Positions 1-64,000 of a DNA stretch of 64,000 bases are shown piece by piece. Source of the DNA: Pseudomonas sp. stari2. Lineage in GTDB: Bacteria; Pseudomonadota; Gammaproteobacteria; Pseudomonadales; Pseudomonadaceae. Below the pieces are notes generated by a model, which was given only the letters and a program-made list of their open reading frames with translations, was not told the origin of the DNA and searched no databases. How positions within the stretch are numbered: position 1 is the first letter of the stretch; the number at the start of each line of letters is the position of its first letter. The position numbers and the translations under genes are program-made. The stretch is from positions 3,343,501-3,407,500 of the forward strand of contig NZ_CP099760.1 of assembly GCF_040760005.1 (NCBI RefSeq), in the 5' to 3' direction.

Positions 1-1
1 A

Positions 2-976
2 CTGGATTTGAGCATTGAGGTGCTCGACTGGGCGCATTGCGATTATTACCTGGAACACGGACAGATGATGCCCGAGGACTGGTTCGAACAGCTCAAGGGC
101 TTCGACGCGATTTACTTCGGCGCCGTGGGCTGGCCGGAGAAAGTGCCGGACCATATTTCACTGTGGGGGTCGCTGCTGAAATTTCGCCGCGACTTCGACC
201 AGTACGTGAATATCCGTCCGGTACGCTTGTTCCCCGGGGTGCCATGCCCGTTGGCCGGGCGCGAACCGGGGGATATCGATTTCGTGGTGATTCGCGAGAA
301 CACCGAAGGTGAATATTCATCGGTCGGCGGCAAGATGTTCGAAGGCACCGAGCATGAGTTTGTGCTGCAGGAATCGGTCTTCACCCGCCGGGGTGTCGAC
401 CGGATTCTCAAGTTTGCCTTCGATCTGGCCCAGACCCGGCCACGCAAGCGCCTGACCGCAGCAACCAAGTCCAACGGCATTTCGATCAGCATGCCGTACT
501 GGGACGAGCGCACCGCGCTGATGGCCGCACAGTACCCGGAGATAACGTGGGACAAGCAGCACATCGATATCTTGTGTGCGCGGTTCGTTCTGCAACCGGA
601 TCGGTTCGATGTGGTGGTGGCGTCGAACCTGTTCGGCGATATCCTCTCCGATCTGGGGCCGGCGTGTGCCGGAACTATTGGTATTGCGCCGTCGGCCAAC
701 CTTGATCCGCAGCGACGCTTTCCGTCGCTGTTCGAGCCGGTCCATGGTTCGGCGCCGGACATCTATGGGCAGAACATCGCCAACCCGATTGCGATGATCT
801 GGTCCGGTGCGCTGATGCTCGATTTTCTGGGCAACGGTGACGAGCGTTATCGCGCAGCACACGACGGAATCTTGCAGGCGATCGAGCGGGTGATCGCCGA
901 GGGACCGATCACTCCAGACCTGGGCGGGAAGGGCTCGACCCAGGATGTCGGCAGGGCCATCGCGGAGTTCCTCTGA
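2..976 (+). CDS. Tartrate dehydrogenase / D-malate dehydrogenase (5'-truncated by window edge)
   Basis: NAD-dependent beta-decarboxylating dehydrogenase of the isocitrate/isopropylmalate dehydrogenase family; the best match from memory is tartrate dehydrogenase/decarboxylase (TtuC) or D-malate dehydrogenase (DmlA), cytoplasmic enzymes acting on tartrate or D-malate. Visible signatures are IRENTEGEYSS (substrate loop), TAATKSNGIS, the metal-binding stretch SNLFGDILSDLGP, and the C-terminal EPVHGSAPDI motif. The open frame runs to the window start without a stop, and about 35-40 N-terminal residues are missing compared with the usual 360 residues, so the true start lies upstream. The substrate cannot be fixed from sequence alone. 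Confidence 0.88.
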   Translation: MDLSIEVLDWAHCDYYLEHGQMMPEDWFEQLKGFDAIYFGAVGWPEKVPDHISLWGSLLKFRRDFDQYVNIRPVRLFPGVPCPLAGREPGDIDFVVIRENTEGEYSSVGGKMFEGTEHEFVLQESVFTRRGVDRILKFAFDLAQTRPRKRLTAATKSNGISISMPYWDERTALMAAQYPEITWDKQHIDILCARFVLQPDRFDVVVASNLFGDILSDLGPACAGTIGIAPSANLDPQRRFPSLFEPVHGSAPDIYGQNIANPIAMIWSGALMLDFLGNGDERYRAAHDGILQAIERVIAEGPITPDLGGKGSTQDVGRAIAEFL

Positions 977-1030
977 AGCATCGTCATCCTCTGCATGAGT
1001 GAGCCTGCTCGCTCATGCAGAGGGGCTGAA

Positions 1031-1957
1031 TCAGTAGCCTTTGTTGCGGTCGATCTGACCGCTCATGAGCTCGCCGCGTTCGAAGCAGCGGATGTTCTCC
1101 AGCAGGACAGCAAATGCGCTTTCCGGCTGGGTCATCGCCGCGATATGCGGCGTCAGCAGAATCTGCGGATGCCCCCAGAAGGGATGATCCGCCGGTGCCG
1201 GTTCGTTCTGCACCACATCCAGCACCGCGCCGCTGAGTTGCCCGCTGTCCAGCGCGTCGAGCAAGTCTTCTTCCACCAGATGCCCACCGCGCCCCATGTT
1301 GATCAGTGCCGCGCCATGAGGCAATTGGCGAAACAACTCCCGGTCGAGAATGCCACGGGTCTGCTCGGTCAGCGGCAATACGCACATCACAATGTCGCAC
1401 TGGCTCAGAAACGCCGGCAGTTGCTCGCGACCGGCAAAGCACTCGACGCCGGCAATCCGATGCGCACTACGCGCCCACCCCTTGAGGGCAAAGCCCAGAG
1501 GCTGCAAGGTGGCGAGAATCTGCTGCGCCTGAGTTCCGAGACCCATCACCCCCACCCGACGCTGATGCGCCGGCTGCAGCAGGTGCGCCTGCCAACAGCG
1601 CGCCATCTGCTGTTGGCGATAGCGCAACATATCCCGGTGCAAGCTGAGCACGGCAAAACTGGCGTACTCGCACATGCCTTGGGTGATCCCGGGATCGAGC
1701 AGGCGCACCACCGGAAGACTCGGCGGGATACGGCTCAGATCCAGTTGATCGACTCCGGCCGACAATGCAAACAACACCTGCAGATTTGGCAGCAACGCCT
1801 GCAAATCTTCCGGCGCCTGCCACGCCGCCAGATACTTGATGTCTGCGGGATCGCCGATGTCCGGCCAGACGCGCCATTCGATGTCCGGGGCATGTTCGGC
1901 GAACAGTGCTTTCCACTGTTCGCCGCGCACGGGGTCAGCTTTGTAGAGCAGGGCCAT
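1031..1957 (-). CDS. D-2-hydroxyacid dehydrogenase, GhrA-like glyoxylate/hydroxypyruvate reductase
   Basis: Cytoplasmic NAD(P)H-dependent reductase of 308 residues, closest in recall to GhrA, which reduces glyoxylate or hydroxypyruvate. The Rossmann motif GVMGLGTQA sits mid-protein, followed by the catalytic Arg (NMGRGGHLVEE), Glu (VVQNEPAP) and His (LTPHIAAMT). The frame is open further upstream, but ATG at 1957 gives the family's usual N-terminus (MALLYKADP) with a CAGGA Shine-Dalgarno-like stretch 8 bases before it. It is convergent with the tartrate/malate dehydrogenase and divergent from the aminotransferase gene. Physiological substrate is inferred. Confidence 0.88.
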   Translation of the reverse strand: MALLYKADPVRGEQWKALFAEHAPDIEWRVWPDIGDPADIKYLAAWQAPEDLQALLPNLQVLFALSAGVDQLDLSRIPPSLPVVRLLDPGITQGMCEYASFAVLSLHRDMLRYRQQQMARCWQAHLLQPAHQRRVGVMGLGTQAQQILATLQPLGFALKGWARSAHRIAGVECFAGREQLPAFLSQCDIVMCVLPLTEQTRGILDRELFRQLPHGAALINMGRGGHLVEEDLLDALDSGQLSGAVLDVVQNEPAPADHPFWGHPQILLTPHIAAMTQPESAFAVLLENIRCFERGELMSGQIDRNKGY

Positions 1958-2243
1958 GGTCAATTCCTGAGGAGGTTGAAGGTGCTCCCATGATCGCCCA
2001 ACCCCAGAGCAGGATCTGTCGAAAGCAGCGCTGCGAACACTGCGCGTCACGTCATATAAGCACGCGCCCGGCAGATTCGGCGGCCTGAAGGAATCTGCCG
2101 TTTGGCAGGGTGAAAACAGTCGATCCGGATTTCTCAGGGGCCAAGTTCGGCGTAGTTCGTTCCGCACAAGTCTTAATCTTAAGACCCTGTGTAACCACCT
2201 CCTGCATTCACTCCGGGCCGCCGGACTCACGAAGGGAAATGCC
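1958..2243. promoter_or_regulatory. Divergent intergenic region
   Basis: Non-coding stretch between the hydroxyacid dehydrogenase and the aminotransferase, which are transcribed away from each other. It should hold both promoters. A stretch with the sequence TCTTAATCTTAAGACC near 2170 contains the palindrome TCTTAAGA, a possible operator core; no regulator can be assigned. Confidence 0.35.
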
Positions 2244-3536
2244 ATGAACAGCCAAGTCGACCAAACGCCTCATTTACTCCATCAGCGTGATCAGTTCGTG
2301 CCACGCGGGCTGGTCACCGCTCATCCGCTGGTGATTGATCGCGCCCAGGGGGCGGAGTTGTGGGACGTGGACGGTCAGCGTTATCTGGACTTCGTCGGCG
2401 GCATTGGCGTGCTGAACATCGGCCATAACCATTCCAAAGTGGTTGCAGCGGTGCAGGCCCAATTGCAAAAAGTCTCGCACGCCTGCTTTCAGGTGGTGGC
2501 CTACAAGCCGTATCTGGATCTGGCCCAGCGTTTGTGCGAAATGATAGGTGGCGAGGAACACTACAAAGCAGCGTTCTTCACCTCCGGTGCCGAAGCCGTG
2601 GAGAACGCGGTGAAAATCGCCCGCGCTCACACCAACCGCTCTGCGGTGATCTCCTTCCGCGGCGGTTTCCATGGACGCACCTTGCTCGGCACCACTTTGA
2701 CCGGCATGAGCCAGCCCTACAAACAGAACTTCGGGCCATTCGCGCCGGAGGTGTTTCACACCCCATATCCAAATGCCTATCGCGGCGTCACCAGTGAGAT
2801 GGCGCTCAAGGCGCTGGACGAGTTGCTCGCCACTCAGGTTGCGCCGGAGCGGGTTGCGGCGATCATCATTGAACCCGTACAGGGCGACGGTGGCTTCCTT
2901 GCGGCGCCGGCACAATTCCTCCAGGCATTGCGCGAGTTGACCCACAAGCACGGCATCGTGCTGATCCTCGATGAAATACAGACTGGATTCGGTCGCACCG
3001 GCAAGTGGTTCGGTTTCCAACACGCCGGCATCCAGCCTGACCTGGTCACCGTAGCCAAGAGTCTGGCCGGCGGGCTGCCGTTGTCGGGTGTGGTCGGCAA
3101 AGCCGACATCATGGATTCGCCATTGCCCGGTGGCCTCGGCGGCACCTACGGCGGCAACGCACTTTCCTGCGCAGCGGCCCTGGCGGTGATCGACGCCTAT
3201 GAAGAAGAGGCACTGCTCGAACGTGGCGATGCATTGGGTAAGCGCCTGCGTGAGGGCTTGTTGCAGTTGCAGCGCCGTCATCCGCAAATCGGTGACGTAC
3301 GCGGCACCGGATTCATGCTGGCCATCGAGCTGGTCAAGAACGATGAAGCGCGCTCCCCGGACGCAGATCTGAACCAGCGTGTGATCGATGAAGCGCGCAA
3401 AGGTGGCTTGCTGGTGATCAAGTGCGGCGTCTATCGCAACGTCTTGCGGTTCCTCGCGCCACTGGTGACGACCGAAGCGCAGATCGATGAAGCGTTGCAG
3501 ATTCTGCAGGCTGCGTTGGCACGGGTATTGAACTGA
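2244..3536 (+). CDS. gabT: 4-aminobutyrate aminotransferase (class III PLP aminotransferase)
   Basis: Class III pyridoxal-phosphate aminotransferase of 430 residues, the normal GabT/PuuE length. It would transfer the amino group of GABA or a similar omega-amino acid to 2-oxoglutarate. Evidence: FFTSGAEAVENAVKIAR near residue 111, the PLP-ring Asp243 in ILDEIQTGFGRTG, and the Schiff-base Lys272 in TVAKSLAGGLPL. The aldehyde dehydrogenase at 4.9-6.3 kb could oxidise the semialdehyde product, and an AsnC-type regulator lies between. GabT versus a paralogue such as PuuE is not resolved. Confidence 0.85.
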   Translation: MNSQVDQTPHLLHQRDQFVPRGLVTAHPLVIDRAQGAELWDVDGQRYLDFVGGIGVLNIGHNHSKVVAAVQAQLQKVSHACFQVVAYKPYLDLAQRLCEMIGGEEHYKAAFFTSGAEAVENAVKIARAHTNRSAVISFRGGFHGRTLLGTTLTGMSQPYKQNFGPFAPEVFHTPYPNAYRGVTSEMALKALDELLATQVAPERVAAIIIEPVQGDGGFLAAPAQFLQALRELTHKHGIVLILDEIQTGFGRTGKWFGFQHAGIQPDLVTVAKSLAGGLPLSGVVGKADIMDSPLPGGLGGTYGGNALSCAAALAVIDAYEEEALLERGDALGKRLREGLLQLQRRHPQIGDVRGTGFMLAIELVKNDEARSPDADLNQRVIDEARKGGLLVIKCGVYRNVLRFLAPLVTTEAQIDEALQILQAALARVLN

Positions 3537-3632
3537 TGTCCGCCGGGTTCAGCGGCGCGGTCGCTGACCAGCGTCGCTGAACCTTTTTGGCGCACGGATT
3601 GATGAAACGCATCATCGGAGGCTGTGTACACC

Positions 3633-4289
3633 ATGGGGCTGACTGATTATCGAGCACTGCTCATCGATTGCGACGAAGTCCTGGTTGACCGTGATTCGGG
3701 GGTCTGGACAGCGCTGCAGCCGTTGCTCGACAGCCGGGGCGGGCGCCCGGACAAGGAACAGGTGCTGGGCGAGTTTCGCGAGGTGGTGCAGGCGCTCTAT
3801 CCCCGCTTTGCCGAATTGGGCTTCAGTGGATTGCTGTGTTTTGCCCATCGCCAACTGGCCGAGCGCTGGAGCTTGAAAGCCAGTTGGGAGGAGGGCATGA
3901 GTTTCGCGCGTTCCGCTGCCAACTGGTCATTGTTCGAAGACGCGCCGGGAGCGATGCTGTACTTGCGCAAGTTTTATCGCCTGCTGGTCGTGGGCGACCG
4001 GGATGCCGAGGATCGCGCCGTGTTGTGCGAGCATCTGGGGATCGTGGCCGATGACTTTATTTCGCTGGCCAGCGATCCGCTGCGGGACGAGGACTGGTTG
4101 AATGCCAACGAGCTGAGGCCGGAGCACATTCTGCGCGTGACCCGACCTGTCGCCCGCGGTCCGGCACTTACCGATGTGTGTCTGATCGGTCGTGAACGGG
4201 TGAAACAACCGACCCCATGCGCTGCGGATTATTGCATCAACAGCATGGCTGACCTGGTCGCACAGCATCAGATGTGTTTACGGCGCTGA
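3633..4289 (+). CDS. HAD-family hydrolase
   Basis: Haloacid-dehalogenase-like hydrolase of 218 residues. Motif I appears near the N-terminus as LLIDCDEVLVD, with the nucleophile and acid/base Asp spaced two apart. A later VVGDRDAEDR and ASDPLRDED region replaces the usual GD..ND motif IV, so metal binding may be atypical. GTG at 3624 is an alternative start, but ATG at 3633 lies 12 bases after GGAG. The gene sits between the aminotransferase and the AsnC regulator in the same direction. Substrate unknown; phosphatase or dehalogenase activity are both possible. Confidence 0.7.
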   Translation: MGLTDYRALLIDCDEVLVDRDSGVWTALQPLLDSRGGRPDKEQVLGEFREVVQALYPRFAELGFSGLLCFAHRQLAERWSLKASWEEGMSFARSAANWSLFEDAPGAMLYLRKFYRLLVVGDRDAEDRAVLCEHLGIVADDFISLASDPLRDEDWLNANELRPEHILRVTRPVARGPALTDVCLIGRERVKQPTPCAADYCINSMADLVAQHQMCLRR

Positions 4290-4334
4290 TTTTGCTAGTA
4301 GATTGTCCTACAAATGGCAGTCAAGAGGTTCGCA

Positions 4335-4823
4335 ATGGAAGGTTTAGTCAAACTGGACCGCATCGACATCAGTATCCTGGTTGAGTTGCAGAAGGACGGG
4401 CGCATGACCAATGTGAGTCTGGCCGATGCCGTGGGATTGTCGGCCAGCCCCTGCCTGCAACGGGTCAAACGGCTGGAATCGGCCGGGTACATTTCCAGCT
4501 ACAAGGCACACCTGAACCTGGCGAAGATCACCGAATCGGTAACGGTCTTCACCGAAATCACCCTGAGTGACCACAAGCGCGAAGACTTCGCCAAATTCGA
4601 GTCGAATATCCGACTGGTGGATGAAGTGCTCGAGTGCCATTTGATCAGTGGTGGCTACGATTATCTGGTGCGTTTCATGACGCGCAGTATTCAGCACTAT
4701 CAGGAAGTGATTGAAAGCCTGCTGGATAAAAACATCGGCATTTCCAAGTACTTCAGCTACATCGTCATCAAATCCCCGGTGCTCAAGGACGGTGTGCCGT
4801 TGCGCAAGTTGTTGCGGCACTGA
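4335..4823 (+). CDS. Lrp/AsnC-family transcriptional regulator
   Basis: Amino-acid-responsive DNA-binding protein of 162 residues. The N-terminal winged helix reads LDRIDISILVELQKDGRM...SLADAVGLSASPCLQRVKRLESAGYI, typical of AsnC proteins, followed by the alpha/beta RAM ligand domain with the GGYDYLVRF core. ATG at 4335 is preferred over ATG 4314 because AAGAGG lies 6 bases upstream. It lies between gabT-HAD and the convergent aldehyde dehydrogenase, so it is a plausible regulator of either. Effector unknown. Confidence 0.87.
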   Translation: MEGLVKLDRIDISILVELQKDGRMTNVSLADAVGLSASPCLQRVKRLESAGYISSYKAHLNLAKITESVTVFTEITLSDHKREDFAKFESNIRLVDEVLECHLISGGYDYLVRFMTRSIQHYQEVIESLLDKNIGISKYFSYIVIKSPVLKDGVPLRKLLRH

Positions 4824-4851
4824 AGCTCCATACATCCATCAGGCGCAAACA

Positions 4852-4880
4852 GGGGGACAGCTGGCTGTCCCCCATTATTT
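4852..4880. terminator. Bidirectional intrinsic terminator between convergent genes
   Basis: Perfect 9-bp stem GGGGGACAG / CTGTCCCCC around a CTGG loop, followed on the plus strand by ATTATTT. It lies exactly between the ends of the convergent AsnC regulator and aldehyde dehydrogenase genes. Confidence 0.75.
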
Positions 4881-4881
4881 G

Positions 4882-6345
4882 CTAGCCACCAAAGCCAACG
4901 ATGGCTTTGGTTTCCAGATACTCCTCAAAGCCGTAGACACCAAATTCACGACCATTGCCGGATCGTTTGTAGCCACCGAACGGTGCCATGGGATTCCATG
5001 CAGGGTGGTTGAGCAGCACTTGTCCAGCGCGGATGCGTGAGGCAACGGCACGTGCATGATCAAGGTTGCGGGATTGAACGTGGGCGCTCAGTCCGTACAC
5101 CGTGTCGTTGGCGATCGCGACAGCCTCATCGAGCGTTTCATAGGCAATGATGCACAGCACCGGCCCGAAGATTTCCTCCTGGGCAATGCGCATGCTCGAA
5201 TCAACCTCGGAAAATACAGTCGCTCGGGCATAGAAGCCCGTTTCATGACCAGGCACGCGGCCTGGTCCGCCGCAGACGAGTTTGGCCCCTTCACTCAGGC
5301 CCGATTCGATCATGGCTTGCACGCGCTTGAACTGGGCCTCATTGGCGATCGGACCGAGTACCGTCTCTTCCGATTGTGGATCTCCCACGATGATCGCGTT
5401 GGCGGTTGCGGCGGCCAGTGCCTCGACTTCCGCCAGCCGTTCCCTTGGTACGATCATTCTGGTCGGGGCGCTGCAGGATTGCCCGACGTTGCGAAACGCC
5501 GTCATCACACCCAGTGGCACGACTTTGGCGAAATCGGCATCGGGCAACAGCACATTGGGTGACTTGCCGCCCAGTTCCTGGGTGACGCGTTTCACTGTAG
5601 GGGCGGCCGCTTGCGCGACCAATGCACCTGCACGGTTTGAACCGGTGATCGAAATCATATCGATATCCGGGTGTGCAGCCATGGCGCCGCCGACGTCAGG
5701 GCCTGTGCCATTTACCAGATTGAAGACACCCGGTGGCAGGCCGGCGTCATGCACCAGTTGGGCGAAAAGAAGGGCACTGAGCGGTGACAGTTCGCTAGGT
5801 TTCAGTACCACTGTGCATCCGGCCGCAATAGCCGGAGCCACCTTGGCGGTGATTTGATAAAGCGGCCAGTTCCAGGGGGTGATGAGACCGCAGACGCCGA
5901 TGGGTTCGCGTTCAATCGCGGTGCCGTCTTCAACCGACTGGAAGCGATAGGTGGACAGCAGATCACGGGCAATCCGAACGTGTTCGGCCGCCAACGGCAC
6001 TTGCATCGCTCGGGCGAAACCGATGGCAGCGCCCATTTCCAGAGATAACGCCTGCGCAAGGGACTCTTTTCGCTCAAGGATCAGGTCGTAAATCTTTCCA
6101 AGAAAGACCGCACGTGCTTCGGCGGAGGTCGCAGACCAGCCAGGAAACGCCGCACGTGCTGCAGCGACTGCCCGATCAACGTCCTCGGCCGCCCCACTGG
6201 CGACCTCTGCAACAACGCTTTCAGTCGCCGGATTGACCACGGGCAAACTGGCAGGTGTGGCCGGCGAAGTCCAGCCACCATTGATATAAAACCGCTGAGA
6301 CGTTTGCGGATCCACGGGGTAGATATTCGAAGAGTGTGTTGTCAT
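4882..6345 (-). CDS. NAD(P)-dependent aldehyde dehydrogenase
   Basis: Aldehyde dehydrogenase superfamily enzyme of 487 residues that oxidises an aldehyde to the acid. Seen: the cofactor-site motif ITPWNWPLYQ, the general-base Glu in VTQELGGKSPN, the catalytic Cys in NVGQSCSAPTR, and EEIFGPVL near the C-terminus. ATG at 6345 is chosen because AAGGAG lies about 9 bases upstream; the frame is open further but lacks a ribosome site. Together with the nearby GABA-type aminotransferase it could complete amine-to-acid conversion. The exact substrate is not deducible. Confidence 0.87.
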   Translation of the reverse strand: MTTHSSNIYPVDPQTSQRFYINGGWTSPATPASLPVVNPATESVVAEVASGAAEDVDRAVAAARAAFPGWSATSAEARAVFLGKIYDLILERKESLAQALSLEMGAAIGFARAMQVPLAAEHVRIARDLLSTYRFQSVEDGTAIEREPIGVCGLITPWNWPLYQITAKVAPAIAAGCTVVLKPSELSPLSALLFAQLVHDAGLPPGVFNLVNGTGPDVGGAMAAHPDIDMISITGSNRAGALVAQAAAPTVKRVTQELGGKSPNVLLPDADFAKVVPLGVMTAFRNVGQSCSAPTRMIVPRERLAEVEALAAATANAIIVGDPQSEETVLGPIANEAQFKRVQAMIESGLSEGAKLVCGGPGRVPGHETGFYARATVFSEVDSSMRIAQEEIFGPVLCIIAYETLDEAVAIANDTVYGLSAHVQSRNLDHARAVASRIRAGQVLLNHPAWNPMAPFGGYKRSGNGREFGVYGFEEYLETKAIVGFGG

Positions 6346-7079
6346 CCAACGAGCTCCTTGGAGTACTGATGAGGGGGCTGCTGACAGCAGCGGCAGAGGG
6401 AGGTCAGAGCAACACCGTGGCATCGGTACATGCCTGGTACCCTGCGGTCTGGATAAACTAGCAAAAGCGCCCAGTCGAAATATGCCGTTCTTAAAGTCGG
6501 CAAGGGATAATCTGCTGTATCTCAGGGGCTGACGTGATTCGACGCGGCGTCGCGGTATATCAGAATCTGAACGAGGGTGATCTCGAACTTGTTTTCGTGA
6601 AGTTCCGCCTCTGATGTCGCAAAGCGGCTCGGAAAAATCGGTTCATTTCAGACCATATCCTGGTGTTCTGCGCTGTCTCGTCGTTGGGTTCGGTTGCTGC
6701 CGATCGAACAGCGGCCGCGCACAGCAACAGCGCATCAACCACTCTGATCGAATCCGCTTCGCGTCAGTATGGTGATGGACAGTTGGACCAGCCGCTGCAA
6801 CGCTGGAGCGGGCCCTGCATATCCCTAATGTCTTTACGATACTCACCGTGAATATTCGACCCATCTAGCAGTGCTACCAACCAATCGGGTACCTGGCAGA
6901 GAGTACTTTGGACGGACTTTTTTCTAGGAACAGTTTCACGATCTCAAGTGCTCTAGCACCTGCCTCTACACGACTGTTAGCGATAGATGCCAGTGTTTTG
7001 GAGCCTTTAAAAGAACAAGCAACCGGATTCAGGTTCGGAAATTGCTAGGAGACTCGTGTAAAAAACTGGGAGCAGGCCC
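6346..7079. other. Gene-poor region at the left edge of the catabolic island
   Basis: About 730 bases in which no frame gives a recognisable protein and no repeat or mobile-element end could be identified. Composition becomes AT-richer towards 7000. It should contain the promoters of the aldehyde dehydrogenase and the LuxR-type regulator, and is the natural place for the left boundary of the 7-25 kb island. Confidence 0.4.
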
Positions 7080-7799
7080 ATGCATATCAACCAAATGGAC
7101 ATGACGAATTCTGAGCTTGGCCTTTTTGCCAAGATCGTCTGGCGACTTCGAACGGGTGGGGCGGGGGATGAGGTTCGTCAGCAGGTGCTCGGTGATGTTA
7201 CCCAGCTGCTTCGATCTGACTTCGGAGCCTCTTACCTTTGGGATAGCTCAAGGGGACGATCCACGCGTTGCGCTGCAGTCAATATTGATGCGCGTATGCT
7301 GCGCCAATACGATGAGCAGATTCACACGCACGATACCGTAACGCCGGTGTTACGAGCCCAAGGGCAAGCTGCTTGTGTGGATGATGTCATTGGTCGGCGT
7401 ACATTGGAGCGCAGTGAGCATTACGCCGAGTTCCTCAGACCCTGTGGGATGCATCATGGAGTGAACGTTTTCTTCTTCAACCAGGGACGGGATGTGGGGG
7501 ATCTGCGCATATGGCGCAGTGCCGACCAACCTGCATTTGGTCCCAGGGAGCTCACTCTGCTGAACGCTCTCACGCCGTACTTCCAGCAAGCGCTCTCGGT
7601 TGAGCTGCCTTTAAACGGAGCCCTAAGTCCGCGAGAGCGTGCTGTTGTCGAGCATGTAGCAGCTGGGCGCAGTGACAAGGAGATCGCGCGCCTCATGTCC
7701 ATTGGCTTCACAACGGTACGTACCCATCTCAAAAACGCCATGGCCAAGACCCATTCGAGCAATCGAACCGAGCTCGCCATGCGAGTGGGAATGCACTGA
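7080..7799 (+). CDS. LuxR-family transcriptional regulator
   Basis: Protein of 239 residues with a C-terminal LuxR helix-turn-helix: LSPRERAVVEHVAAGRSDKEIAR followed by TTVRTHLKNAMAKT, about residues 180-232. The N-terminal 170 residues resemble a GAF-like sensor (SDFGASYLW...), not an acyl-homoserine-lactone domain, so it is not an obvious quorum sensor. It lies directly upstream of the secreted amidase and first porin, same strand, and is a candidate regulator for them. ATGs at codons 6 and 8 are alternative starts. Confidence 0.85.
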   Translation: MHINQMDMTNSELGLFAKIVWRLRTGGAGDEVRQQVLGDVTQLLRSDFGASYLWDSSRGRSTRCAAVNIDARMLRQYDEQIHTHDTVTPVLRAQGQAACVDDVIGRRTLERSEHYAEFLRPCGMHHGVNVFFFNQGRDVGDLRIWRSADQPAFGPRELTLLNALTPYFQQALSVELPLNGALSPRERAVVEHVAAGRSDKEIARLMSIGFTTVRTHLKNAMAKTHSSNRTELAMRVGMH

Positions 7800-7897
7800 A
7801 CCTCCTCATTTATGAGGATGTTTGCCGGATATTTTCCTGTGCGTAAATGAATCATCGAGACCTGCAGTGGGGATCGACTGATTCTCAAGGAATATCC

Positions 7898-9409
7898 GTG
7901 AAGACCAGACTCTCCTGTTTAGCGATTGGCCTTTTGGCAGCAAGCGTTGGCGCATCGGCGTCGAGCGTACCGCAAGACTTCTACCTGATGAGTGCTGAAC
8001 AGACGGCACAAGCCATCTGCGAAAAGAAGGTCTCCAGTGAATCGGTTGTCAGTTACTGGCTGGCCCGTATTGACGCGCATCCTGAGCTTAATGCCTTCAT
8101 TTCTCTAGACCCAAAGCGAGCCTTGGGCGAAGCGCGTGCTGCAGATGAACGCCTCGCCAAGGGGGAGCAGTGTCTTCCATTGGGCGGTGTCCCTATAGCA
8201 ATCAAGGACAACATTCAGGTCGTTGGTTTCACGAACACAGCAGGCACGCCAGCGCTCGCTAATTTCTTTCCGAAAGCCAATGCACCGATTATCGATAGGC
8301 TACAGGCTGCAGGCGCCATTGTGGTCGGCAAAACCAATATGCATGAGCTCGCGTTTGGCGCTACCGGCTACAACACTGCCTTTCATCTTCCACAGCAGGT
8401 CGGTGTGCGCAATGCCTTTGACAACTCTCGCATTGCCGGTGGTTCGTCATCAGGGAGTGCCGCCGCTCTGGGCGCTCGCTTGATTCCAATCGCTATGGGG
8501 ACAGATACAGGTGGCTCTAGCCGTGAGCCTTGCGCGCTAAATGGCTGTGTCGGTTTTCGCCCAACGGTGGGTCGATATAGCGGCGTAGGCATCACGCCTA
8601 TTTCGACGAGTCGCGATACGGCAGGCCCAATGGCCAATTCGGTTGGAGATGTCGTGTTACTGGATTCGATTCTTAGCGGTTCTTCACCTCTGAAGCCAAT
8701 TCCGGCCCACCAGATTCGACTGGGCATTCCAGATTTCTTCTGGGCAGATTTAGAACCGGAAGTCTTGACACAGGCCAGCGCCGCCGTAGAGAAGCTCCGC
8801 AGTTCAGGCGTTGAGGTCGTCTCAGTCAGTATGCCGGGTATCGGTCAATTGGCATCAGCTGTGGCAACGCCAGTCGCCATCATGGAAGCGCGCAAGGCCC
8901 TGACCGATTACCTGAAATCACAATCGACCGGAGTGTCATTCGAAACCCTGGTCGCCAACATTTCGAGTCCCGACGTTCAAGGTATTTTCTCGGCCATGGT
9001 GGTGCCGGGTAATGTCCCTGGGCCTGATGGAAAGATGATTCCTGGCGGCCCGGCTTATGCGCAAGCGATCAAGACGGGTGTCCCAGCCTTGCTGGCTCTC
9101 TATCAGAAGACCTTCGCGGACAACAAGCTCGACGCTCTTCTGTTCCCCACGGTTCCAGAGGTGGCAATCAAGACCGGACCTGACGCCGGAACGCCTCAAA
9201 AATTTGGTCGGATTATTCGAAACACCGACCCGAGCAGCAACGTAAGGATGCCGGGGCTCAGTCTTCCCGTAGGTGTTGGGAAAGAGTCCGGACTTCCTGT
9301 CGGTATGGAGATTGACGGATTGCCTGGAATGGACGACCAGCTCCTGGCAATCGGTCGCACGCTTGAGTCGATCTGGGGGCAGGGGCCACTTTCGCCCATA
9401 GCACGCTGA
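7898..9409 (+). CDS. Secreted amidase-signature hydrolase, candidate mandelamide hydrolase
   Basis: Amidase-signature enzyme of 503 residues hydrolysing an amide to acid plus ammonia. The Ser-cisSer-Lys triad is visible as Lys103 (AIKDN), Ser183 in GGSSSGSAAA and nucleophile Ser207 in GTDTGGSSR. GTG 7898 is chosen because AAGGA lies 7 bases upstream and it gives a clean signal peptide (KTR, then LAIGLLAASVGASA), implying periplasmic location. Mandelamide hydrolases belong to this family, and the mandelate genes in the same island make mandelamide the leading candidate substrate; that is inference. Arylacetonitrilases often release some amide, which this enzyme could recover. Confidence 0.82.
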   Translation: MKTRLSCLAIGLLAASVGASASSVPQDFYLMSAEQTAQAICEKKVSSESVVSYWLARIDAHPELNAFISLDPKRALGEARAADERLAKGEQCLPLGGVPIAIKDNIQVVGFTNTAGTPALANFFPKANAPIIDRLQAAGAIVVGKTNMHELAFGATGYNTAFHLPQQVGVRNAFDNSRIAGGSSSGSAAALGARLIPIAMGTDTGGSSREPCALNGCVGFRPTVGRYSGVGITPISTSRDTAGPMANSVGDVVLLDSILSGSSPLKPIPAHQIRLGIPDFFWADLEPEVLTQASAAVEKLRSSGVEVVSVSMPGIGQLASAVATPVAIMEARKALTDYLKSQSTGVSFETLVANISSPDVQGIFSAMVVPGNVPGPDGKMIPGGPAYAQAIKTGVPALLALYQKTFADNKLDALLFPTVPEVAIKTGPDAGTPQKFGRIIRNTDPSSNVRMPGLSLPVGVGKESGLPVGMEIDGLPGMDDQLLAIGRTLESIWGQGPLSPIAR

Positions 9410-9477
9410 TCGGTTGTTCTTATCCTGAGCGCAGTTGCCCTGGCTGCGCGAATAAAAACCTTTTTCGGATTAAATGA

Positions 9478-10779
9478 ATGAACGCGATCCCACTCGTCGC
9501 AGGTACTTCTGCGCGCCGATTTTGTGTAACCGCGATTGCGGCTTTGGGTAGTATGGCAAGTTCGGCATGGGCTGATTCGGCGCCTACAGACAGCAGCCCA
9601 CTCAAGGCGCACCTGATCGTTACCGATCTGATGCTGGAGAACCTTAATACTGGCCCTCGTCCCCACACATTCGCCAACGCGGGCGCTATTTTCGCCGGCG
9701 CCGATTTTGACATGTCCAAACTTTTGGGATTTGCAGGTGGCACGTTCCAGTTTGAATACACATTCTTCCCATGGATGCGCAATGAAGGTCAGCCCACCGC
9801 TGGCGCTTGGCAAGGCGCCACGGGTAGCGCTCTAGGCGGCGCACCTATGCATAACGACATCGACAAGGGGTATCTGTCGAAGTTTGAATATCGGCAAATG
9901 CTGTTGGACAACCATCTTGAGCTCGACGTTGGGCGTAGCAATGCTAAGCAGCATTTCTACATGATGAATTGCGAAAACTGGGTTACCTGCAACGACCCCA
10001 TCATTGAAAACACCACCGGAATACTGCCTTACCCATACGGAAGCTGGGGCGTTTACTCGCGTTACTCATTCGACAATGGTCAGTACCTGCATGCTGGTGC
10101 TTTCGAGTCTAATCCTGCCCATTACATCAAACGCACCAAGGGATGGGACTGGGATCCTGGTGACGCGAGCGGTATTACTTGGCTAGCAGGTGTTGGAGAT
10201 CAGAAAAGCTTTGCGCAGACGCCATTGGCTTATCACTACGAACTCAATGGCTTTTACAACAGTGCCGAACAGACTGATATCCTCGATGGCTCAACCCGTC
10301 GTGGTAGCAGCGGCTTGATTTTCCGCTTCATGCAGACGCTTTCTCGCGAGGGCGCTTCCGCTACAGGGGCTCCAGACAAAGCCTGGCAGACATTCGGTGC
10401 ATGGACATGGAGTGCTGATGATCTGCAACCTTTTGAGCATTTTGTCGAGTTGGGTGTAACCCGCATTGGCCCGTTCGGGCGTCCACAAGATTCTGTGAGC
10501 CTAAAAGCGAGTTACCTTCGTCTGGGTGATAAGCAGGTTCAGTACCAGCATGATCAGAGACTGCGCTCGACGGGAATTGATCAGGGGATGTCGAAAGGGG
10601 AATCCCGCGTTGAACTGAATATGGTTTGGCGGGCAACACCTTATCTGTCATTCCAACCAAGCGTGCAGTACGTTTTCAATCCAAGCAATTTTTACAACCC
10701 GCAAGCCGAGGTGAGTAGCAATGGTGCTGTCGTTGGACTGCAGATGGTTTATGACTTGGGATCGCAGATAGGACTTTGA
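9478..10779 (+). CDS. Outer-membrane porin, OprB-like carbohydrate porin
   Basis: Protein of 433 residues with an N-terminal signal peptide (about residues 1-32, ending near SSAWA) and the alternating aromatic strands of an outer-membrane beta-barrel, ending in a short hydrophobic strand (VYDLGSQIGL). Pieces such as FEYRQMLLDNHLELDVGRSNAKQ and GSWGVYSRYSF resemble the OprB sugar-porin family. It follows the amidase by 68 bases and is probably co-transcribed. It could admit the glucoside or an aromatic acid or amide; selectivity cannot be read from sequence. Confidence 0.75.
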   Translation: MNAIPLVAGTSARRFCVTAIAALGSMASSAWADSAPTDSSPLKAHLIVTDLMLENLNTGPRPHTFANAGAIFAGADFDMSKLLGFAGGTFQFEYTFFPWMRNEGQPTAGAWQGATGSALGGAPMHNDIDKGYLSKFEYRQMLLDNHLELDVGRSNAKQHFYMMNCENWVTCNDPIIENTTGILPYPYGSWGVYSRYSFDNGQYLHAGAFESNPAHYIKRTKGWDWDPGDASGITWLAGVGDQKSFAQTPLAYHYELNGFYNSAEQTDILDGSTRRGSSGLIFRFMQTLSREGASATGAPDKAWQTFGAWTWSADDLQPFEHFVELGVTRIGPFGRPQDSVSLKASYLRLGDKQVQYQHDQRLRSTGIDQGMSKGESRVELNMVWRATPYLSFQPSVQYVFNPSNFYNPQAEVSSNGAVVGLQMVYDLGSQIGL

Positions 10780-10838
10780 TGCCTGAAACGGAGAGAGTGA
10801 TCGGGAATCATGAACCCAATCTAGATGCAGTGGAATCC

Positions 10839-11753
10839 TCAGGCCGCATCTGACTCACCCAGAGCGGCCTGAATTTGTTCAAAGAACCACTTGAGTCCAG
10901 TTGACTGGATGCTCCGGGAGTGCCAGTGAAGGGTGACCTCGAATGCTGGAACTTCGAAGGGCAACTCCAGCGTCTTCAGCGGCTTGGTCAATGGCAACTC
11001 GCAAAAACTCTCTGCGATTTGGGACGGTAGGATGGCCAACAATTCAGTGCCTGGTATCACCTTGGGTAGAACTGAGAAGTGGGGAAGGCGTAGCTTTATC
11101 CGGCGCTTTGCTCCTAATTTCTGAAGCACATCTTCCGCCATTCCATGGCCCGATGTTCTCGTGACGAGAACGTGACGCTCCGCAAGAAATTGTTCCATGG
11201 ACATCTCAGAATGGATTCGGGGGTGGGCCGCATCTAGCAAGCAAACGTACCGTTCGCTAACCAACTTTTTCGACGCTAGGCCAGCGCTGGTAATTGCACG
11301 GCTGCAGATGGCTGCGTCGATGTAGCCATCGTTCAACCACATCCCCACTTGGTCAATTTCGAGAGGAATGATCTCCAGCTCGATATTGGGCGCCAAACTA
11401 TTCAGCCTCTCCATGAGCTTTGGCAGCAACGCCATCTCTCCCAAGTCGGAAAGGGCCAGTCGAAATTGTCGGTTTGAGTGGCCCGGTTCGAATTTTCGCG
11501 CTTCAGAGATCGATTCCTCAATGCAACGTGAGGCTTGCTTGAAGCCTACGTAAAGCTGAGCAGCAAGCCTCGTGGGCTGCATGCCTTGGCTAGTTCTTAC
11601 GAATAAAGGGTCGTCGAATTGTTCGCGAAGCTTACCTAGCGCATAGCTGATTGATGGCTGAGTCACGAATAGCCGTTCGGCGGTAACCGTCAGGCTCTGA
11701 GTCTCATACAGGGTGACGAATGTGGTAACGAGATTGAGATCGAAATTAGCCAT
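10839..11753 (-). CDS. LysR-family regulator divergent from mdlC
   Basis: LysR-type regulator of 304 residues. The N-terminal helix-turn-helix (MANFDLNLVTTFVTLYETQSLTVTAERLFVTQPSIS in part) resembles the NahR/NodD branch that senses aromatics; the rest is the periplasmic-binding-like effector domain. ATG 11753 fits the family's standard N-terminus. It is divergent from mdlC with 118 bases between them, the classical LysR arrangement, so it most likely controls the mdlC-MFS-aldehyde dehydrogenase operon, with mandelate or benzoylformate as possible inducers (inference). Confidence 0.88.
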   Translation of the reverse strand: MANFDLNLVTTFVTLYETQSLTVTAERLFVTQPSISYALGKLREQFDDPLFVRTSQGMQPTRLAAQLYVGFKQASRCIEESISEARKFEPGHSNRQFRLALSDLGEMALLPKLMERLNSLAPNIELEIIPLEIDQVGMWLNDGYIDAAICSRAITSAGLASKKLVSERYVCLLDAAHPRIHSEMSMEQFLAERHVLVTRTSGHGMAEDVLQKLGAKRRIKLRLPHFSVLPKVIPGTELLAILPSQIAESFCELPLTKPLKTLELPFEVPAFEVTLHWHSRSIQSTGLKWFFEQIQAALGESDAA

Positions 11754-11775
11754 TTGCAGACCTTTATCAAAATAA

Positions 11776-13461
<1,686 letters not shown>

Positions 13462-13469
13462 TGAGGGAC

Positions 13470-13489
13470 AGGGCCCCGCGATGGGCCCT
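13470..13489 (+). terminator. Hairpin between mdlC and the MFS gene
   Basis: Stem AGGGCCC / GGGCCCT with a CGCGAT loop, 8 bases after the mdlC stop. No long T-run follows, so it may be an attenuator or mRNA-processing hairpin rather than a full terminator. Confidence 0.4.
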
Positions 13490-13525
13490 TTGCAAATCTG
13501 AAATAACAAAAACAAGAGACGAATC

Positions 13526-14860
13526 ATGATCCCGAAAAATGCGATAGAGATTGCGAACACTGCGCCGTTGGGAAAATTTCACTATGGCCTGTTGTTCTGG
13601 TGCTCTTTCATCATGTTGTTTGATGGATACGACCTGGTCATATATGGCTCTGTAGTTCCACGGCTCATGGAGCAGTGGTCAATACCTCCTGTTCAGGCGG
13701 GCTGGATGGGAAGTGCTGCGCTGTTCGGAATGATGTTCGGTGCCGTTGCGATTGGCCCTTTGGCTGACCGCCTTGGTCGTCGCAAAGTCATTCTCGGGGC
13801 GATCACTCTGGCGAGCGTTGGAGCACTTGCCAACGCATTTGCATGGGATGCCTTGAGCTTCGCATCTCTGCGTTTCCTGACGGGTGTTGGGCTGGGTGGC
13901 GCGGTTCCCAACATCGTAGCGCTGATGAGCGATCTGTCGCCCACAACCCGGCGCAGCACACTCACGACCATCATGCTCAGCTTCTATTCCATTGGTGCGA
14001 TGGTTTCCGCGTTGGTGGCCATGCTGCTGATTCCGAAGTTCGGATGGGAGGCGACGTTCTTCATTGGCGGCCTGCCTTTGCTCTGCTTGCCATGGATGTA
14101 CCGTTACCTTCCCGAATCCCTGCCTTACCTGCTGGAGAAGGACAAGATTGCAGCCAGCCGGCTCATGACTCGCATTCTTCCTGGTATTGATACTTCCTCG
14201 GTTCGATTTGAGTCGCCCGTCCGGACATCCTCGTCCACACCTCTGTCACGTCTTTTCAAAGAGGGGCGAGGTGTCAGTACGGTATTCCTTTGGCTGGGAT
14301 TCGGCATGTGCCTGCTGATGGTCTATGGCCTCAATACCTGGCTGCCGAAAATCATGGTTGCTGGCGGCTATCCACTGGGCTCAAGCCTGATGTTCCTAGT
14401 GACATTGAATCTAGGCGCGACTGTTGGCGCGCTTGGTGGCGGCTGGCTGGCGGATCGCTGGGGGTGCAAACCCACCCTGATCCTGTTTTTCACGCTCGCG
14501 GTCGCTTCACTTTGCACCCTTGGTATCAAGCCCGGCCCTGTATTGCTCAACGTCATGTTGCTCATCGCTGGTGCTACGACCATCGGCACTCTCGCAGTTG
14601 TTCACGCCTTTGCCGCGCAACAATACCCGAGTGAAATCCGTTCGACTGCTGTGAGTTGGTGCTCAGCGGTAGGCCGATTCGGTGGGGTTGCTGGCCCTGC
14701 TCTTGGCGGGTTCATGCTGAGCCTGAACTTGCCGCTTCAATTGAATTTTATTTTCTGCGCGATACCTGGGCTGATCGCTATCTTCGCCATAGCTATGGTG
14801 AAACGGCGCGCACAGAATTCGAGTGAAAACCTGACCCAGCCTATAGATGCACATTCCTGA
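13526..14860 (+). CDS. MFS transporter, aromatic acid:H+ symporter (AAHS) type
   Basis: Twelve-helix major facilitator of 444 residues in the inner membrane. The [11 protein letters not shown] motif in helix 1 and [12 protein letters not shown] in the helix 2-3 loop are hallmarks of the aromatic acid/H+ symporter family (PcaK, BenK, MhpT). The second MFS motif [10 protein letters not shown] is present in the C-terminal half. It lies between benzoylformate decarboxylase and benzaldehyde dehydrogenase, so mandelate, benzoylformate or benzoate is the likely cargo (inference). Confidence 0.88.
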
Positions 14861-14892
14861 TATCCAAGTATCACCGTCTAAGGAGACTTCAC

Positions 14893-16371
14893 GTGAGCCA
14901 AAGTAACTGTATGCCTTACCAAGACATGTACTTGCTGCCAATTGCAGGGGAATGGCGGAAGGGCAGCACCGGGAACATTCTCAACGTTACTGATCCGTAC
15001 ACCGGCGAATCGCTCCTGGAAATCAGCCAGGCTGATCGCCAGGATTTGAACCAGGCTTACGTCTTTGCCGAGCAGGCGCAGGCTAGTTGGGCAGCTATGG
15101 CCCCAGGACAACGCTCGGCCATCATGCTCAAAGCCGTCCAAATCTTTGATGATCGTCGCGAAGAAATCATCGACTGGATCATTCGAGAGTCCGGCAGCAC
15201 GCGGATTAAAGCCCAGATCGAATGGGGAGCCGCTCGCGGGATTACTCAAGAGTCGGCCTCGTTCCCTGCTCGGGTACATGGTCGCATCCTCCCGTCCAAT
15301 GTACCGGGCAAGGAAAACCGAGTTTACCGTGAGCCGCTCGGTGTAGTGGGTGTGATCAGCCCGTGGAATTTCCCGTTCCACCTGACCCAGCGATCTGTCG
15401 CACCTGCATTGGCACTCGGCAACGCGATTGTTATCAAGCCGGCGAGCGATACACCAGTAACTGGGGGGCTTCTGGCAGCGAGAATTTTTGAAGAGGCCGG
15501 TGTACCGAAAGGCGTGATCAGCGTGCTGGTGGGCTCCGGTGCACAAATCGGTGATGCATTTGTGGAACATCACGTTCCTAAGTTCATCTCGTTCACCGGC
15601 TCGACGCCGGTAGGATTGAACATTGGGCGGATCGCAAGTGGCGGTAAGCATCTCAAGCATGTGGCGTTGGAGCTCGGAGGCAACAGCCCATTCGTGGTAC
15701 TCGCGGACGCAGATCTCGATCAGGCGGTTGCTGCTGCCGTCATGGGCAAGTTCTTGCACCAAGGCCAGATCTGTATGGCCATTAACCGAATTATTGTCGA
15801 AGACGCGCTGTATGACCGTTTTGTAGAGCTTTACGCCTCCAAAGTCAGGACACTGAAGGTGGGTAACCCAAGCGACCCTGACACCGTTGTTGGCCCGATC
15901 ATCAATCGCAAGCAACTTGAAGGCCTGCTGAGCAAGGTTTCCCGCGCGAAGGAAGAAGGAGCCAGGACAGTTGTAGAGGGGGAGGCGAAAGGAAATCTTC
16001 TGCCGCCACACGTCTTCGCTGATGTCACAGCAGATATGGAGATCGCTCGGGAGGAGATTTTCGGGCCACTCGTTGGGATTCAGCGTGCTCGGGATGAAGC
16101 TCACGCCTTGGATCTGGCGAATGACAGCGAGTTTGGTCTATCGAGTGCAGTGTTTACCAAGGATCTGGAGCGGGGTGCTCGTTTTGCTCGAAAGATCAAA
16201 GCAGGCATGACACACGTTAACGATATCCCTGTGAACGACGAAGCCCATGCGCCATTCGGCGGGGAAAAAAACTCTGGGCTTGGCCGATTCAATGGAGAGT
16301 GGGCAATCGAGGAGTTTACAACCGATCATTGGATCAGCGTCCAAATGACGCCTCGTATTTATCCATTCTAA
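14893..16371 (+). CDS. mdlD: Benzaldehyde dehydrogenase
   Basis: Aldehyde dehydrogenase of 492 residues expected to oxidise benzaldehyde, the MdlC product, to benzoate. Catalytic residues are Asn159 (SPWNFPF), Glu260 (ALELGGNSP) and Cys294 (GQICMAINR); the sequence belongs with vanillin/benzaldehyde dehydrogenases, with the [13 protein letters not shown] stretch. GTG 14893 is the start, 7 bases after AAGGAG. It is the third gene of the mdlC operon (32 bases after the MFS stop). The mdlD name is by role and position; orthology with the P. putida gene is not shown. Confidence 0.85.
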
Positions 16372-16411
16372 ATAAAATTCTAAAGCTGTAGATCGCCCCT
16401 TTAAGCAGTCT

Positions 16412-16437
16412 CTGCCCTTTAGATTTCTAAAGGGCAG
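16412..16437. terminator. Long perfect hairpin after benzaldehyde dehydrogenase
   Basis: Twelve-base arms CTGCCCTTTAGA / TCTAAAGGGCAG separated by TT, located between the convergent aldehyde dehydrogenase and AraC genes. It lacks a strong T-run but is well placed to end both transcripts. Confidence 0.6.
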
Positions 16438-16566
16438 CCTGCTGTAGCCTTCACAACGAGCCTGTGTACATTGGTTGGCATGAAAGAACGGATGCGTCGA
16501 ATCTAACCAATACGAGCGGGGCGCTGTTTGACTGAGGGTTCCGTGCTCCCTCAAAAAGCGCTGCAG

Positions 16567-17541
16567 TCACACAGGGCTTATTTTCTGACTCGAAAAGTGT
16601 TGCTGCCTAAATTCCTTTGGTGTCATCCCTGTTTCGCGTTTGAACGCACGGCTGAAATGGGTGCAATTGCTGAATCCCCAGTCGAATGCAATCTCGCCGA
16701 TATTCTTGCCTTTGAGTGCATGGCTTTTCAGATCTTTCTGACAGAGCTGCAGTCTTTGGCTCCATATCCATTGAGAGAGTGGCTGCTCTTCATTACCGAA
16801 AATTCGGTAGAGTGAACTTACTGACATTTTAAGATCCATAGCGACTTTCTCGACGTTCAGACTCGGATCTCGCAAGTTCTGTATGACGTAGTTTTTCACT
16901 CTGGACAAATGGAACATCTGCAGCCTTGATATCTCGCACTGCCGCGCCTGTGGTAGGGATTGCAATCCACCTACTATCAGCTCAATAAGCGCATTGGCGA
17001 TTGGCTCTGACACGGGCGGTGCCAGCTCAATTTTATTCTCTGCCAACGAACGCAACATTCCTCCAAGCAAGATGCTCGGGCCGACTTTGGAATCGATAGT
17101 TAGGCCGCACATCCGTTCCGGGTTGCTCAGATGAGCATTGAGCAAGCGCCGAGGAATCCTAAGGATGTATTTGCTGAAATTTGCATCGTACTCCATCTCA
17201 AAAGGCCGGGTACTGTCGTAAACAACAAAATCACCAGCCTTCTGCTTTGACTCTTTATCTTCCTGCCTTAAATAGCCTTGCCCACAAATCTGATAACTGA
17301 CCATGAAGTAGTCAGCGTCAGATTTTCGGGCTAAACGGGCGCTCCGAGTAACCGCGTGTGGGCTCGCAGCCATAGTCATTAAATCTAAGGCACCCACAGG
17401 AACATGTCGCAGATCAGCACTGAACGACGTTCCGGCACCGGCAGTGCACTCCAAAGGCATGAACATTTTACCGATCAAATCCCGCCAAAAATCGAGACGA
17501 TTGCCTTCAGGAATGGCCTGTGTAGAGATGGTCGTTTGCAC
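16567..17541 (-). CDS. AraC/XylS-family transcriptional regulator
   Basis: Regulator of 324 residues. The C-terminal double helix-turn-helix includes NVEKVAMDLKMSVSSLYRIF and IGEIAFDWGFSNCTHFSRAFKRETGMTPKEFR, the standard AraC signature; the N-terminal 200 residues form an AraC-binding-like effector domain as in FeaR/XylS relatives. Translation starts at GTG 17541, 9 bases after AGGA. It is divergent from the porin/beta-glucosidase operon. AraC/XylS regulators also control some nitrilase genes (NitR of Rhodococcus), so both the glucosidase and the nitrilase are candidate targets. Confidence 0.86.
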   Translation of the reverse strand: MQTTISTQAIPEGNRLDFWRDLIGKMFMPLECTAGAGTSFSADLRHVPVGALDLMTMAASPHAVTRSARLARKSDADYFMVSYQICGQGYLRQEDKESKQKAGDFVVYDSTRPFEMEYDANFSKYILRIPRRLLNAHLSNPERMCGLTIDSKVGPSILLGGMLRSLAENKIELAPPVSEPIANALIELIVGGLQSLPQARQCEISRLQMFHLSRVKNYVIQNLRDPSLNVEKVAMDLKMSVSSLYRIFGNEEQPLSQWIWSQRLQLCQKDLKSHALKGKNIGEIAFDWGFSNCTHFSRAFKRETGMTPKEFRQQHFSSQKISPV

Positions 17542-17945
17542 GGTGTGTGTCCTGCGCGAGCTGCTTGGCTATAGGCAAGCAAATAAGATGCCCCCCAGTC
17601 CCAGTCAGGTCAATCCGAGCAACTCAGGCATGAAGGATGGGAAGGTGAGTACATATTGTTTTTTTTGCAGCAGTTTCTCCGTCTGTCCACGCCCTTTTTA
17701 AGAGCACTTCAATTTGCTGTGCACGCAAATGGAAACGCATTTCACCTTAAGAAACTGAGGCAACTTCTGCAGGAAGTGGAGGGCAGCGATTCTCGCCGAT
17801 GCCCTGACAAACTCTCCGTCGCCGGAAGTATTGACTTGGCTTAGCGCAGCAACTCCAGCATTCGCTTAACCACCAAAAGCACAATAAGTAGGGCAAAAAA
17901 GATGCGAAGTCCGCTCTTTTTAGCTCGGGATACGGAGCAGCCAAT
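17542..17945. promoter_or_regulatory. Divergent region between AraC gene and porin/beta-glucosidase operon
   Basis: About 400 bases, AT-richer than the neighbours, with a T-run near 17660. It holds no convincing gene. It should contain the AraC promoter and the promoter of the OprB-GH3 operon. I could not pick out a certain operator. Confidence 0.4.
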
Positions 17946-19283
17946 TTGAAAAAGCGTATGGCAGCAGGCGGTTTAGCCCTCTTGGGGTCAGTCAGTATTC
18001 CCGCTTTGGCCGCTGAGCCTTTGGCAGCAAATTCACCTTGGCTCACAGGTGATTGGGGCGGGATAAGAAATGAACTTGGTGATGATGGCGTCACCCTGGG
18101 GCTATTTTACGTCAACGAGCTTGCCTCGAACGTAAGGGGTGGGTATGACCAAAGGACGGCGCTGGAGACCAGTGACCAGACAACAGCCCTATTTAACTAC
18201 GATCTGAGCAAAATGTTGGGGATCGACGGGGAGTTTAGCCTTGTCGTAACGAATAGAAACAATCATGAGTTACTGACTAACACGCGCGTTAACGATCCAC
18301 GCACAGGCTCACTTCCTAACTTGTCACAAGAGGTATGGGGCTTTGGGTCTGTCACCCGTCTCACTCGGCTGACCTACCAGCAAAACTTTTTCAACAAACG
18401 ATTGAGCGTGCGAGTTGGGAAAATGACCCCGACGGAAGAATACTTTCCGTCCACATGTGAGTTCCAGAGTTTGGTCAACTGCGGCACCGTGCCCGGTATC
18501 AGCAACATCTGGTACGGGTGGCCTATCAGCACATGGGCAGTTTCTACAAACTATCACATCACCCCGGATTGGTACTTGAAACTGGGGGTGTATCAACAGA
18601 ACCCTCTGACTACCACCAATGAGCGAGGTCTCTCGCTGAGTGACAAGGGGGCTGAGGGACAAATTTACCCCGTGTTGCTCGGTTGGCGCCCTCACTGGGG
18701 GGAGCGCAAGTATGCGGGTAACTATTTCATCGGAGCCTATTACAGCAATGTTGATGCGCCTGATGTTGCCGCTGGTGCTGTTGGGGGGATGCAGGCGTTG
18801 AATCCATCCGCGGGGTTCAAGCAGCGTCATGGAAAACGTGCCGCATGGGCGTTCTTTGAGCAGCAACTCACGGGGCCTGGGGGTGACAGCAAGCAAGGCT
18901 TGCGCGCTTTCGTTAACGCCGAAGTCAATGACAAAGAAACCTCTGTCCTCCACTACGGCTACGGCGCGGGACTGTATTACAACGGTCTATTCGCTAGCCG
19001 ACCAGATGACATGCTGGGCTTTGCCAGCACCGCCATCAAGATCAACAAAGATTGGACACGCAATCGTAATCTGACCAACCAATTGGCGGGCATCGACGAC
19101 TACGATGATCCTCGTTATCTCCCCTTGGGCGACACGGAAGTCTCGACCGAGCTGTTTTATCGCTATCAAGCAACCAAGTGGCTGTATCTCCAACCGAACA
19201 TCCAGCACTACCACGCCCCTGGTGGCGTGGACAAAGTGCCAGATGCGACGGTGCTTGGCCTGCGATTCAACATCAGTTTCTAG
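17946..19283 (+). CDS. Carbohydrate-selective porin OprB
   Basis: Outer-membrane sugar porin of 445 residues. It has a signal peptide (KKRMAAGGLALLGSVSIPALA, cleavage near residue 22) and OprB-family features: SPWLTGDWGGIRNELGDDGVTLGL near the start of the mature protein, GKMTPTEEYF, and the C-terminal barrel strand VLGLRFNISF. TTG 17946 is the start because GGAG lies 8 bases upstream and the positively charged signal-peptide head is then kept; ATG 17958 would lose it. It precedes a GH3 beta-glucosidase by 15 bases, so it probably admits the glucoside. Confidence 0.88.
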   Translation: MKKRMAAGGLALLGSVSIPALAAEPLAANSPWLTGDWGGIRNELGDDGVTLGLFYVNELASNVRGGYDQRTALETSDQTTALFNYDLSKMLGIDGEFSLVVTNRNNHELLTNTRVNDPRTGSLPNLSQEVWGFGSVTRLTRLTYQQNFFNKRLSVRVGKMTPTEEYFPSTCEFQSLVNCGTVPGISNIWYGWPISTWAVSTNYHITPDWYLKLGVYQQNPLTTTNERGLSLSDKGAEGQIYPVLLGWRPHWGERKYAGNYFIGAYYSNVDAPDVAAGAVGGMQALNPSAGFKQRHGKRAAWAFFEQQLTGPGGDSKQGLRAFVNAEVNDKETSVLHYGYGAGLYYNGLFASRPDDMLGFASTAIKINKDWTRNRNLTNQLAGIDDYDDPRYLPLGDTEVSTELFYRYQATKWLYLQPNIQHYHAPGGVDKVPDATVLGLRFNISF

Positions 19284-19298
19284 GTAGGGCACCCCTTA

Positions 19299-21524
19299 AT
19301 GAAAAAGCTTCTTCCCTCAAGTTCTATCGCTTTCTTGGCGCTTTTTATAACCACCCCCCACGTACTAGCGGCATCCCACGCTTGGTTGGACTCAACCACA
19401 TCGCCCGACGAGCGAGCAATGCTTCTGCAAAAAGACCTGACTCTTGAGGAGCAAATTCGTCGAGTTCATGGCGAAATGGCCATGCCTATTCTTGGGTTTG
19501 CAGTTCCGCAAGGGGCTATTGGATCAGCAGGGTTTGTGCCTGCGGATGTCGCGAGAGGTATTCCTGCACTTCAAATCACTGATGCAAGCCTCGGAGTTGC
19601 CAACCCCGCCAACGTACGGCCAGGTGATGGAGGGACGCCGTTGCCGTCAGGACTCAGCAGCGCCGCAAGTTGGAATCCTGAAGTCGCCTACGACGGCGGC
19701 AAGATGATTGGCCAAGAGGCGTGGAGCAAGGGCTTCAACGTCATGCTTGCGGGCGGAGTGAACCTCGCGCGCGATCCCCGCAACGGTAGAAACTTTGAGT
19801 ATTTCGGTGAGGATCCATTGCTGGCCGGGACTATGGCTGGTGAAAATATCAAAGGCATTCAAAGTCAGCATGTGCTGTCGACGATCAAGCATTTTGCGAT
19901 GAATGATCAGGAGACCGCGCGGATGGGCATGAGCGCTGTGATCGACGACCGGGCCATGAGCGAGAGTGATTTGCTCGCGTTCCAGATCGCCATTGAGCGT
20001 GGCCAACCCGGCGCGGTCATGTGCGGATACAACAGAGTGAATGGTACGCACGCGTGCGACAACGCTGAGTTACTTCAACGAGTGTTGAAAGATCGCTGGG
20101 GCTATCGCGGGTTTGTCATGTCTGACTGGGGTTCGGTTCACGGGGTCGAGGCAGCCATGCATGGTGTCGATATCGAGATGGGGACACAGTTGGACAAGTG
20201 GTTGTTTGGCGATGTTTTCTTCGATAGACCCTTGCTTGCCAAAGCAGAGCAAGATCCAGCCTATCAGGCTCGCTTAGCTGAGATGAGCCAGCGAATTCTG
20301 CGCTCGATGTTTGATGTCGGCCTATTCGAGCACCCTCCAGTCAAAACACCCATTGACTATGCGGCGAGTAAAGCTGTCGCACAGCGAGCCGCTGAAGAAG
20401 GGATGGTGCTGCTGCGCAATGAGAATAGCGTGCTGCCGTTGAATAGTTCAATCAAGAAGATTTTGGTGGTGGGTGGTAACGCAGACAAGGGGGTGCTTTC
20501 CGGAGGCGGTTCTTCCCAAGTTGTGGAACCTGAAGGTGTAGGACTGGCTATTCATACCGGAGGGGAAGGGCAGTTCTCCACATTGCGTGAAATGGTATGG
20601 CACAGAAGCTCGCCACTTAAGGCTCTGAAAGCGGAACTCCCAGACGCCACGATCACCTTCAACGACGGTCGTCATCCTGGAGAGGCTGCCGCGCTGGCGA
20701 AGAACGCTGATCTCGTCATCGTGTTCGCGACGCAATGGATGATGGAAAGCTACGACACATACGATCTGGAACTGCCTGATGGTCAGAATGGTTTGATCGA
20801 CGCGGTTGCCTCGGCGAACGGTAAAACGATTGTTGTTTTGGAAACCGGAGGCGCCGTCAGTATGCCCTGGCTGAGCAAAACGGCGGCAGTAATGCAAGCT
20901 TGGTACCCCGGTGCCGGCGGCGGTGAAGCCATTGCTCGTACGCTGACCGGAAAGGTTAATCCTTCAGGACGTCTCCCGATCACGTTCCCTGCTGATCTGA
21001 AACAGCTACCTCGTCCCGAGGTGCCTGGGTTTGGTGGTGCTGAAAACGCCAGGATCGACGTCGACTACAACATCGAAGGCGCCGATGTCGGCTACAAATG
21101 GTTTGCGCGAAAGAAAACCAACCCATTGTTCCCGTTCGGTTATGGCCTTTCGTACACGCAATTCAAGTACGACGACTTGAAGGTTGAGCAGATGGCTCCA
21201 CTCGTTGTTTCTTTCACAGTGACCAACACCGGCAAACTCACCGGGAAGGACGTACCTCAACTCTACCTGACGGGCATGCCCGGCAGGGCGCAGCACCGCT
21301 TGTTGGGTTGGAGCAAGATCGAGCTCCAGCCAGGGGAAACACGTTCTGTAACCCTAAAAGTGGATACGCGGTTGCTCGCAGACTTTGACGCCAAAGCGCA
21401 AGGCTGGACGGTGGCTCGGGGGCCGTATGCATTGGGCCTAGGTCATAGTGCGACCGAGTTGGTGGCACAACAGCACGTCGCCTTGCAGAAGCAAAGCTTT
21501 TCAGACGTTGCCGTCAGCCACTAA
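19299..21524 (+). CDS. Secreted GH3 beta-glucosidase
   Basis: Glycoside hydrolase family 3 enzyme of 741 residues with a signal peptide (residues 1 to about 24, ending HVLA), so periplasmic or exported. The catalytic nucleophile is Asp276 in GFVMSDWGSVHG; other GH3 marks are GRNFEYFGEDP, STIKHFAMNDQE (about 194-205) and the second alpha/beta domain with a C-terminal fibronectin-III-like domain. It probably removes glucose from a beta-glucoside aglycone. The adjacent OprB porin and nearby nitrilase and mandelate genes point to amygdalin, prunasin or a related mandelonitrile glucoside; this is inference, and GH3 enzymes can have broad specificity. Confidence 0.9.
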   Translation: MKKLLPSSSIAFLALFITTPHVLAASHAWLDSTTSPDERAMLLQKDLTLEEQIRRVHGEMAMPILGFAVPQGAIGSAGFVPADVARGIPALQITDASLGVANPANVRPGDGGTPLPSGLSSAASWNPEVAYDGGKMIGQEAWSKGFNVMLAGGVNLARDPRNGRNFEYFGEDPLLAGTMAGENIKGIQSQHVLSTIKHFAMNDQETARMGMSAVIDDRAMSESDLLAFQIAIERGQPGAVMCGYNRVNGTHACDNAELLQRVLKDRWGYRGFVMSDWGSVHGVEAAMHGVDIEMGTQLDKWLFGDVFFDRPLLAKAEQDPAYQARLAEMSQRILRSMFDVGLFEHPPVKTPIDYAASKAVAQRAAEEGMVLLRNENSVLPLNSSIKKILVVGGNADKGVLSGGGSSQVVEPEGVGLAIHTGGEGQFSTLREMVWHRSSPLKALKAELPDATITFNDGRHPGEAAALAKNADLVIVFATQWMMESYDTYDLELPDGQNGLIDAVASANGKTIVVLETGGAVSMPWLSKTAAVMQAWYPGAGGGEAIARTLTGKVNPSGRLPITFPADLKQLPRPEVPGFGGAENARIDVDYNIEGADVGYKWFARKKTNPLFPFGYGLSYTQFKYDDLKVEQMAPLVVSFTVTNTGKLTGKDVPQLYLTGMPGRAQHRLLGWSKIELQPGETRSVTLKVDTRLLADFDAKAQGWTVARGPYALGLGHSATELVAQQHVALQKQSFSDVAVSH

Positions 21525-21551
21525 GGCGCTTTCTCGTGGAGCGAGGGCGCC
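21525..21551 (+). terminator. Hairpin after the beta-glucosidase gene
   Basis: Two-part stem GGCGC...CTCG / CGAG...GCGCC starting at the base after the stop codon. No T-run follows, so it may stabilise the mRNA end rather than terminate. Confidence 0.35.
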
Positions 21552-21668
21552 AACACCCTAGCCCCAGGGAAGCTCAAGCAAGTCTGACAAGATCTTCAGC
21601 ACATTTTTCCTGCTCGTTTTCATCAAAGATGCAGGGGACGGCTGCGTGCCATATTTTTTGAGGTTTCC

Positions 21669-22676
21669 ATGTCTTCTTCAACTTCGTATCGAGTCGCGGT
21701 GGTACAAGCCGCACCTGTTTTTATGGATCGTGCGGCGACCGTCGATAAATGCATTCGGCTCATTGCTGATGCGGCGTCTAGCGGGGCCCGGTTGATTGCA
21801 TTTCCCGAGAACTTCATCCCGGGTTATCCGTGGTTTTTCTGGCTCGGTTCTCCCGCATGGGCAATGCAATACATGCTCAGCTACCACGAACAGGCTTTGG
21901 TGATCGATAGCCCCGACTATCGGCGCCTGGAGCAAGCGGCTGCGGAGCACCAGATTTTCGTATGCGTTGGTTTTACTGAGAAGTCTAATGGGAGCTTGTA
22001 TATGGCTCAGGCTTTTATCGATGACCAAGGGCGTACCCTGTCGACGCGTCGCAAGCTCAAGCCGACTGTCGCTGAGCGCATGGTGTTTGGGGAGGGCGAC
22101 GGTAGTGACATCCAAGTTCATGAAACCAACCTTGGACGGCTTGGTGGACTCTGCTGCTGGGAGCATATCCAGCCCCTAACGAAGTTCGCCATGTACAGCA
22201 AGCACGAGCAGATTCACGTGGCTGCATGGCCAGGTTTTTCCCTCTATACGGACGTCACCCCAGCAATTGGTGGCGAGGTTAATAACGCCGTAAGTCGTAC
22301 CTACGCCGTCGAAGGCCAGTGTTTTGTCCTCGCTCCCTGTGGGATGGTTTCCGAAGACGTGGTCGAGTTCCTTTGCCAAAACGATGATACCCGCAGCCTG
22401 CTTAAGGTGGGTGGCGGATACGCACGAATTTATGGCCCAGACGGCGCGGACTTGGCGACTCCCTTGGCGCCGGATCGAGAAGGTCTGCTCTACGCGGATG
22501 TGAATCTCGATGCCGTCACACTGGCCAAGGTTGCGGCAGATCCGGTTGGCCACTATTCCCGTAGTGACGTGACACGTCTGCTGTTCAATGCTGAGTCTCG
22601 CCGGCCCGTAACCGAAGACGCATCAGCCCGTGCGGACGACGAAGTCGTTCTCGTTGGCGACCTTGAGTCCAATTAA
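21669..22676 (+). CDS. Arylacetonitrilase (candidate mandelonitrile nitrilase)
   Basis: Nitrilase of 335 residues converting a nitrile to the acid plus ammonia. The Glu-Lys-Cys triad is Glu47 (AFPENFIPGYP), Lys129 (RRKLKPT) and Cys163 (GGLCCWEHIQP). The overall sequence, with GYPWFFWLGSP, EGDGSD and HYSRSDV, resembles bacterial arylacetonitrilases such as the P. fluorescens EBC191 enzyme. The residue after the catalytic Cys is Trp rather than the Ala of EBC191 (from memory). GAGG lies 6 bases before ATG. With mdlB nearby, mandelonitrile is the most likely substrate; phenylacetonitrile is an alternative. Confidence 0.9.
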   Translation: MSSSTSYRVAVVQAAPVFMDRAATVDKCIRLIADAASSGARLIAFPENFIPGYPWFFWLGSPAWAMQYMLSYHEQALVIDSPDYRRLEQAAAEHQIFVCVGFTEKSNGSLYMAQAFIDDQGRTLSTRRKLKPTVAERMVFGEGDGSDIQVHETNLGRLGGLCCWEHIQPLTKFAMYSKHEQIHVAAWPGFSLYTDVTPAIGGEVNNAVSRTYAVEGQCFVLAPCGMVSEDVVEFLCQNDDTRSLLKVGGGYARIYGPDGADLATPLAPDREGLLYADVNLDAVTLAKVAADPVGHYSRSDVTRLLFNAESRRPVTEDASARADDEVVLVGDLESN

Positions 22677-22705
22677 TCGATTCCACGCTCCCTTGGGTAT
22701 ATGAC

Positions 22706-23953
22706 ATGCAACAAAAATCGCAGGGTGATTCGGCTTACGAGTGGAAAATGGTTTGGTTGCTTGCAGTGCTGTTCGGCATTGTGGGCCTTGATCGGCTGAT
22801 AGTTGTATACCTGTTCCCGATTTTGATTCCAGAGTTGGGATTGAGTAATACCCAGGCCGGAGCCATTGCTTCCGTACTGGCGTTGACGTGGGCGCTATCA
22901 ACCTATTTTCTTGGTGGTCTGAGTGATCGCCACGGACGGAAAAAGGTTCTGGTCTACTCTGGCATCTTCTTCTCACTGATGACCTGGATGACCGGGGTTG
23001 CAAAAAGCTTCACCGGCATGCTGGTTGTCCGAGGGCTGCTTGGCGTGGGCGAGGGCGGTGTATTCAGCGCAAGCGTTGCAACGCTTGCTGAGATCTCGAC
23101 GCCTAAACGGCGTGGGCTCAACATGGGGATTCACCAAGCGTTCTTTCCGTTACTCGGTATCGGCCTGGGCCCAATCATCGCGACTCAGTTGAGCCTGTAC
23201 ATGCCGTGGGAGTGGGTATTTTTCTTACTGGGGATCCCTGGACTGATCCTGACGGTCATGTTGGCCAAGCTGATGCGAGAGCCAAGCAAGAGTCTTCCTG
23301 GAGCCGAAGCTGTCGAAAGCACACCTCTCAGGAGTGTTTTCGGATTTCGCAATATCTGGGTGACGACAATTATTGGCTCGCTGTTCCAAACCGGTTTGTT
23401 CGTGTTTTCGACCTTTGTAGCTCTATACCTCACACAGGTGGTCGGTCTGTCGTTGAGCACAACGGGGCTGATCGTGTCGGGCTGGGGATTTGGTGGTTTC
23501 ATCGGGATGATCGCTGTGCCTGCGCTATCAGATCGCTGGGGCCGTAAATCCGTGCTAGTGGCTTGCGCCACGATGTACGGCGTTTTAATGCTTGCGTTTG
23601 CTCTCAGTCATGCAGGCCCGGTAGTGATGTTTTCTATTCTTTTCGCTGCCGGCATCTTCGGCTTTGGAATCGCTCCATTGTTCTTGGCCGTTATTCCGAG
23701 CGAGTCGGTACCTTCCAACATGACGGGTTCCGCAGTCGGTGTGCCAACGGGCGTAAGCGAGTTGATCGGCGGCGTTTTAATGCCGGTTATCGCCGGTGGT
23801 CTGGCTGACCTATACGGTTTGTCTGTTCCGATGATGGTGGTGGGCGCGGTCTCGCTGGCAGCAGCTTTCACAGGCCTGTTTCTGGTCGAAACTGCTCCCG
23901 GTTTTGCTGGACGTCAGCAAACTTCGGTAGGTCTGCCAGCATCATCCGAATAA
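22706..23953 (+). CDS. MFS transporter downstream of the nitrilase
   Basis: Twelve-helix major facilitator of 415 residues, inner membrane. The loop motif GGLSDRHGRKKV and its repeat PALSDRWGRKSV are clear, and GLDRLIVVYLFPILIPELG is at helix 1. It starts 29 bases after the nitrilase stop and probably shares its transcript. Possible cargo is mandelonitrile-derived acid such as mandelate, or an organic anion; sequence does not decide. No strong ribosome site is visible before ATG 22706. Confidence 0.83.
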   Translation: MQQKSQGDSAYEWKMVWLLAVLFGIVGLDRLIVVYLFPILIPELGLSNTQAGAIASVLALTWALSTYFLGGLSDRHGRKKVLVYSGIFFSLMTWMTGVAKSFTGMLVVRGLLGVGEGGVFSASVATLAEISTPKRRGLNMGIHQAFFPLLGIGLGPIIATQLSLYMPWEWVFFLLGIPGLILTVMLAKLMREPSKSLPGAEAVESTPLRSVFGFRNIWVTTIIGSLFQTGLFVFSTFVALYLTQVVGLSLSTTGLIVSGWGFGGFIGMIAVPALSDRWGRKSVLVACATMYGVLMLAFALSHAGPVVMFSILFAAGIFGFGIAPLFLAVIPSESVPSNMTGSAVGVPTGVSELIGGVLMPVIAGGLADLYGLSVPMMVVGAVSLAAAFTGLFLVETAPGFAGRQQTSVGLPASSE

Positions 23954-23980
23954 ATTCTATCTATTCGAGCAGGGAATAAT

Positions 23981-23996
23981 ATCGATTTGATCAATC
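23981..23996. promoter_or_regulatory. 16-bp motif upstream of mdlB shared with the mdlC promoter
   Basis: ATCGATTTGATCAATC, matching 14 of 16 bases of the element upstream of mdlC. It is enclosed by GAGCAGGG (23967-23974) and CCCTGCTC (24000-24007), so it might instead be the loop of an RNA hairpin ending the MFS transcript; a T-rich stretch follows at 24020-24036. Confidence 0.4.
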
Positions 23997-24056
23997 AGGC
24001 CCTGCTCAATAGAGTGGGGTTTTTCTTTTGGATTTTTGTACTGCCTTGAGGGCTCC

Positions 24057-25187
24057 ATGAACTCAGCATTTAGCGTAGAAGGGTTTCGCTCCCTGGCACG
24101 GCGGCGCCTTCCCCAGATGGTCTTCGACTACCTTGACGGTGGTGCGGATGATGAAAAATGTCTACAGCGGAATCGGGATGCTTTCGATCAATGGGAGCTG
24201 GTCCCAAGGCGTTTGGTTGATGTCGCCCATCGAGACCTCAGTGTTGAGGTGTTCGGCACGTCTCAGCCATTGCCGCTTATGGTTGCGCCAATGGGGCTCA
24301 ACGGTGTTTTCTGGCCGAGGGGCGATATCGCATTGGCAAGGGCTGCGGCGAAAGCGGGTATCCCATTTATGCTTTCTACAGCTGCCAATGCATCAATCGA
24401 GGAAGTTGCCGACAAAGCCGGCGGTGATCTTTGGTTCCAGCTGTACGTTGTACATCCTTCCCTTGCTGATCAACTTGTCTCACGTGCCCTGGCTGCTGGA
24501 TATAAAACCTTAGTGCTCACAACCGATGTCGCCGTGAACGGAAAGCGCGAGCGTGATCTGCGCAGTGGATTTGGCCTTCCATTCAAGTACACACCCAAGG
24601 TGATGTTGGATGGAGCGTTGCACCCTCGGTGGTCGCTCAGCTTGCTTGCTGGGGGAATACCTCAGATGGCGAACTTTGCCAATCAGGATGCCGACAATGT
24701 GGAACTCCAGGCCGCGCTGCTTTCCCGAAAAATGGACGCAAGCTTTGACTGGGCTTCTCTTGAGCGATTACGAGCCATGTGGCCGCATCGCCTTATTGTT
24801 AAAGGGATTCTTCACCCCGAAGATGCGACCCGCTGTATGGCCCTGGGGGCCGATGGTGTGGTGCTTTCTAATCACGGTGGACGCCAGCTAGACTCGAGCT
24901 GTTCACCTATGCTGTCTCTGCAGGAGATTTCTGCCATTCACCCAGGAAAGGTATTAGTGGATAGCGGTTTCAGAAGAGGATCGGATGTGGTCAAAGCCTT
25001 GGCGCTCGGCGCCGACGCAGTGCTCATCGGTCGACCTCTCCTTTACGGATTGGCCGTAGCCGGCGAGGAGGGCGCCAGCGAAGTCCTTAGCATCATTCGA
25101 GACGAGTTGGATCGTACTCTCGCGAATATGGGGTGTGCCTCGGTTAGAGATTTGTCACCGGATTACCTGAAAAAACAACAGGGCTAA
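24057..25187 (+). CDS. mdlB: (S)-mandelate dehydrogenase
   Basis: FMN-dependent alpha-hydroxyacid oxidase-family dehydrogenase of 376 residues that oxidises (S)-mandelate to benzoylformate and passes electrons to the membrane quinone pool. Active-site residues expected for this family are present: Tyr25 (FDYLDGGADDE), Tyr130 (WFQLYVVH), Asp158 and Arg165 (TTDVAVNGKRERDL), Lys249 (LIVKG), and the base His273 with Arg276 in LSNHGGRQLD. The loop around residues 180-215 (MLDGALHPRWSLSLL) corresponds to the membrane-binding segment of P. putida MdlB. ATG 24057 has GAGG 5 bases upstream. Confidence 0.94.
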   Translation: MNSAFSVEGFRSLARRRLPQMVFDYLDGGADDEKCLQRNRDAFDQWELVPRRLVDVAHRDLSVEVFGTSQPLPLMVAPMGLNGVFWPRGDIALARAAAKAGIPFMLSTAANASIEEVADKAGGDLWFQLYVVHPSLADQLVSRALAAGYKTLVLTTDVAVNGKRERDLRSGFGLPFKYTPKVMLDGALHPRWSLSLLAGGIPQMANFANQDADNVELQAALLSRKMDASFDWASLERLRAMWPHRLIVKGILHPEDATRCMALGADGVVLSNHGGRQLDSSCSPMLSLQEISAIHPGKVLVDSGFRRGSDVVKALALGADAVLIGRPLLYGLAVAGEEGASEVLSIIRDELDRTLANMGCASVRDLSPDYLKKQQG

Positions 25188-25191
25188 CGCG

Positions 25192-25225
25192 GATTACAGG
25201 TAGGTCGGTGTGGATGCCTGTAATC
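25192..25225 (+). terminator. Hairpin after mdlB
   Basis: Arms GATTACAGG / CCTGTAATC with a 16-base loop just after the mdlB stop. No T-run follows; it is only a candidate transcript end. Confidence 0.3.
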
Positions 25226-25264
25226 TCAGGATCAGTCGATTACATCGCAAGGTAATCCTGCGTA

Positions 25265-25545
25265 GTTTTCGGCCATGCTATTGCGTCCGGCTTAACCAAG
25301 CTCTGCGTGCGCGAAGTCGCCCATGGCGAGCACGTATCAACACGAGCCGTGGTTATTTAGCAGAAGACGCAGCGGGCCAGTGAAGTTCTGGATCACCGAA
25401 CAAACAAGGTTTGCTATCGCGGCCTGGATACATCAGGCCCAACTACGCAACGAGGACTGCTTTATCTGGGAATTGAAGTCGACGACGCCTGGGGATGACG
25501 GAACACCTGAGGTTTAAATATGCATAGCGACAGGCGAAGCCTGGC
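25265..25545 (+). pseudogene. Remnant of a phage-type tyrosine recombinase (integrase)
   Basis: Translated pieces match my recall of a common proteobacterial site-specific integrase: TKLCVREVAHGEHVSTRAVV, then a TAG in place of a Gln codon and a one-base shift, then PVKFWITEQTRFAIAAWIHQ and AQLRNED, then after an internal deletion YLGIEVDDA in another frame. The catalytic core (HSMRR...LLGH, from memory of the family) is missing, so it is inactive. It borders the right side of the mandelate island. The identification rests on remembered family sequence. Confidence 0.65.
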
Positions 25546-25639
25546 CGTCGCTAATCGGCGCAAAAGCGCAGTCACATAGCGATGGTTTCCGCGTAATTTA
25601 CCCGGTAGCGTCCAGATAAGAAGATTGAGAAATAGATAG

Positions 25640-25933
<294 letters not shown>

Positions 25934-26345
25934 CCACTCCACAGGTTGCCGAATCCATGTTGGGTAGACACCTGATGCACCTGCTCGACTGAGGCCCTTT
26001 TTTCCGACGCTTGTCTCTTCCATCCGCTAACCAACACCCGCCCACAGCCCCGTGTATGCCATTCGGGGCAGTAGGCGAGCGGGCGCGCCAACTAGAAGTG
26101 AACCGCCCCTTCTGACGGGATCACACACGCGCTACTTATCGTCGCCATACCAGTATTGGGCCGTCACACACCGTCGTCCATGAGGAGTCACTGCCGGTGA
26201 TAAACGTTCTGAGTGCGTTGGCATTCTTCCTCAGAGTCGAATCGGACAGTGTGATCTGATGGCGTCACGTAGACGAGTCAATGCAGGCCAAGGCGCGATA
26301 TTTATTCAGCGCAACGTCCTGAGACCCACCGAGCCCTCTCTTTCA
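25934..26345. other. Non-coding stretch after the transposase remnant
   Basis: About 410 bases with no gene I can support on either strand and no recognised repeat. It lies between mobile-element debris and the 3' end of the tcu operon, and is probably further decayed insertion DNA. Confidence 0.35.
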
Positions 26346-27644
26346 TCAAACGTTGACTGGCACTGCTTTTTGCCTGCGATACAGGATCGTCGTCGCTGTG
26401 AACCCACACAACGCAGCAAACATTAGCCAGTAGGCGGGCGACGCCTTGTCACCTGTTGCCTGCACCAGGATTGTTGATACGGCGGGTGTAAAACCGCCAA
26501 ACACAGCCGTTGCCAAACTGAATGCCAGTGAAAATCCTACAACTCGTACGTTCTGAGGCATTACCTCAGTCAGTGCTGCAACCATCCCGCCGTTGTAAAT
26601 GCCAAAGAAAAAAGAGAAGTACAGCAGCACCGCGAGCAATCGCTCGAAACTTGCCGCTGCGGCCAGCCAGTGCATGGCGGGATACGCAGTAAAGATGCAC
26701 AGCAAGCTGATTGCCAGCAGCAAGGGACGACGGCCGATACGGTCGGAAAGTGTGCCTCCGATGGGCAGCCAGATGAAATTGCTGAGGCCGACGAAGAGCG
26801 TGACCACCAGGCTGTCAGTGGTGCTCAGATTGAGTACGGAGCGGCCGAACGTCGGTGTGTAGACGGTAATGAGATAGAACGTGGTAGTGGTCATCGACGC
26901 CAGCAGCCCGCCCGCCAGTACCGTGCGCCAGTTGTCCCGCATCGAGCGAAAGACTTCGCTGGCATTTGGGTGATGGCTGCGCGCTTTGAATGCATCGGTT
27001 TCCTGTAGCGAGCGGCGAATGATGAAGATGAACGGGATAATCAGGCAACCAATGAAGAATGGGATACGCCAGCCCCAGGCTGCAACGTCGGCGGCCTCCA
27101 TAGACGCGTTAATCGTATAGCCCAACGCAGCCGCAAGAATGATCGCCACTTGTTGGCTGGCCGACTGCCAACTGGTATAGAAACCCCGGCGTCCGGGCGT
27201 GGCGATTTCAGCCAGGTACACGGAAACACCACCCATTTCTGCACCTGCGGAGAATCCCTGCAACAGTCGCCCGAGCAACACCAATATCGGCGCTGCGATG
27301 CCTATGCTGGCGTAGCCCGGAACCAAGGCGATCAAGACCGTACCCGCGGCCATGATCGACAGCGTCACGATCAGCCCCTTTCGCCGGCCAACCTTGTCGA
27401 TGTATGCGCCCAGCACGATAGCGCCCAGCGGCCGCATCAGAAATCCCGAGCCGAATACGGCGAAGGTCATCATTAACGAGGCGAACTCGCTGGTGGCAGG
27501 AAAGAAGGTCTGCGAGATGTAAGTGGCATAGAAGCCGAACAGAAAAAAATCGAACTGTTCGAGAAAATTGCCGCTGGTGACCCGCAGGATGGCGCCCAGT
27601 TTCGACCCCTTGGATCGGGTGTCTTGAGTTGTTGTTTTCATCAT
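26346..27644 (-). CDS. tcuC: Tricarballylate/citrate:H+ symporter, MFS
   Basis: Inner-membrane major facilitator of the metabolite:H+ symporter group, 432 residues and 12 helices. [18 protein letters not shown] at helix 1 and the loop [11 protein letters not shown] with later LSDRIGRRP are typical of citrate/tricarballylate/alpha-ketoglutarate carriers. It is the last gene of an operon with tcuA and tcuB, which makes tricarballylate the expected substrate, with citrate possible. Start is uncertain between 27662, 27644 and 27641. Confidence 0.85.
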
Positions 27645-27691
27645 GGCTACCGTGGTGATCAATATTGTTTTTGGAATGAATGGATCGCCGA

Positions 27692-28849
27692 TCAGTCGCT
27701 ACCTGCGTTGATCGGGTTGGGTTGGCGTTTTTCGATGGAGTACTTGAGCAGCGCGGCGCCGCGGAAGATGCCATGGGCGAATTTGCTGTAGGGCATGGTC
27801 AGGAAAAACGCCATTACCAGGCCGAGATGGATTGCCAGCAACAGGCCCAAGGCTGCGGTTTCACGGAACGCCAGGAGTGCCAGGCCGCTGGCGCTGACCA
27901 GGAACAGCAGCGCGATAAAGCCACGATCCATGGGTTTCTGATTGTCGTCGCCGTGCTCAGGGTTGCGACGCAGGTTCAACCACAACAGGCCTGCGGGGCC
28001 TATCAGCAGACCGACTCCACCTGCGATGCCCAGCATCACCGGTAAGCTCAGGACGGGGTAGGGCGCCGACCAGTCCAGAAGGAAATGGTAGAGCGTGGCG
28101 ACTCCAGTGGCTGCGAAACACAGCATGAAGCCGTAGAAGGTGAAATGGTGGAAGCGCCGTCGCCACAGGGTGAATCGATCATCAGCGTTATTGCAGCCTT
28201 CACCATGGCCACCGTCCAGAAATTTGAGCCGGGCGACATTGGCCGTGGCTTCCAGTGCAGCGGCGGTTTTTTCCTGCGCGGGCGCGTCGGCCGGTGAAAC
28301 ATTGCGCCAGAAGCGCCGCGCGCCAAGGGTTAACGCGAGTACCGCGAATCCGAAAACTGCACCGAACATTACGGCCAGGGTGTTGTGCGGGAAGATCCCG
28401 AAGAAATTTCCCCTGGGCATCGCCGTGAACAGGTTGCCCATCACCATCAACGTGAGGCAGAGGAACAATGCCAACCCCGCGCCGGACGCCAGCGCGAGCG
28501 TCAGCCCGTTGTGCCGGTACAACTTGCCCATCATTTGCGGCCAGGCGTACTCGGCATAAGTGTCGAGGCGGACTTTGGCCATGGCCTTGGGCACATTGAT
28601 TTCGAATTCGTGAGGGGCAGCGTACTGACAGGCATGCAGGCATGCGCCGCAGTTATGGCAAAGGTTCGCCAGGTAATGGATATCCGCCTGAGAAAACTCC
28701 AGACGTCGTGTCATGGCCGGAAATACAGCGCAGAAGCCCTCGCAGTAACGGCAGGCATTGCAAACGGTCATTTGTCGCTGAACTTCGCTTTCATCAAGGT
28801 TGAGTACGGGAATCAAATGACCCGGTGCCTTGGGATCAAACAGCTGCAT
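27692..28849 (-). CDS. tcuB: Tricarballylate utilisation protein B, Fe-S membrane electron carrier
   Basis: Integral membrane protein of 385 residues carrying two 4Fe-4S motifs in the N-terminal region (Cys30, 33, 36, 40 and Cys64, 67, 70, 74) followed by several membrane helices. In the Salmonella system TcuB re-oxidises the FAD of TcuA by passing electrons to the quinone pool. ATG 28849 has GGAG 6 bases upstream and overlaps the tcuA end by 14 bases, which indicates translational coupling. Confidence 0.92.
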
Positions 28850-30290
28850 GTTGGGGCTCCGTGATAAAAGGGGTCGGTAAGCCGGCCGCAGCCGCGGCTT
28901 GCACACCGGCGATGCGACCGAAGGCGGTACCAATGGCCATGCCGATGCCGGCGGTATAACCCTTGCCCAGTACGTTGCCCGCCATCATTTCTCCTGCGAC
29001 AAACAGGTTGGGACTCGCCTCACCCTTGAAGTGAACGGCTGCGGTTTCGTCGGTCGCCAGCCCCAGATAAGTGAACGTCACGCCTGGCTTGAGTGGGTAG
29101 GCGCAGAAGGGGGGCTTTACCAAGGGGCGGGCCCAATGGGTCTTGGCGGGGTTCAAACCTTCGGTGCGACAATCGTCCAGTGCGGTGTGATCAAACGTAC
29201 CGACACGGCAGGCCGCGTTGTAGTGCTCGATGGTTTTGACGAATTGTTCAACAGGAAGCTTCAACCGCCGGGCCAGTTCCTGTAGCGAATCGGCTTTGGT
29301 GCCTGGAAACACCGGAGGCATGAAACGGCCGACGGCTTGCTGGTCGATGATCGAGTAGGCCTGTTGTCCGGGCTGACCGGCCACCAGACGGCCCCAGATC
29401 GCATAGCGCTTGGGCCAGAAGTCTTCGCCTTCGTCGTAGAAGCGTTCGCCATCGCGATTGACGACCACGCCCAGTGATACGCAATCGATGCGAGTGCAGA
29501 TACCCCCGTCATACAGCGGGGCTCGGGCGTCGATGGCGACCATATGCGCCTGGGTCGGGTCGCCGATAAAGTCGGCCCCCAGGCTCTGCATGCGCCGCAG
29601 CAGTACACCGGTATTGAAGCGCGTCCCGCGAATCAGAAAATTGTCGGAAGGCCATTCTCCGCGCTCGTTCTGACCCCAGGCTTCGCGGAGCCATTCGCGG
29701 TTGGATTCGAATCCGCCCGCAGCCAGAACGCAGGCTTTGGCCTGAATGCGCTCGGCGGGGAAATGCTGGCCATCGACCTCACGCTCACCGAGGTGCGCTG
29801 CAACAAACGCGTGGCCCTTCAGTTCGATGTCAGTGACGTGAGCGTCATAGCGGATCTTGACGCCCAGCCGCTCGGCGCTGCGAAAGTACGCATTGACCAA
29901 CGCTTTGCCGCCACCCATGAAAAACGCATTGGTGCGCGCGACATGCAGGGCACCCGACAGCGAAGGTTGAAAATGCACACCATGGGAGCGCATCCAGTCA
30001 CGGCAGTTCGATGAAGCGCGGATGACAAGCCGTGCAAGCTTTTCATTGGTCATCCCGCCCGTCACTTTCAGCAGATCCTGCCAATATTCCTCTTCGGGAT
30101 AGGCATCGACCAACACATCCTGCGGTGCGTCGTGCATACAGCGCAGGTTGCGGGTGTGTTGCGAATTGCCGCCGCGCCAGATTTTCGGTGCACCTTCCAG
30201 CAACATGACGCTGGCGCCGGCCTCTCGGGCCATCAACGCTGCACACAGGGCGGCGTTACCACCGCCGATCACTAATACATCGATCATCAT
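28836..30290 (-). CDS. tcuA: FAD-dependent tricarballylate dehydrogenase
   Basis: Flavoprotein of 484 residues of the succinate dehydrogenase/fumarate reductase family that oxidises tricarballylate to cis-aconitate. The N-terminal dinucleotide motif [14 protein letters not shown], the stretch [11 protein letters not shown] near residue 38, and the C-terminal [25 protein letters not shown] loop are visible. GAGGAG lies just before two adjacent ATG codons (30290 and 30287). It is first of the tcuABC genes and 171 bases after tcuR. Confidence 0.93.
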
Positions 30291-30461
30291 TACTCCTCAA
30301 TCGCAAGGAGGCATGAACGAAGTGCTCCTCGCGAGTGGAGAGAAGGTAGAGCGGTGAGCTTATTGTCGAAAGGCGCGAAATGAGTCGGGGCGTTTAGTTT
30401 TCGTAAAGACTTTGGTGCGGATCCCGCGAGTGTCGGATAACTCGAGGAGGGCGCGCGGGGA

Positions 30462-31397
30462 TCATGACGCGAGCTCCTCAATCCACGACGCCCCCGGCCA
30501 TTGTCGATCAACGACCAACTGCCGGGCGACATCGGTGATCACCCGTCGCGCCGCGAGTGCTGCGGGGGACAGCTCGTCATCAGGTAATGTCGCCAGCAGG
30601 TTTCGTCGACCGACGTGAACATCGGAAATTTCCACCACTGAAAGCCCCGACTCACCTTTGAGCGCCGCTGCCGCGCCGGGCTGGATGGTGGCCGCATGAC
30701 CTGCGCGTACAGCATTCATCAACACGGCCAGACCATCGACCTCCATGATGATGTTGGGCGCCACGCCCGAACGCTCGAACGCAACCGTCAGCGTAGAACG
30801 CAAACCGTGTTGCGCGGTCGGCATCACCAGTGGAAGGTGCCCCAGGTCCGCCAGTTGCACGCGGGTTCCCTGTGGTGCGTCGGGCAGGTGCGGTGAACTG
30901 ATGACAAACAGCTTTTCGTCGAGCAGCGGTGTCACGCTCCAGCGTTTGCCACCTTCGAGTTGAAACACAATGGCCAGGTCGATCTGGCGGGCATTGAGCT
31001 GGGTCGCCAGATGCCCGGACAGCATCTCGACCAGGTGCAATTGGATATCCGGGTAACGCTCCCGCATCGCGTTGATCAATGGTAGGGCAAGTACCGTGGC
31101 AGTCGTGGGCGCCATTCCAACGGTGACATACCCGCTCATCCGCCCGCGGTGAGCGGCCGTGATCGCGTTTTCGGCCTGTCGCAGGCACAACTGGGCGTGG
31201 TGCAGGAACGCCGTGCCGGAGCTGGTAGGTGTGACGCCGGTCGTGGTGCGATTAAGCAGGCGAGTTGAGAGCTCGCTTTCAAGCTTCGCGATCTGTTGGC
31301 TGAGGGCTGACACGCCGACATCCAGCTCAAGCGCTGCACGTCCCAAGCTGCCGTGTTCGATGATTTTTACGAAATAGCGCAGCTGTCTTAATTCCAA
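30462..31397 (-). CDS. tcuR: LysR-family regulator of the tricarballylate operon
   Basis: LysR-type regulator of 311 residues with N-terminal helix-turn-helix (MELRQLRYFVKIIEHGSLGRAALELDVG in two parts, then SALSQQIAKLE) and a C-terminal effector domain. It lies directly upstream of tcuABC on the same strand, as tcuR does in known tcu loci, and would activate the operon with tricarballylate as effector. Name assigned by context and family. Confidence 0.86.
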   Translation of the reverse strand: MELRQLRYFVKIIEHGSLGRAALELDVGVSALSQQIAKLESELSTRLLNRTTTGVTPTSSGTAFLHHAQLCLRQAENAITAAHRGRMSGYVTVGMAPTTATVLALPLINAMRERYPDIQLHLVEMLSGHLATQLNARQIDLAIVFQLEGGKRWSVTPLLDEKLFVISSPHLPDAPQGTRVQLADLGHLPLVMPTAQHGLRSTLTVAFERSGVAPNIIMEVDGLAVLMNAVRAGHAATIQPGAAAALKGESGLSVVEISDVHVGRRNLLATLPDDELSPAALAARRVITDVARQLVVDRQWPGASWIEELAS

Positions 31398-31824
31398 GCG
31401 TTACCGCTCCACGTCCGGTTGAAGGGTCAGGGTGCTGTCAGGTCTTTGCTGTGGCAGCACTGCCTTTATCAGCCTGAGAGGTTATGCCTTGGCAGTCAAA
31501 CATCGTGTGGGTTCGGTTAAGTGGAACACTCGATTCCCGACAATGCTTGTGAGTGCCGAGGGCGGTGTTTCAGGTACTGCGTGAGAATGACTGTCTCGAT
31601 GACGCACTACGCCAAGGACGCGCTCATCGATGGATTCCCCATCTTGGTTCAGTGTTACTCAGCTACCGTTCTGCACCATTTCTGGTCTCGCATTGGGCCA
31701 TTAGGTAGCAGATTCCGAAGGTTGTTCCGGCAAATCTGATAGCTGGGAACTTCGAATTTCTCCCTTAATTCATTTGAATCAAACGCTTGGGGAGGCGAGG
31801 TGAGTTTTGGCATGCATTATGCTG
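31398..31824. other. Intergenic region between tcuR and the GntR gene
   Basis: About 430 bases, no gene supported. It should contain the tcuR promoter on the minus strand. Short frames here have no recognisable product or ribosome site. Confidence 0.35.
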
Positions 31825-31854
31825 TTTTGTATCCGTGGATAATTGGATACAAAA
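31825..31854. promoter_or_regulatory. GntR operator, perfect 10-bp inverted repeat
   Basis: TTTTGTATCC and GGATACAAAA separated by GTGGATAATT, with a second inner dyad TATCCGTGGATA. It lies 18 bases before the GntR start codon, so it is probably the autoregulatory operator and overlaps the promoter. Confidence 0.7.
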
Positions 31855-31871
31855 AGACAAAAGGTGCCGCC

Positions 31872-32540
31872 ATGCAATTCGCTCCTGCTTACGACCAGCG
31901 TCAACCGATGACCGCCGAGGAGGAGGCTTACAACTTTCTTCTGGAGGGCATCTGCGGGGGGCGTTATCGCAAAGGTGACCGGCTGATTGCCGAGGACATT
32001 GCCACTGAAATCGGCATGAGCCGCATGCCTGTACGCGAAGCCTTTCGACGTCTCGATGCTCAGGGGCTGGTGACGCTAAGGCCTAATCGCGGTGCGATTG
32101 TCAGCGGTCTGGATGTCGAGGAAATGCACGAAGTCTTCGAGATGCGCAGCGCGCTGGAAGGGCTGGCGATTCGTGTAGCGGTGCCGAAGATCGGTGAACG
32201 TCAGTTGACGGCCCTGGAACGGCTGCTCGATGAAATGGATGACTACCGTGACGAGAGTGCGGCCTGGGTCAGCCGTCATCGCAAGTTCCATGAGTACCTG
32301 TGCAGCCTCAGCGGACGACCTCGTCTGGTGAAACAGATCAGCGCTCTTTATTCGCTGATCGAAGCCCCCATGCGTCTTTGGCTGCAACACGGAGAGAAGC
32401 CGCTGAGTGCACGTGAGGAACACGTGGTGATCCTCGACGCGATTCGTGCCGGTGATGCCGCCAAGGCAGAAGCGGTGGTGCGCGAGCACATCGAAGGCAC
32501 GGTCCCCGAGCTGATCAAGTTTCTGCAATCGGAAAGATAA
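31872..32540 (+). CDS. GntR-family transcriptional regulator (FCD domain)
   Basis: Repressor-type regulator of 222 residues. The winged helix (AYNFLLEGICGGRYRKGDRL...SRMPVREAFRRLDAQGLV) occupies about residues 18-80, followed by the all-helical FCD ligand domain with the metal-binding pattern RHRKFHEYL and the EEHVVILDAIRAGD helix. ATG 31872 follows AAAGG by 8 bases. It leads a run of transporter genes and gamma-glutamyltransferase on the same strand and probably controls them. Confidence 0.87.
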   Translation: MQFAPAYDQRQPMTAEEEAYNFLLEGICGGRYRKGDRLIAEDIATEIGMSRMPVREAFRRLDAQGLVTLRPNRGAIVSGLDVEEMHEVFEMRSALEGLAIRVAVPKIGERQLTALERLLDEMDDYRDESAAWVSRHRKFHEYLCSLSGRPRLVKQISALYSLIEAPMRLWLQHGEKPLSAREEHVVILDAIRAGDAAKAEAVVREHIEGTVPELIKFLQSER

Positions 32541-32619
32541 CCACAGAGCGGGCAATGAACCCGCCGATGTTTTGACTTTGAGAACTGCCCCGTTACTAAC
32601 CGAACTGGAGTGTCTGGTC

Positions 32620-33426
32620 ATGCATACGTCTCGCCTGTTATTGGCTGCAATTTCCCTGGGGCTCTGTACGCAGTGGGCGGTTGCCGCACCCACCGTGCCG
32701 GAGCGTTTGCTCAAGGTCGACAAACTCACCTATTGCTCGGGCATGGATTCGCCGCCTCTGGTTTCCTTCGATGAAGCGCAAAAGCCAAAGGGCCTGACTG
32801 TCGATCTGGGCCTGGAAGTTGCCAAACGTCTGGGGGGCAAGAAGGTCGAGTGGCGGGTGATTCCGTTTTCCGGATTGCTGCCGGCCTTGCTGGCCAAACA
32901 GTGCGACATGATCGTCGACCAGTTGTTCGACAAACCCGAGCGCCGCGAGGTGATCGACATCGTCAACTACATGTATTCCAGCCAGGCGGTGGTGGTGCCC
33001 AAGGGCAATCCGAAAGGGCTCAAGGCGCTGCCGGATCTCAGCGGGCACAAGATCGCGGTACTCAACGGTTCGACCATCAAGACCTTGCTCGACACCGAAA
33101 ATGAAAGCCTGACCAAGGCCGGCAAGCCACCGATGAAACTGGTGGTCTACAACACCGACACCGATGCATTCCAGGCGCTGCGGATCAGTCAGGTCGACGC
33201 TTACGGCACCACAGTGGAAACCGCAGGGTATTACGCCGCGATGGCGCCGGACCTGTTCGAGGAGGGCGTTCCAGCCTTCAGCCGGATCCTCACAGGCCTC
33301 GGCATTCGCAAGGACGATCCGCAACTGAGTGCCGCCGTACAGCAAGTGATCACCGACATGCGCAGCGATGGCAGCTACAAACAGCTCCTGAGTAAATGGC
33401 ACGTCTCCAGCGACACGCTTGATTGA
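32620..33426 (+). CDS. ABC transporter amino-acid-type substrate-binding protein
   Basis: Periplasmic solute-binding protein of 268 residues with signal peptide (HTSRLLLAAISLGLCTQWAVA, cleavage near residue 22). SBP_bac_3 features: PKGLTVDLGLEVAKRLGGKKVEW, LLPALLAKQCDMIVDQLFDKPERREVIDIV and a C-terminal MRSDGSYKQLLSKW. It is followed by a permease and an ATPase with small gaps, forming a complete polar amino-acid importer. Ligand is not predictable; gamma-glutamyl compounds are suggested by the GGT at the end of the operon. Confidence 0.88.
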   Translation: MHTSRLLLAAISLGLCTQWAVAAPTVPERLLKVDKLTYCSGMDSPPLVSFDEAQKPKGLTVDLGLEVAKRLGGKKVEWRVIPFSGLLPALLAKQCDMIVDQLFDKPERREVIDIVNYMYSSQAVVVPKGNPKGLKALPDLSGHKIAVLNGSTIKTLLDTENESLTKAGKPPMKLVVYNTDTDAFQALRISQVDAYGTTVETAGYYAAMAPDLFEEGVPAFSRILTGLGIRKDDPQLSAAVQQVITDMRSDGSYKQLLSKWHVSSDTLD

Positions 33427-33437
33427 GGTAGGCGTTG

Positions 33438-34214
33438 ATGAATTTCAATTGGGATGTGTTCTGGCAGTATCTGTTGCAGCCCAGCGGGGTCTACCTCACC
33501 GGACTCTGGCTGACATGCCTGATCAGTGTGCTGGCCATGTTATTGGGTTGTGTTTTGGGATTGGCGGCGGCGTTGCTGCGACTATCGAAGAATCCTTTGC
33601 TGCATCTGCCCGTGCGCTTTTATGTGTGGCTGATGCGCGGGACGCCCTTGCTGGTGCAGATCGTCTTTCTCTACACGGCGCTGGCGGCGGGCGGGATTTT
33701 CCGCTTCGAAGACATTGAACTGTTCGGACTGATGATTCCCGGCAATATCCAGGCCGCGATTATTGCGCTGGGCCTCAACGAAGGCGCGTACATGGCCGAG
33801 ATCATCCGCGCCGGTATCGGTGCCGTCGACAAGGGGCAATACGAGGCGGGGCGTTCCCTGGGCATGACCTTCGCCAAACTGATGCGGCGTATCGTTTTGC
33901 CGCAGGCGTTTCGGGTCATCGTGCCGCCGCTGGGCAACGAGTTCAACGTGATGCTTAAAAACACCACGCTGGTCAGTGTTATCGGCGTGCAAGAGCTGCT
34001 GCTCAGTACGCAGATGGTCACCTCGGCGACCTTCCGAGTGTTCGAGTTGTACCTCGTGGTGGCGATCTATTTCCTGTTGCTCACCACGTTGTGGGGCTTC
34101 TTCCAGCGCTGGCTGGAAACACGTTTCGGCCAGTCGGACCGACCGTCGTCGCCGCCGCCGGCATCCAGCCGGATGTTCGGTCGCAGCACGCTGAAACTGC
34201 TGAGGGGACGTTAA
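33438..34214 (+). CDS. ABC transporter permease, polar amino acid family (HisM/GlnP type)
   Basis: Inner-membrane permease of 258 residues. The EAA loop is visible as [34 protein letters not shown] in two parts, with [17 protein letters not shown] upstream, both hallmarks of the HisMQ family. ATG 33438 is preferred over the preceding TTG. Only one permease is encoded, so the transporter probably works as a homodimer. Confidence 0.9.
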
Positions 34215-34216
34215 TC

Positions 34217-36108
<1,892 letters not shown>

Positions 36109-36133
36109 ATCCTTGTTTTGAAGAGCCTTTGCC

Positions 36134-37744
36134 ATGCTGAATTTTTCTGCTCACGAGTATCCGTATCCGTCGCAACGCCAAAGCGTGTTTGCCCGTCGTG
36201 GCATGGTGGCGGCGTCCCAGCCGCTGGCCGCTCAGGCCGGTATCGAGATGATGCAAAAGGGTGGCAATGCAATCGACGCCGCGATAGCCACCGCAGCGGC
36301 GCTGACCGTGGTCGAGCCTACGGGTTGCGGTCTTGGCGGTGATGCTTTTGCTCTGGTCTGGTTCAAGGATCAGTTGCATGGACTCAATGCTAATGGTCAT
36401 GCGCCGGCTGCTTTGAGCATCGAAGCCGTCAAGGAGGCCGGTCATGAACAAATGCCGTTGTATGGCTGGACGCCGGTAACGGTGCCCGGTTGTCCGTCGG
36501 CCTGGGCGGAGCTTTCTCAACGCTTTGGGGTGTTGCCGTTTGCTGATTTGCTGCAACCGGCGATCAGCCTGGCGCGGGATGGTTTTCCGCTGTCGCCTGT
36601 GGTTGCCCATCAGTGGCAGGTTGCTCTGGACGAGTTCAGTCCCCATCGCGACGCGGTGCTGGACGCCTGGTTCAATACCTTCCTGATTGAGGGGCGGGCG
36701 CCGAGGGCAGGGGAGCTGTTTCGCAATCCGGCGCAAGCGCGGACGCTTGAAGAGTTGGCTGAGAGCCGCTGTGAGAGTTTGTATCGTGGCGCTTTGGCCC
36801 AACGGCTGGATGCTCATTCGCGGGCTACTGGCGGGTATCTGCGAGCTACGGATCTGGAACATTACCGTGCGCAGTGGGTGGAGCCGATCCACGTCAATTA
36901 TCGTGGTGTGGATGTCTGGGAAATCCCGCCAAGCGGTCAGGGTCTGGTTGCACTGATGGCGCTGAAGATCCTTGAGGGTTTCGACTTCGATCATCGCGAC
37001 AGCCAACAGACCTGGCATCGTCAATTGGAGGCGATGAAGCTGGCCTACAGTGATGGCTTGCACTACATCACTGATCCACTGCACATGCGTGTGGCGGTGG
37101 CCGATCTGTTGAGTGATGACTACAGCGCTCGGCGTCGTGGCCAGATCAACGAGAAGGCTCAGCCACCCAAGCCTGGTGATCCTCACGCCAGCGGCACGGT
37201 GTATCTGGCGACGGCCGATGGCCAGGGCAATATGGTTTCGTTCATCCAGAGCAATTACCACGGCTTTGGTTCGGGTGTGGTGCTGCCAGACAGCGGCATT
37301 GCACTGCAGAACCGGGGGCAGGAGTTCAGTCTTGATCCGGACCATGCCAACTGCCTGGCGCCGGGCAAGAAGACGTTTCATACGATTATTCCGGGGTTCC
37401 TGACCAAGGATGGCAAGGCGCTAGGGCCGTTTGGCGTGATGGGCGGGTACATGCAGCCTCAGGGGCATGTGCAGATGGTCATGAATCTGGTGGATTTCGG
37501 ATTGAATCCGCAGTCGGCGCTGGACGCTCCGCGATGGCAATGGTTGGGGGGGATGAAGGTTGGGATCGAGCAGGGAGCTTCTAGGGATCTGGCCAATGCC
37601 TTGATGCGCCTGGGGCATGAAGTGCGGATTGCCTGTGATCTGACGGATTATGGACGGGGGCAAATTATTCTTCGCGATCCGGTCAGCGGCGTGTTGTGTG
37701 GCGGGACTGAGCCGAGGGCGGATTCGCATATTGCGGCTTGGTAA
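36134..37744 (+). CDS. Gamma-glutamyltransferase family protein (no signal peptide)
   Basis: Ntn-hydrolase of 536 residues that cleaves or transfers gamma-glutamyl groups. The proenzyme would self-cleave before Thr355 (SGTVYLATADGQGNMVSFIQ), and the N-terminal KGGNAIDAAIATAAALTVVEP and GCGLGGDAF blocks are conserved. No signal peptide is present, unlike the periplasmic Ggt of E. coli; the protein resembles the cytoplasmic YwrD-like branch. It ends the transporter operon, so it may act on an imported gamma-glutamyl compound. Confidence 0.86.
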   Translation: MLNFSAHEYPYPSQRQSVFARRGMVAASQPLAAQAGIEMMQKGGNAIDAAIATAAALTVVEPTGCGLGGDAFALVWFKDQLHGLNANGHAPAALSIEAVKEAGHEQMPLYGWTPVTVPGCPSAWAELSQRFGVLPFADLLQPAISLARDGFPLSPVVAHQWQVALDEFSPHRDAVLDAWFNTFLIEGRAPRAGELFRNPAQARTLEELAESRCESLYRGALAQRLDAHSRATGGYLRATDLEHYRAQWVEPIHVNYRGVDVWEIPPSGQGLVALMALKILEGFDFDHRDSQQTWHRQLEAMKLAYSDGLHYITDPLHMRVAVADLLSDDYSARRRGQINEKAQPPKPGDPHASGTVYLATADGQGNMVSFIQSNYHGFGSGVVLPDSGIALQNRGQEFSLDPDHANCLAPGKKTFHTIIPGFLTKDGKALGPFGVMGGYMQPQGHVQMVMNLVDFGLNPQSALDAPRWQWLGGMKVGIEQGASRDLANALMRLGHEVRIACDLTDYGRGQIILRDPVSGVLCGGTEPRADSHIAAW

Positions 37745-37868
37745 GGCTGAGAGTTTAAATGTAGCGAACTTCTTCGAATGTGGCGGTATTTTAGATTAAC
37801 TACACTAAATGAGCCTTTAGTTGAGCTATACGAAAATCCGCTGCTTATTCAATGGAGAAGGTCATCAA

Positions 37869-38369
37869 ATGAACGCCAAAGACGTCATTGCCGCCCTTGA
37901 GCTTGAAGCTCATGTCGAGGGCGGCTATTTCCGCAGGACATTTCAGGCAGATCATCGAGATATGCTCGAAACCCGGGCCGGCCCACGTTATTTGATGACG
38001 TCCATTTATTACCTGTTGACTGAGGAATCACCAATTGGCCAGTTCCATTTCAACCAGTCGGACATCCTGCATTATTTCCATCTGGGCGACGCCATCGAGT
38101 ACAGCCTTATTCATGCTGACGGTTCGTTGCAGACGCTAGTGATGGGCAGCGACATTCTGGCAGGACAACATTTGCAAATGCACGTACCGGGCGGAATCTG
38201 GAAAGCCTCCAGGCTGCTCAATGGCGAAAGCGGATTTGGCTTGATCAGCGAAGCGGTTTCACCGGGATTTGATTTCGCGGATATGGAAATGGGGAATCGG
38301 CGGAAGCTCACAATGCAGTATCCACAGCATAGAGAGCTGATAGAAAAGCTGACGCGTCACGAGGATTGA
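37869..38369 (+). CDS. Cupin-5 (DUF985) family protein
   Basis: Single-domain cupin of 166 residues. The block EAHVEGGYFRRTFQAD, TSIYYLLTEESPIGQFHFNQSDILHYFHLGDAIEY and the late VSPGFDFADMEMGNR are typical of the DUF985 family. Biochemical function is unknown; the fold suggests a sugar- or metal-binding enzyme. ATG 37869 has GGAGAAGG about 9 bases upstream. Confidence 0.83.
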   Translation: MNAKDVIAALELEAHVEGGYFRRTFQADHRDMLETRAGPRYLMTSIYYLLTEESPIGQFHFNQSDILHYFHLGDAIEYSLIHADGSLQTLVMGSDILAGQHLQMHVPGGIWKASRLLNGESGFGLISEAVSPGFDFADMEMGNRRKLTMQYPQHRELIEKLTRHED

Positions 38370-38763
38370 GAGCCGTACATTTGAAATAGAGAGATCGCCG
38401 CGCATCAAAGGCAAGGTGCGTTGGAGAGTCACGGTGGAGATTGAAATCGGGTGCGCAACCGGACGGATCTCGTAATATTTTGTTACGTGTAATGTATATT
38501 ATGTTAAACCAGATGCTATGTCAGAAATGTTCATGAGCAGCCTAAGGCCCTGATTCGACAATCCCGCTTCTGACGTCCACTCTCTCAACGGGCCATGTAC
38601 GTTGTGTTCATGGTGAACCATTGTCAGTGCCGTTACGCTTCTGGTCAGCGTGTCCCGCTGCTCGTGCAGACCGGAGATGCGGCGCCTTTACCCAAGCTCG
38701 TTCCCTTCATCTATGTCCAGCTCAAGCTCAGGCATCGTGCATTTAACACTACCGCGGCGCACC
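38370..38763. other. Non-coding region after the cupin gene
   Basis: About 390 bases without a supportable gene. The AT-rich segment 38475-38515 (TAATATTTTGTTACG and following) looks promoter-like, but nothing obvious is downstream of it. Confidence 0.35.
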
Positions 38764-39015
38764 TACGTGCTATCCAAGCTCACCGACAGGTCTTTACCCG
38801 AAGTGATGTCCTTATCTTTGGCATTGACCACGATCACCGCAGGTGACTGGTAATACTCGACCGGAAAATCGAACACCTCGGGACGCTGGGCAACCGCCTT
38901 GGCCACATCCACGTCGAACCCGTCCAGCTGATTTTGCTCATTGAGATCAGCGTCCGCGTTCCCGCTGGCGTCGTCATCACCCTCGTTGAAAAACGGGCGC
39001 TTTGCAAATACTCAG
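38764..39015 (-). pseudogene. Fragment of an amino-acid ABC transporter binding protein
   Basis: The minus strand translates as QLDGFDVDVAKAVAQR joined to PEVFDFPVEYYQSPAVIVVN and KDKDITSGKDLSVSL, then a stop. These are pieces of the SBP_bac_3 family (compare GFDVDVAKA...VFDFS.PYY.SP..I) with internal residues deleted and both ends missing. No ribosome site or signal peptide remains. Confidence 0.7.
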
Positions 39016-39062
39016 TTCATAGGTAACGTAACGCTCACTACAAAATAAATTTCTTTCTCTGC

Positions 39063-40007
39063 ATGAAAAACTGGCTGGCGCTAATACTCGGTTTACCTAC
39101 TGCCAATGCCACCGAACGCATGCGGGCGTGGCGTGCCTTGAAAGCATCGGGTGCAGCGGTGTTGCGCGATGGAGTCTATCTCTTGCCCGACATCGGCACC
39201 TGTCGTGAAACGCTGGCCGCTGTCGAACGCGACATTCTGGCCATCAATGGCACCGCATTTATCCTGCCCGTCGTCGACCCTGGCGGTGAGCGTTTTGTCC
39301 ATTTGTTCGATCGCAGCGATGACTACGACAAGCTGCGCGCTGAAATCGAAGCGTGCGCGGGACTTCTCAATACTGAAAGCGTCTCGGCCATTACGAAACA
39401 GGTTCGCAAGCTGCGTAAAACTTACGAGCAGTTGACCCATATCGATTACTTCCCAGGCAGGCCGAGGCAGCAGACGGACCAAGCCTTGCGGGGGCTTGAA
39501 GTTGCCATCAGCCGCGCCCTGTCCCCGGACGAGCCACACAGCAGCAGCCAGCCTGTCACGGTGCTTAATTGTGATGATTACCGGGGACGTGTCTGGGCAA
39601 CCCGCAAACGTCCGTGGGTTGATCGCCTGGCTTGCGCCTGGCTTATCCGCCGTTTCATTGACCCTGACGCCCGGATCCTCTGGCTGAACACGCCGCAGGA
39701 TTGTCCGGCCGATGCCTTGGGGTTCGATTTTGATAACGCGGATTTCAGCCATGTCGGCAACCGCGTGAGCTTTGAAGTTTTGCAAGCCAGTTTTGAACTC
39801 CAGGACTGCGGCCTGAACCGCATTGCGGCGCTGGTGCATTACCTCGATGTTGGTGGTGTTCAACCTGAAGAGGCTGCCGGTATCGAGCGCGTGCTCACGG
39901 GGCTGCGCGAAACTATCCTCCATGACGACCACCTTCTTGCTGCTGCGAGTGCTGTCTTCGATGGCCTGCTCGCCGGGTTTGTGAACGATGACCAATCCAA
40001 CGAGTAA
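39063..40007 (+). CDS. chrB: Chromate resistance regulator/protein ChrB
   Basis: Protein of 314 residues. The C-terminal half carries the ChrB signatures RKRPWVDRLACAWLIRRFIDPDARILWL (in part) and GFDFDNADFSHVGNRVSFEVL. In Ochrobactrum and Cupriavidus ChrB acts as a chromate-sensing regulator of chrA. Its stop overlaps the start of chrA by 20 bases. The upstream ATAGGTAACGTAACG region just before the gene is the likely promoter/operator. Confidence 0.88.
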   Translation: MKNWLALILGLPTANATERMRAWRALKASGAAVLRDGVYLLPDIGTCRETLAAVERDILAINGTAFILPVVDPGGERFVHLFDRSDDYDKLRAEIEACAGLLNTESVSAITKQVRKLRKTYEQLTHIDYFPGRPRQQTDQALRGLEVAISRALSPDEPHSSSQPVTVLNCDDYRGRVWATRKRPWVDRLACAWLIRRFIDPDARILWLNTPQDCPADALGFDFDNADFSHVGNRVSFEVLQASFELQDCGLNRIAALVHYLDVGGVQPEEAAGIERVLTGLRETILHDDHLLAAASAVFDGLLAGFVNDDQSNE

Positions 40008-41358
40008 AGTGATGGCACCCACGATTGAAAACCAATTGCCGAGGCCGCAAACCGTCAGTCTGCGTGAGGCGTTCTGGTTTTGGCTGAAGCTCGGCTTTAT
40101 CAGCTTCGGTGGGCCAGCCGGGCAAATTTCGATCATGCACCAGGAGTTGGTAGAGCGGCGGCGCTGGATCTCCGAACGCCGCTTCCTGCATGCGCTCAAC
40201 TACTGCATGCTGCTGCCCGGGCCTGAAGCCCAGCAGTTGGCGACTTACATTGGCTGGCTGATGCATCGAACCTGGGGGGGCGTGATCGCGGGGGCACTGT
40301 TCGTGCTGCCCTCCTTGTTCATTCTGATCGCCCTGTCCTGGATGTATATCGCATTCGGCGAAGTGCCCGTGGTGGCCGGGCTCTTCTATGGGATCAAGCC
40401 CGCCGTGACGGCTATTGTGGTGCAAGCGGCCCATCGGATCGGATCTCGGGCGCTGAAAAATAACTGGCTGTGGGCGATAGCGGCGGCGTCATTCACTGCG
40501 ATTTTCGCGTTCAACGTTCCGTTCCCCTTGATCGTGCTGGGGGCGGCATTGATCGGTTATGCCGGCGGCCGCCTGGCACCCGAGAAATTCAGGACCGGAG
40601 GCCATCGCGCCGACAAGAAATCCTTTGGCCCGGCTCTGATCGACGACGACACCCCTCCCCCGGAACACGCCCGTTTCAGCTGGATGAAACTGACAGCGCT
40701 GGCACTCATCGGCGTCGGGTTGTGGGTACTACCGATGGGCGTGTTGACCGCCGTTTTTGGCTGGGAAGGCACCTTCACCCAAATGGGCTGGTTTTTTACC
40801 AAGGCGGCGTTGCTGACCTTTGGTGGAGCCTATGCGGTATTACCCTATGTGTATCAGGGCGCGGTCGGTCACTATGGCTGGCTGACACCCACACAGATGA
40901 TCGACGGCCTGGCGCTGGGGGAAACCACGCCCGGGCCGTTGATCATGGTGGTGGCCTTCGTGGGGTTTGTCGGGGCCTATGTCTCACAGGTATTCGGGGC
41001 CGATCAGGTCTTCCTGGCCGGGGCTGTGGCCGCCACCGTAGTGACATGGTTCACGTTCCTCCCCTCGTTCCTGTTCATCCTCGCAGGCGGTCCATTGGTG
41101 GAATCCACCCACAATGAACTCAAGTTCACTGCGCCACTGACGGCCATTACCGCTGCCGTGGTTGGCGTGATCCTCAACCTGGCTTGCTTCTTTGGTTATC
41201 ACGTCCTTTGGCCAAAAGGCTTCAGCGCCAGTCTCGACTGGCCTTCAGCGCTGATTGCGATATCCGCCGCCATTGCCTTGTTTCGCTTCAAGCGGGGCGT
41301 TATCCAGGTGTTGCTGGGCTGCGCGCTCGTGGGCCTGGCAGTGCATCTGCTGCGCTAG
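39988..41358 (+). CDS. chrA: Chromate efflux transporter ChrA
   Basis: Inner-membrane chromate exporter of 456 residues with two CHR domains (long bidomain form). GFISFGGPAGQISIMHQELV marks the first domain, ALLTFGGAYAVLPYVYQGAV and GLALGETTPGPLIMVVAFVGF the second; about 10-12 membrane helices. ATG 39988 lies inside chrB; ATG 40012 is an alternative start. Gives chromate resistance by efflux. Confidence 0.92.
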   Translation: MTNPTSKVMAPTIENQLPRPQTVSLREAFWFWLKLGFISFGGPAGQISIMHQELVERRRWISERRFLHALNYCMLLPGPEAQQLATYIGWLMHRTWGGVIAGALFVLPSLFILIALSWMYIAFGEVPVVAGLFYGIKPAVTAIVVQAAHRIGSRALKNNWLWAIAAASFTAIFAFNVPFPLIVLGAALIGYAGGRLAPEKFRTGGHRADKKSFGPALIDDDTPPPEHARFSWMKLTALALIGVGLWVLPMGVLTAVFGWEGTFTQMGWFFTKAALLTFGGAYAVLPYVYQGAVGHYGWLTPTQMIDGLALGETTPGPLIMVVAFVGFVGAYVSQVFGADQVFLAGAVAATVVTWFTFLPSFLFILAGGPLVESTHNELKFTAPLTAITAAVVGVILNLACFFGYHVLWPKGFSASLDWPSALIAISAAIALFRFKRGVIQVLLGCALVGLAVHLLR

Positions 41359-41364
41359 TGCTCT

Positions 41365-41685
41365 TTGACACTGGGAGCATCGATCAGCAGGTCGATGCCC
41401 CATGCCCGCAAAGTGTTTTCAGCAACGGCTCTCTTGGTCACGCGATTGGAGCGTGATGGCCTGCTGGCCCGGCACGAGTTCGGTGAAATTCCGCCTCGTG
41501 TCGAGTACGAACTGACGCCACTGGGCATGGGACTGTTGATCCGCATGTCTCCCATGTGGACCTGGGTAGTCGAACACGTCGAAGACTTCCGCAAGGCGCG
41601 GCGAACTTTCGATAGCCGGGGCGGCAAAAAGCCTTCGTGGCAAATCCCCACCGCCATTCCAGCAGATTCAGACGCCTCTCAATAA
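41365..41685 (+). pseudogene. HxlR-family regulator remnant
   Basis: The frame contains TRLERDGLLARHEFGEIPPR followed by VEYELTPLG, the second half of the HxlR/MarR-like winged helix, but the first helix-turn-helix residues are absent or scrambled. About 100 residues remain of a usual 110-130 with a non-homologous front. It starts 6 bases after chrA and is probably a truncated, non-functional regulator. Confidence 0.65.
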
Positions 41686-41866
41686 TCGCCTGCACCATTA
41701 TCTTCAGGCTGCCGTCCCTACCCTACGGCATGTCAACACCTTCTGGATGCAACCGGTACCGGTATAGATGATACTGAAGGCTCACGAGATGGCGACAACC
41801 GCCACCCTCTTGAACATTGCAGGATCGTGGCGCGGGCTACAGGGCCATGAGCCGGAGGATTCGTCC

Positions 41867-42358
41867 ATGACCAAGCGCGTGCTATCAGAACCAGATTCCT
41901 CTTTTAAGCGTTTCCGGGTGCAGTGGGCACTGATGAATGCTTATGAGAAGTTCGAGCAGATAATCGTTTTCGCCCTGAGCCTTATCATCGCCAGTGTGAT
42001 CCTCATGTCGATGCTCCAGCTCTGTCGGCATTTGTTCCCCATGTTGATATCGGGAACAATCGATCCGCTCGAGCATGATGTGTTTCAGTCGATTTTTGGC
42101 TCGATCTTCACTGTCCTGATTGCGTTGGAGTTCAAGCATTCAATCGTTCGCCCGGCGTTACGACGTAACAGCATCGTCCAGGTGAAAACGGTTCTGCTGA
42201 TCGCTCTGTTGGCCCTCAGTCGCAAATTCGTGATTCTGGATTCAATGACCACACCCGCCCTGACTATTGCCGCGCTGGGTTTCGCTACACTCGTGCTTGG
42301 CATCGTGTGCTGGCTTCTCGGCAAGCAGGTTGCCGATTCAAAGGTAGATGGAGACTAA
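41867..42358 (+). CDS. PsiE-family phosphate-starvation-inducible membrane protein
   Basis: Integral membrane protein of 163 residues with four predicted helices (about IIVFALSLIIASVILMSML, FGSIFTVLIALEF, VLLIALLALSRKFVIL and ALGFATLVLGIVCWLLG). The RKFVILD segment and layout fit the PsiE family. ATG 41867 is chosen because GGAGG lies 8 bases upstream, although the frame is open to 41768. Function unknown. Confidence 0.75.
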   Translation: MTKRVLSEPDSSFKRFRVQWALMNAYEKFEQIIVFALSLIIASVILMSMLQLCRHLFPMLISGTIDPLEHDVFQSIFGSIFTVLIALEFKHSIVRPALRRNSIVQVKTVLLIALLALSRKFVILDSMTTPALTIAALGFATLVLGIVCWLLGKQVADSKVDGD

Positions 42359-42480
42359 GTAGATACGCGCTTGACTCTGATGCCCAGGCTGGAGCCTGGG
42401 CATCAAAATGGCGAATTCGCGTTGGGCTTGTTGGAAAACATGGCGCATGATGAGGTAGTCCTTAAGGCAGGAGACACGTC

Positions 42481-42783
42481 ATGGTCAAAGTAGCGTTGTT
42501 CGTTCGCCTGGAAGCAAAACCCGGGAAAGAGAAGGAGGTAGAGAGCTTTCTCTTGGGCGGCCTTTCAATAGTGGAGGAGGAGCCAGCCACAACAGCTTGG
42601 TTCGCTATCCGCTTGGGGCCTTCCACTTTTGGCATATTTGACGCCTTCCCGGATGAAGCAGGCCGGCAGGCTCATCTTTCGGGCAAGGTCGCAGCGGCGC
42701 TTATGGCGAGGGCTACCGAGCTGTTTGCCGAACCACCTGCCATCGAAAAAATTGACGTCCTTGCGGCTAAACTACCTGGCTAA
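42481..42783 (+). CDS. Putative quinol monooxygenase (ABM domain)
   Basis: Small protein of 100 residues with an antibiotic-biosynthesis-monooxygenase (dimeric alpha/beta barrel) fold: VALFVRLEAKPGKEKEVESFL at the start and TAWFAIRLGPSTFGIFDAFPDE in the middle. Family members oxidise quinols or act as small-molecule oxygenases without cofactors. AGGAGA lies 7 bases before ATG. Substrate unknown. Confidence 0.8.
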   Translation: MVKVALFVRLEAKPGKEKEVESFLLGGLSIVEEEPATTAWFAIRLGPSTFGIFDAFPDEAGRQAHLSGKVAAALMARATELFAEPPAIEKIDVLAAKLPG

Positions 42784-42867
42784 GGATGCCCGACAATGCG
42801 CTCCAACCCACTTCCTTGGTGCTGCTTTGCAGCGTCAGGGAAGCGCCTGACGCAAGGTGGTACGTCA

Positions 42868-42981
42868 ATGCTGCCGCCCACTGTCGCCATTCTCGCACTG
42901 CTCGCTTTTGTAATCGCACTGGCAGCGCTTTGCACACCTTCTGAGGATTATCAGGCACCTGGATTGGAGACCTGGATATAG
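42868..42981 (+). CDS. Possible small single-helix membrane protein
   Basis: Frame of 37 residues with one hydrophobic helix (VAILALLAFVIALAALC) preceded by AAGGTGG at suitable distance from ATG. It overlaps the 3' end of the minus-strand gene by about 30 bases. No homologue is recognised; it may be spurious. Confidence 0.3.
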   Translation: MLPPTVAILALLAFVIALAALCTPSEDYQAPGLETWI

Positions 42982-43586
42982 ATTGCCCAACCGGCAAGCA
43001 ATACCCAGAATGCTGCAAATATCCACGGAGTACGTACTGAAAAAAGCAGTGCCTGACGGTATCCCTTATGGCTGGATTCACGCTCGCAAAACAAAGGCGA
43101 CTCATCATAGGCCAGCCCCATCACCGGTTCACTCCTCAGCAGCTCGTTTTGCTTGTAATACCAATGATCGATGATGTCATACGCTGCGCGAATGCCGGGC
43201 CAGGCATTCAATGAACTGAGAATGCCCAGAAGCGCGAGGAACGGAGGCACCACTAGCGTAAACAACTTGCCCCACTCCGGATTGACGTTGGCCATGCAAG
43301 AGGCGAAGGCGATCACTAAAAAAGATTGCGCAGTCAGGTACGCGTTTGTTCGGTTGGACAAGATGGCGGTCTCGTACTGGATTTCTCGACGGTAGAAGTC
43401 CAGCCGCTCCTTGGGAGAACCAAACATCTTCGCATCGCGCGCAGTGAGCTCAGTGTCGCTCACTTGAGAGGTCAAAATTCTAGGCAAACCGGATTCGTCC
43501 TGCTGTGATGACTGGGTTAATTCCAAATGAAAAAAACGATGACGGCGACACATGTCGTGCACTGGGTTGATCCCAATCAGTTCCAT
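42951..43586 (-). CDS. Membrane protein, RipA-like octameric family
   Basis: Protein of up to 211 residues with three or four hydrophobic segments (AYLTAQSFLVIAFASCMA, LFTLVVPPFLALLGILSSL, PWIFAAFWVLLAGWAIYI) and a KERLDFYRREIQYETAIL amphipathic lead. It resembles RipA-like membrane proteins from memory, with low certainty. The start is unclear: no candidate ATG has a good ribosome site, and internal ATGs near 43553 or 43427 are possible. Confidence 0.6.
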   Translation of the reverse strand: MELIGINPVHDMCRRHRFFHLELTQSSQQDESGLPRILTSQVSDTELTARDAKMFGSPKERLDFYRREIQYETAILSNRTNAYLTAQSFLVIAFASCMANVNPEWGKLFTLVVPPFLALLGILSSLNAWPGIRAAYDIIDHWYYKQNELLRSEPVMGLAYDESPLFCERESSHKGYRQALLFSVRTPWIFAAFWVLLAGWAIYIQVSNPGA

Positions 43587-43686
43587 TACAATGGATCAAC
43601 CTGCCAGTAAAACTGGCCGTGCATGGAAACTGACTCACCTCAAAGGTTGATTTCAAAAACCTTCAATATCGACCAACGGGCGCTAC

Positions 43687-43914
43687 TTATCCTTTGCTGT
43701 GTTCGGGCGACGATGGCCCTTCTTTGATTCCACGAGGCCCTGCAACACCCCAAACGATTAACCCGACAACCGGAAAGACGATAAGCCCAATAGCCCAGGC
43801 TGCTTTGGCCCCTACCGTCTTGTCGCTGCGAAACACGCTGACGATAGCCCACAGGTCAACCAGCAAAATGATCACCGCGACGGCAATCGCGAAATAGCTG
43901 AGCGCTTGCGACAT
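43687..43914 (-). CDS. PLDc_N-domain small membrane protein
   Basis: Protein of 75 residues with two helices (AIAVAVIILLVDLWAIVSVF and AAWAIGLIVFPVVGLIVWGVAG) separated by RSDKTVGAK, the pattern of the phospholipase-D-nuclease N-terminal domain found alone in many small proteins. GGAGGGG lies 7 bases before ATG 43914. Function unknown. Confidence 0.78.
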   Translation of the reverse strand: MSQALSYFAIAVAVIILLVDLWAIVSVFRSDKTVGAKAAWAIGLIVFPVVGLIVWGVAGPRGIKEGPSSPEHSKG

Positions 43915-44217
43915 GATTAACCCCTCCTCTGACTGATAACGCTTAGGCTCCACGCCGCCAGAGGTGTTCAAGTAATCTTGCAAATCGACACCGGCGAGTC
44001 AGCCCTCCTGGCCGATAACGGAAATCTTGCCATTGCCCAGCAAAGCTTGCTGGGGCGCCTCCCCATCAGCCCCAGTAGCACCAGTGAAACCAACACGTAC
44101 CAGCCAACGGCTTTTGTCACAGGTAATGAACAGTGTCGTCGGCGATAGACATAAGCTGAATGACCTCAACGACAGTCGTCACCGTCGAGCAGGTCGAATT
44201 TGAAGTCATGAGGCAAA
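43915..44217. other. Intergenic stretch
   Basis: About 300 bases. A minus-strand GTG frame (44120 to 43968) begins with a hydrophobic helix, but it has no ribosome site and an unlikely Arg-rich tail, so no gene is called here. Confidence 0.3.
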
Positions 44218-44439
44218 TTAGTTTTCGCCGTCAATCTGATCTCTGGCGTAGTCAAAAACGGCACTTGCGTCTCGAACCAGTTGCCTCCACTCCTTGGCGG
44301 TGACAAGTCCTGTTTCTTCCATGTCGTCGGCCATCCTCAGAAGCTCGTCATACTGATCTTCAACAGACATTTGGGGTTCGGGATTTCTGGCCAGTTGCAA
44401 CCACTGAGTCATTGCTTTTTTCTTTTTATCCGCGAACAT
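44218..44439 (-). CDS. Small hypothetical protein
   Basis: Acidic 73-residue protein, with a basic start (MFADKKKK) followed by predicted helices (EDQYDELLRMADDMEETGLV, WRQLVRDASAVFDYARDQI). AGGA lies 9 bases upstream of ATG. No domain recognised; length and codon pattern look genuine. Confidence 0.55.
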   Translation of the reverse strand: MFADKKKKAMTQWLQLARNPEPQMSVEDQYDELLRMADDMEETGLVTAKEWRQLVRDASAVFDYARDQIDGEN

Positions 44440-44565
44440 CGCAGCTGTCCTGTTTTACCGTTGTTTACAGTGGACGAAGAGCACTTTCTCCTTGTTCCGA
44501 TAGAGCGACTAGCGGCTATCCGCCATTTGACTTTTGCATGTGCACCTGGCGCTTCCGAACATCCA

Positions 44566-44718
44566 TCATTTACCCTGCTCGGGCGCCTTGTCCTTTTGTA
44601 TTTGCAAGGACGCCTTGCTTTTGTCGCCATCCTTGTTCGGCGCGTCATTTGAGCCTTCGAAGCAGCCCTGCAATAAAAACACCGAGCACAGTCCGATACA
44701 GACACAGATTCTTTTCAT
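44566..44718 (-). CDS. Small lipoprotein
   Basis: Fifty-residue protein with a type II signal peptide: KRICVCIGLCSVFLLQGC gives a lipobox LLQGC with lipid attachment at Cys18, followed by a short Lys/Asp-rich tail. GGGAG lies 7 bases before ATG 44718. Function unknown. Confidence 0.55.
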   Translation of the reverse strand: MKRICVCIGLCSVFLLQGCFEGSNDAPNKDGDKSKASLQIQKDKAPEQGK

Positions 44719-44889
44719 GATCCTCTCCCGAGCAATGATTCTTTGCCGCCAGCGTTCCGCCGGCATAAAGGTCTCTTCAGGTTCGGAAGGATTCACCCAA
44801 AGGGAGTTCACTTTGCTTTGTGTGTTCCGGATCAGCGGAACGGCGTCGGCAGCGATCGACAGATTGATAATCGAGCGGTCGTTACGCTC

Positions 44890-46503
44890 TCAACGTTGAG
44901 GCGGAGTACCGATCTTGCCACTGAAAACACGGAAACCGTAGGTGTTGTAGATCAAGGTGATCGGTACCAGTACTGTGAAGCCTGCCAGCATGAACACTTG
45001 GCTATTGGGGCTCGACGTCGCCACTTGCAGCGTCAGGTCAGGAGGAATGATCAACGGGTAAAGCGCCGCCAGCACCAGGCCAAACGCCAGGACAAAAACG
45101 CCCAACGCCGCGAACAGCGGCATGCAATCGAAGCGGCTCCGAAACCCCAGCGCAAAACCCGCAAACAATCCGCAAAGAATCGACAACGCAGGCAAACCAA
45201 TCCACGGCGATGTCAGGCGTCGGGCATATTGCGCATGCAATGTCGTCGTCCAGACCACCAGAACGATCAGCAACCCTGCAGTCACCAACGCCAGCACCCG
45301 GGCCTGAAGCGCAGAGCGTTGCTGCAGCTCATCGACAGTGCGCCAATACAACCAGCACGCTCCGAGCCACGTATAACCAATCACTGAGCATGGCCAGGAA
45401 ACCTGCCGGGGTCATGAGGATGCACATCCATAACCAACGGCGCGAGGTGAAAAGCCGCTTGCGCCTGCGCAGTACCAGACTGACCAGCCCCTGCCCCAGC
45501 ATCAGTATTCCCAGGCCGACCATGAGCCGGAACGCGAAAAACACCGGCACGACCGGAGGGATATCCTGCGGTGCGAACTCGTCAAGCGCAGCGATGGTGC
45601 CGCTCAGGTCGTGGCGCAGGTATAACGAGCCGATACGCGGGATGGCCAGCTCCCAGTGATTGCGCCGCTCACTCATGTCGGGCCAGGCGAAAATACGCAG
45701 CGGCTCCCCCGCTCCCTCGGCTGGCCGCGTCCAGGACCCTTCAATAGCCGCTACTTTTTGTGGCTGTACCCGCACATGCAGATCCCCGACGACGATTTGT
45801 ACAGGCGTCAGCAGGACAAGCACCCACAACGTCATGGAAAACTGCACCCTTGCGCGGGAATTTTGCGCGTTCTTGAGCAACTGCCAGGCACTGGCGCCCG
45901 CCACAAATGTCGCCGTGCCAAGCAATGCGGCAAGCGTCATGTGCGCCAAACGATAGGGAAACGAAGGATTGAAGATGATCGCCCACCAGTCCTCGGCGAT
46001 GAACCGTCCATCCGCGCCCGTCGAAAAACCTGCCGGGGTGTGCATCCAGGAATTGGCTGAGAGGATCCAGAAGGCGCTGATCAGCGATCCGCAGGCCACC
46101 GCGCAAGTCGCAAAAAATGCAGGCGCGGGCCGACCTTCTTCAAGCCGAACAACATGATGCCGAGGAAACCCGCCTCGAGAAAAAACGCGGCGAGCACTTC
46201 GTAAAACATCAATGGCCCTAGGATATCTGCGGCCTTGACCGACAGACGCGACCAGTTAAGGCCGAACTGATACTCCAGAATCAGTCCGGAGGCCGTGCCT
46301 ACCGCTATGGTCAAGGCAAACACCTTCAGCCAGTAGCGGTAGATATCCAGATAGAGGGGGCGTCCACTCCTGAGCCACAACGCCTCAAGCACCATCAGGA
46401 AATTCGCCAGCCCTATAGTGAAAGCCGCCAGCACGATATGAAAACCGATGGTGATCGCGAACTGGATTCGAGCGGCCATGAGCGCGGACTCGAGAGTGTC
46501 CAT
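44890..46503 (-). pseudogene. Broken cyanide-insensitive type bd quinol oxidase locus (cioA-cioB remnant)
   Basis: Three overlapping pieces. From 46503: subunit I N-terminus (MAARIQFAITIGFHIVLAAF, GTASGLILEYQFGLNWSRL) to a frameshift in a T-run near 46120; a single base restores the frame into HFFATCAVACGSL and the rest of subunit I. That piece ends early at MTPAGFLAML near 45395, where it fuses to the second half of subunit II (GYTWLGACWLYWRT...ITLIYNTYGFRVFSGKI). The last part of subunit I and first half of subunit II are therefore deleted, so no functional oxidase can form. The short Q-loop type matches the Cio/CydAB class. Confidence 0.85.
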
Positions 46504-46521
46504 GAACAGAACTCGACCTCG

Positions 46522-48312
46522 CTATTTGGATTTGCCGGGCAATACCGCTCCCAGGACCTGTTTGGCCGTTTGCACGATGACGCCCACTTCGTCGGGGTCG
46601 CCCTTTAGCAAAGTGGTAGCGAATTTCTTCGCTTGTTCCAGCTTGATATGGGGTGGCAACGGCGGCACATTCGGGTCGGTCTTGAACTCGATGACGACCG
46701 GTACGTCCGAAGCCAGCGCCTGTTCCCAGGCAGCGGCCACATCTTCCTCGCGATCAACGAAGATGCCTTTGAGGCCGATGGAAATGGCGAACAGGTGGTA
46801 AGGCACATCCGGAATACTCTGCGAGGCTACGAATTTCGGATCGCCCTCCATCACACGCTGTTCCCAGGTGACCTGATTCAAATCCTCATTGTTGAACACG
46901 GCGCAGATCCACTTCGGGCTATCCCACTGTCGCCAGTATTTGGCGACCGTTATCAGTTCAGCCATGTTGTTCATCTGCATGGCACCATCGCCCACCAAGG
47001 CAATCACCGGGCGTTGCGGGAAGGCGAACTTTGCCGCGATGGCGTACGGCACGGCGGCGCCCATGGACGCCAGACCACCGGAAAGCGAGCACTTCATGCC
47101 CTTGCGGATTTTCAGGTCACGGGCGAACCAGTTGGCGCAAGAGCCGGAGTCGCTGGTGATGATGGCTTGCTCGGGCAAGCGCGGTGACAACTCATACACA
47201 ACCCGTTGCGGGTTGACCGGGTCTGCTTTGGCCATGGCGCGCTTCTCAAGAGTTTTATCCCACGTCGCCCGCCAGCCTTCGATCTTTTTACGCCACTTGC
47301 GCAGCGGCTTGTGTTCGAGCAACGGCGCCAGTGCCGCCAGGGTCTCGGCCGCATCGCCGGTCAGGTTCACTTCCATCGGGTAGCGCAGGCTGAGCATGTC
47401 TGGCTGCAAGTCGATCTGGACACCGCGCGCCTGCCCTTCTTTCGGCAGGAATTCGGCGTAAGGAAAGCCCGATCCGATCATCAGCAAGGTGTCGCATTCA
47501 GACATCAGTTTGTAGCTCGGTTCTGTGCCGAGCAGACCGATACAACCCGTGACCCAAGGCAACTCGTCCGGCAACACGGCTTTACCGAGCAGCGCCTTCG
47601 CTACCCCGGCACCCAGTTTTTCGGCAATCGCGAACACTTGATCGCTGGCGTGCAGCGCACCGGCGCCCACCAGAATCGCAACCTTCTCCCCCGTATTCAG
47701 TACATCGGCGGCACGTTGCAGATCCGCGTCGTAAGGCAGCACCTTCGGCTTGCTGTAACCAATCCCCGAATGCGCGGTGCCGTGAGCCCGCGCCGGCGCT
47801 TTGTACTCGATATCCTGCAAGTCGTTCGGCAGTATCAGCGCCGTCACCCGCCGCTCGCCAACCGCTGTACGTACTGCGCGGTCCAGCAAGTGTCGAACCT
47901 GGGAAGCCGCCGAGGCCTGTTGCACAAATGCCCCGGCGACATCCTTGAACATCGAGACCAGATCGAGTTCTTGTTGATAATGGCCGCCCAGTGCCGTGCG
48001 CGCCTGTTGCCCGACAATCGCCAGCACCGGCATGTGGTCCAGCCGGGCGTCGTACAGTCCGGTGATCAAGTGGGAAGCACCGGGGCCGGATGTGGCGATG
48101 CACACCCCCAGTTCGCCGGTGAATTTGGCATGGGCGGACGCCATGAACGCCGCCATTTCTTCGTGCCGTGCCTGAACGAATTCGATCTTGCCGCCCGCCC
48201 GGCTCAACGCACCGAAGACACCGTTGATACCGTCGCCCGGATAACCAAAAATTCGCGTCACACCCCATTGGCTGAGACGCTCGATCAAAAAATTACCCAC
48301 TGTCACCGTCAT
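46522..48312 (-). CDS. ThDP-dependent pyruvate oxidase / acetolactate synthase-like enzyme
   Basis: Thiamine-diphosphate enzyme of 596 residues in the pyruvate oxidase/acetolactate synthase group (PoxB-like). The ThDP-activating Glu is in QARHEEMAAFMASAHAKF and the cofactor motif is ALVGDGAMQMNNMAEL. ATG 48312 has GAGG 6 bases upstream. It lies just upstream of the oxidase remnant on the same strand; a quinone-reducing pyruvate oxidase would once have fed electrons to a bd-type oxidase (inference). Substrate not proven. Confidence 0.82.
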   Translation of the reverse strand: MTVTVGNFLIERLSQWGVTRIFGYPGDGINGVFGALSRAGGKIEFVQARHEEMAAFMASAHAKFTGELGVCIATSGPGASHLITGLYDARLDHMPVLAIVGQQARTALGGHYQQELDLVSMFKDVAGAFVQQASAASQVRHLLDRAVRTAVGERRVTALILPNDLQDIEYKAPARAHGTAHSGIGYSKPKVLPYDADLQRAADVLNTGEKVAILVGAGALHASDQVFAIAEKLGAGVAKALLGKAVLPDELPWVTGCIGLLGTEPSYKLMSECDTLLMIGSGFPYAEFLPKEGQARGVQIDLQPDMLSLRYPMEVNLTGDAAETLAALAPLLEHKPLRKWRKKIEGWRATWDKTLEKRAMAKADPVNPQRVVYELSPRLPEQAIITSDSGSCANWFARDLKIRKGMKCSLSGGLASMGAAVPYAIAAKFAFPQRPVIALVGDGAMQMNNMAELITVAKYWRQWDSPKWICAVFNNEDLNQVTWEQRVMEGDPKFVASQSIPDVPYHLFAISIGLKGIFVDREEDVAAAWEQALASDVPVVIEFKTDPNVPPLPPHIKLEQAKKFATTLLKGDPDEVGVIVQTAKQVLGAVLPGKSK

Positions 48313-48420
48313 GTCCAACCTCAATTTTTTCATTGCGTATGACATCCCGGTGCGCCGACATTTACAGCGCATACGGGAGATGTAAAGGTCTGGACAGCCC
48401 GGCGGACAGCGAAGTTTCGA

Positions 48421-49359
48421 TTAGTTTCGAGTCACCGTCAGCAGCGTCACGGCGATACGCTCGACCTGTTCGTAGCCAGGTTTGAGCAGTTCTTCACCAA
48501 AGACATCCGGATCGAGCTCTGCATAAGTCCAACTGAAATCATTGCCGGGCAACGATTCGATCATGGCCAGAAAAGGGTCAGCGCCGCGCACCATGGCGAC
48601 GCCGGTGTACAGCAGCAACGTTCCACCAGGACTCAAACGCGGCAACGCCTCACGCACGATGCGCACTGATAAGGCTTCACCCAGCACCCCGCCGCCGTGC
48701 CGATAGGCGCGTTGTTGTTGGTCGTTCATGTACGGAGGATTGGCTACCACCAGGTCAAACTGCCCTTCGACACTGGCGAGCAAATCACTATGGTAAATGG
48801 CGATATTGTCCGTGCCGGCCAACTCGGCGTTGACGGCCGTCAACCGTAACGCACGCGGGTTGATATCCACTGCAACTGTCTGAGCCTGCGGCTGTGCCCT
48901 TGCAATCAGCACCGCGCCGACGCCGGCGCCACAGCCGATGTCCACCGCACGCTTGACGGGTGCCGTTCGCTGTTGCAGGTGTGCCTCGATCGCATGGGCA
49001 AATCGATAAGTGTCCGGCCCAAAAAACACCGCGTCATTTTGCGTAGTCGGAAAAGACGAGTGAACGAACAACAGGTCGTTCAGCGATGACCAGCGAACGG
49101 TGCTTCGCCACTGCCCGTCTTGCTGCTCGAGAATGCCCGCGCGTTCCAGTGCCTGAAATTGCTCGGTCCCGAAAAGCCGTTGATCGAACGGCATCGACCA
49201 CCCGAAAACATCGCGCTGATCCTTGGCCATAAGCCTGTCCGCCCGTTGCATGACCCGCTCATGCGTCAACGGTGTCGGGGTGATGAATCGGTAACCGTTC
49301 TGGCGCAAGCGCACGCCCAGCTCGATCAATTCACGGTCGACTCGCTGTTGTATCGACAT
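48421..49359 (-). CDS. Class I SAM-dependent methyltransferase
   Basis: Methyltransferase of 312 residues. Motif I is VDIGCGAGVGAVLIA, the SAM acidic residue is in VAVDINPRALRL, and the catalytic NPPY tetrapeptide (VVANPPYMND) marks a release-factor/rRNA-type N-methyltransferase fold. AGGAGG lies 5 bases before ATG 49359. It starts 16 bases after the stop of the di-iron-like gene, so the two are almost certainly co-transcribed. Substrate unknown; small molecule or protein are both possible. Confidence 0.85.
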   Translation of the reverse strand: MSIQQRVDRELIELGVRLRQNGYRFITPTPLTHERVMQRADRLMAKDQRDVFGWSMPFDQRLFGTEQFQALERAGILEQQDGQWRSTVRWSSLNDLLFVHSSFPTTQNDAVFFGPDTYRFAHAIEAHLQQRTAPVKRAVDIGCGAGVGAVLIARAQPQAQTVAVDINPRALRLTAVNAELAGTDNIAIYHSDLLASVEGQFDLVVANPPYMNDQQQRAYRHGGGVLGEALSVRIVREALPRLSPGGTLLLYTGVAMVRGADPFLAMIESLPGNDFSWTYAELDPDVFGEELLKPGYEQVERIAVTLLTVTRN

Positions 49360-49375
49360 GAAGCCTCCTGAAAAG

Positions 49376-50746
49376 TCAGCGTATGAGTTTGCGCAGTTCA
49401 ATGAAGCGGCGGGTGGCAAACAGTCCTGCCGGACGCCAATGGTGTTGCGGCGCGAGCCATGGGATCAGGGTTTTCATCTGTTCGGCCGGTGACTGCGCTT
49501 GCAGAGACTTCTGCAAGGCCTCGGTCTCGCTATCGCTGGCCTCTTCAACTCGATCACCCACAGACTTGAGTGGCACCCGTGCGCGTTTTCCAAGGTCCTG
49601 CCAGCCGACGGCGATCCAGTCGTGCATCAGTTGTTTTTCGTAAGGACTGAACACACCGAACATCACCGCGTGGCTACCGTCGATCAGTTGCCAGAAACGG
49701 CTTTCGGCTGGATCCTCACCCCGCTTGATCCAGCCTTTGTGGATCAACGCATCCAGAAAGGCGTCCATCTGCCCAGGTGTCGCCAGCCATTGATTGATGG
49801 TGCGGTTTTCGATTCGGCAGTAGTCCGAATGCATATGGCGCCCGAACACGGCTTTGCGTTCCAGCATCGTCAGCACCTCGTGCTGCAAGTCGAAACCCTG
49901 AATGACGGCTGTCGAACCTGATCCAAGATCGTTCAAGCGATAGCCCTGGGTCACGCGTCTGTAGAATGCAGCCCGCTGCTGCCCCGGCGGCAACAGATCG
50001 TGCAGCGCCCGCACCGCACGGTGTGCATGCCCGGTGCTGGCGTTATCGATGGTCACATGCAGGCGGAAGTAATGCGGGTCGATGCCCAGCTCACGCAGTT
50101 CGTAAGCGCTGATCAGCAGATGCAGCGGCAGTTGCTCATAGCCAAGGTTGTACCCGATGACCTCAGGCAGCATCGAATCGGTGCAACGGCCCAGCGCCAG
50201 TTGTAGCGCGCCTTGCAGAAAATATTCATCACCCAGGTCAGACAGGTCGTCGCAGGTATGCCCGGCCAGCAGTTGACGGTAGATCCGCACATGATTTTGG
50301 CTTGGTACGCCATCACCCAGTTCTTCGAGATAGATCTCCAGCAAGTGATCGAAGCGGACGTCCTGCCAGTGTTGCAGCCCCCCCGCCAACCAAGCGCCAT
50401 CGACCAGTTTCGTCGGGCCGACATGCTTCAAAAAATACAGCGCATGGGATGTGCTCTGGAAGTATTGGCGCCCTGCCCCAGCCTGACGTGATGCCAGATA
50501 GCTTGCGTACTGTTCAGCAACGGCGGCGCAACGGTTTTGCGACCATGCGAAAAGTTGCTCCGGATCTTCGGGCAACTCATTGGCAATGTTGTGGGTACTC
50601 GCTAAATGTCGCTTGAGAAACGCGGAGGCAATGGCATCGGCCTCGGGTTCCTCCTTGAGCAGGCGTTCATAGACCTCGCGATTTGGTCGGGTCAACCCCT
50701 CGCGGGGCGCTACTCGTGTTTCGCTCAGGCACTCTATTGATGTCAT
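49376..50746 (-). CDS. Iron-containing redox enzyme, haem-oxygenase-like di-iron (HDO) family
   Basis: Protein of 456 residues. The part from about residue 60 to 310 fits the haem-oxygenase-like di-iron oxidase family: FDHLLEIYLEELGDG, VIGYNLGYEQLPLHLLISAYEL and the ligand helix YFRLHVTIDNASTGHAHRAV with its HxxxD...H pattern. Known relatives do unusual oxidations in natural-product pathways. The C-terminal 150 residues (QWLATPGQMDAFLDALI and on) are not recognised. GGGAG precedes ATG. Paired with a methyltransferase. Confidence 0.78.
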   Translation of the reverse strand: MTSIECLSETRVAPREGLTRPNREVYERLLKEEPEADAIASAFLKRHLASTHNIANELPEDPEQLFAWSQNRCAAVAEQYASYLASRQAGAGRQYFQSTSHALYFLKHVGPTKLVDGAWLAGGLQHWQDVRFDHLLEIYLEELGDGVPSQNHVRIYRQLLAGHTCDDLSDLGDEYFLQGALQLALGRCTDSMLPEVIGYNLGYEQLPLHLLISAYELRELGIDPHYFRLHVTIDNASTGHAHRAVRALHDLLPPGQQRAAFYRRVTQGYRLNDLGSGSTAVIQGFDLQHEVLTMLERKAVFGRHMHSDYCRIENRTINQWLATPGQMDAFLDALIHKGWIKRGEDPAESRFWQLIDGSHAVMFGVFSPYEKQLMHDWIAVGWQDLGKRARVPLKSVGDRVEEASDSETEALQKSLQAQSPAEQMKTLIPWLAPQHHWRPAGLFATRRFIELRKLIR

Positions 50747-50864
50747 GAAGCTCTCCCCGTAAGAACCGTAGATGGGTCATAGACAGAAGAGGAAATGCGT
50801 GAGGGAAAATTCCTTTTATTTTCGCAGTAACGAGCGCGGCTTGAGATGACATTCCTTGAAAATC

Positions 50865-50890
50865 AAAAGCCCGGCATGAGCCAGGCTTTT
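50865..50890 (-). terminator. Terminator after the hemerythrin gene
   Basis: Stem AAAAGCCCGGC / GCCAGGCTTTT with an ATGA loop and one mismatch; on the minus strand it is followed by GATTTTC. It lies 27 bases beyond the hemerythrin stop codon. Confidence 0.75.
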
Positions 50891-50916
50891 GATGCTTTGC
50901 AGATCCGACTATGGAC

Positions 50917-51393
50917 TCAGGCCGCCATATTCGACCCGCTGAGACTTTTCTTGAGAGAAGCCTTCATCACTTCCATTTCCTTACCCAGCTCTTCGAGCTT
51001 TGCCTTGCCCAGAAGCTTTCTGGCTTGGGGAAACATCTCGGTTTCCTCTTCTTCGATATGGTGTTCCAGAAGTTCTTTGACCACTTTCACACGGCCGGCG
51101 AATTCGGGTGTGGAGGGGTCAGTGGATTTCAGGTCAGGCAATACCAGTGAATCAACGGTGCGATGTTCCTCCTTCGCCTCGTAGTACATCTCATCCTGCT
51201 CTTTACCCCCTGCTTCCTTGAAAGCCGGATACAGAATCTGCTCTTCGAGCTGAGTATGGATCGTAATTTCAAGCTCCAGCTTGTCCAGCAAATCGGCGCG
51301 TTTTTTTAACGCGCGATCCGTGGAATCACTGAGTTGGTTAAGGATGCCTTTTACTTTTTCGTGGTCTGTTTTGAGAAGGTCGATGGCGTTCAT
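50917..51393 (-). CDS. Hemerythrin HHE domain protein
   Basis: Four-helix di-iron protein of 158 residues that may bind oxygen, nitric oxide or iron. Ligands expected for the HHE domain are present: His11, His46, Glu50, His77, His111 and Glu116 (HHIEEEETEMFP). AGAGG lies 6 bases before ATG. Monocistronic with its own terminator. Confidence 0.9.
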   Translation of the reverse strand: MNAIDLLKTDHEKVKGILNQLSDSTDRALKKRADLLDKLELEITIHTQLEEQILYPAFKEAGGKEQDEMYYEAKEEHRTVDSLVLPDLKSTDPSTPEFAGRVKVVKELLEHHIEEEETEMFPQARKLLGKAKLEELGKEMEVMKASLKKSLSGSNMAA

Positions 51394-51586
51394 TTAAGGC
51401 CTCTTTCACGGATGGTTGTTCGCCGATCTTCATCGGCAATCCTTGCAATATTCCACTTAGGCCTCGCATATTGTGTGCCAGTCACTCGCCTCTAAAATGA
51501 CCTTGAAAATCAAATGGTTAAGTAGAGTGGTGGCCAAATAGAGGCATGCACTCTGCATGAGTAGGGGGTTGAGGTTCTTGCAAAAT

Positions 51587-52909
51587 TCATTCGGTGCAGG
51601 TGGTATCACGGTGACGTTCCCATGCTGGCAGTACGACGGCCCGGCATTCACCGAAACCGATCGAGCCAACCCCGTCACGTTCGCAGCGCGCCTTGAGGAT
51701 GATCTCGTCACCGTCCTCCAGGAAGATGCGCGTCTCACCGTTCGGCAGTGTAATCGGATATTTGCCTCCCTCGGTCATTTCAAGCAACGAACCCAGCGAC
51801 TCCGGTGTTGGACCTGACAGCGTTCCCGTGCCGAAAAAATCACCAGGATTGAGCTGGCAACCGTTCACCGTGTGATGTGCAACCAACTGTGCGAATGTGA
51901 AGTACATGTTCAGTGTATTGCTGAGGCTAAGGCGGAACGGGGTAGCGCCCTCCTCTCGCATTCGAGCGGTGAGGATCAATACTTCGAGCTGGATATCGAA
52001 GGCACCGCTGTTCTGGTCTTCCACGTCATACAAATATGGTAACGGGTCAGGGTCGCCCGCCGGTCTCAAAGGCTGGGCACAGCGGAATGGCTCCAACGCT
52101 TCAGCCATTACGACCCAGGGTGAAATGGTCGAAGCGAAGCTTTTCGACAGGAACGGGCCCAGTGGCTGATATTCCCAAGCCTGGATATCACGTGCCGACC
52201 AGTCATTGAGCAGGCACAGTCCGGCGATGTGCTCGCGTGCATCACGAATATCGATGGGCTCGCCCAGCTCATTTCCGGACCCGATCCAGAGTCCGACTTC
52301 AAGCTCGTAGTCCAGGCGCCGGCTTGGCGAGTAGATCGGCAGCTCGTTGTCGGGAAGTTTGATCTGCCCGCAGGGGCGAACGAACGCCTGGCCAGAGGCA
52401 ATGATTGTCGAGGCGCGACCGTGGTAACCGATGGGTACGTGTTTATAGTTGGGCATCAACGGGCTGTCGGGTCGAAACAGCTTGCCGACGTTCTCGGCAT
52501 GATGGATGCCAACGTAGAAGTCGGTGTAGTCCTGAATACAGGCCGGCACATGCAACTGGCAGTTGGCGGCCGGCACCAACAGGACCTCTGCCAGCCGCTG
52601 TTGAACCTGAATGTCCTGGGCGTCCTCACGAAGCAGTGTGGTCAGACGATCGCGCAATGCTTTGCGGTCTTGTCTTGAGCGCGCGAAAAAACCGTTGAGA
52701 GAACCGCCCACTGCCGCCGTGGCAACCTCTTCGGCTACACCGGTGAACAAGCCTGCCTGTAGCGCAACCTGAAGGTCATAGATCCGGTCACCGATCGCGA
52801 CACCCGTACGGCGTTCACCTCCAGCAACACTGAATACACCGAATGGCAGGTTGGCAAGTGAAAAATCAGGATGGCCGTTGGCCGAAGATACCCAGCTATT
52901 CATGTGCAT
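51587..52909 (-). CDS. fahA: Fumarylacetoacetase
   Basis: Hydrolase of 440 residues that splits fumarylacetoacetate into fumarate and acetoacetate at the end of tyrosine/homogentisate degradation. DYTDFYVGIHHAENVGKLFR holds the catalytic His and metal ligand region, and DYELEVGLWIG and LCLLNDWSARDIQAWEY are the metal-site motifs. Starts at 52909 or 52903 are both possible after GGAGA. No hmgA or maiA is nearby, so it is either a separated copy or a paralogue acting on a related acylpyruvate. Confidence 0.9.
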   Translation of the reverse strand: MHMNSWVSSANGHPDFSLANLPFGVFSVAGGERRTGVAIGDRIYDLQVALQAGLFTGVAEEVATAAVGGSLNGFFARSRQDRKALRDRLTTLLREDAQDIQVQQRLAEVLLVPAANCQLHVPACIQDYTDFYVGIHHAENVGKLFRPDSPLMPNYKHVPIGYHGRASTIIASGQAFVRPCGQIKLPDNELPIYSPSRRLDYELEVGLWIGSGNELGEPIDIRDAREHIAGLCLLNDWSARDIQAWEYQPLGPFLSKSFASTISPWVVMAEALEPFRCAQPLRPAGDPDPLPYLYDVEDQNSGAFDIQLEVLILTARMREEGATPFRLSLSNTLNMYFTFAQLVAHHTVNGCQLNPGDFFGTGTLSGPTPESLGSLLEMTEGGKYPITLPNGETRIFLEDGDEIILKARCERDGVGSIGFGECRAVVLPAWERHRDTTCTE

Positions 52910-52966
52910 CGTTCTCCATAAACAATCTTGCTTGAAAATGGGCGAAGCCGCCCTTCTCCATCCAGA

Positions 52967-54208
52967 TCATGATTTCAACCGGCGCGCTCGCAAGCGCCCG
53001 CCAATGCTGACCATCAGATAGAGCAGTAAAATTCCTCCGGCAATACCCAGCGTGGCCGGTGCTCCAAAATGCGCGGCGACCAGGCCTGCCAACATCCCGC
53101 CTACCGCTTCGAATCCGAAGCGCATGGCGATGTAGAAAGCGACAACTCGCCCCCGAAGCACGCCTGGCGCCCCGCTCTGCAGTTGCATGTTCGTACTGAC
53201 GTTGCTCAGCGTGATGCCGAAACCCAGCAGGACCAAGCCTGTCAGTGCCATAGGAAGGTTCGCAGCGAGGAACACGCCCAGCAACGCGAAGCCGCACACA
53301 AGCGCGCCGCCGTCCATGAAGTATCGCAACCGTGACAGCGTTCCATTGAAGGCTAAAACCAGGGTAGCTACGAAGGCACCGGCGCCGGCGGCTCCCCATA
53401 ACCAGCCGAGAATCCTTGCATCACCGGCATAAACAGTCTTGGCAAGAATGGGTAAAAGCGAGGCGTAGCAAGATGCCAAAAGGTTCACCATGATCACGCT
53501 GATCATCAGTTGCCGGACGCTCACCGTACGCCAGAGGTACGCCAGCCCTTCGCGGAAAACCTGAGAGGTCGAACCGCTCGCTTTGGGTGACACCGTCGCC
53601 CTGACGTTGATCAGCCCGAACATCAGGGCCAGATAGGCAAATGCCGTCAGGAGAAAGCAGCTCGCTTCGCTGGTCATCGCGATAAGGGTGCCCGCCAGAG
53701 GAGGTCCTGCAAATCTCGCCGCGTTGATCAACATGGCATTGAGCACCAACGCATTGGGCAAATCGGCCGGATCATCAACGAAGCTACCGATCAACGCCTG
53801 TCGCAACGGCGTTTCTACAGCATTCAGCAACCCCAGCAGCAATGCCATGCATGCAATGGAGGTTCCATCGTTCCAGCCGAACTGAGTCATGACGGCAAGT
53901 GTGAGCGATTGGGCTATCAGCATTATCTGGACGCCGATCAGTAGTCGTCTTTTGTCATGACGATCGATCCAGGCACCCGCGAGCGGTCCGATGAGAAGTT
54001 GAGGTGCGAGGGAAAGAAAAGTGATCAGACCGAGCAGTACCGCCGAGCCGGTCAGATGATAGGCCAGCCAGGCCAGAGCGACCTGCTGCACCCATTTGCC
54101 CAACGTCGAAATGCCTTGCCCGACGAAATAGATCTGGAAATTTCGACTGGCCAGCGCCCTGACCGGAGCCGGCCAGCGTGCAGAGCGGGAAGAATGCGGG
54201 TTGGACAA
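52967..54208 (-). CDS. MFS transporter (MFS_3, EntS-like)
   Basis: Major facilitator of 413 residues with about 12 helices and the loop IDRHDKRRLL; the layout resembles the MFS_3 exporter group (enterobactin exporter EntS and relatives). TTG 54208 is chosen as start because AAGGA lies 8 bases upstream, giving MSNPHSSRSARWPAPVRAL; this is tentative, since the frame is open upstream. It lies upstream of fahA on the same strand with a 57-base gap. Confidence 0.8.
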   Translation of the reverse strand: MSNPHSSRSARWPAPVRALASRNFQIYFVGQGISTLGKWVQQVALAWLAYHLTGSAVLLGLITFLSLAPQLLIGPLAGAWIDRHDKRRLLIGVQIMLIAQSLTLAVMTQFGWNDGTSIACMALLLGLLNAVETPLRQALIGSFVDDPADLPNALVLNAMLINAARFAGPPLAGTLIAMTSEASCFLLTAFAYLALMFGLINVRATVSPKASGSTSQVFREGLAYLWRTVSVRQLMISVIMVNLLASCYASLLPILAKTVYAGDARILGWLWGAAGAGAFVATLVLAFNGTLSRLRYFMDGGALVCGFALLGVFLAANLPMALTGLVLLGFGITLSNVSTNMQLQSGAPGVLRGRVVAFYIAMRFGFEAVGGMLAGLVAAHFGAPATLGIAGGILLLYLMVSIGGRLRARRLKS

Positions 54209-54294
54209 GAGTACGTTCCTTAAAAGGCCCCGCGACACTCCTGGCACAAGGTCTACCGCGCATCGCAGGGCTGGATGCGCGGTAGTCGCATGGA

Positions 54295-54972
54295 TCAGAG
54301 CGGCAGTTGGCAGCCTTTCTTTTTCAAAGATTCCAATACCCAAGAGCGATCGTTTTTGCCTTGGGCGATTTGCTCCATCTGTTTGTGCTCGGCTGCGTAT
54401 TTCGCCGTCGCACGTTCAAAGACTTCATCGACATGGTCAAACGGTATGCACAGCAAGCCGTCCTCATCGCCAATGACCAGGTCGCCCGGTTCGATCACCA
54501 TACCATCGATAGCAATCGGCACGTTGATTTCCCCAGGGCCGTCCTTATAAGGGCCTCGATGCGATACGCCGGCAGCGAACAGCGGAAAGTCACCGCTACC
54601 AATGTTGGCTGCATCACGAATGGCACCATTGATGACGATCCCGGCGATGCCGCGTTTTACCGCGTAAGCGACCATCATTTCACCGATCAGCGCATTGGTT
54701 AAATCGCCACCCGCATCCACCACAATCACATCGCCAGGTTCAGCGATATCGATCGCGTAATGCACCATCAGGTTGTCTCCCGGACGCGCCTTGACAGTCA
54801 CTGCGGGACCAGCAAGCACGCCTTCGCGGTGCATGGGACGCAGGCGAGAACCGCCTGCCGTCATGCGATTCATGGAGTCGCTGACGTTGGCTACCGGCAG
54901 CTCACGATAGCGTGCAACCCATACTGCGCTGACTTTGCGTGCGCGCTCCAGCACCTGAAATCCAATGCTCAT
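54295..54972 (-). CDS. RraA-family aldolase/decarboxylase-like protein
   Basis: Protein of 225 residues in the RraA/HMG-CHA aldolase family. The substrate and metal site reads GDVIVVDAGGDLTNALIGEMM followed by NGAIRDAANI with the Arg-Asp pair. Members cleave 4-hydroxy-4-methyl-2-oxoglutarate or decarboxylate oxaloacetate. It is divergent from a 2-hydroxyacid dehydrogenase with an IclR-type palindrome between. GAGG lies 8 bases before ATG. Confidence 0.85.
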   Translation of the reverse strand: MSIGFQVLERARKVSAVWVARYRELPVANVSDSMNRMTAGGSRLRPMHREGVLAGPAVTVKARPGDNLMVHYAIDIAEPGDVIVVDAGGDLTNALIGEMMVAYAVKRGIAGIVINGAIRDAANIGSGDFPLFAAGVSHRGPYKDGPGEINVPIAIDGMVIEPGDLVIGDEDGLLCIPFDHVDEVFERATAKYAAEHKQMEQIAQGKNDRSWVLESLKKKGCQLPL

Positions 54973-55110
54973 GTGACATACCTCTGTTTGATTTTATTCG
55001 ATCACATCGAATGGCGCCGATGCGTATTTTTAGAATTGCATTTCATTTTAATAAGCGCAACGGTGATTTTCACGGCCAAAGCAAGATTTGAAGAACGCTC
55101 AAATATCTAT

Positions 55111-55129
55111 ATTGAAACGTCGTTTCATT
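55111..55129. promoter_or_regulatory. Candidate IclR-family operator
   Basis: Perfect palindrome TGAAACG-T-CGTTTCA (55113-55127) flanked by AT-rich bases, very like KdgR/IclR operators (AATGAAAC...GTTTCATT). It lies in the divergent region between the RraA-like gene and the hydroxyacid dehydrogenase; TATGCTAG just after it could be a -10 box. The IclR gene at 57.7-58.5 kb is the likely binder. Confidence 0.6.
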
Positions 55130-55202
55130 ATGCTAGGGTTGTCACGTCGCAATCTCTGCACACGCCAGCGTTTGTCTCCACGATAAAAACAAGGTAATGA
55201 CG

Positions 55203-56180
55203 ATGTCCCTGACCCTTCTGCTGACCGGCCCTGAACTTGCCCCGGAAGCCATGAACCTGGCCGCCGCCTCTGGCGTGCGGGTTATTCCAACCACGCCCTA
55301 TCTGCCGGCCGAAGAGCTGGAAGCCATCATTCGCGAGCAGCAACCTGATGCGATCATCGTCCGCCAGGGGCAACTGACCGGGTCGATGATCAAAGCCTCG
55401 AAAAACTTGAAAGCAATTGCCAAACACGGCGTCGGCTACAACACCATCGACATCGAAACCGCTGCCGCTTGCGGTATTCCGGTCAGCATTGCCGTTGGCG
55501 CCAATGCCCAGTCAGTGGCCGAGCACGCCTTCGCCTTGATTTTCAGTGTCGCTAGACAAACGGCGCTGCTGGATGCGCGGATGCGCGACGGTCATTGGGA
55601 CAAGACCGAGGCGAACGGTGTGGAGTTGTTCGGCAAGACACTGGGCCTTGTCGGGCTGGGCTCGATCGGCAGCATCCTGATGGATTTGGTCGCGCCCCTG
55701 CGTATGAAGGTGAAGGTCTTTGACCCCTACCTCAAAGAGCTGCCAGCGCGCGCGCACGTGGAACGCGAAGAAGACTTCAATCGTTTACTGGCCGAGAGCG
55801 ATGTCATCAGCCTGCACTGCCCGCTGACCGAGACCAATCACAATCTGATCGGCGCGGCGCAACTCGAACTCATGCGTCCCGGCAGTATCCTGATCAATAC
55901 CGCAAGAGGTGAACTGATTGATACCCAGGCACTGGTGCAAGCACTGAGCGAGCGTAAAATTGCCGGTGCCGGACTGGATACTTTCAATCCCGAGCCACCA
56001 CCTGCAGATAGCCCTTTGTGGGGTCTGCCTACGCTGGTGGCGACTCCCCATGTCGGCGCCAACACCTCGGAGGCCCGTGATCGCGTCGGTGTTGTCGCGT
56101 TGCGCCAGATCCTGGACGTCTGCGCAGGTCGGCCATTGGAGCCACGCAGCGTGGTCAACCGACACCTGCTCAACTGCTGA
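55203..56180 (+). CDS. D-2-hydroxyacid dehydrogenase
   Basis: NAD(P)-dependent 2-hydroxyacid dehydrogenase of 325 residues. Rossmann motif GLVGLGSIGSILMD, Arg in NTARGELIDT, Glu in FNPEPPPAD and His in ATPHVGANTSEA are all present. ATG 55203 has AAGG 8 bases upstream; ATG 55197 is the alternative. It is followed 80 bases later by an MFS transporter and is divergent from an RraA-like aldolase, suggesting degradation of a hydroxyacid via an aldol cleavage. Substrate not known. Confidence 0.87.
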   Translation: MSLTLLLTGPELAPEAMNLAAASGVRVIPTTPYLPAEELEAIIREQQPDAIIVRQGQLTGSMIKASKNLKAIAKHGVGYNTIDIETAAACGIPVSIAVGANAQSVAEHAFALIFSVARQTALLDARMRDGHWDKTEANGVELFGKTLGLVGLGSIGSILMDLVAPLRMKVKVFDPYLKELPARAHVEREEDFNRLLAESDVISLHCPLTETNHNLIGAAQLELMRPGSILINTARGELIDTQALVQALSERKIAGAGLDTFNPEPPPADSPLWGLPTLVATPHVGANTSEARDRVGVVALRQILDVCAGRPLEPRSVVNRHLLNC

Positions 56181-56259
56181 TTGATTGCGTGCTCCTTTGC
56201 AGTCAGAAGGAGCCCATCCGTAACGCGACACTCCACAAAAAGAACAAATGGAGAGCCTT

Positions 56260-57582
56260 ATGACTTCCACCGCTTCCACCGTGAGCGAACTCGAACGCAA
56301 AACGATGCATCGGGTTGCCTGGCGCTTGCTGCCCTTTTTGATCATCTGTTATCTGATCGCGATCATTGACCGCGGCAACATCGGCATGGCCTCGCTACAG
56401 ATGAACGAAGACCTCGGCCTGACTGCAAAAGTCTTCGGTTTTGCCAGCAGCCTGTTTTTCTTTGCCTACTTCCTGGTGGAAGTGCCCAGCAACCTGGCGA
56501 TGCAGAAATTTGGTGCCCGGATCTGGATCGCGAGAATCATGATCACCTGGGGCATCATTTCGGCGGGTACCGCTTTCGTCACAGGGGCCAACTCTCTGTA
56601 CGTCATGCGTTTTCTGCTGGGTGCGGCGGAGGCCGGTTTTTTCCCGGGTGTGCTTTTGTACCTCACCTACTGGTTGCCGTCGGCCTATCGTGCCCGCATG
56701 GTTGCACTGTTCATGGTGGCCATTCCGGCGGCCAACTTCATCGGTTCTCCGCTTTCCGGGCTTTTGCTCAGCCTCGATGGGTGGATGGGCATGCGGGGCT
56801 GGCATTGGTTGTTCATCATCGAAGCGATTCCGGCCGTGATGCTGGGCATCGCTTGCCTGTTCGTACTCACTGATCGTCCCGAGCATGCCAAGTGGTTGAC
56901 CGATGAACAGCGCAACTGGCTCACCCGGCGACTGGCAGAGGAGTCGTCGAAGAAAACCGCCATCGGCCATATCTCGTTGTGGAAGCTGTTGCGCCACAAG
57001 GATATCTGGGTGCTGGCACTGATCTATTCCGGAGCTTCTGCGGCCGGGAGCACCATGAGCGTGTGGGCGCCTCAATTACTCAAGACTTTCGGTCTCAACT
57101 CCATGGAGATCGGCCTGGTCAACGCCATTCCGTACGGCGTCGCGTCGGTGCTGATGATTCTTTGGGGGCGCAGTTCTGATCGTACAGGCGAGCGTCGCTG
57201 GCACACGGCAATGACCTTGTTGCTGATTGCGGCAGGCTTGCTCATGACCCTGTTCACTTCAGCTTTGCCGGCCACTATCGTCATGCTGACCATGGTTTTG
57301 GTGGGTGCCTATTCGATGAAGGGGCCGTTCTGGGCGCTGGTGTCAGGCTGGTTGTCGTCATCTACTGCAGCAGCTGGACTGGCAGCCGTTGGCGCCATGG
57401 CCAACCTGATCGGTGGCGGACTGATGGTGAACGCCTACGGTGCTATTCATGATGCGACAGGCAGCTATGCATTGGCACTGATGCCGTTGGCGTCGCTGTG
57501 CACGTTGGCTGGCGTCATGGTTCTGTTCATCGGTCGCAAACGTCAGCGTGAGCGAGGTGATCTGGCAGTCAGCGTCAAATAG
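56260..57582 (+). CDS. MFS transporter, anion:cation symporter family
   Basis: Twelve-helix major facilitator of 440 residues. YLIAIIDRGNIGMASLQMNEDLGL at helix 1 and LLGAAEAGFFPGVLLYLTYWLP at helix 4-5 are signatures of the ACS family (tartrate, phthalate, hexuronate carriers). ATG 56260 follows GGAGAG by 6 bases. Likely imports the acid degraded by the neighbouring dehydrogenase and aldolase. Confidence 0.87.
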   Translation: MTSTASTVSELERKTMHRVAWRLLPFLIICYLIAIIDRGNIGMASLQMNEDLGLTAKVFGFASSLFFFAYFLVEVPSNLAMQKFGARIWIARIMITWGIISAGTAFVTGANSLYVMRFLLGAAEAGFFPGVLLYLTYWLPSAYRARMVALFMVAIPAANFIGSPLSGLLLSLDGWMGMRGWHWLFIIEAIPAVMLGIACLFVLTDRPEHAKWLTDEQRNWLTRRLAEESSKKTAIGHISLWKLLRHKDIWVLALIYSGASAAGSTMSVWAPQLLKTFGLNSMEIGLVNAIPYGVASVLMILWGRSSDRTGERRWHTAMTLLLIAAGLLMTLFTSALPATIVMLTMVLVGAYSMKGPFWALVSGWLSSSTAAAGLAAVGAMANLIGGGLMVNAYGAIHDATGSYALALMPLASLCTLAGVMVLFIGRKRQRERGDLAVSVK

Positions 57583-57600
57583 AGACGGCTCTGCCTTACG

Positions 57601-57645
57601 ACGATGCCCATTTTCCTTTGGGGGGGACATGGGCATCGTTGTTTC
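57601..57645. terminator. Terminator after the MFS gene
   Basis: Ten-base stem ACGATGCCCA / TGGGCATCGT with a 19-base loop, followed by TGTTTC. It sits 18 bases after the MFS stop and before the convergent IclR gene. Confidence 0.65.
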
Positions 57646-57738
57646 AATCGAAGACCAATAGACGCCCCGTTGGACCTGCTTGAAGTTTGGAAGTCGGACA
57701 AGAACAAACTCACCTTGATCCTTCGCGACAACGCCGTC

Positions 57739-58452
57739 TTACTTCAAGGGCGCTGATTCGTCCGCTGGCTTCAGGCCCAGGCTGCGCATCAGTTCACGGG
57801 CGGTATCGAAAAAGGTCGTTTTTATGCTTTCAGCGGCTTCTTCAGTCAATCGGCTCGAGGGGCCGGAGATGACCAGCGCGCCCATCAGCTCTTTCTGAGC
57901 GCCATATATCGGCAGTGCAATGGAAGACGCATGGGGATCCGTCGCGCCGCGCGAGTAGTACGGTTTTTCCAGCGCGATGCCAACCTGAAACGGTGCCCGC
58001 AATGCCTGTGCTCCCGCCGCTTCGTCCATGGGACGCATATCGCCTGGCTGCATGTTGAGTCGCAGTCGATGGGAGGAATTCACTCGGTACTGGCACATCC
58101 GATAGGCGCCATGGCGCACATAAAATGATGCGGTTTCGCCGGACTGCTCGGAAAGATACTGGAGCCGTGGCATCACATGACGCTCAAGATCCAGGGCTTC
58201 CTGATAAACAGCATTAAGCCTCATGACTTCGCTGGCCAACTGATAACGGCCATCGGCCATTCGGTTGATCAGTCCATGATTTTCCAGCGAGACCATCAAG
58301 CGCATGACAGTGCTTTTAATCAGCCCGGTACGTTCAACCAGCTCCACCAAACTCAATGCCGTATCGCCGACCTGAAAAGCCGTGAGCACGGTCAAGACCC
58401 GGTCAGCCGAAGCCACACCGTTTACCGCTGGACGCGGCCGCGCATTCGCCAT
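57739..58452 (-). CDS. IclR-family transcriptional regulator
   Basis: Regulator of 237 residues with an N-terminal winged helix (VLTVLTAFQVGDTALSLVELVERTGLIKSTVMRL in part) and the IclR effector domain. It lies at the end of the dehydrogenase-MFS operon, convergent, and a KdgR-like palindrome is present in the promoter of that operon. Probably represses the RraA, dehydrogenase and MFS genes; effector likely the imported acid (inference). Confidence 0.88.
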   Translation of the reverse strand: MANARPRPAVNGVASADRVLTVLTAFQVGDTALSLVELVERTGLIKSTVMRLMVSLENHGLINRMADGRYQLASEVMRLNAVYQEALDLERHVMPRLQYLSEQSGETASFYVRHGAYRMCQYRVNSSHRLRLNMQPGDMRPMDEAAGAQALRAPFQVGIALEKPYYSRGATDPHASSIALPIYGAQKELMGALVISGPSSRLTEEAAESIKTTFFDTARELMRSLGLKPADESAPLK

Positions 58453-58688
58453 CAGAAAAAACCTCTACTATTGGGACCGTTATACAAATCATTGTGAGGG
58501 CCGGAAATCCGATTATCCGGCAAGGGCGGTTTTCTAGCCATCCTTGTGGCGAATGTATTCGCAAGCTGATGCGCCCATCCTGCGCTGCGAAGCCTTCATC
58601 TGCGCTACAGCTGGATTGATCGCCTGATTCCACTACAGCTTACGCGGCAACGTTCATCCGCTCGAGCAACCTGTACAGGGGAATAATT

Positions 58689-59300
58689 GTGAAGCTACCT
58701 GAGATCAGTACGTTTATTGCCCGATGGTCCCTGCTGGGCTCGCTACCACCAGTTGCTTGGCTGATTACTCATGACTGCGAAAATCAGATTCTGGCCTTGC
58801 TTGATCGCCTCGGTGCGGGTTATCGACGCAACGGTAACTGTGCGATTCACGAAAGTGCCTTTGTGGAAGACGGGGCAGTGCTTAAGGGGCCGATCATCAT
58901 CGGAGAAGGATCATTTGTGGCGGCGGGAGCTTACCTGCGTGGCGGAGTTTATCTCGGCGACAATTGTATTGTTGGCCCAAGCTGCGAAGTTAAAAGCAGC
59001 ATCCTGCTTGCAGGAAGCAAGCTTGCACACTTCAACTTCGTCGGCGACTCACTTATTGGCGAGCGCGTAAACATTGAAGCAGGTGCAATTATTGCCAACT
59101 ACCGCAACGAACTGGACGGCGTGGATATCAAAATCCGTTACGCAGACAGTGTGATCGAGACGCGGGTCAACAAATTCGGTGCCTTGGTAGGTGACGACTG
59201 CAAAATTGGGGCAAATGCAGTCATAGCTCCCGGAGCAATACTACACCCCCACACCCATGTTCCACGCCTGGGGCTGATTGACCATTTCGCCTACGATTGA
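58689..59300 (+). CDS. Left-handed beta-helix protein, GlmU/acyltransferase-like
   Basis: Protein of 203 residues made mostly of hexapeptide repeats ([LIV]GxxxxV type: IIIGEGSFVAAGAYL, GVYLGDNCIVGPSCEV, LVGDDCKIGANAVIAPGAIL), as in the C-terminal half of GlmU and related acyltransferases. No nucleotidyltransferase domain is present. GTG 58689 follows AGGGGA by 7 bases. Acceptor unknown; may be a trimeric acetyltransferase or only a structural relative. Confidence 0.75.
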   Translation: MKLPEISTFIARWSLLGSLPPVAWLITHDCENQILALLDRLGAGYRRNGNCAIHESAFVEDGAVLKGPIIIGEGSFVAAGAYLRGGVYLGDNCIVGPSCEVKSSILLAGSKLAHFNFVGDSLIGERVNIEAGAIIANYRNELDGVDIKIRYADSVIETRVNKFGALVGDDCKIGANAVIAPGAILHPHTHVPRLGLIDHFAYD

Positions 59301-59351
59301 ACCCGGCCAGAAGTCGATAGCGCGCAGTCGCGCCTGATCGAGGCGCCCTCT

Positions 59352-59858
59352 TCAAAACCGTTGAACTGCATCTGTCGTTGGCTGTTCAGGATGCGAGTAC
59401 TGTTCATTACCCGCCACGGGAACCCAGTCTTTTAGAGGTGTCAGGTAATGGAGTTCAAAACGTCTTGATTTGAACGCCCATTTGCCATCACGGCGTTCGA
59501 ATTTGTCGTGGTACAACCCGCTGACTTGAACCGGACCTTTTTCAATGTCATGGAACAGGCAATTCGCGGCTACGGTTCCCGTTGCATTATCACCTTCGAT
59601 TTCGAGCATAGGGTTGGCCATCCAATGGTGCATATGCGGCATTTGCCGCCAACTATTTTCAGCCATCGCCAAGATTTCATCTCGATTCAAAGCACTTCCG
59701 AAGCCTGGTAAATCCAGCGATGAATCTGCGTGCCAGATTTCCTTCAAGAGAGACGCATCAATGCGGTCAAATGCGTTTGCGTAAGCGGCTATAAGCGTCT
59801 CTATGGCGGCACGACTTTCCAATGCTGCAAGTCGTGCGATTAAAACTTCAATATTCAT
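59352..59858 (-). CDS. SnoaL-like / NTF2-superfamily protein
   Basis: Protein of 168 residues with the SnoaL-4-type alpha+beta cone fold: AIETLIAAYANAFDRIDASLLKEIWH near the start and KWAFKSRRFELHYLTPL near the end. Members include isomerases, small dioxygenase subunits and polyketide cyclases; no function can be assigned. ATG 59858 is chosen with AGGAAA about 9 bases upstream. It follows the SDR gene on the same strand. Confidence 0.75.
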   Translation of the reverse strand: MNIEVLIARLAALESRAAIETLIAAYANAFDRIDASLLKEIWHADSSLDLPGFGSALNRDEILAMAENSWRQMPHMHHWMANPMLEIEGDNATGTVAANCLFHDIEKGPVQVSGLYHDKFERRDGKWAFKSRRFELHYLTPLKDWVPVAGNEQYSHPEQPTTDAVQRF

Positions 59859-60020
59859 GATGATGTTTCCTGTTTGATCACACCGGGTGCCAGTTGACCG
59901 GTTACAAGCGATGGTTAACGGACGATGCACCTGCGCATAAGCACAACTCCCTATCTGAAAATTGCACCGGGGTTGAACCTGAACAGCCCTCGACGAAGGC
60001 TGATCAGGTCAAACAACCAT

Positions 60021-60779
60021 TCAGATCTGCGAAAGGCCGCCATCGACCATCAGCTCTACCCCGTTGACATACCTGGCATCGGCAGATGCCAGGAACAGTG
60101 CTGACGTGGCGATTTCTTCGGGCTGGGCCATGTAGCCAAGCGGCGTGATCTGCTCGACGTGTTGGCGAAGCGCTGCAATGTCGCTTTCGCTCATCTTCAA
60201 GCCGTTGTCCATCAGAGGGGTGCGGGTGAAGCCCGGACTCAATACGTTCGCTCGAATTTTTCGGCCTTTGAGTTCGTTGGCCCAGGTTCGTGCGAAGGAC
60301 CGCACCGCTGCCTTAGAGGCGTTGTAAAGGCTCAGCCCTTCCATGCCGTTGCTGGAGCAGATAGAAGCCGTCAATACGATTGACGAGCCGTCTTTCATCA
60401 ACGGCATAAGCGTTTGAACAGTAAAAAAGACACCCTTCACGTTTATGTCAAACATGGTGATGTATGCGGTTTCGCTGGTCTCGCCAACAGGGTTTTTTTC
60501 GCAAATTCCCGCATTGGCAAACACTGCATCCAATTGATCATTTCGAGCTTCTATTGTCGCCTTGAGCTTATCAAGATCCCCTTGGCGCGAGACGTCGGAA
60601 ACGACTGCGACCGCCTTGGTGCCCAGTTTGGCCACAGCAGCCTTCAGCGTGCCCGTTGAACGGCCAGTGATGTAAACACGTTTGGCGCCCTCGGCAATTA
60701 AACCCTGCGCAATCGAAAATCCGATTCCGGTGGATGCACCTGTGACAACTGCGACTTGATTAGCGAATTTACCTGACAT
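60021..60779 (-). CDS. Short-chain dehydrogenase/reductase (SDR)
   Basis: Classical SDR of 252 residues. Cofactor motif TGASTGIG (13-20), NAG (89-91) and the catalytic Ser139, Tyr152, Lys156 (LYNASKAA) are present, with a C-terminal VNGVELMVDGG. It is divergent from a DHA2 efflux gene, sharing a perfect palindrome, so both may be under one TetR-like repressor. Substrate unknown. Confidence 0.9.
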   Translation of the reverse strand: MSGKFANQVAVVTGASTGIGFSIAQGLIAEGAKRVYITGRSTGTLKAAVAKLGTKAVAVVSDVSRQGDLDKLKATIEARNDQLDAVFANAGICEKNPVGETSETAYITMFDINVKGVFFTVQTLMPLMKDGSSIVLTASICSSNGMEGLSLYNASKAAVRSFARTWANELKGRKIRANVLSPGFTRTPLMDNGLKMSESDIAALRQHVEQITPLGYMAQPEEIATSALFLASADARYVNGVELMVDGGLSQI

Positions 60780-61110
60780 GTCTGACTCCTCGGTCCTCGA
60801 TTTGGATCGTTTGAAACCACGCCGGGACCATTGTGAGAGTTACCGGGGAGACAGCGGCACTGCCATAAATGAACGTTGGTCGTTCATTTATGTGAGGCGT
60901 AAGACGGAGTTGAATCGTTTAGTTTGAAGGTGACCGATTCAGTCCAGCTCCATTCTCAGGAAGCCAGATCAGCGCCCCTCAACGGGCCAGTGTGTCCGCA
61001 GACGTTTGAACTGGAAGTGGCATCCGGAATGTGATGAACGCCTGTGGGGTTCGACTGATTTCTAACATACAGAAACGTTGGGACCGAACGGCCCCGTATA
61101 GGACTTCCGC
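60780..61110. promoter_or_regulatory. Divergent promoter region between SDR and DHA2 efflux genes
   Basis: About 330 bases with no gene. It holds the palindrome described separately and presumably both promoters. Confidence 0.45.
60864..60892. promoter_or_regulatory. Perfect 12-bp inverted repeat, TetR-type operator
   Basis: CATAAATGAACG and CGTTCATTTATG separated by TTGGT. Long, AT-flanked ATGAACG/CGTTCAT palindromes are typical of TetR/AcrR repressor operators controlling efflux pumps. It lies between the SDR and DHA2 efflux genes. No TetR gene is in the window. Confidence 0.65.
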
Positions 61111-62565
61111 ATGAACAAGAACGAAGTGGTGCCCCTCGAACGGCGACGCTGGTTGATGTTCGCAATACTTCTGGTCGGCGCGTTTCTCCCGCCTCTGGAT
61201 TTTTTTATCGTTAACGTTGCCCTGCCCTCAATCCAGGCGTCATTGGGTACGTCCTCTTCCGCTGAACAGTTAATCATCTCCTCTTACGCAGCACTTTATG
61301 CCGTGACACTGATCACCGGTGGACGGCTTGGCGACCTTTACGGTCGCGTAAGAATGTTTTTCCTGGGACTGGTGGGTTTTGCAGTCGCGTCACTGCTCTG
61401 TGGCCTCGCGTCGACGCCCTGGGCGTTGGTTGCCGGGCGCGCGCTGCAAGGCATCACAGCCGCCGTAATGGCGCCTCAAGCGCTGGCCTCGGTGCAAACC
61501 ATTTTTCCCGAGTCCGAAAAATCTTTGGCGCTCAGCCTGTATGGGGCGGTGTTTGGGCTGGCTGCCGTAGTCGGACAGGCGCTCGGCGGAGTTCTGATTT
61601 CGCTGAATCTGATGGACATGGGTTGGCGGGCTATTTTTCTGGTGAACTTGCCAATTGCTTTGCTGGTGATTGTGTTCGGGATTCCTGTGATAAAGGAGAC
61701 CCGCGCGCAACAGACCATCAAGCTTGACCTTGGCGGGACCGCGCTGTCGATGGCAATGATTGGCGCATTGATTGTGCCATTGATTGAGGGGCGTGAGACG
61801 GGCTGGCCTTGGTGGGCCTTGCTTTCGCTTGCCGCGGCACCGTTGTTGGCGTGGCTGTTCTGGCGGTACGAAACCCGCTTGCATATGGCCGGCGGTGTGC
61901 CGTTGTTCAACCCTGCCGCATTGCGGGCGCCAGGCATCGGCCGAGCGTTGGTGGTCGCCCTGACTTTCTATGCGATCGGCGTGTTTTTCTTGCTGCTTTC
62001 GATCTATTTGCAGTCGGCCCTGCATATGAGCGCACTCGATGCAGGTCTTGTGTTCCTGCCTTTCGGTGCCGGATTCCTGCTGGGACCACTGTCGATTCGT
62101 CAATTCGCACGCGTGTTCGGTGCTTACGTGAATCCCGTTGGCATGACACTGGAGGTCGTGGGGTTCCTGCTTATGGCCTGGCTGATAACCGTGACGCCGA
62201 CAGCCGCCCCTCCAGCGCCCCTGCTGCTTGCCGTCATCCTGTTTCTGATTGGTTACGGGCAAGGACTGGCCCTGCCGACATTGATGAGAATGATCACAGG
62301 GCGAGTCGCGCCAGCCTTCTCTGGCATGATCGCCGGCATTACCAGTTCCACGCTGCAAATCAGCACATCGCTGAGTGTCGCGATAATCGGCGGAGTTTTT
62401 TATACCCTGCTCGGAACTCAATCTGATGCAGCTACGATCACACGCGCTTTTACCGCTTCCATACTCTGCATCGCCGCGAGTCTGGCTCTGGGCGCTGGAC
62501 TTAGCCTCACAGTCGTGCGCCAGCCCACCGTGCCTCGTGAAGCATCAGCCATAAGCCCGACCTGA
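61111..62565 (+). CDS. DHA2-family drug efflux MFS transporter
   Basis: Fourteen-helix drug:H+ antiporter of 484 residues (EmrB/QacA type). Marks: LPPLDFFIVNVALPSIQASLG (helix 1, motif D1), GGRLGDLYGRVRMF loop, GRALQGITAAVMAPQALA (helix 4) and VGQALGGVLI (motif C-like) of exporters. Its 3' end overlaps the convergent LysR gene by 21 bases. Probably exports a toxic small molecule. Confidence 0.88.
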   Translation: MNKNEVVPLERRRWLMFAILLVGAFLPPLDFFIVNVALPSIQASLGTSSSAEQLIISSYAALYAVTLITGGRLGDLYGRVRMFFLGLVGFAVASLLCGLASTPWALVAGRALQGITAAVMAPQALASVQTIFPESEKSLALSLYGAVFGLAAVVGQALGGVLISLNLMDMGWRAIFLVNLPIALLVIVFGIPVIKETRAQQTIKLDLGGTALSMAMIGALIVPLIEGRETGWPWWALLSLAAAPLLAWLFWRYETRLHMAGGVPLFNPAALRAPGIGRALVVALTFYAIGVFFLLLSIYLQSALHMSALDAGLVFLPFGAGFLLGPLSIRQFARVFGAYVNPVGMTLEVVGFLLMAWLITVTPTAAPPAPLLLAVILFLIGYGQGLALPTLMRMITGRVAPAFSGMIAGITSSTLQISTSLSVAIIGGVFYTLLGTQSDAATITRAFTASILCIAASLALGAGLSLTVVRQPTVPREASAISPT

Positions 62566-63405
62566 GCCGATCATGCTGGACGCAAGATCTGCAAGAGCGC
62601 GAAGACTGTCCATCTGCCGCATGTCCTGGTGATATCCCATCCATATATCGCGCCCCGGCGGTTCTTCTGTATCAAGCATCCGCAGCGCCGGTAGCTGGTC
62701 TCCCAGGACGCGCGGCAATACAGCGACGCCTTGGCCTTTCGCACATAGGTGAGCCTGTACCGTGCGGCTGCTGCTGGTGAACACAGTACGCGCCAGCGGG
62801 TAACGCTGCTGCAACCACTGCACATCAGGATAATGGGCCTGGGCAACGCTCATGGTGATCAAGCCGAGACCTTCACCCTGGGGATGAGGATCAGGTGCTT
62901 CAAGGCCTGCGTATACGCCATAACTCAGCGTGGTCAGTTTGCGGTGAACGATGTCGGGCTCGGTGAATGGAATGATGCGAAAGGCAATATCGGCGTCGCG
63001 ACGAGAAAGGTCAGACAGGCGATGCCCGGCGATTACCTCAGGCACGATCAACGGGTAACGCCGTCCGAGCTCGCTAAGGACCGGAGACAATACGTAGCAG
63101 GCGAACCAGTCAGCCGATGAAATCCGCAACAGGCCCTCCGGCTGGGCGCTGTCGCCCGCAAGACGCCGCTCGATCGCCAACGCACTTTGCTCCATCTCTT
63201 GCGCCAGGCTGAGGATCTTCTCACCGCTGTCGGTCAGAACCAGCCCTTGAGCCGTGCGCAGAAAGACGGGCTGGCCACTGGACTGTTCAAGCACCTGCAG
63301 GCGCCGCCCCACGGTCGGGTGGCTGACTCCCAACTGCTTGGCAGCCGCCCCCAGCGAGCCGCTTCGAGCAATAGCCAAAAAGACCCGCATATCACTCCAG
63401 TCCAT
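62545..63405 (-). CDS. LysR-family transcriptional regulator
   Basis: LysR-type regulator of 286 residues with helix-turn-helix at the N-terminus (MDWSDMRVFLAIARSGSLGA, then HPTVGRRLQVLE). ATG 63405 gives the family's standard start; the frame is open 19 codons upstream. It is divergent from the 6-phosphogluconate dehydrogenase-like gene, 121 bases away, and probably regulates it. Confidence 0.87.
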   Translation of the reverse strand: MDWSDMRVFLAIARSGSLGAAAKQLGVSHPTVGRRLQVLEQSSGQPVFLRTAQGLVLTDSGEKILSLAQEMEQSALAIERRLAGDSAQPEGLLRISSADWFACYVLSPVLSELGRRYPLIVPEVIAGHRLSDLSRRDADIAFRIIPFTEPDIVHRKLTTLSYGVYAGLEAPDPHPQGEGLGLITMSVAQAHYPDVQWLQQRYPLARTVFTSSSRTVQAHLCAKGQGVAVLPRVLGDQLPALRMLDTEEPPGRDIWMGYHQDMRQMDSLRALADLASSMIGSGRAYG

Positions 63406-63526
63406 GCTGTACCCCGTACAAAAATGAACGATGAGAGTGCAGCAATGGCACTGCCGTAGCAATCCCGCGCCCTACATACTCGATTGCATATATAACCGTG
63501 TCACATAGCAAGCGGGGGACTGGAAA

Positions 63527-64000
63527 ATGAATATCGGCTTTATCGGTGTGGGAAGCATGGGACGAGCGATCATTCCTTTGCTCGTCCGGGCCGGCCATCG
63601 CGTATCTGTCTGGAACCGTAGCCGTGATGCGCTTGCCGGCCTTGAAGGTATTCACATCCTTGAGTCTCCGGCCACGGCATTTCAAGAAGCGGTCGTCATC
63701 AGCATGCTTGCCGATGACACTGCCGCAAGAGAAGTGTTGCTCTCCTCCACTGTGCTGGAGCGTGCAAACAAGGCTTGCGTTCACATCGTGATGTCAACGC
63801 TGTCACCCGTGATTATGGAGGAGCTGCAAGCCGCCCATGATGACTTGGGCGTCGCACTCGTCGCCGCGCCGGTTTTTGGCGTGCCGGCAGTAGCCGCGAA
63901 AGGCGAACTGAATATCCTGACGGCAGGACCACAGTCCGCCATCGCGATGGCACAGCCGCTCTTTGACGTGCTGGGGAAAAAACACTGGCCCCTGGGCGAT
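63527..64000 (+). CDS. NAD(P)-dependent beta-hydroxyacid dehydrogenase-like protein (3'-truncated)
   Basis: Open frame from ATG 63527 that runs off the window, 158 codons seen. It begins MNIGFIGVGSMGRAIIPLLV, the Rossmann motif of the 6-phosphogluconate/3-hydroxyisobutyrate dehydrogenase family, and continues with VSMLADDTAAREVLL-like and VFGVPAVAAKGELNIL segments (substrate-site GxPxxA region). Family members oxidise beta-hydroxyacids or reduce imines. Divergent from a LysR gene. Confidence 0.82.
   Translation, partial: MNIGFIGVGSMGRAIIPLLVRAGHRVSVWNRSRDALAGLEGIHILESPATAFQEAVVISMLADDTAAREVLLSSTVLERANKACVHIVMSTLSPVIMEELQAAHDDLGVALVAAPVFGVPAVAAKGELNILTAGPQSAIAMAQPLFDVLGKKHWPLGD

What the first reader, a model, noticed from the sequence alone, without database searches (positions are those of the whole stretch)
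7080..25187. Candidate complete catabolic island for a cyanogenic glucoside (amygdalin/prunasin type)
One 18-kb block encodes every step from a mandelonitrile glucoside to benzoate: OprB porin plus secreted GH3 beta-glucosidase, arylacetonitrilase, amidase, (S)-mandelate dehydrogenase, benzoylformate decarboxylase and benzaldehyde dehydrogenase, with transporters and regulators. Mandelate (mdl) operons are known, and nitrilases and GH3 enzymes are known singly. I do not recall a described bacterial locus that joins them into one glucoside-to-benzoate pathway. Such plants as Prunus release these glucosides, which fits a plant-associated Pseudomonas.
Basis: partly seen in the sequence, partly recalled or inferred. 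Interest (0 to 1): 0.9.

Follow-up and report, generated by a model that had tools for sequence, protein, structure and literature searches.

The report
Bacterial genes for eating cyanide-bearing glucosides
A Pseudomonas carries one block of genes that looks built to strip the sugar from cyanide-releasing plant glucosides and use the rest without freeing much cyanide; part of this was already known, and the sugar-stripping part is the new piece.

Summary
In detail: 13 intact genes at 7080-25187 encode two OprB porins, GH3 glucosidase, nitrilase, amidase, mandelate dehydrogenase, benzoylformate decarboxylase, aldehyde dehydrogenase, two MFS transporters and three regulators. The reading is partly right. 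Nitrilase + mandelate genes + amidase are in print for P. fluorescens EBC191 (Kiziak 2005, seen only as reported in PMC8955678). New is the OprB-GH3 pair, and it is truly linked: all 13 genes recur in strain DM22 and, reordered, in another Pseudomonadaceae genus (G502); a Klebsiella-like genome (G772) has araC | oprB-GH3-transporter-nitrilase without mdl genes nearby. These GH3s form one fully supported clade. Ten paper searches listed no report of the joined locus. Against "complete": this genome has no mandelate racemase, BenA, CatA or CatB hit, but has PobA and PcaHG. The nitrilase is predicted (R)-selective, MdlB's solved relatives are (S)-specific; DM22, T1-3-2 and CSV86 carry a PanE-type reductase (candidate (R)-mandelate dehydrogenase) that the window lacks. 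Best reading: periplasmic deglucosylation of mandelonitrile-type cyanogenic glucosides, then cyanide-sparing nitrilase and mandelate steps; ring substituent and stereochemistry unsettled. New variant of a known kind.

The parts
7080..7799 (+). LuxR-type regulator
   Evidence: Pfam GerE; beside amidase and oprB1 in DM22, T1-3-2, P. fuscovaginae and G502
7847..9409 (+). Amidase-signature enzyme, probably periplasmic (hydrophobic N-terminus read by eye), likely for hydroxyamides or glucosyl amides
   Evidence: NCBIfam PRK07488 indoleacetamide hydrolase 565 bits vs cut-off 532; Pfam Amidase
9478..10779 (+). OprB-type carbohydrate porin 1
   Evidence: Pfam OprB 176 bits
10839..11753 (-). LysR-type regulator, divergent from mdlC
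11872..13461 (+). mdlC, benzoylformate decarboxylase
   Evidence: NCBIfam 821 bits vs cut-off 493; PDB 6qsi 918 bits
13526..14860 (+). Aromatic acid:H+ symporter (MFS)
   Evidence: TIGR00895 340 bits, below its cut-off 418.55
14893..16371 (+). Aromatic aldehyde dehydrogenase (benzaldehyde / 4-hydroxybenzaldehyde type)
   Evidence: PDB 9jw2 856 bits
16567..17541 (-). AraC-type regulator (FeaR-like), divergent from oprB2
   Evidence: PRK09685 FeaR 179 bits vs cut-off 199; a 40% relative in the same divergent position in G772
17542..17945 (.). araC-oprB2 control region; palindrome ACTTC-N5-GAAGT at 17763
   Evidence: palindrome also upstream of oprB2 in DM22; a degenerate form in G502 was seen by eye and missed by the pattern
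17946..19283 (+). OprB-type carbohydrate porin 2, TTG start
   Evidence: Pfam OprB 275 bits; ends 15 nt before GH3
19299..21524 (+). GH3 beta-glucosidase with N-terminal signal sequence (read by eye)
   Evidence: Pfam Glyco_hydro_3, Glyco_hydro_3_C, Fn3-like; alignment to 7ms2 keeps the SDW aspartate and the Glu of MESYD
21669..22676 (+). Nitrilase of the arylacetonitrilase type, no signal sequence by eye
   Evidence: Pfam CN_hydrolase; 176 of 306 aligned residues identical to NitA 6zby; E47, K129, C163 kept
22706..23953 (+). MFS transporter 2
   Evidence: Pfam MFS_1; next to nitrilase also in DM22, T1-3-2, P. fuscovaginae and G502, one gene away in CSV86
24057..25187 (+). mdlB, (S)-mandelate dehydrogenase type with the loop region kept
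   Evidence: PDB 6bfg (S)-mandelate dehydrogenase 509 bits, one alignment over residues 10-380

Best explanation
The block is a catabolic route for beta-glucosides of mandelonitrile-type cyanohydrins (prunasin, amygdalin, sambunigrin, or 4-hydroxy forms such as dhurrin and taxiphyllin). OprB2 lets the glucoside into the periplasm; the exported GH3 takes off glucose; the freed hydroxynitrile crosses the inner membrane (by itself or by MFS2); the cytoplasmic nitrilase turns it into the hydroxyacid plus ammonia before it can fall apart to aldehyde and HCN; MdlB, MdlC and the aldehyde dehydrogenase carry it to the aromatic acid, and the same dehydrogenase also takes aldehyde from any cyanohydrin that did fall apart. 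OprB1 and the exported amidase would take in and hydrolyse amide forms, either mandelamide or the glucosyl amides that plants hold. Shown here: gene content, intact frames, co-conservation in three arrangements, catalytic residues of GH3 and nitrilase by alignment. Inferred: substrates, cellular places, direction of transport, regulation.
For: Families and solved relatives of every enzyme. oprB2-gh3-nit-mfs2-mdlB run in one direction with gaps 15, 144, 29 and 103 nt. The same 13 genes in DM22 in the same order (luxR turned round, two genes added); all 13 in G502 in a different order within 18.5 kb (lysR only its first quarter, at the edge of the fetched stretch); araC | oprB2-gh3-AEC transporter-nitrilase in G772. 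GH3 clade of 15 rows, 100/100, stem 0.53. GH3, nitrilase and OprB2 hits share a longest-contig length in R. planticola (5229639); GH3 and nitrilase share 121776; OprB2 and nitrilase 302476; GH3 and OprB2 30156. In DM22, T1-3-2 and CSV86 the locus also holds an OprD porin and a PanE-type reductase, a family that includes D-mandelate dehydrogenases (recalled), which would take (R)-mandelate. Precedents: EBC191 nit/mandelate locus (PMC8955678, passages); a Bifidobacterium GH3 that turns amygdalin into prunasin (PMC9897726, passages); prunasin amide and acid occur in Prunus buds (PMC5437698, passages).
Against: No activity is shown for any of these proteins. The GH3 substrate cannot be told from a 357-bit match. 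T1-3-2 and CSV86 keep nitrilase and mdl genes, and P. fuscovaginae nitrilase with part of mdlB, without this GH3, so the GH3 arm is optional. Stereochemistry does not close in the window strain: Trp after the catalytic Cys and the kept Trp188 equivalent predict (R)-mandelate (by EBC191 variants, PMC6930498 passages), MdlB's solved relatives are (S)-mandelate dehydrogenases, no racemase was found, and the PanE-type gene of its relatives has no match in the window (elsewhere in the genome not tested). Benzoate would be a dead end here by ben/cat.
Confidence: 0.66

Rival explanations
1. Narrower form of the best reading: in this strain the true substrate bears a 4-hydroxyl (dhurrin, taxiphyllin), and the end product is 4-hydroxybenzoate, which PobA and PcaHG then open.
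For: Aldehyde dehydrogenase nearest 4-hydroxybenzaldehyde dehydrogenase 9jw2. G000 has PobA (680 bits, over cut-off 538.7) and PcaHG but no BenA (best 97.6 bits vs 780.95, and that gene is glycine betaine monooxygenase), no CatA-type PF00775 hit and no CatB among its 3 MR_MLE proteins. The window also lacks the OprD porin and PanE-type reductase that sit in the loci of DM22, T1-3-2 and CSV86, the first two of which have BenA over the cut-off and the third a BenA match in pieces. (S)-4-hydroxymandelonitrile of dhurrin would suit an (S)-specific MdlB (configuration recalled).
Against: The other 6 carriers searched each have a CatA-like PF00775 hit of 226-249 bits and a stronger BenA relative than the window's, 2 of 7 genomes over the BenA cut-off, so the locus as a kind is not tied to 4-hydroxy substrates. 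PobA is over cut-off in all 7 genomes searched, so it does not discriminate. The nitrilase is predicted (R)-selective.
Confidence: 0.3
2. Two unrelated neighbours: a mandelonitrile/mandelate locus of EBC191 type, with a general beta-glucoside scavenging pair (OprB-GH3) that happens to sit inside it.
For: GH3/OprB2 missing in T1-3-2, P. fuscovaginae and CSV86; GH3s are common and often promiscuous (recalled).
Against: The pair sits near a nitrilase in 4 of 4 readable genomes, on both sides of a rearrangement and across families; the GH3s form their own clade; in G772 porin, GH3, transporter and nitrilase lie in one run without mdl genes nearby.
Confidence: 0.14
3. The route is mainly for non-cyanogenic relatives: benzyl glucoside, glucosyl amides and acids, or mandelate itself, with the nitrilase as a side activity.
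For: Prunasin amide, acid, benzyl glucosides and benzoyl glucose occur in almond and cherry buds (PMC5437698 passages); amidase with porin 1 travels without GH3 in T1-3-2 and P. fuscovaginae.
Against: Nitrilase is kept in every locus compared, also in G772 with no mdl genes in the stretch read; but the loci were found through nitrilase or GH3, which favours this.
Confidence: 0.1
4. Auxin production: nitrilase plus indoleacetamide-hydrolase-type amidase make indole-3-acetate from plant indole-3-acetonitrile or its amide.
For: Amidase passes the NCBIfam indoleacetamide hydrolase cut-off; EBC191 nitrilase also takes indole-3-acetonitrile (PMC8955678); G772 has an auxin-efflux-carrier-family protein between GH3 and nitrilase (115 bits, below that model's cut-off of 246).
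Against: mdlB, mdlC and aldehyde dehydrogenase have no place in it; AEC proteins carry many small acids (recalled).
Confidence: 0.05

Closest known systems
Nitrilase/mandelate locus of Pseudomonas fluorescens EBC191 (Kiziak et al. 2005; not held, known to me through passages of PMC8955678)
   Same: Nitrilase gene beside mandelate pathway genes and an indoleacetamide-hydrolase-type amidase; growth on mandelate; proposed use of plant mandelonitrile
   Different: No GH3 or porin is mentioned in the passages read (the original was not seen); NitA of 6zby, which I recall is the EBC191 enzyme, is 57.5% identical to the window's over 306 residues and falls outside its clade
mdlCBA(D) mandelate operon of P. 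putida (recalled)
   Same: mdlC and mdlB homologues at high score
   Different: No mdlA racemase in the locus, and none among the genome's MR_MLE proteins; genes split over two runs; aldehyde dehydrogenase nearest a 4-hydroxybenzaldehyde dehydrogenase
Amygdalin-degrading GH3 operon of bee Bifidobacterium (PMC9897726, passages)
   Same: GH3 plus MFS transporter, more abundant in amygdalin-grown cells
   Different: Its text has 0 occurrences of 'nitrilase'; no nitrile or ring use described in the passages read
Aldoxime-nitrile pathway operons (oxd + nitrilase; PMC8955678)
   Same: Bacterial use of plant nitriles
   Different: No aldoxime dehydratase among the families found for the genes of this block

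Membership tests
Mandelate (mdl) pathway | Benzoylformate decarboxylase | tested here: met
   821 bits vs cut-off 493; 6qsi
Mandelate (mdl) pathway | (S)-mandelate dehydrogenase, FMN family | tested here: met
   6bfg over residues 10-380; enantioselectivity itself not testable
Mandelate (mdl) pathway | Mandelate racemase | tested here: not met
   3 MR_MLE proteins in the genome: galactonate dehydratase, a relative below that cut-off, glucarate dehydratase
Mandelate (mdl) pathway | Benzaldehyde dehydrogenase | tested here: inconclusive
   Nearest solved relative is a 4-hydroxybenzaldehyde dehydrogenase
Arylacetonitrilase | Glu-Lys-Cys triad | tested here: met
   E47, K129, C163 aligned with NitA; triad recalled
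Arylacetonitrilase | Activity on mandelonitrile | not testable with these tools
   assay needed
GH3 beta-glucosidase | Nucleophile Asp (SDW) and acid/base Glu | tested here: met
   alignment to 7ms2; residue roles recalled
GH3 beta-glucosidase | Hydrolysis of a cyanogenic glucoside | not testable with these tools
   assay needed
EBC191-type nitrilase locus | Nitrilase with mandelate genes and amidase in one locus | tested here: met
EBC191-type nitrilase locus | Nitrilase of the same clade | tested here: not met
   NitA row lies outside the 21-row group of the window's nitrilase, though on a long branch, and its being EBC191's is recalled
Complete glucoside-to-central-metabolism route via benzoate | BenA, CatA, CatB in the genome | tested here: not met
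   CoA-linked benzoate routes not tested
Complete route via 4-hydroxybenzoate | PobA and PcaHG in the genome | tested here: met

The most novel reading that the evidence does not exclude
There is a travelling bacterial module, araC | oprB-GH3-(inner-membrane transporter)-nitrilase, that disarms plant cyanogenic glucosides by turning the freed cyanohydrin into acid and ammonia before cyanide forms. It occurs in Pseudomonas and in Klebsiella/Raoultella-type enterobacteria, and in Pseudomonas it has been fused with a mandelate pathway (in some strains with a branch for each mandelate enantiomer) and an amide arm into a full carbon-and-nitrogen route from the glucoside to the aromatic acid.
Probability: 0.5. 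Interest if true: 0.75.

Novelty: new variant of a known kind. Interest (0 to 1): 0.62.

Why it matters
Cyanogenic glucosides are among the commonest plant defences. A dedicated bacterial locus that eats them without releasing the cyanide would explain how some plant-associated bacteria live on cyanogenic hosts, would give a marker to look for in microbiomes of Prunus, sorghum or cassava, and would offer an enzyme set for detoxifying food and feed. It also turns an old suggestion about mandelonitrile-using pseudomonads into a whole pathway that can be tested gene by gene.

Tried and rejected
Searching plasmids for GH3 and nitrilase gave only relatives under 60% identity (47 and 29 records): no plasmid carrier of this GH3 clade found. 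The genus of the Klebsiella-labelled MAG (3 genomes) had no GH3 match. Shared operator motif: GCAAGATCGG occurs twice between nit and araC in G502 and in P. fuscovaginae, but in the window's 6001-26000 only with a mismatch; the palindrome ACTTC-N5-GAAGT precedes oprB2 in the window and DM22 in strict form; I make no regulon claim. The promoter/terminator scan found no more sites than shuffles (3 vs mean 11.0; 17 vs mean 20.0). A repeat search of 6000-26400 showed nothing that I could tie to the block. No structure prediction was run: it would not settle the glucoside. Reading the block as auxin synthesis was considered and put low because of the mdl genes. A fetch of contig C45 of G400 (L112) proved to be a different contig from L003's, gave no match and was not used.


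Full report
What is there. The 18-kb block holds 13 intact genes: luxR, amidase, oprB1 (all +); lysR (-); mdlC, an aromatic-acid MFS, an aldehyde dehydrogenase (+); araC (-); oprB2, GH3, nitrilase, a second MFS, mdlB (+). Benzoylformate decarboxylase and the amidase pass their NCBIfam cut-offs; the rest are placed by Pfam and by solved relatives. G+C is 54.2% against 59.7% in 1-6423 and 56.9% in 26346-64000. Read by eye, GH3 and the amidase have signal-like N-termini and the nitrilase has none; no predictor was run.

Is the GH3/porin pair part of it? (a) Strain DM22 (P. frederiksbergensis, L001/L109/L110) has all 13 genes in the same order at 75-96% identity, with luxR turned round and two genes added between the aldehyde dehydrogenase and araC, and is followed by the same tcuC as the window at 98%. 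(b) G502, from another genus of the family and near-identical in GH3 to a protein named P. oryzihabitans, has all 13 within 18.5 kb at 50-85% identity, but reordered: lysR (only its first quarter in the stretch) | mdlC-MFS-ALDH | mdlB-MFS2-nit reversed | araC | luxR-amidase-oprB1 | oprB2-GH3. Of the 13 genomes of that genus, only G502 has a nitrilase match at E<=1e-60. (c) G772, in the family of Erwinia mallotivora's genome and near-identical to Klebsiella-named proteins, has araC divergent from oprB2-GH3-AEC transporter-nitrilase, with no mdl match in the 33 kb read. Whether mdl genes lie elsewhere in G772 was not tested.

Against linkage. Strain T1-3-2 (L002/L111) has 11 of the 13 genes and lacks exactly oprB2 and GH3; P. 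fuscovaginae (L003) has luxR, amidase, oprB1, araC, nit, MFS2 and a third of mdlB at a contig end; P. bharatica CSV86 (L004) has nit, mdlB, mdlC, ALDH, both MFSs, lysR and a 36% araC, but no match to GH3, OprB2, amidase, luxR or oprB1. GH3 search of their genomes gave no match at E<=1e-60 in G400 and G401, and three of 39-51% outside the locus in G399. Of the 126 nitrilase relatives in genome contigs, 80 were kept; in 76 of these 80 loci no other gene of the block has a relative of 50% identity or more, and a GH3 relative occurs in 2 (L001 at 86%, L033 at 36%). So most nitrilases of this family sit elsewhere, and the GH3 arm can be absent.

Trees. GH3 (46 of the 120 listed homologues, 4 locus copies, 5 of the 8 non-own Pseudomonas places; the three left out, L095-L097, each have an in-frame TGA): the window's GH3 lies in a 15-row clade, support 100/100, stem 0.53, that holds DM22, G502, P. 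oryzihabitans, K. variicola/G772 and Raoultella. Context is known directly for 4 of the 15 (window, DM22, G502, G772), and in 4 of 4 oprB2 is next to it and a nitrilase near. Nitrilase (55 of 120 listed, 7 loci, NitA): window, DM22, T1-3-2, P. fuscovaginae and G502 lie in a 14-row clade (100/99) next to the enterobacterial ones (joint 21 rows, 94/91, just short of the strict mark). CSV86's nitrilase lies in a different clade (with P. juntendi and P. asplenii) although its MdlC is 85% identical to the window's, so mdl genes have met different nitrilases more than once. NitA also falls elsewhere, on a long branch. L060 (Burkholderia ambifaria) and L079 (Sphingomonadales MAG) have nitrilase near weaker MdlC-like genes (42% and 38%).

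How far does the route go? In the window's genome: BenA none (best 97.6 bits, a glycine betaine monooxygenase); intradiol dioxygenases only PcaH, PcaG and one weak 31.7-bit hit; MR_MLE proteins three, none reaching a racemase or muconate cycloisomerase model's cut-off; PobA present. CoA-linked benzoate routes were not tested. The other six carriers searched (G398-G401, G502, G772) each have a CatA-like PF00775 hit of 226-249 bits, judged by score and frame and not named by a family search, and a BenA relative of 497-892 bits, the one of G401 in pieces; two of the seven genomes are over the BenA cut-off. So in this strain benzoate may be excreted, or the real ring carries a 4-hydroxyl; the aldehyde dehydrogenase's nearest solved relative is a 4-hydroxybenzaldehyde enzyme.

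Stereochemistry. Prunasin and amygdalin are (2R) (table in PMC5437698). EBC191 nitrilase variants with Trp in place of Ala165 give mostly (R)-mandelate and little amide (PMC6930498, passages); the window's nitrilase has Trp there, as do 60 of 63 rows, and keeps the Trp188 equivalent. MdlB's solved relatives are (S)-mandelate dehydrogenases. Relatives may have solved this: between aldehyde dehydrogenase and araC, DM22 and T1-3-2 carry an OprD-family porin and a PanE/ApbA-family reductase (83% and 66% identical between them), and CSV86 carries both in its locus (76% and 55%). PanE-type proteins include D-mandelate dehydrogenases (recalled; the solved relatives are all labelled 2-dehydropantoate or ketopantoate reductase), so this gene is a candidate (R)-mandelate dehydrogenase. 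It has no match in the window, in the G502 and G772 stretches or in L003. So the window and G502 arrangement leaves (R)-mandelate without a known enzyme unless cyanohydrin racemises first, MdlB is less strict, another enzyme elsewhere serves, or the substrate is (S).

Prior knowledge. PMC8955678 (passages and the second half of the reference list) reports from Kiziak 2005 that EBC191 has mandelate genes and an indoleacetamide hydrolase gene by nit, grows on mandelate, and is thought to use mandelonitrile from plants. PMC9897726 (passages) shows a Bifidobacterium GH3 making prunasin from amygdalin. PMC11311503 (passages), on bacterial breakdown of cyanogenic glycosides among other things, has 0 occurrences of 'nitrilase'. 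Ten paper searches listed no paper whose title or abstract start joins porin, GH3, nitrilase and mandelate genes; I opened only PMC8955678, PMC6930498, PMC9897726, PMC11311503 and PMC5437698, in passages (and part of one reference list), and most subscription journals are not held.

Verdict. New variant of a known kind, interest 0.62.

Noticed in passing
window 45329-46503: Cytochrome bd-type oxidase subunit I appears split over two minus-strand frames (256 aa, matched by Pfam from profile position 127 on, and 140 aa, read by eye) that meet near 46.09 kb; a bd oxidase would bear on cyanide tolerance, but this copy looks interrupted.
   Followed up: partly
window 46522-48372: A second TPP enzyme (NCBIfam PRK08273, 1099 bits) without a stated substrate lies 33 kb from mdlC.
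   Followed up: no
window 26346-30290: tcuCBA tricarballylate genes flank the block on the right; tcuC follows mdlB in DM22 too, at 98% identity, so the right-hand neighbour is shared.
   Followed up: partly
window 4882-6423: A second aldehyde dehydrogenase faces the block from the left; a 55% relative lies near the CSV86 locus (L004:3588-4994).
   Followed up: no
L004: P. bharatica CSV86 has mdl genes 75-85% identical to the window's but a nitrilase from another clade, a sign of repeated assembly of nitrilase with mandelate genes.
   Followed up: partly
L135:14185-15207: An AEC-family (auxin efflux carrier) transporter stands between GH3 and nitrilase in G772.
   Followed up: partly
L002:12396-13481: In T1-3-2 a DDE-type transposase gene lies between the second MFS gene (matched in two pieces) and mdlB.
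   Followed up: no
L001:2575-4773: OprD porin and PanE-type reductase genes sit between aldehyde dehydrogenase and araC in DM22, with relatives in the T1-3-2 and CSV86 loci; the window lacks them.
   Followed up: partly
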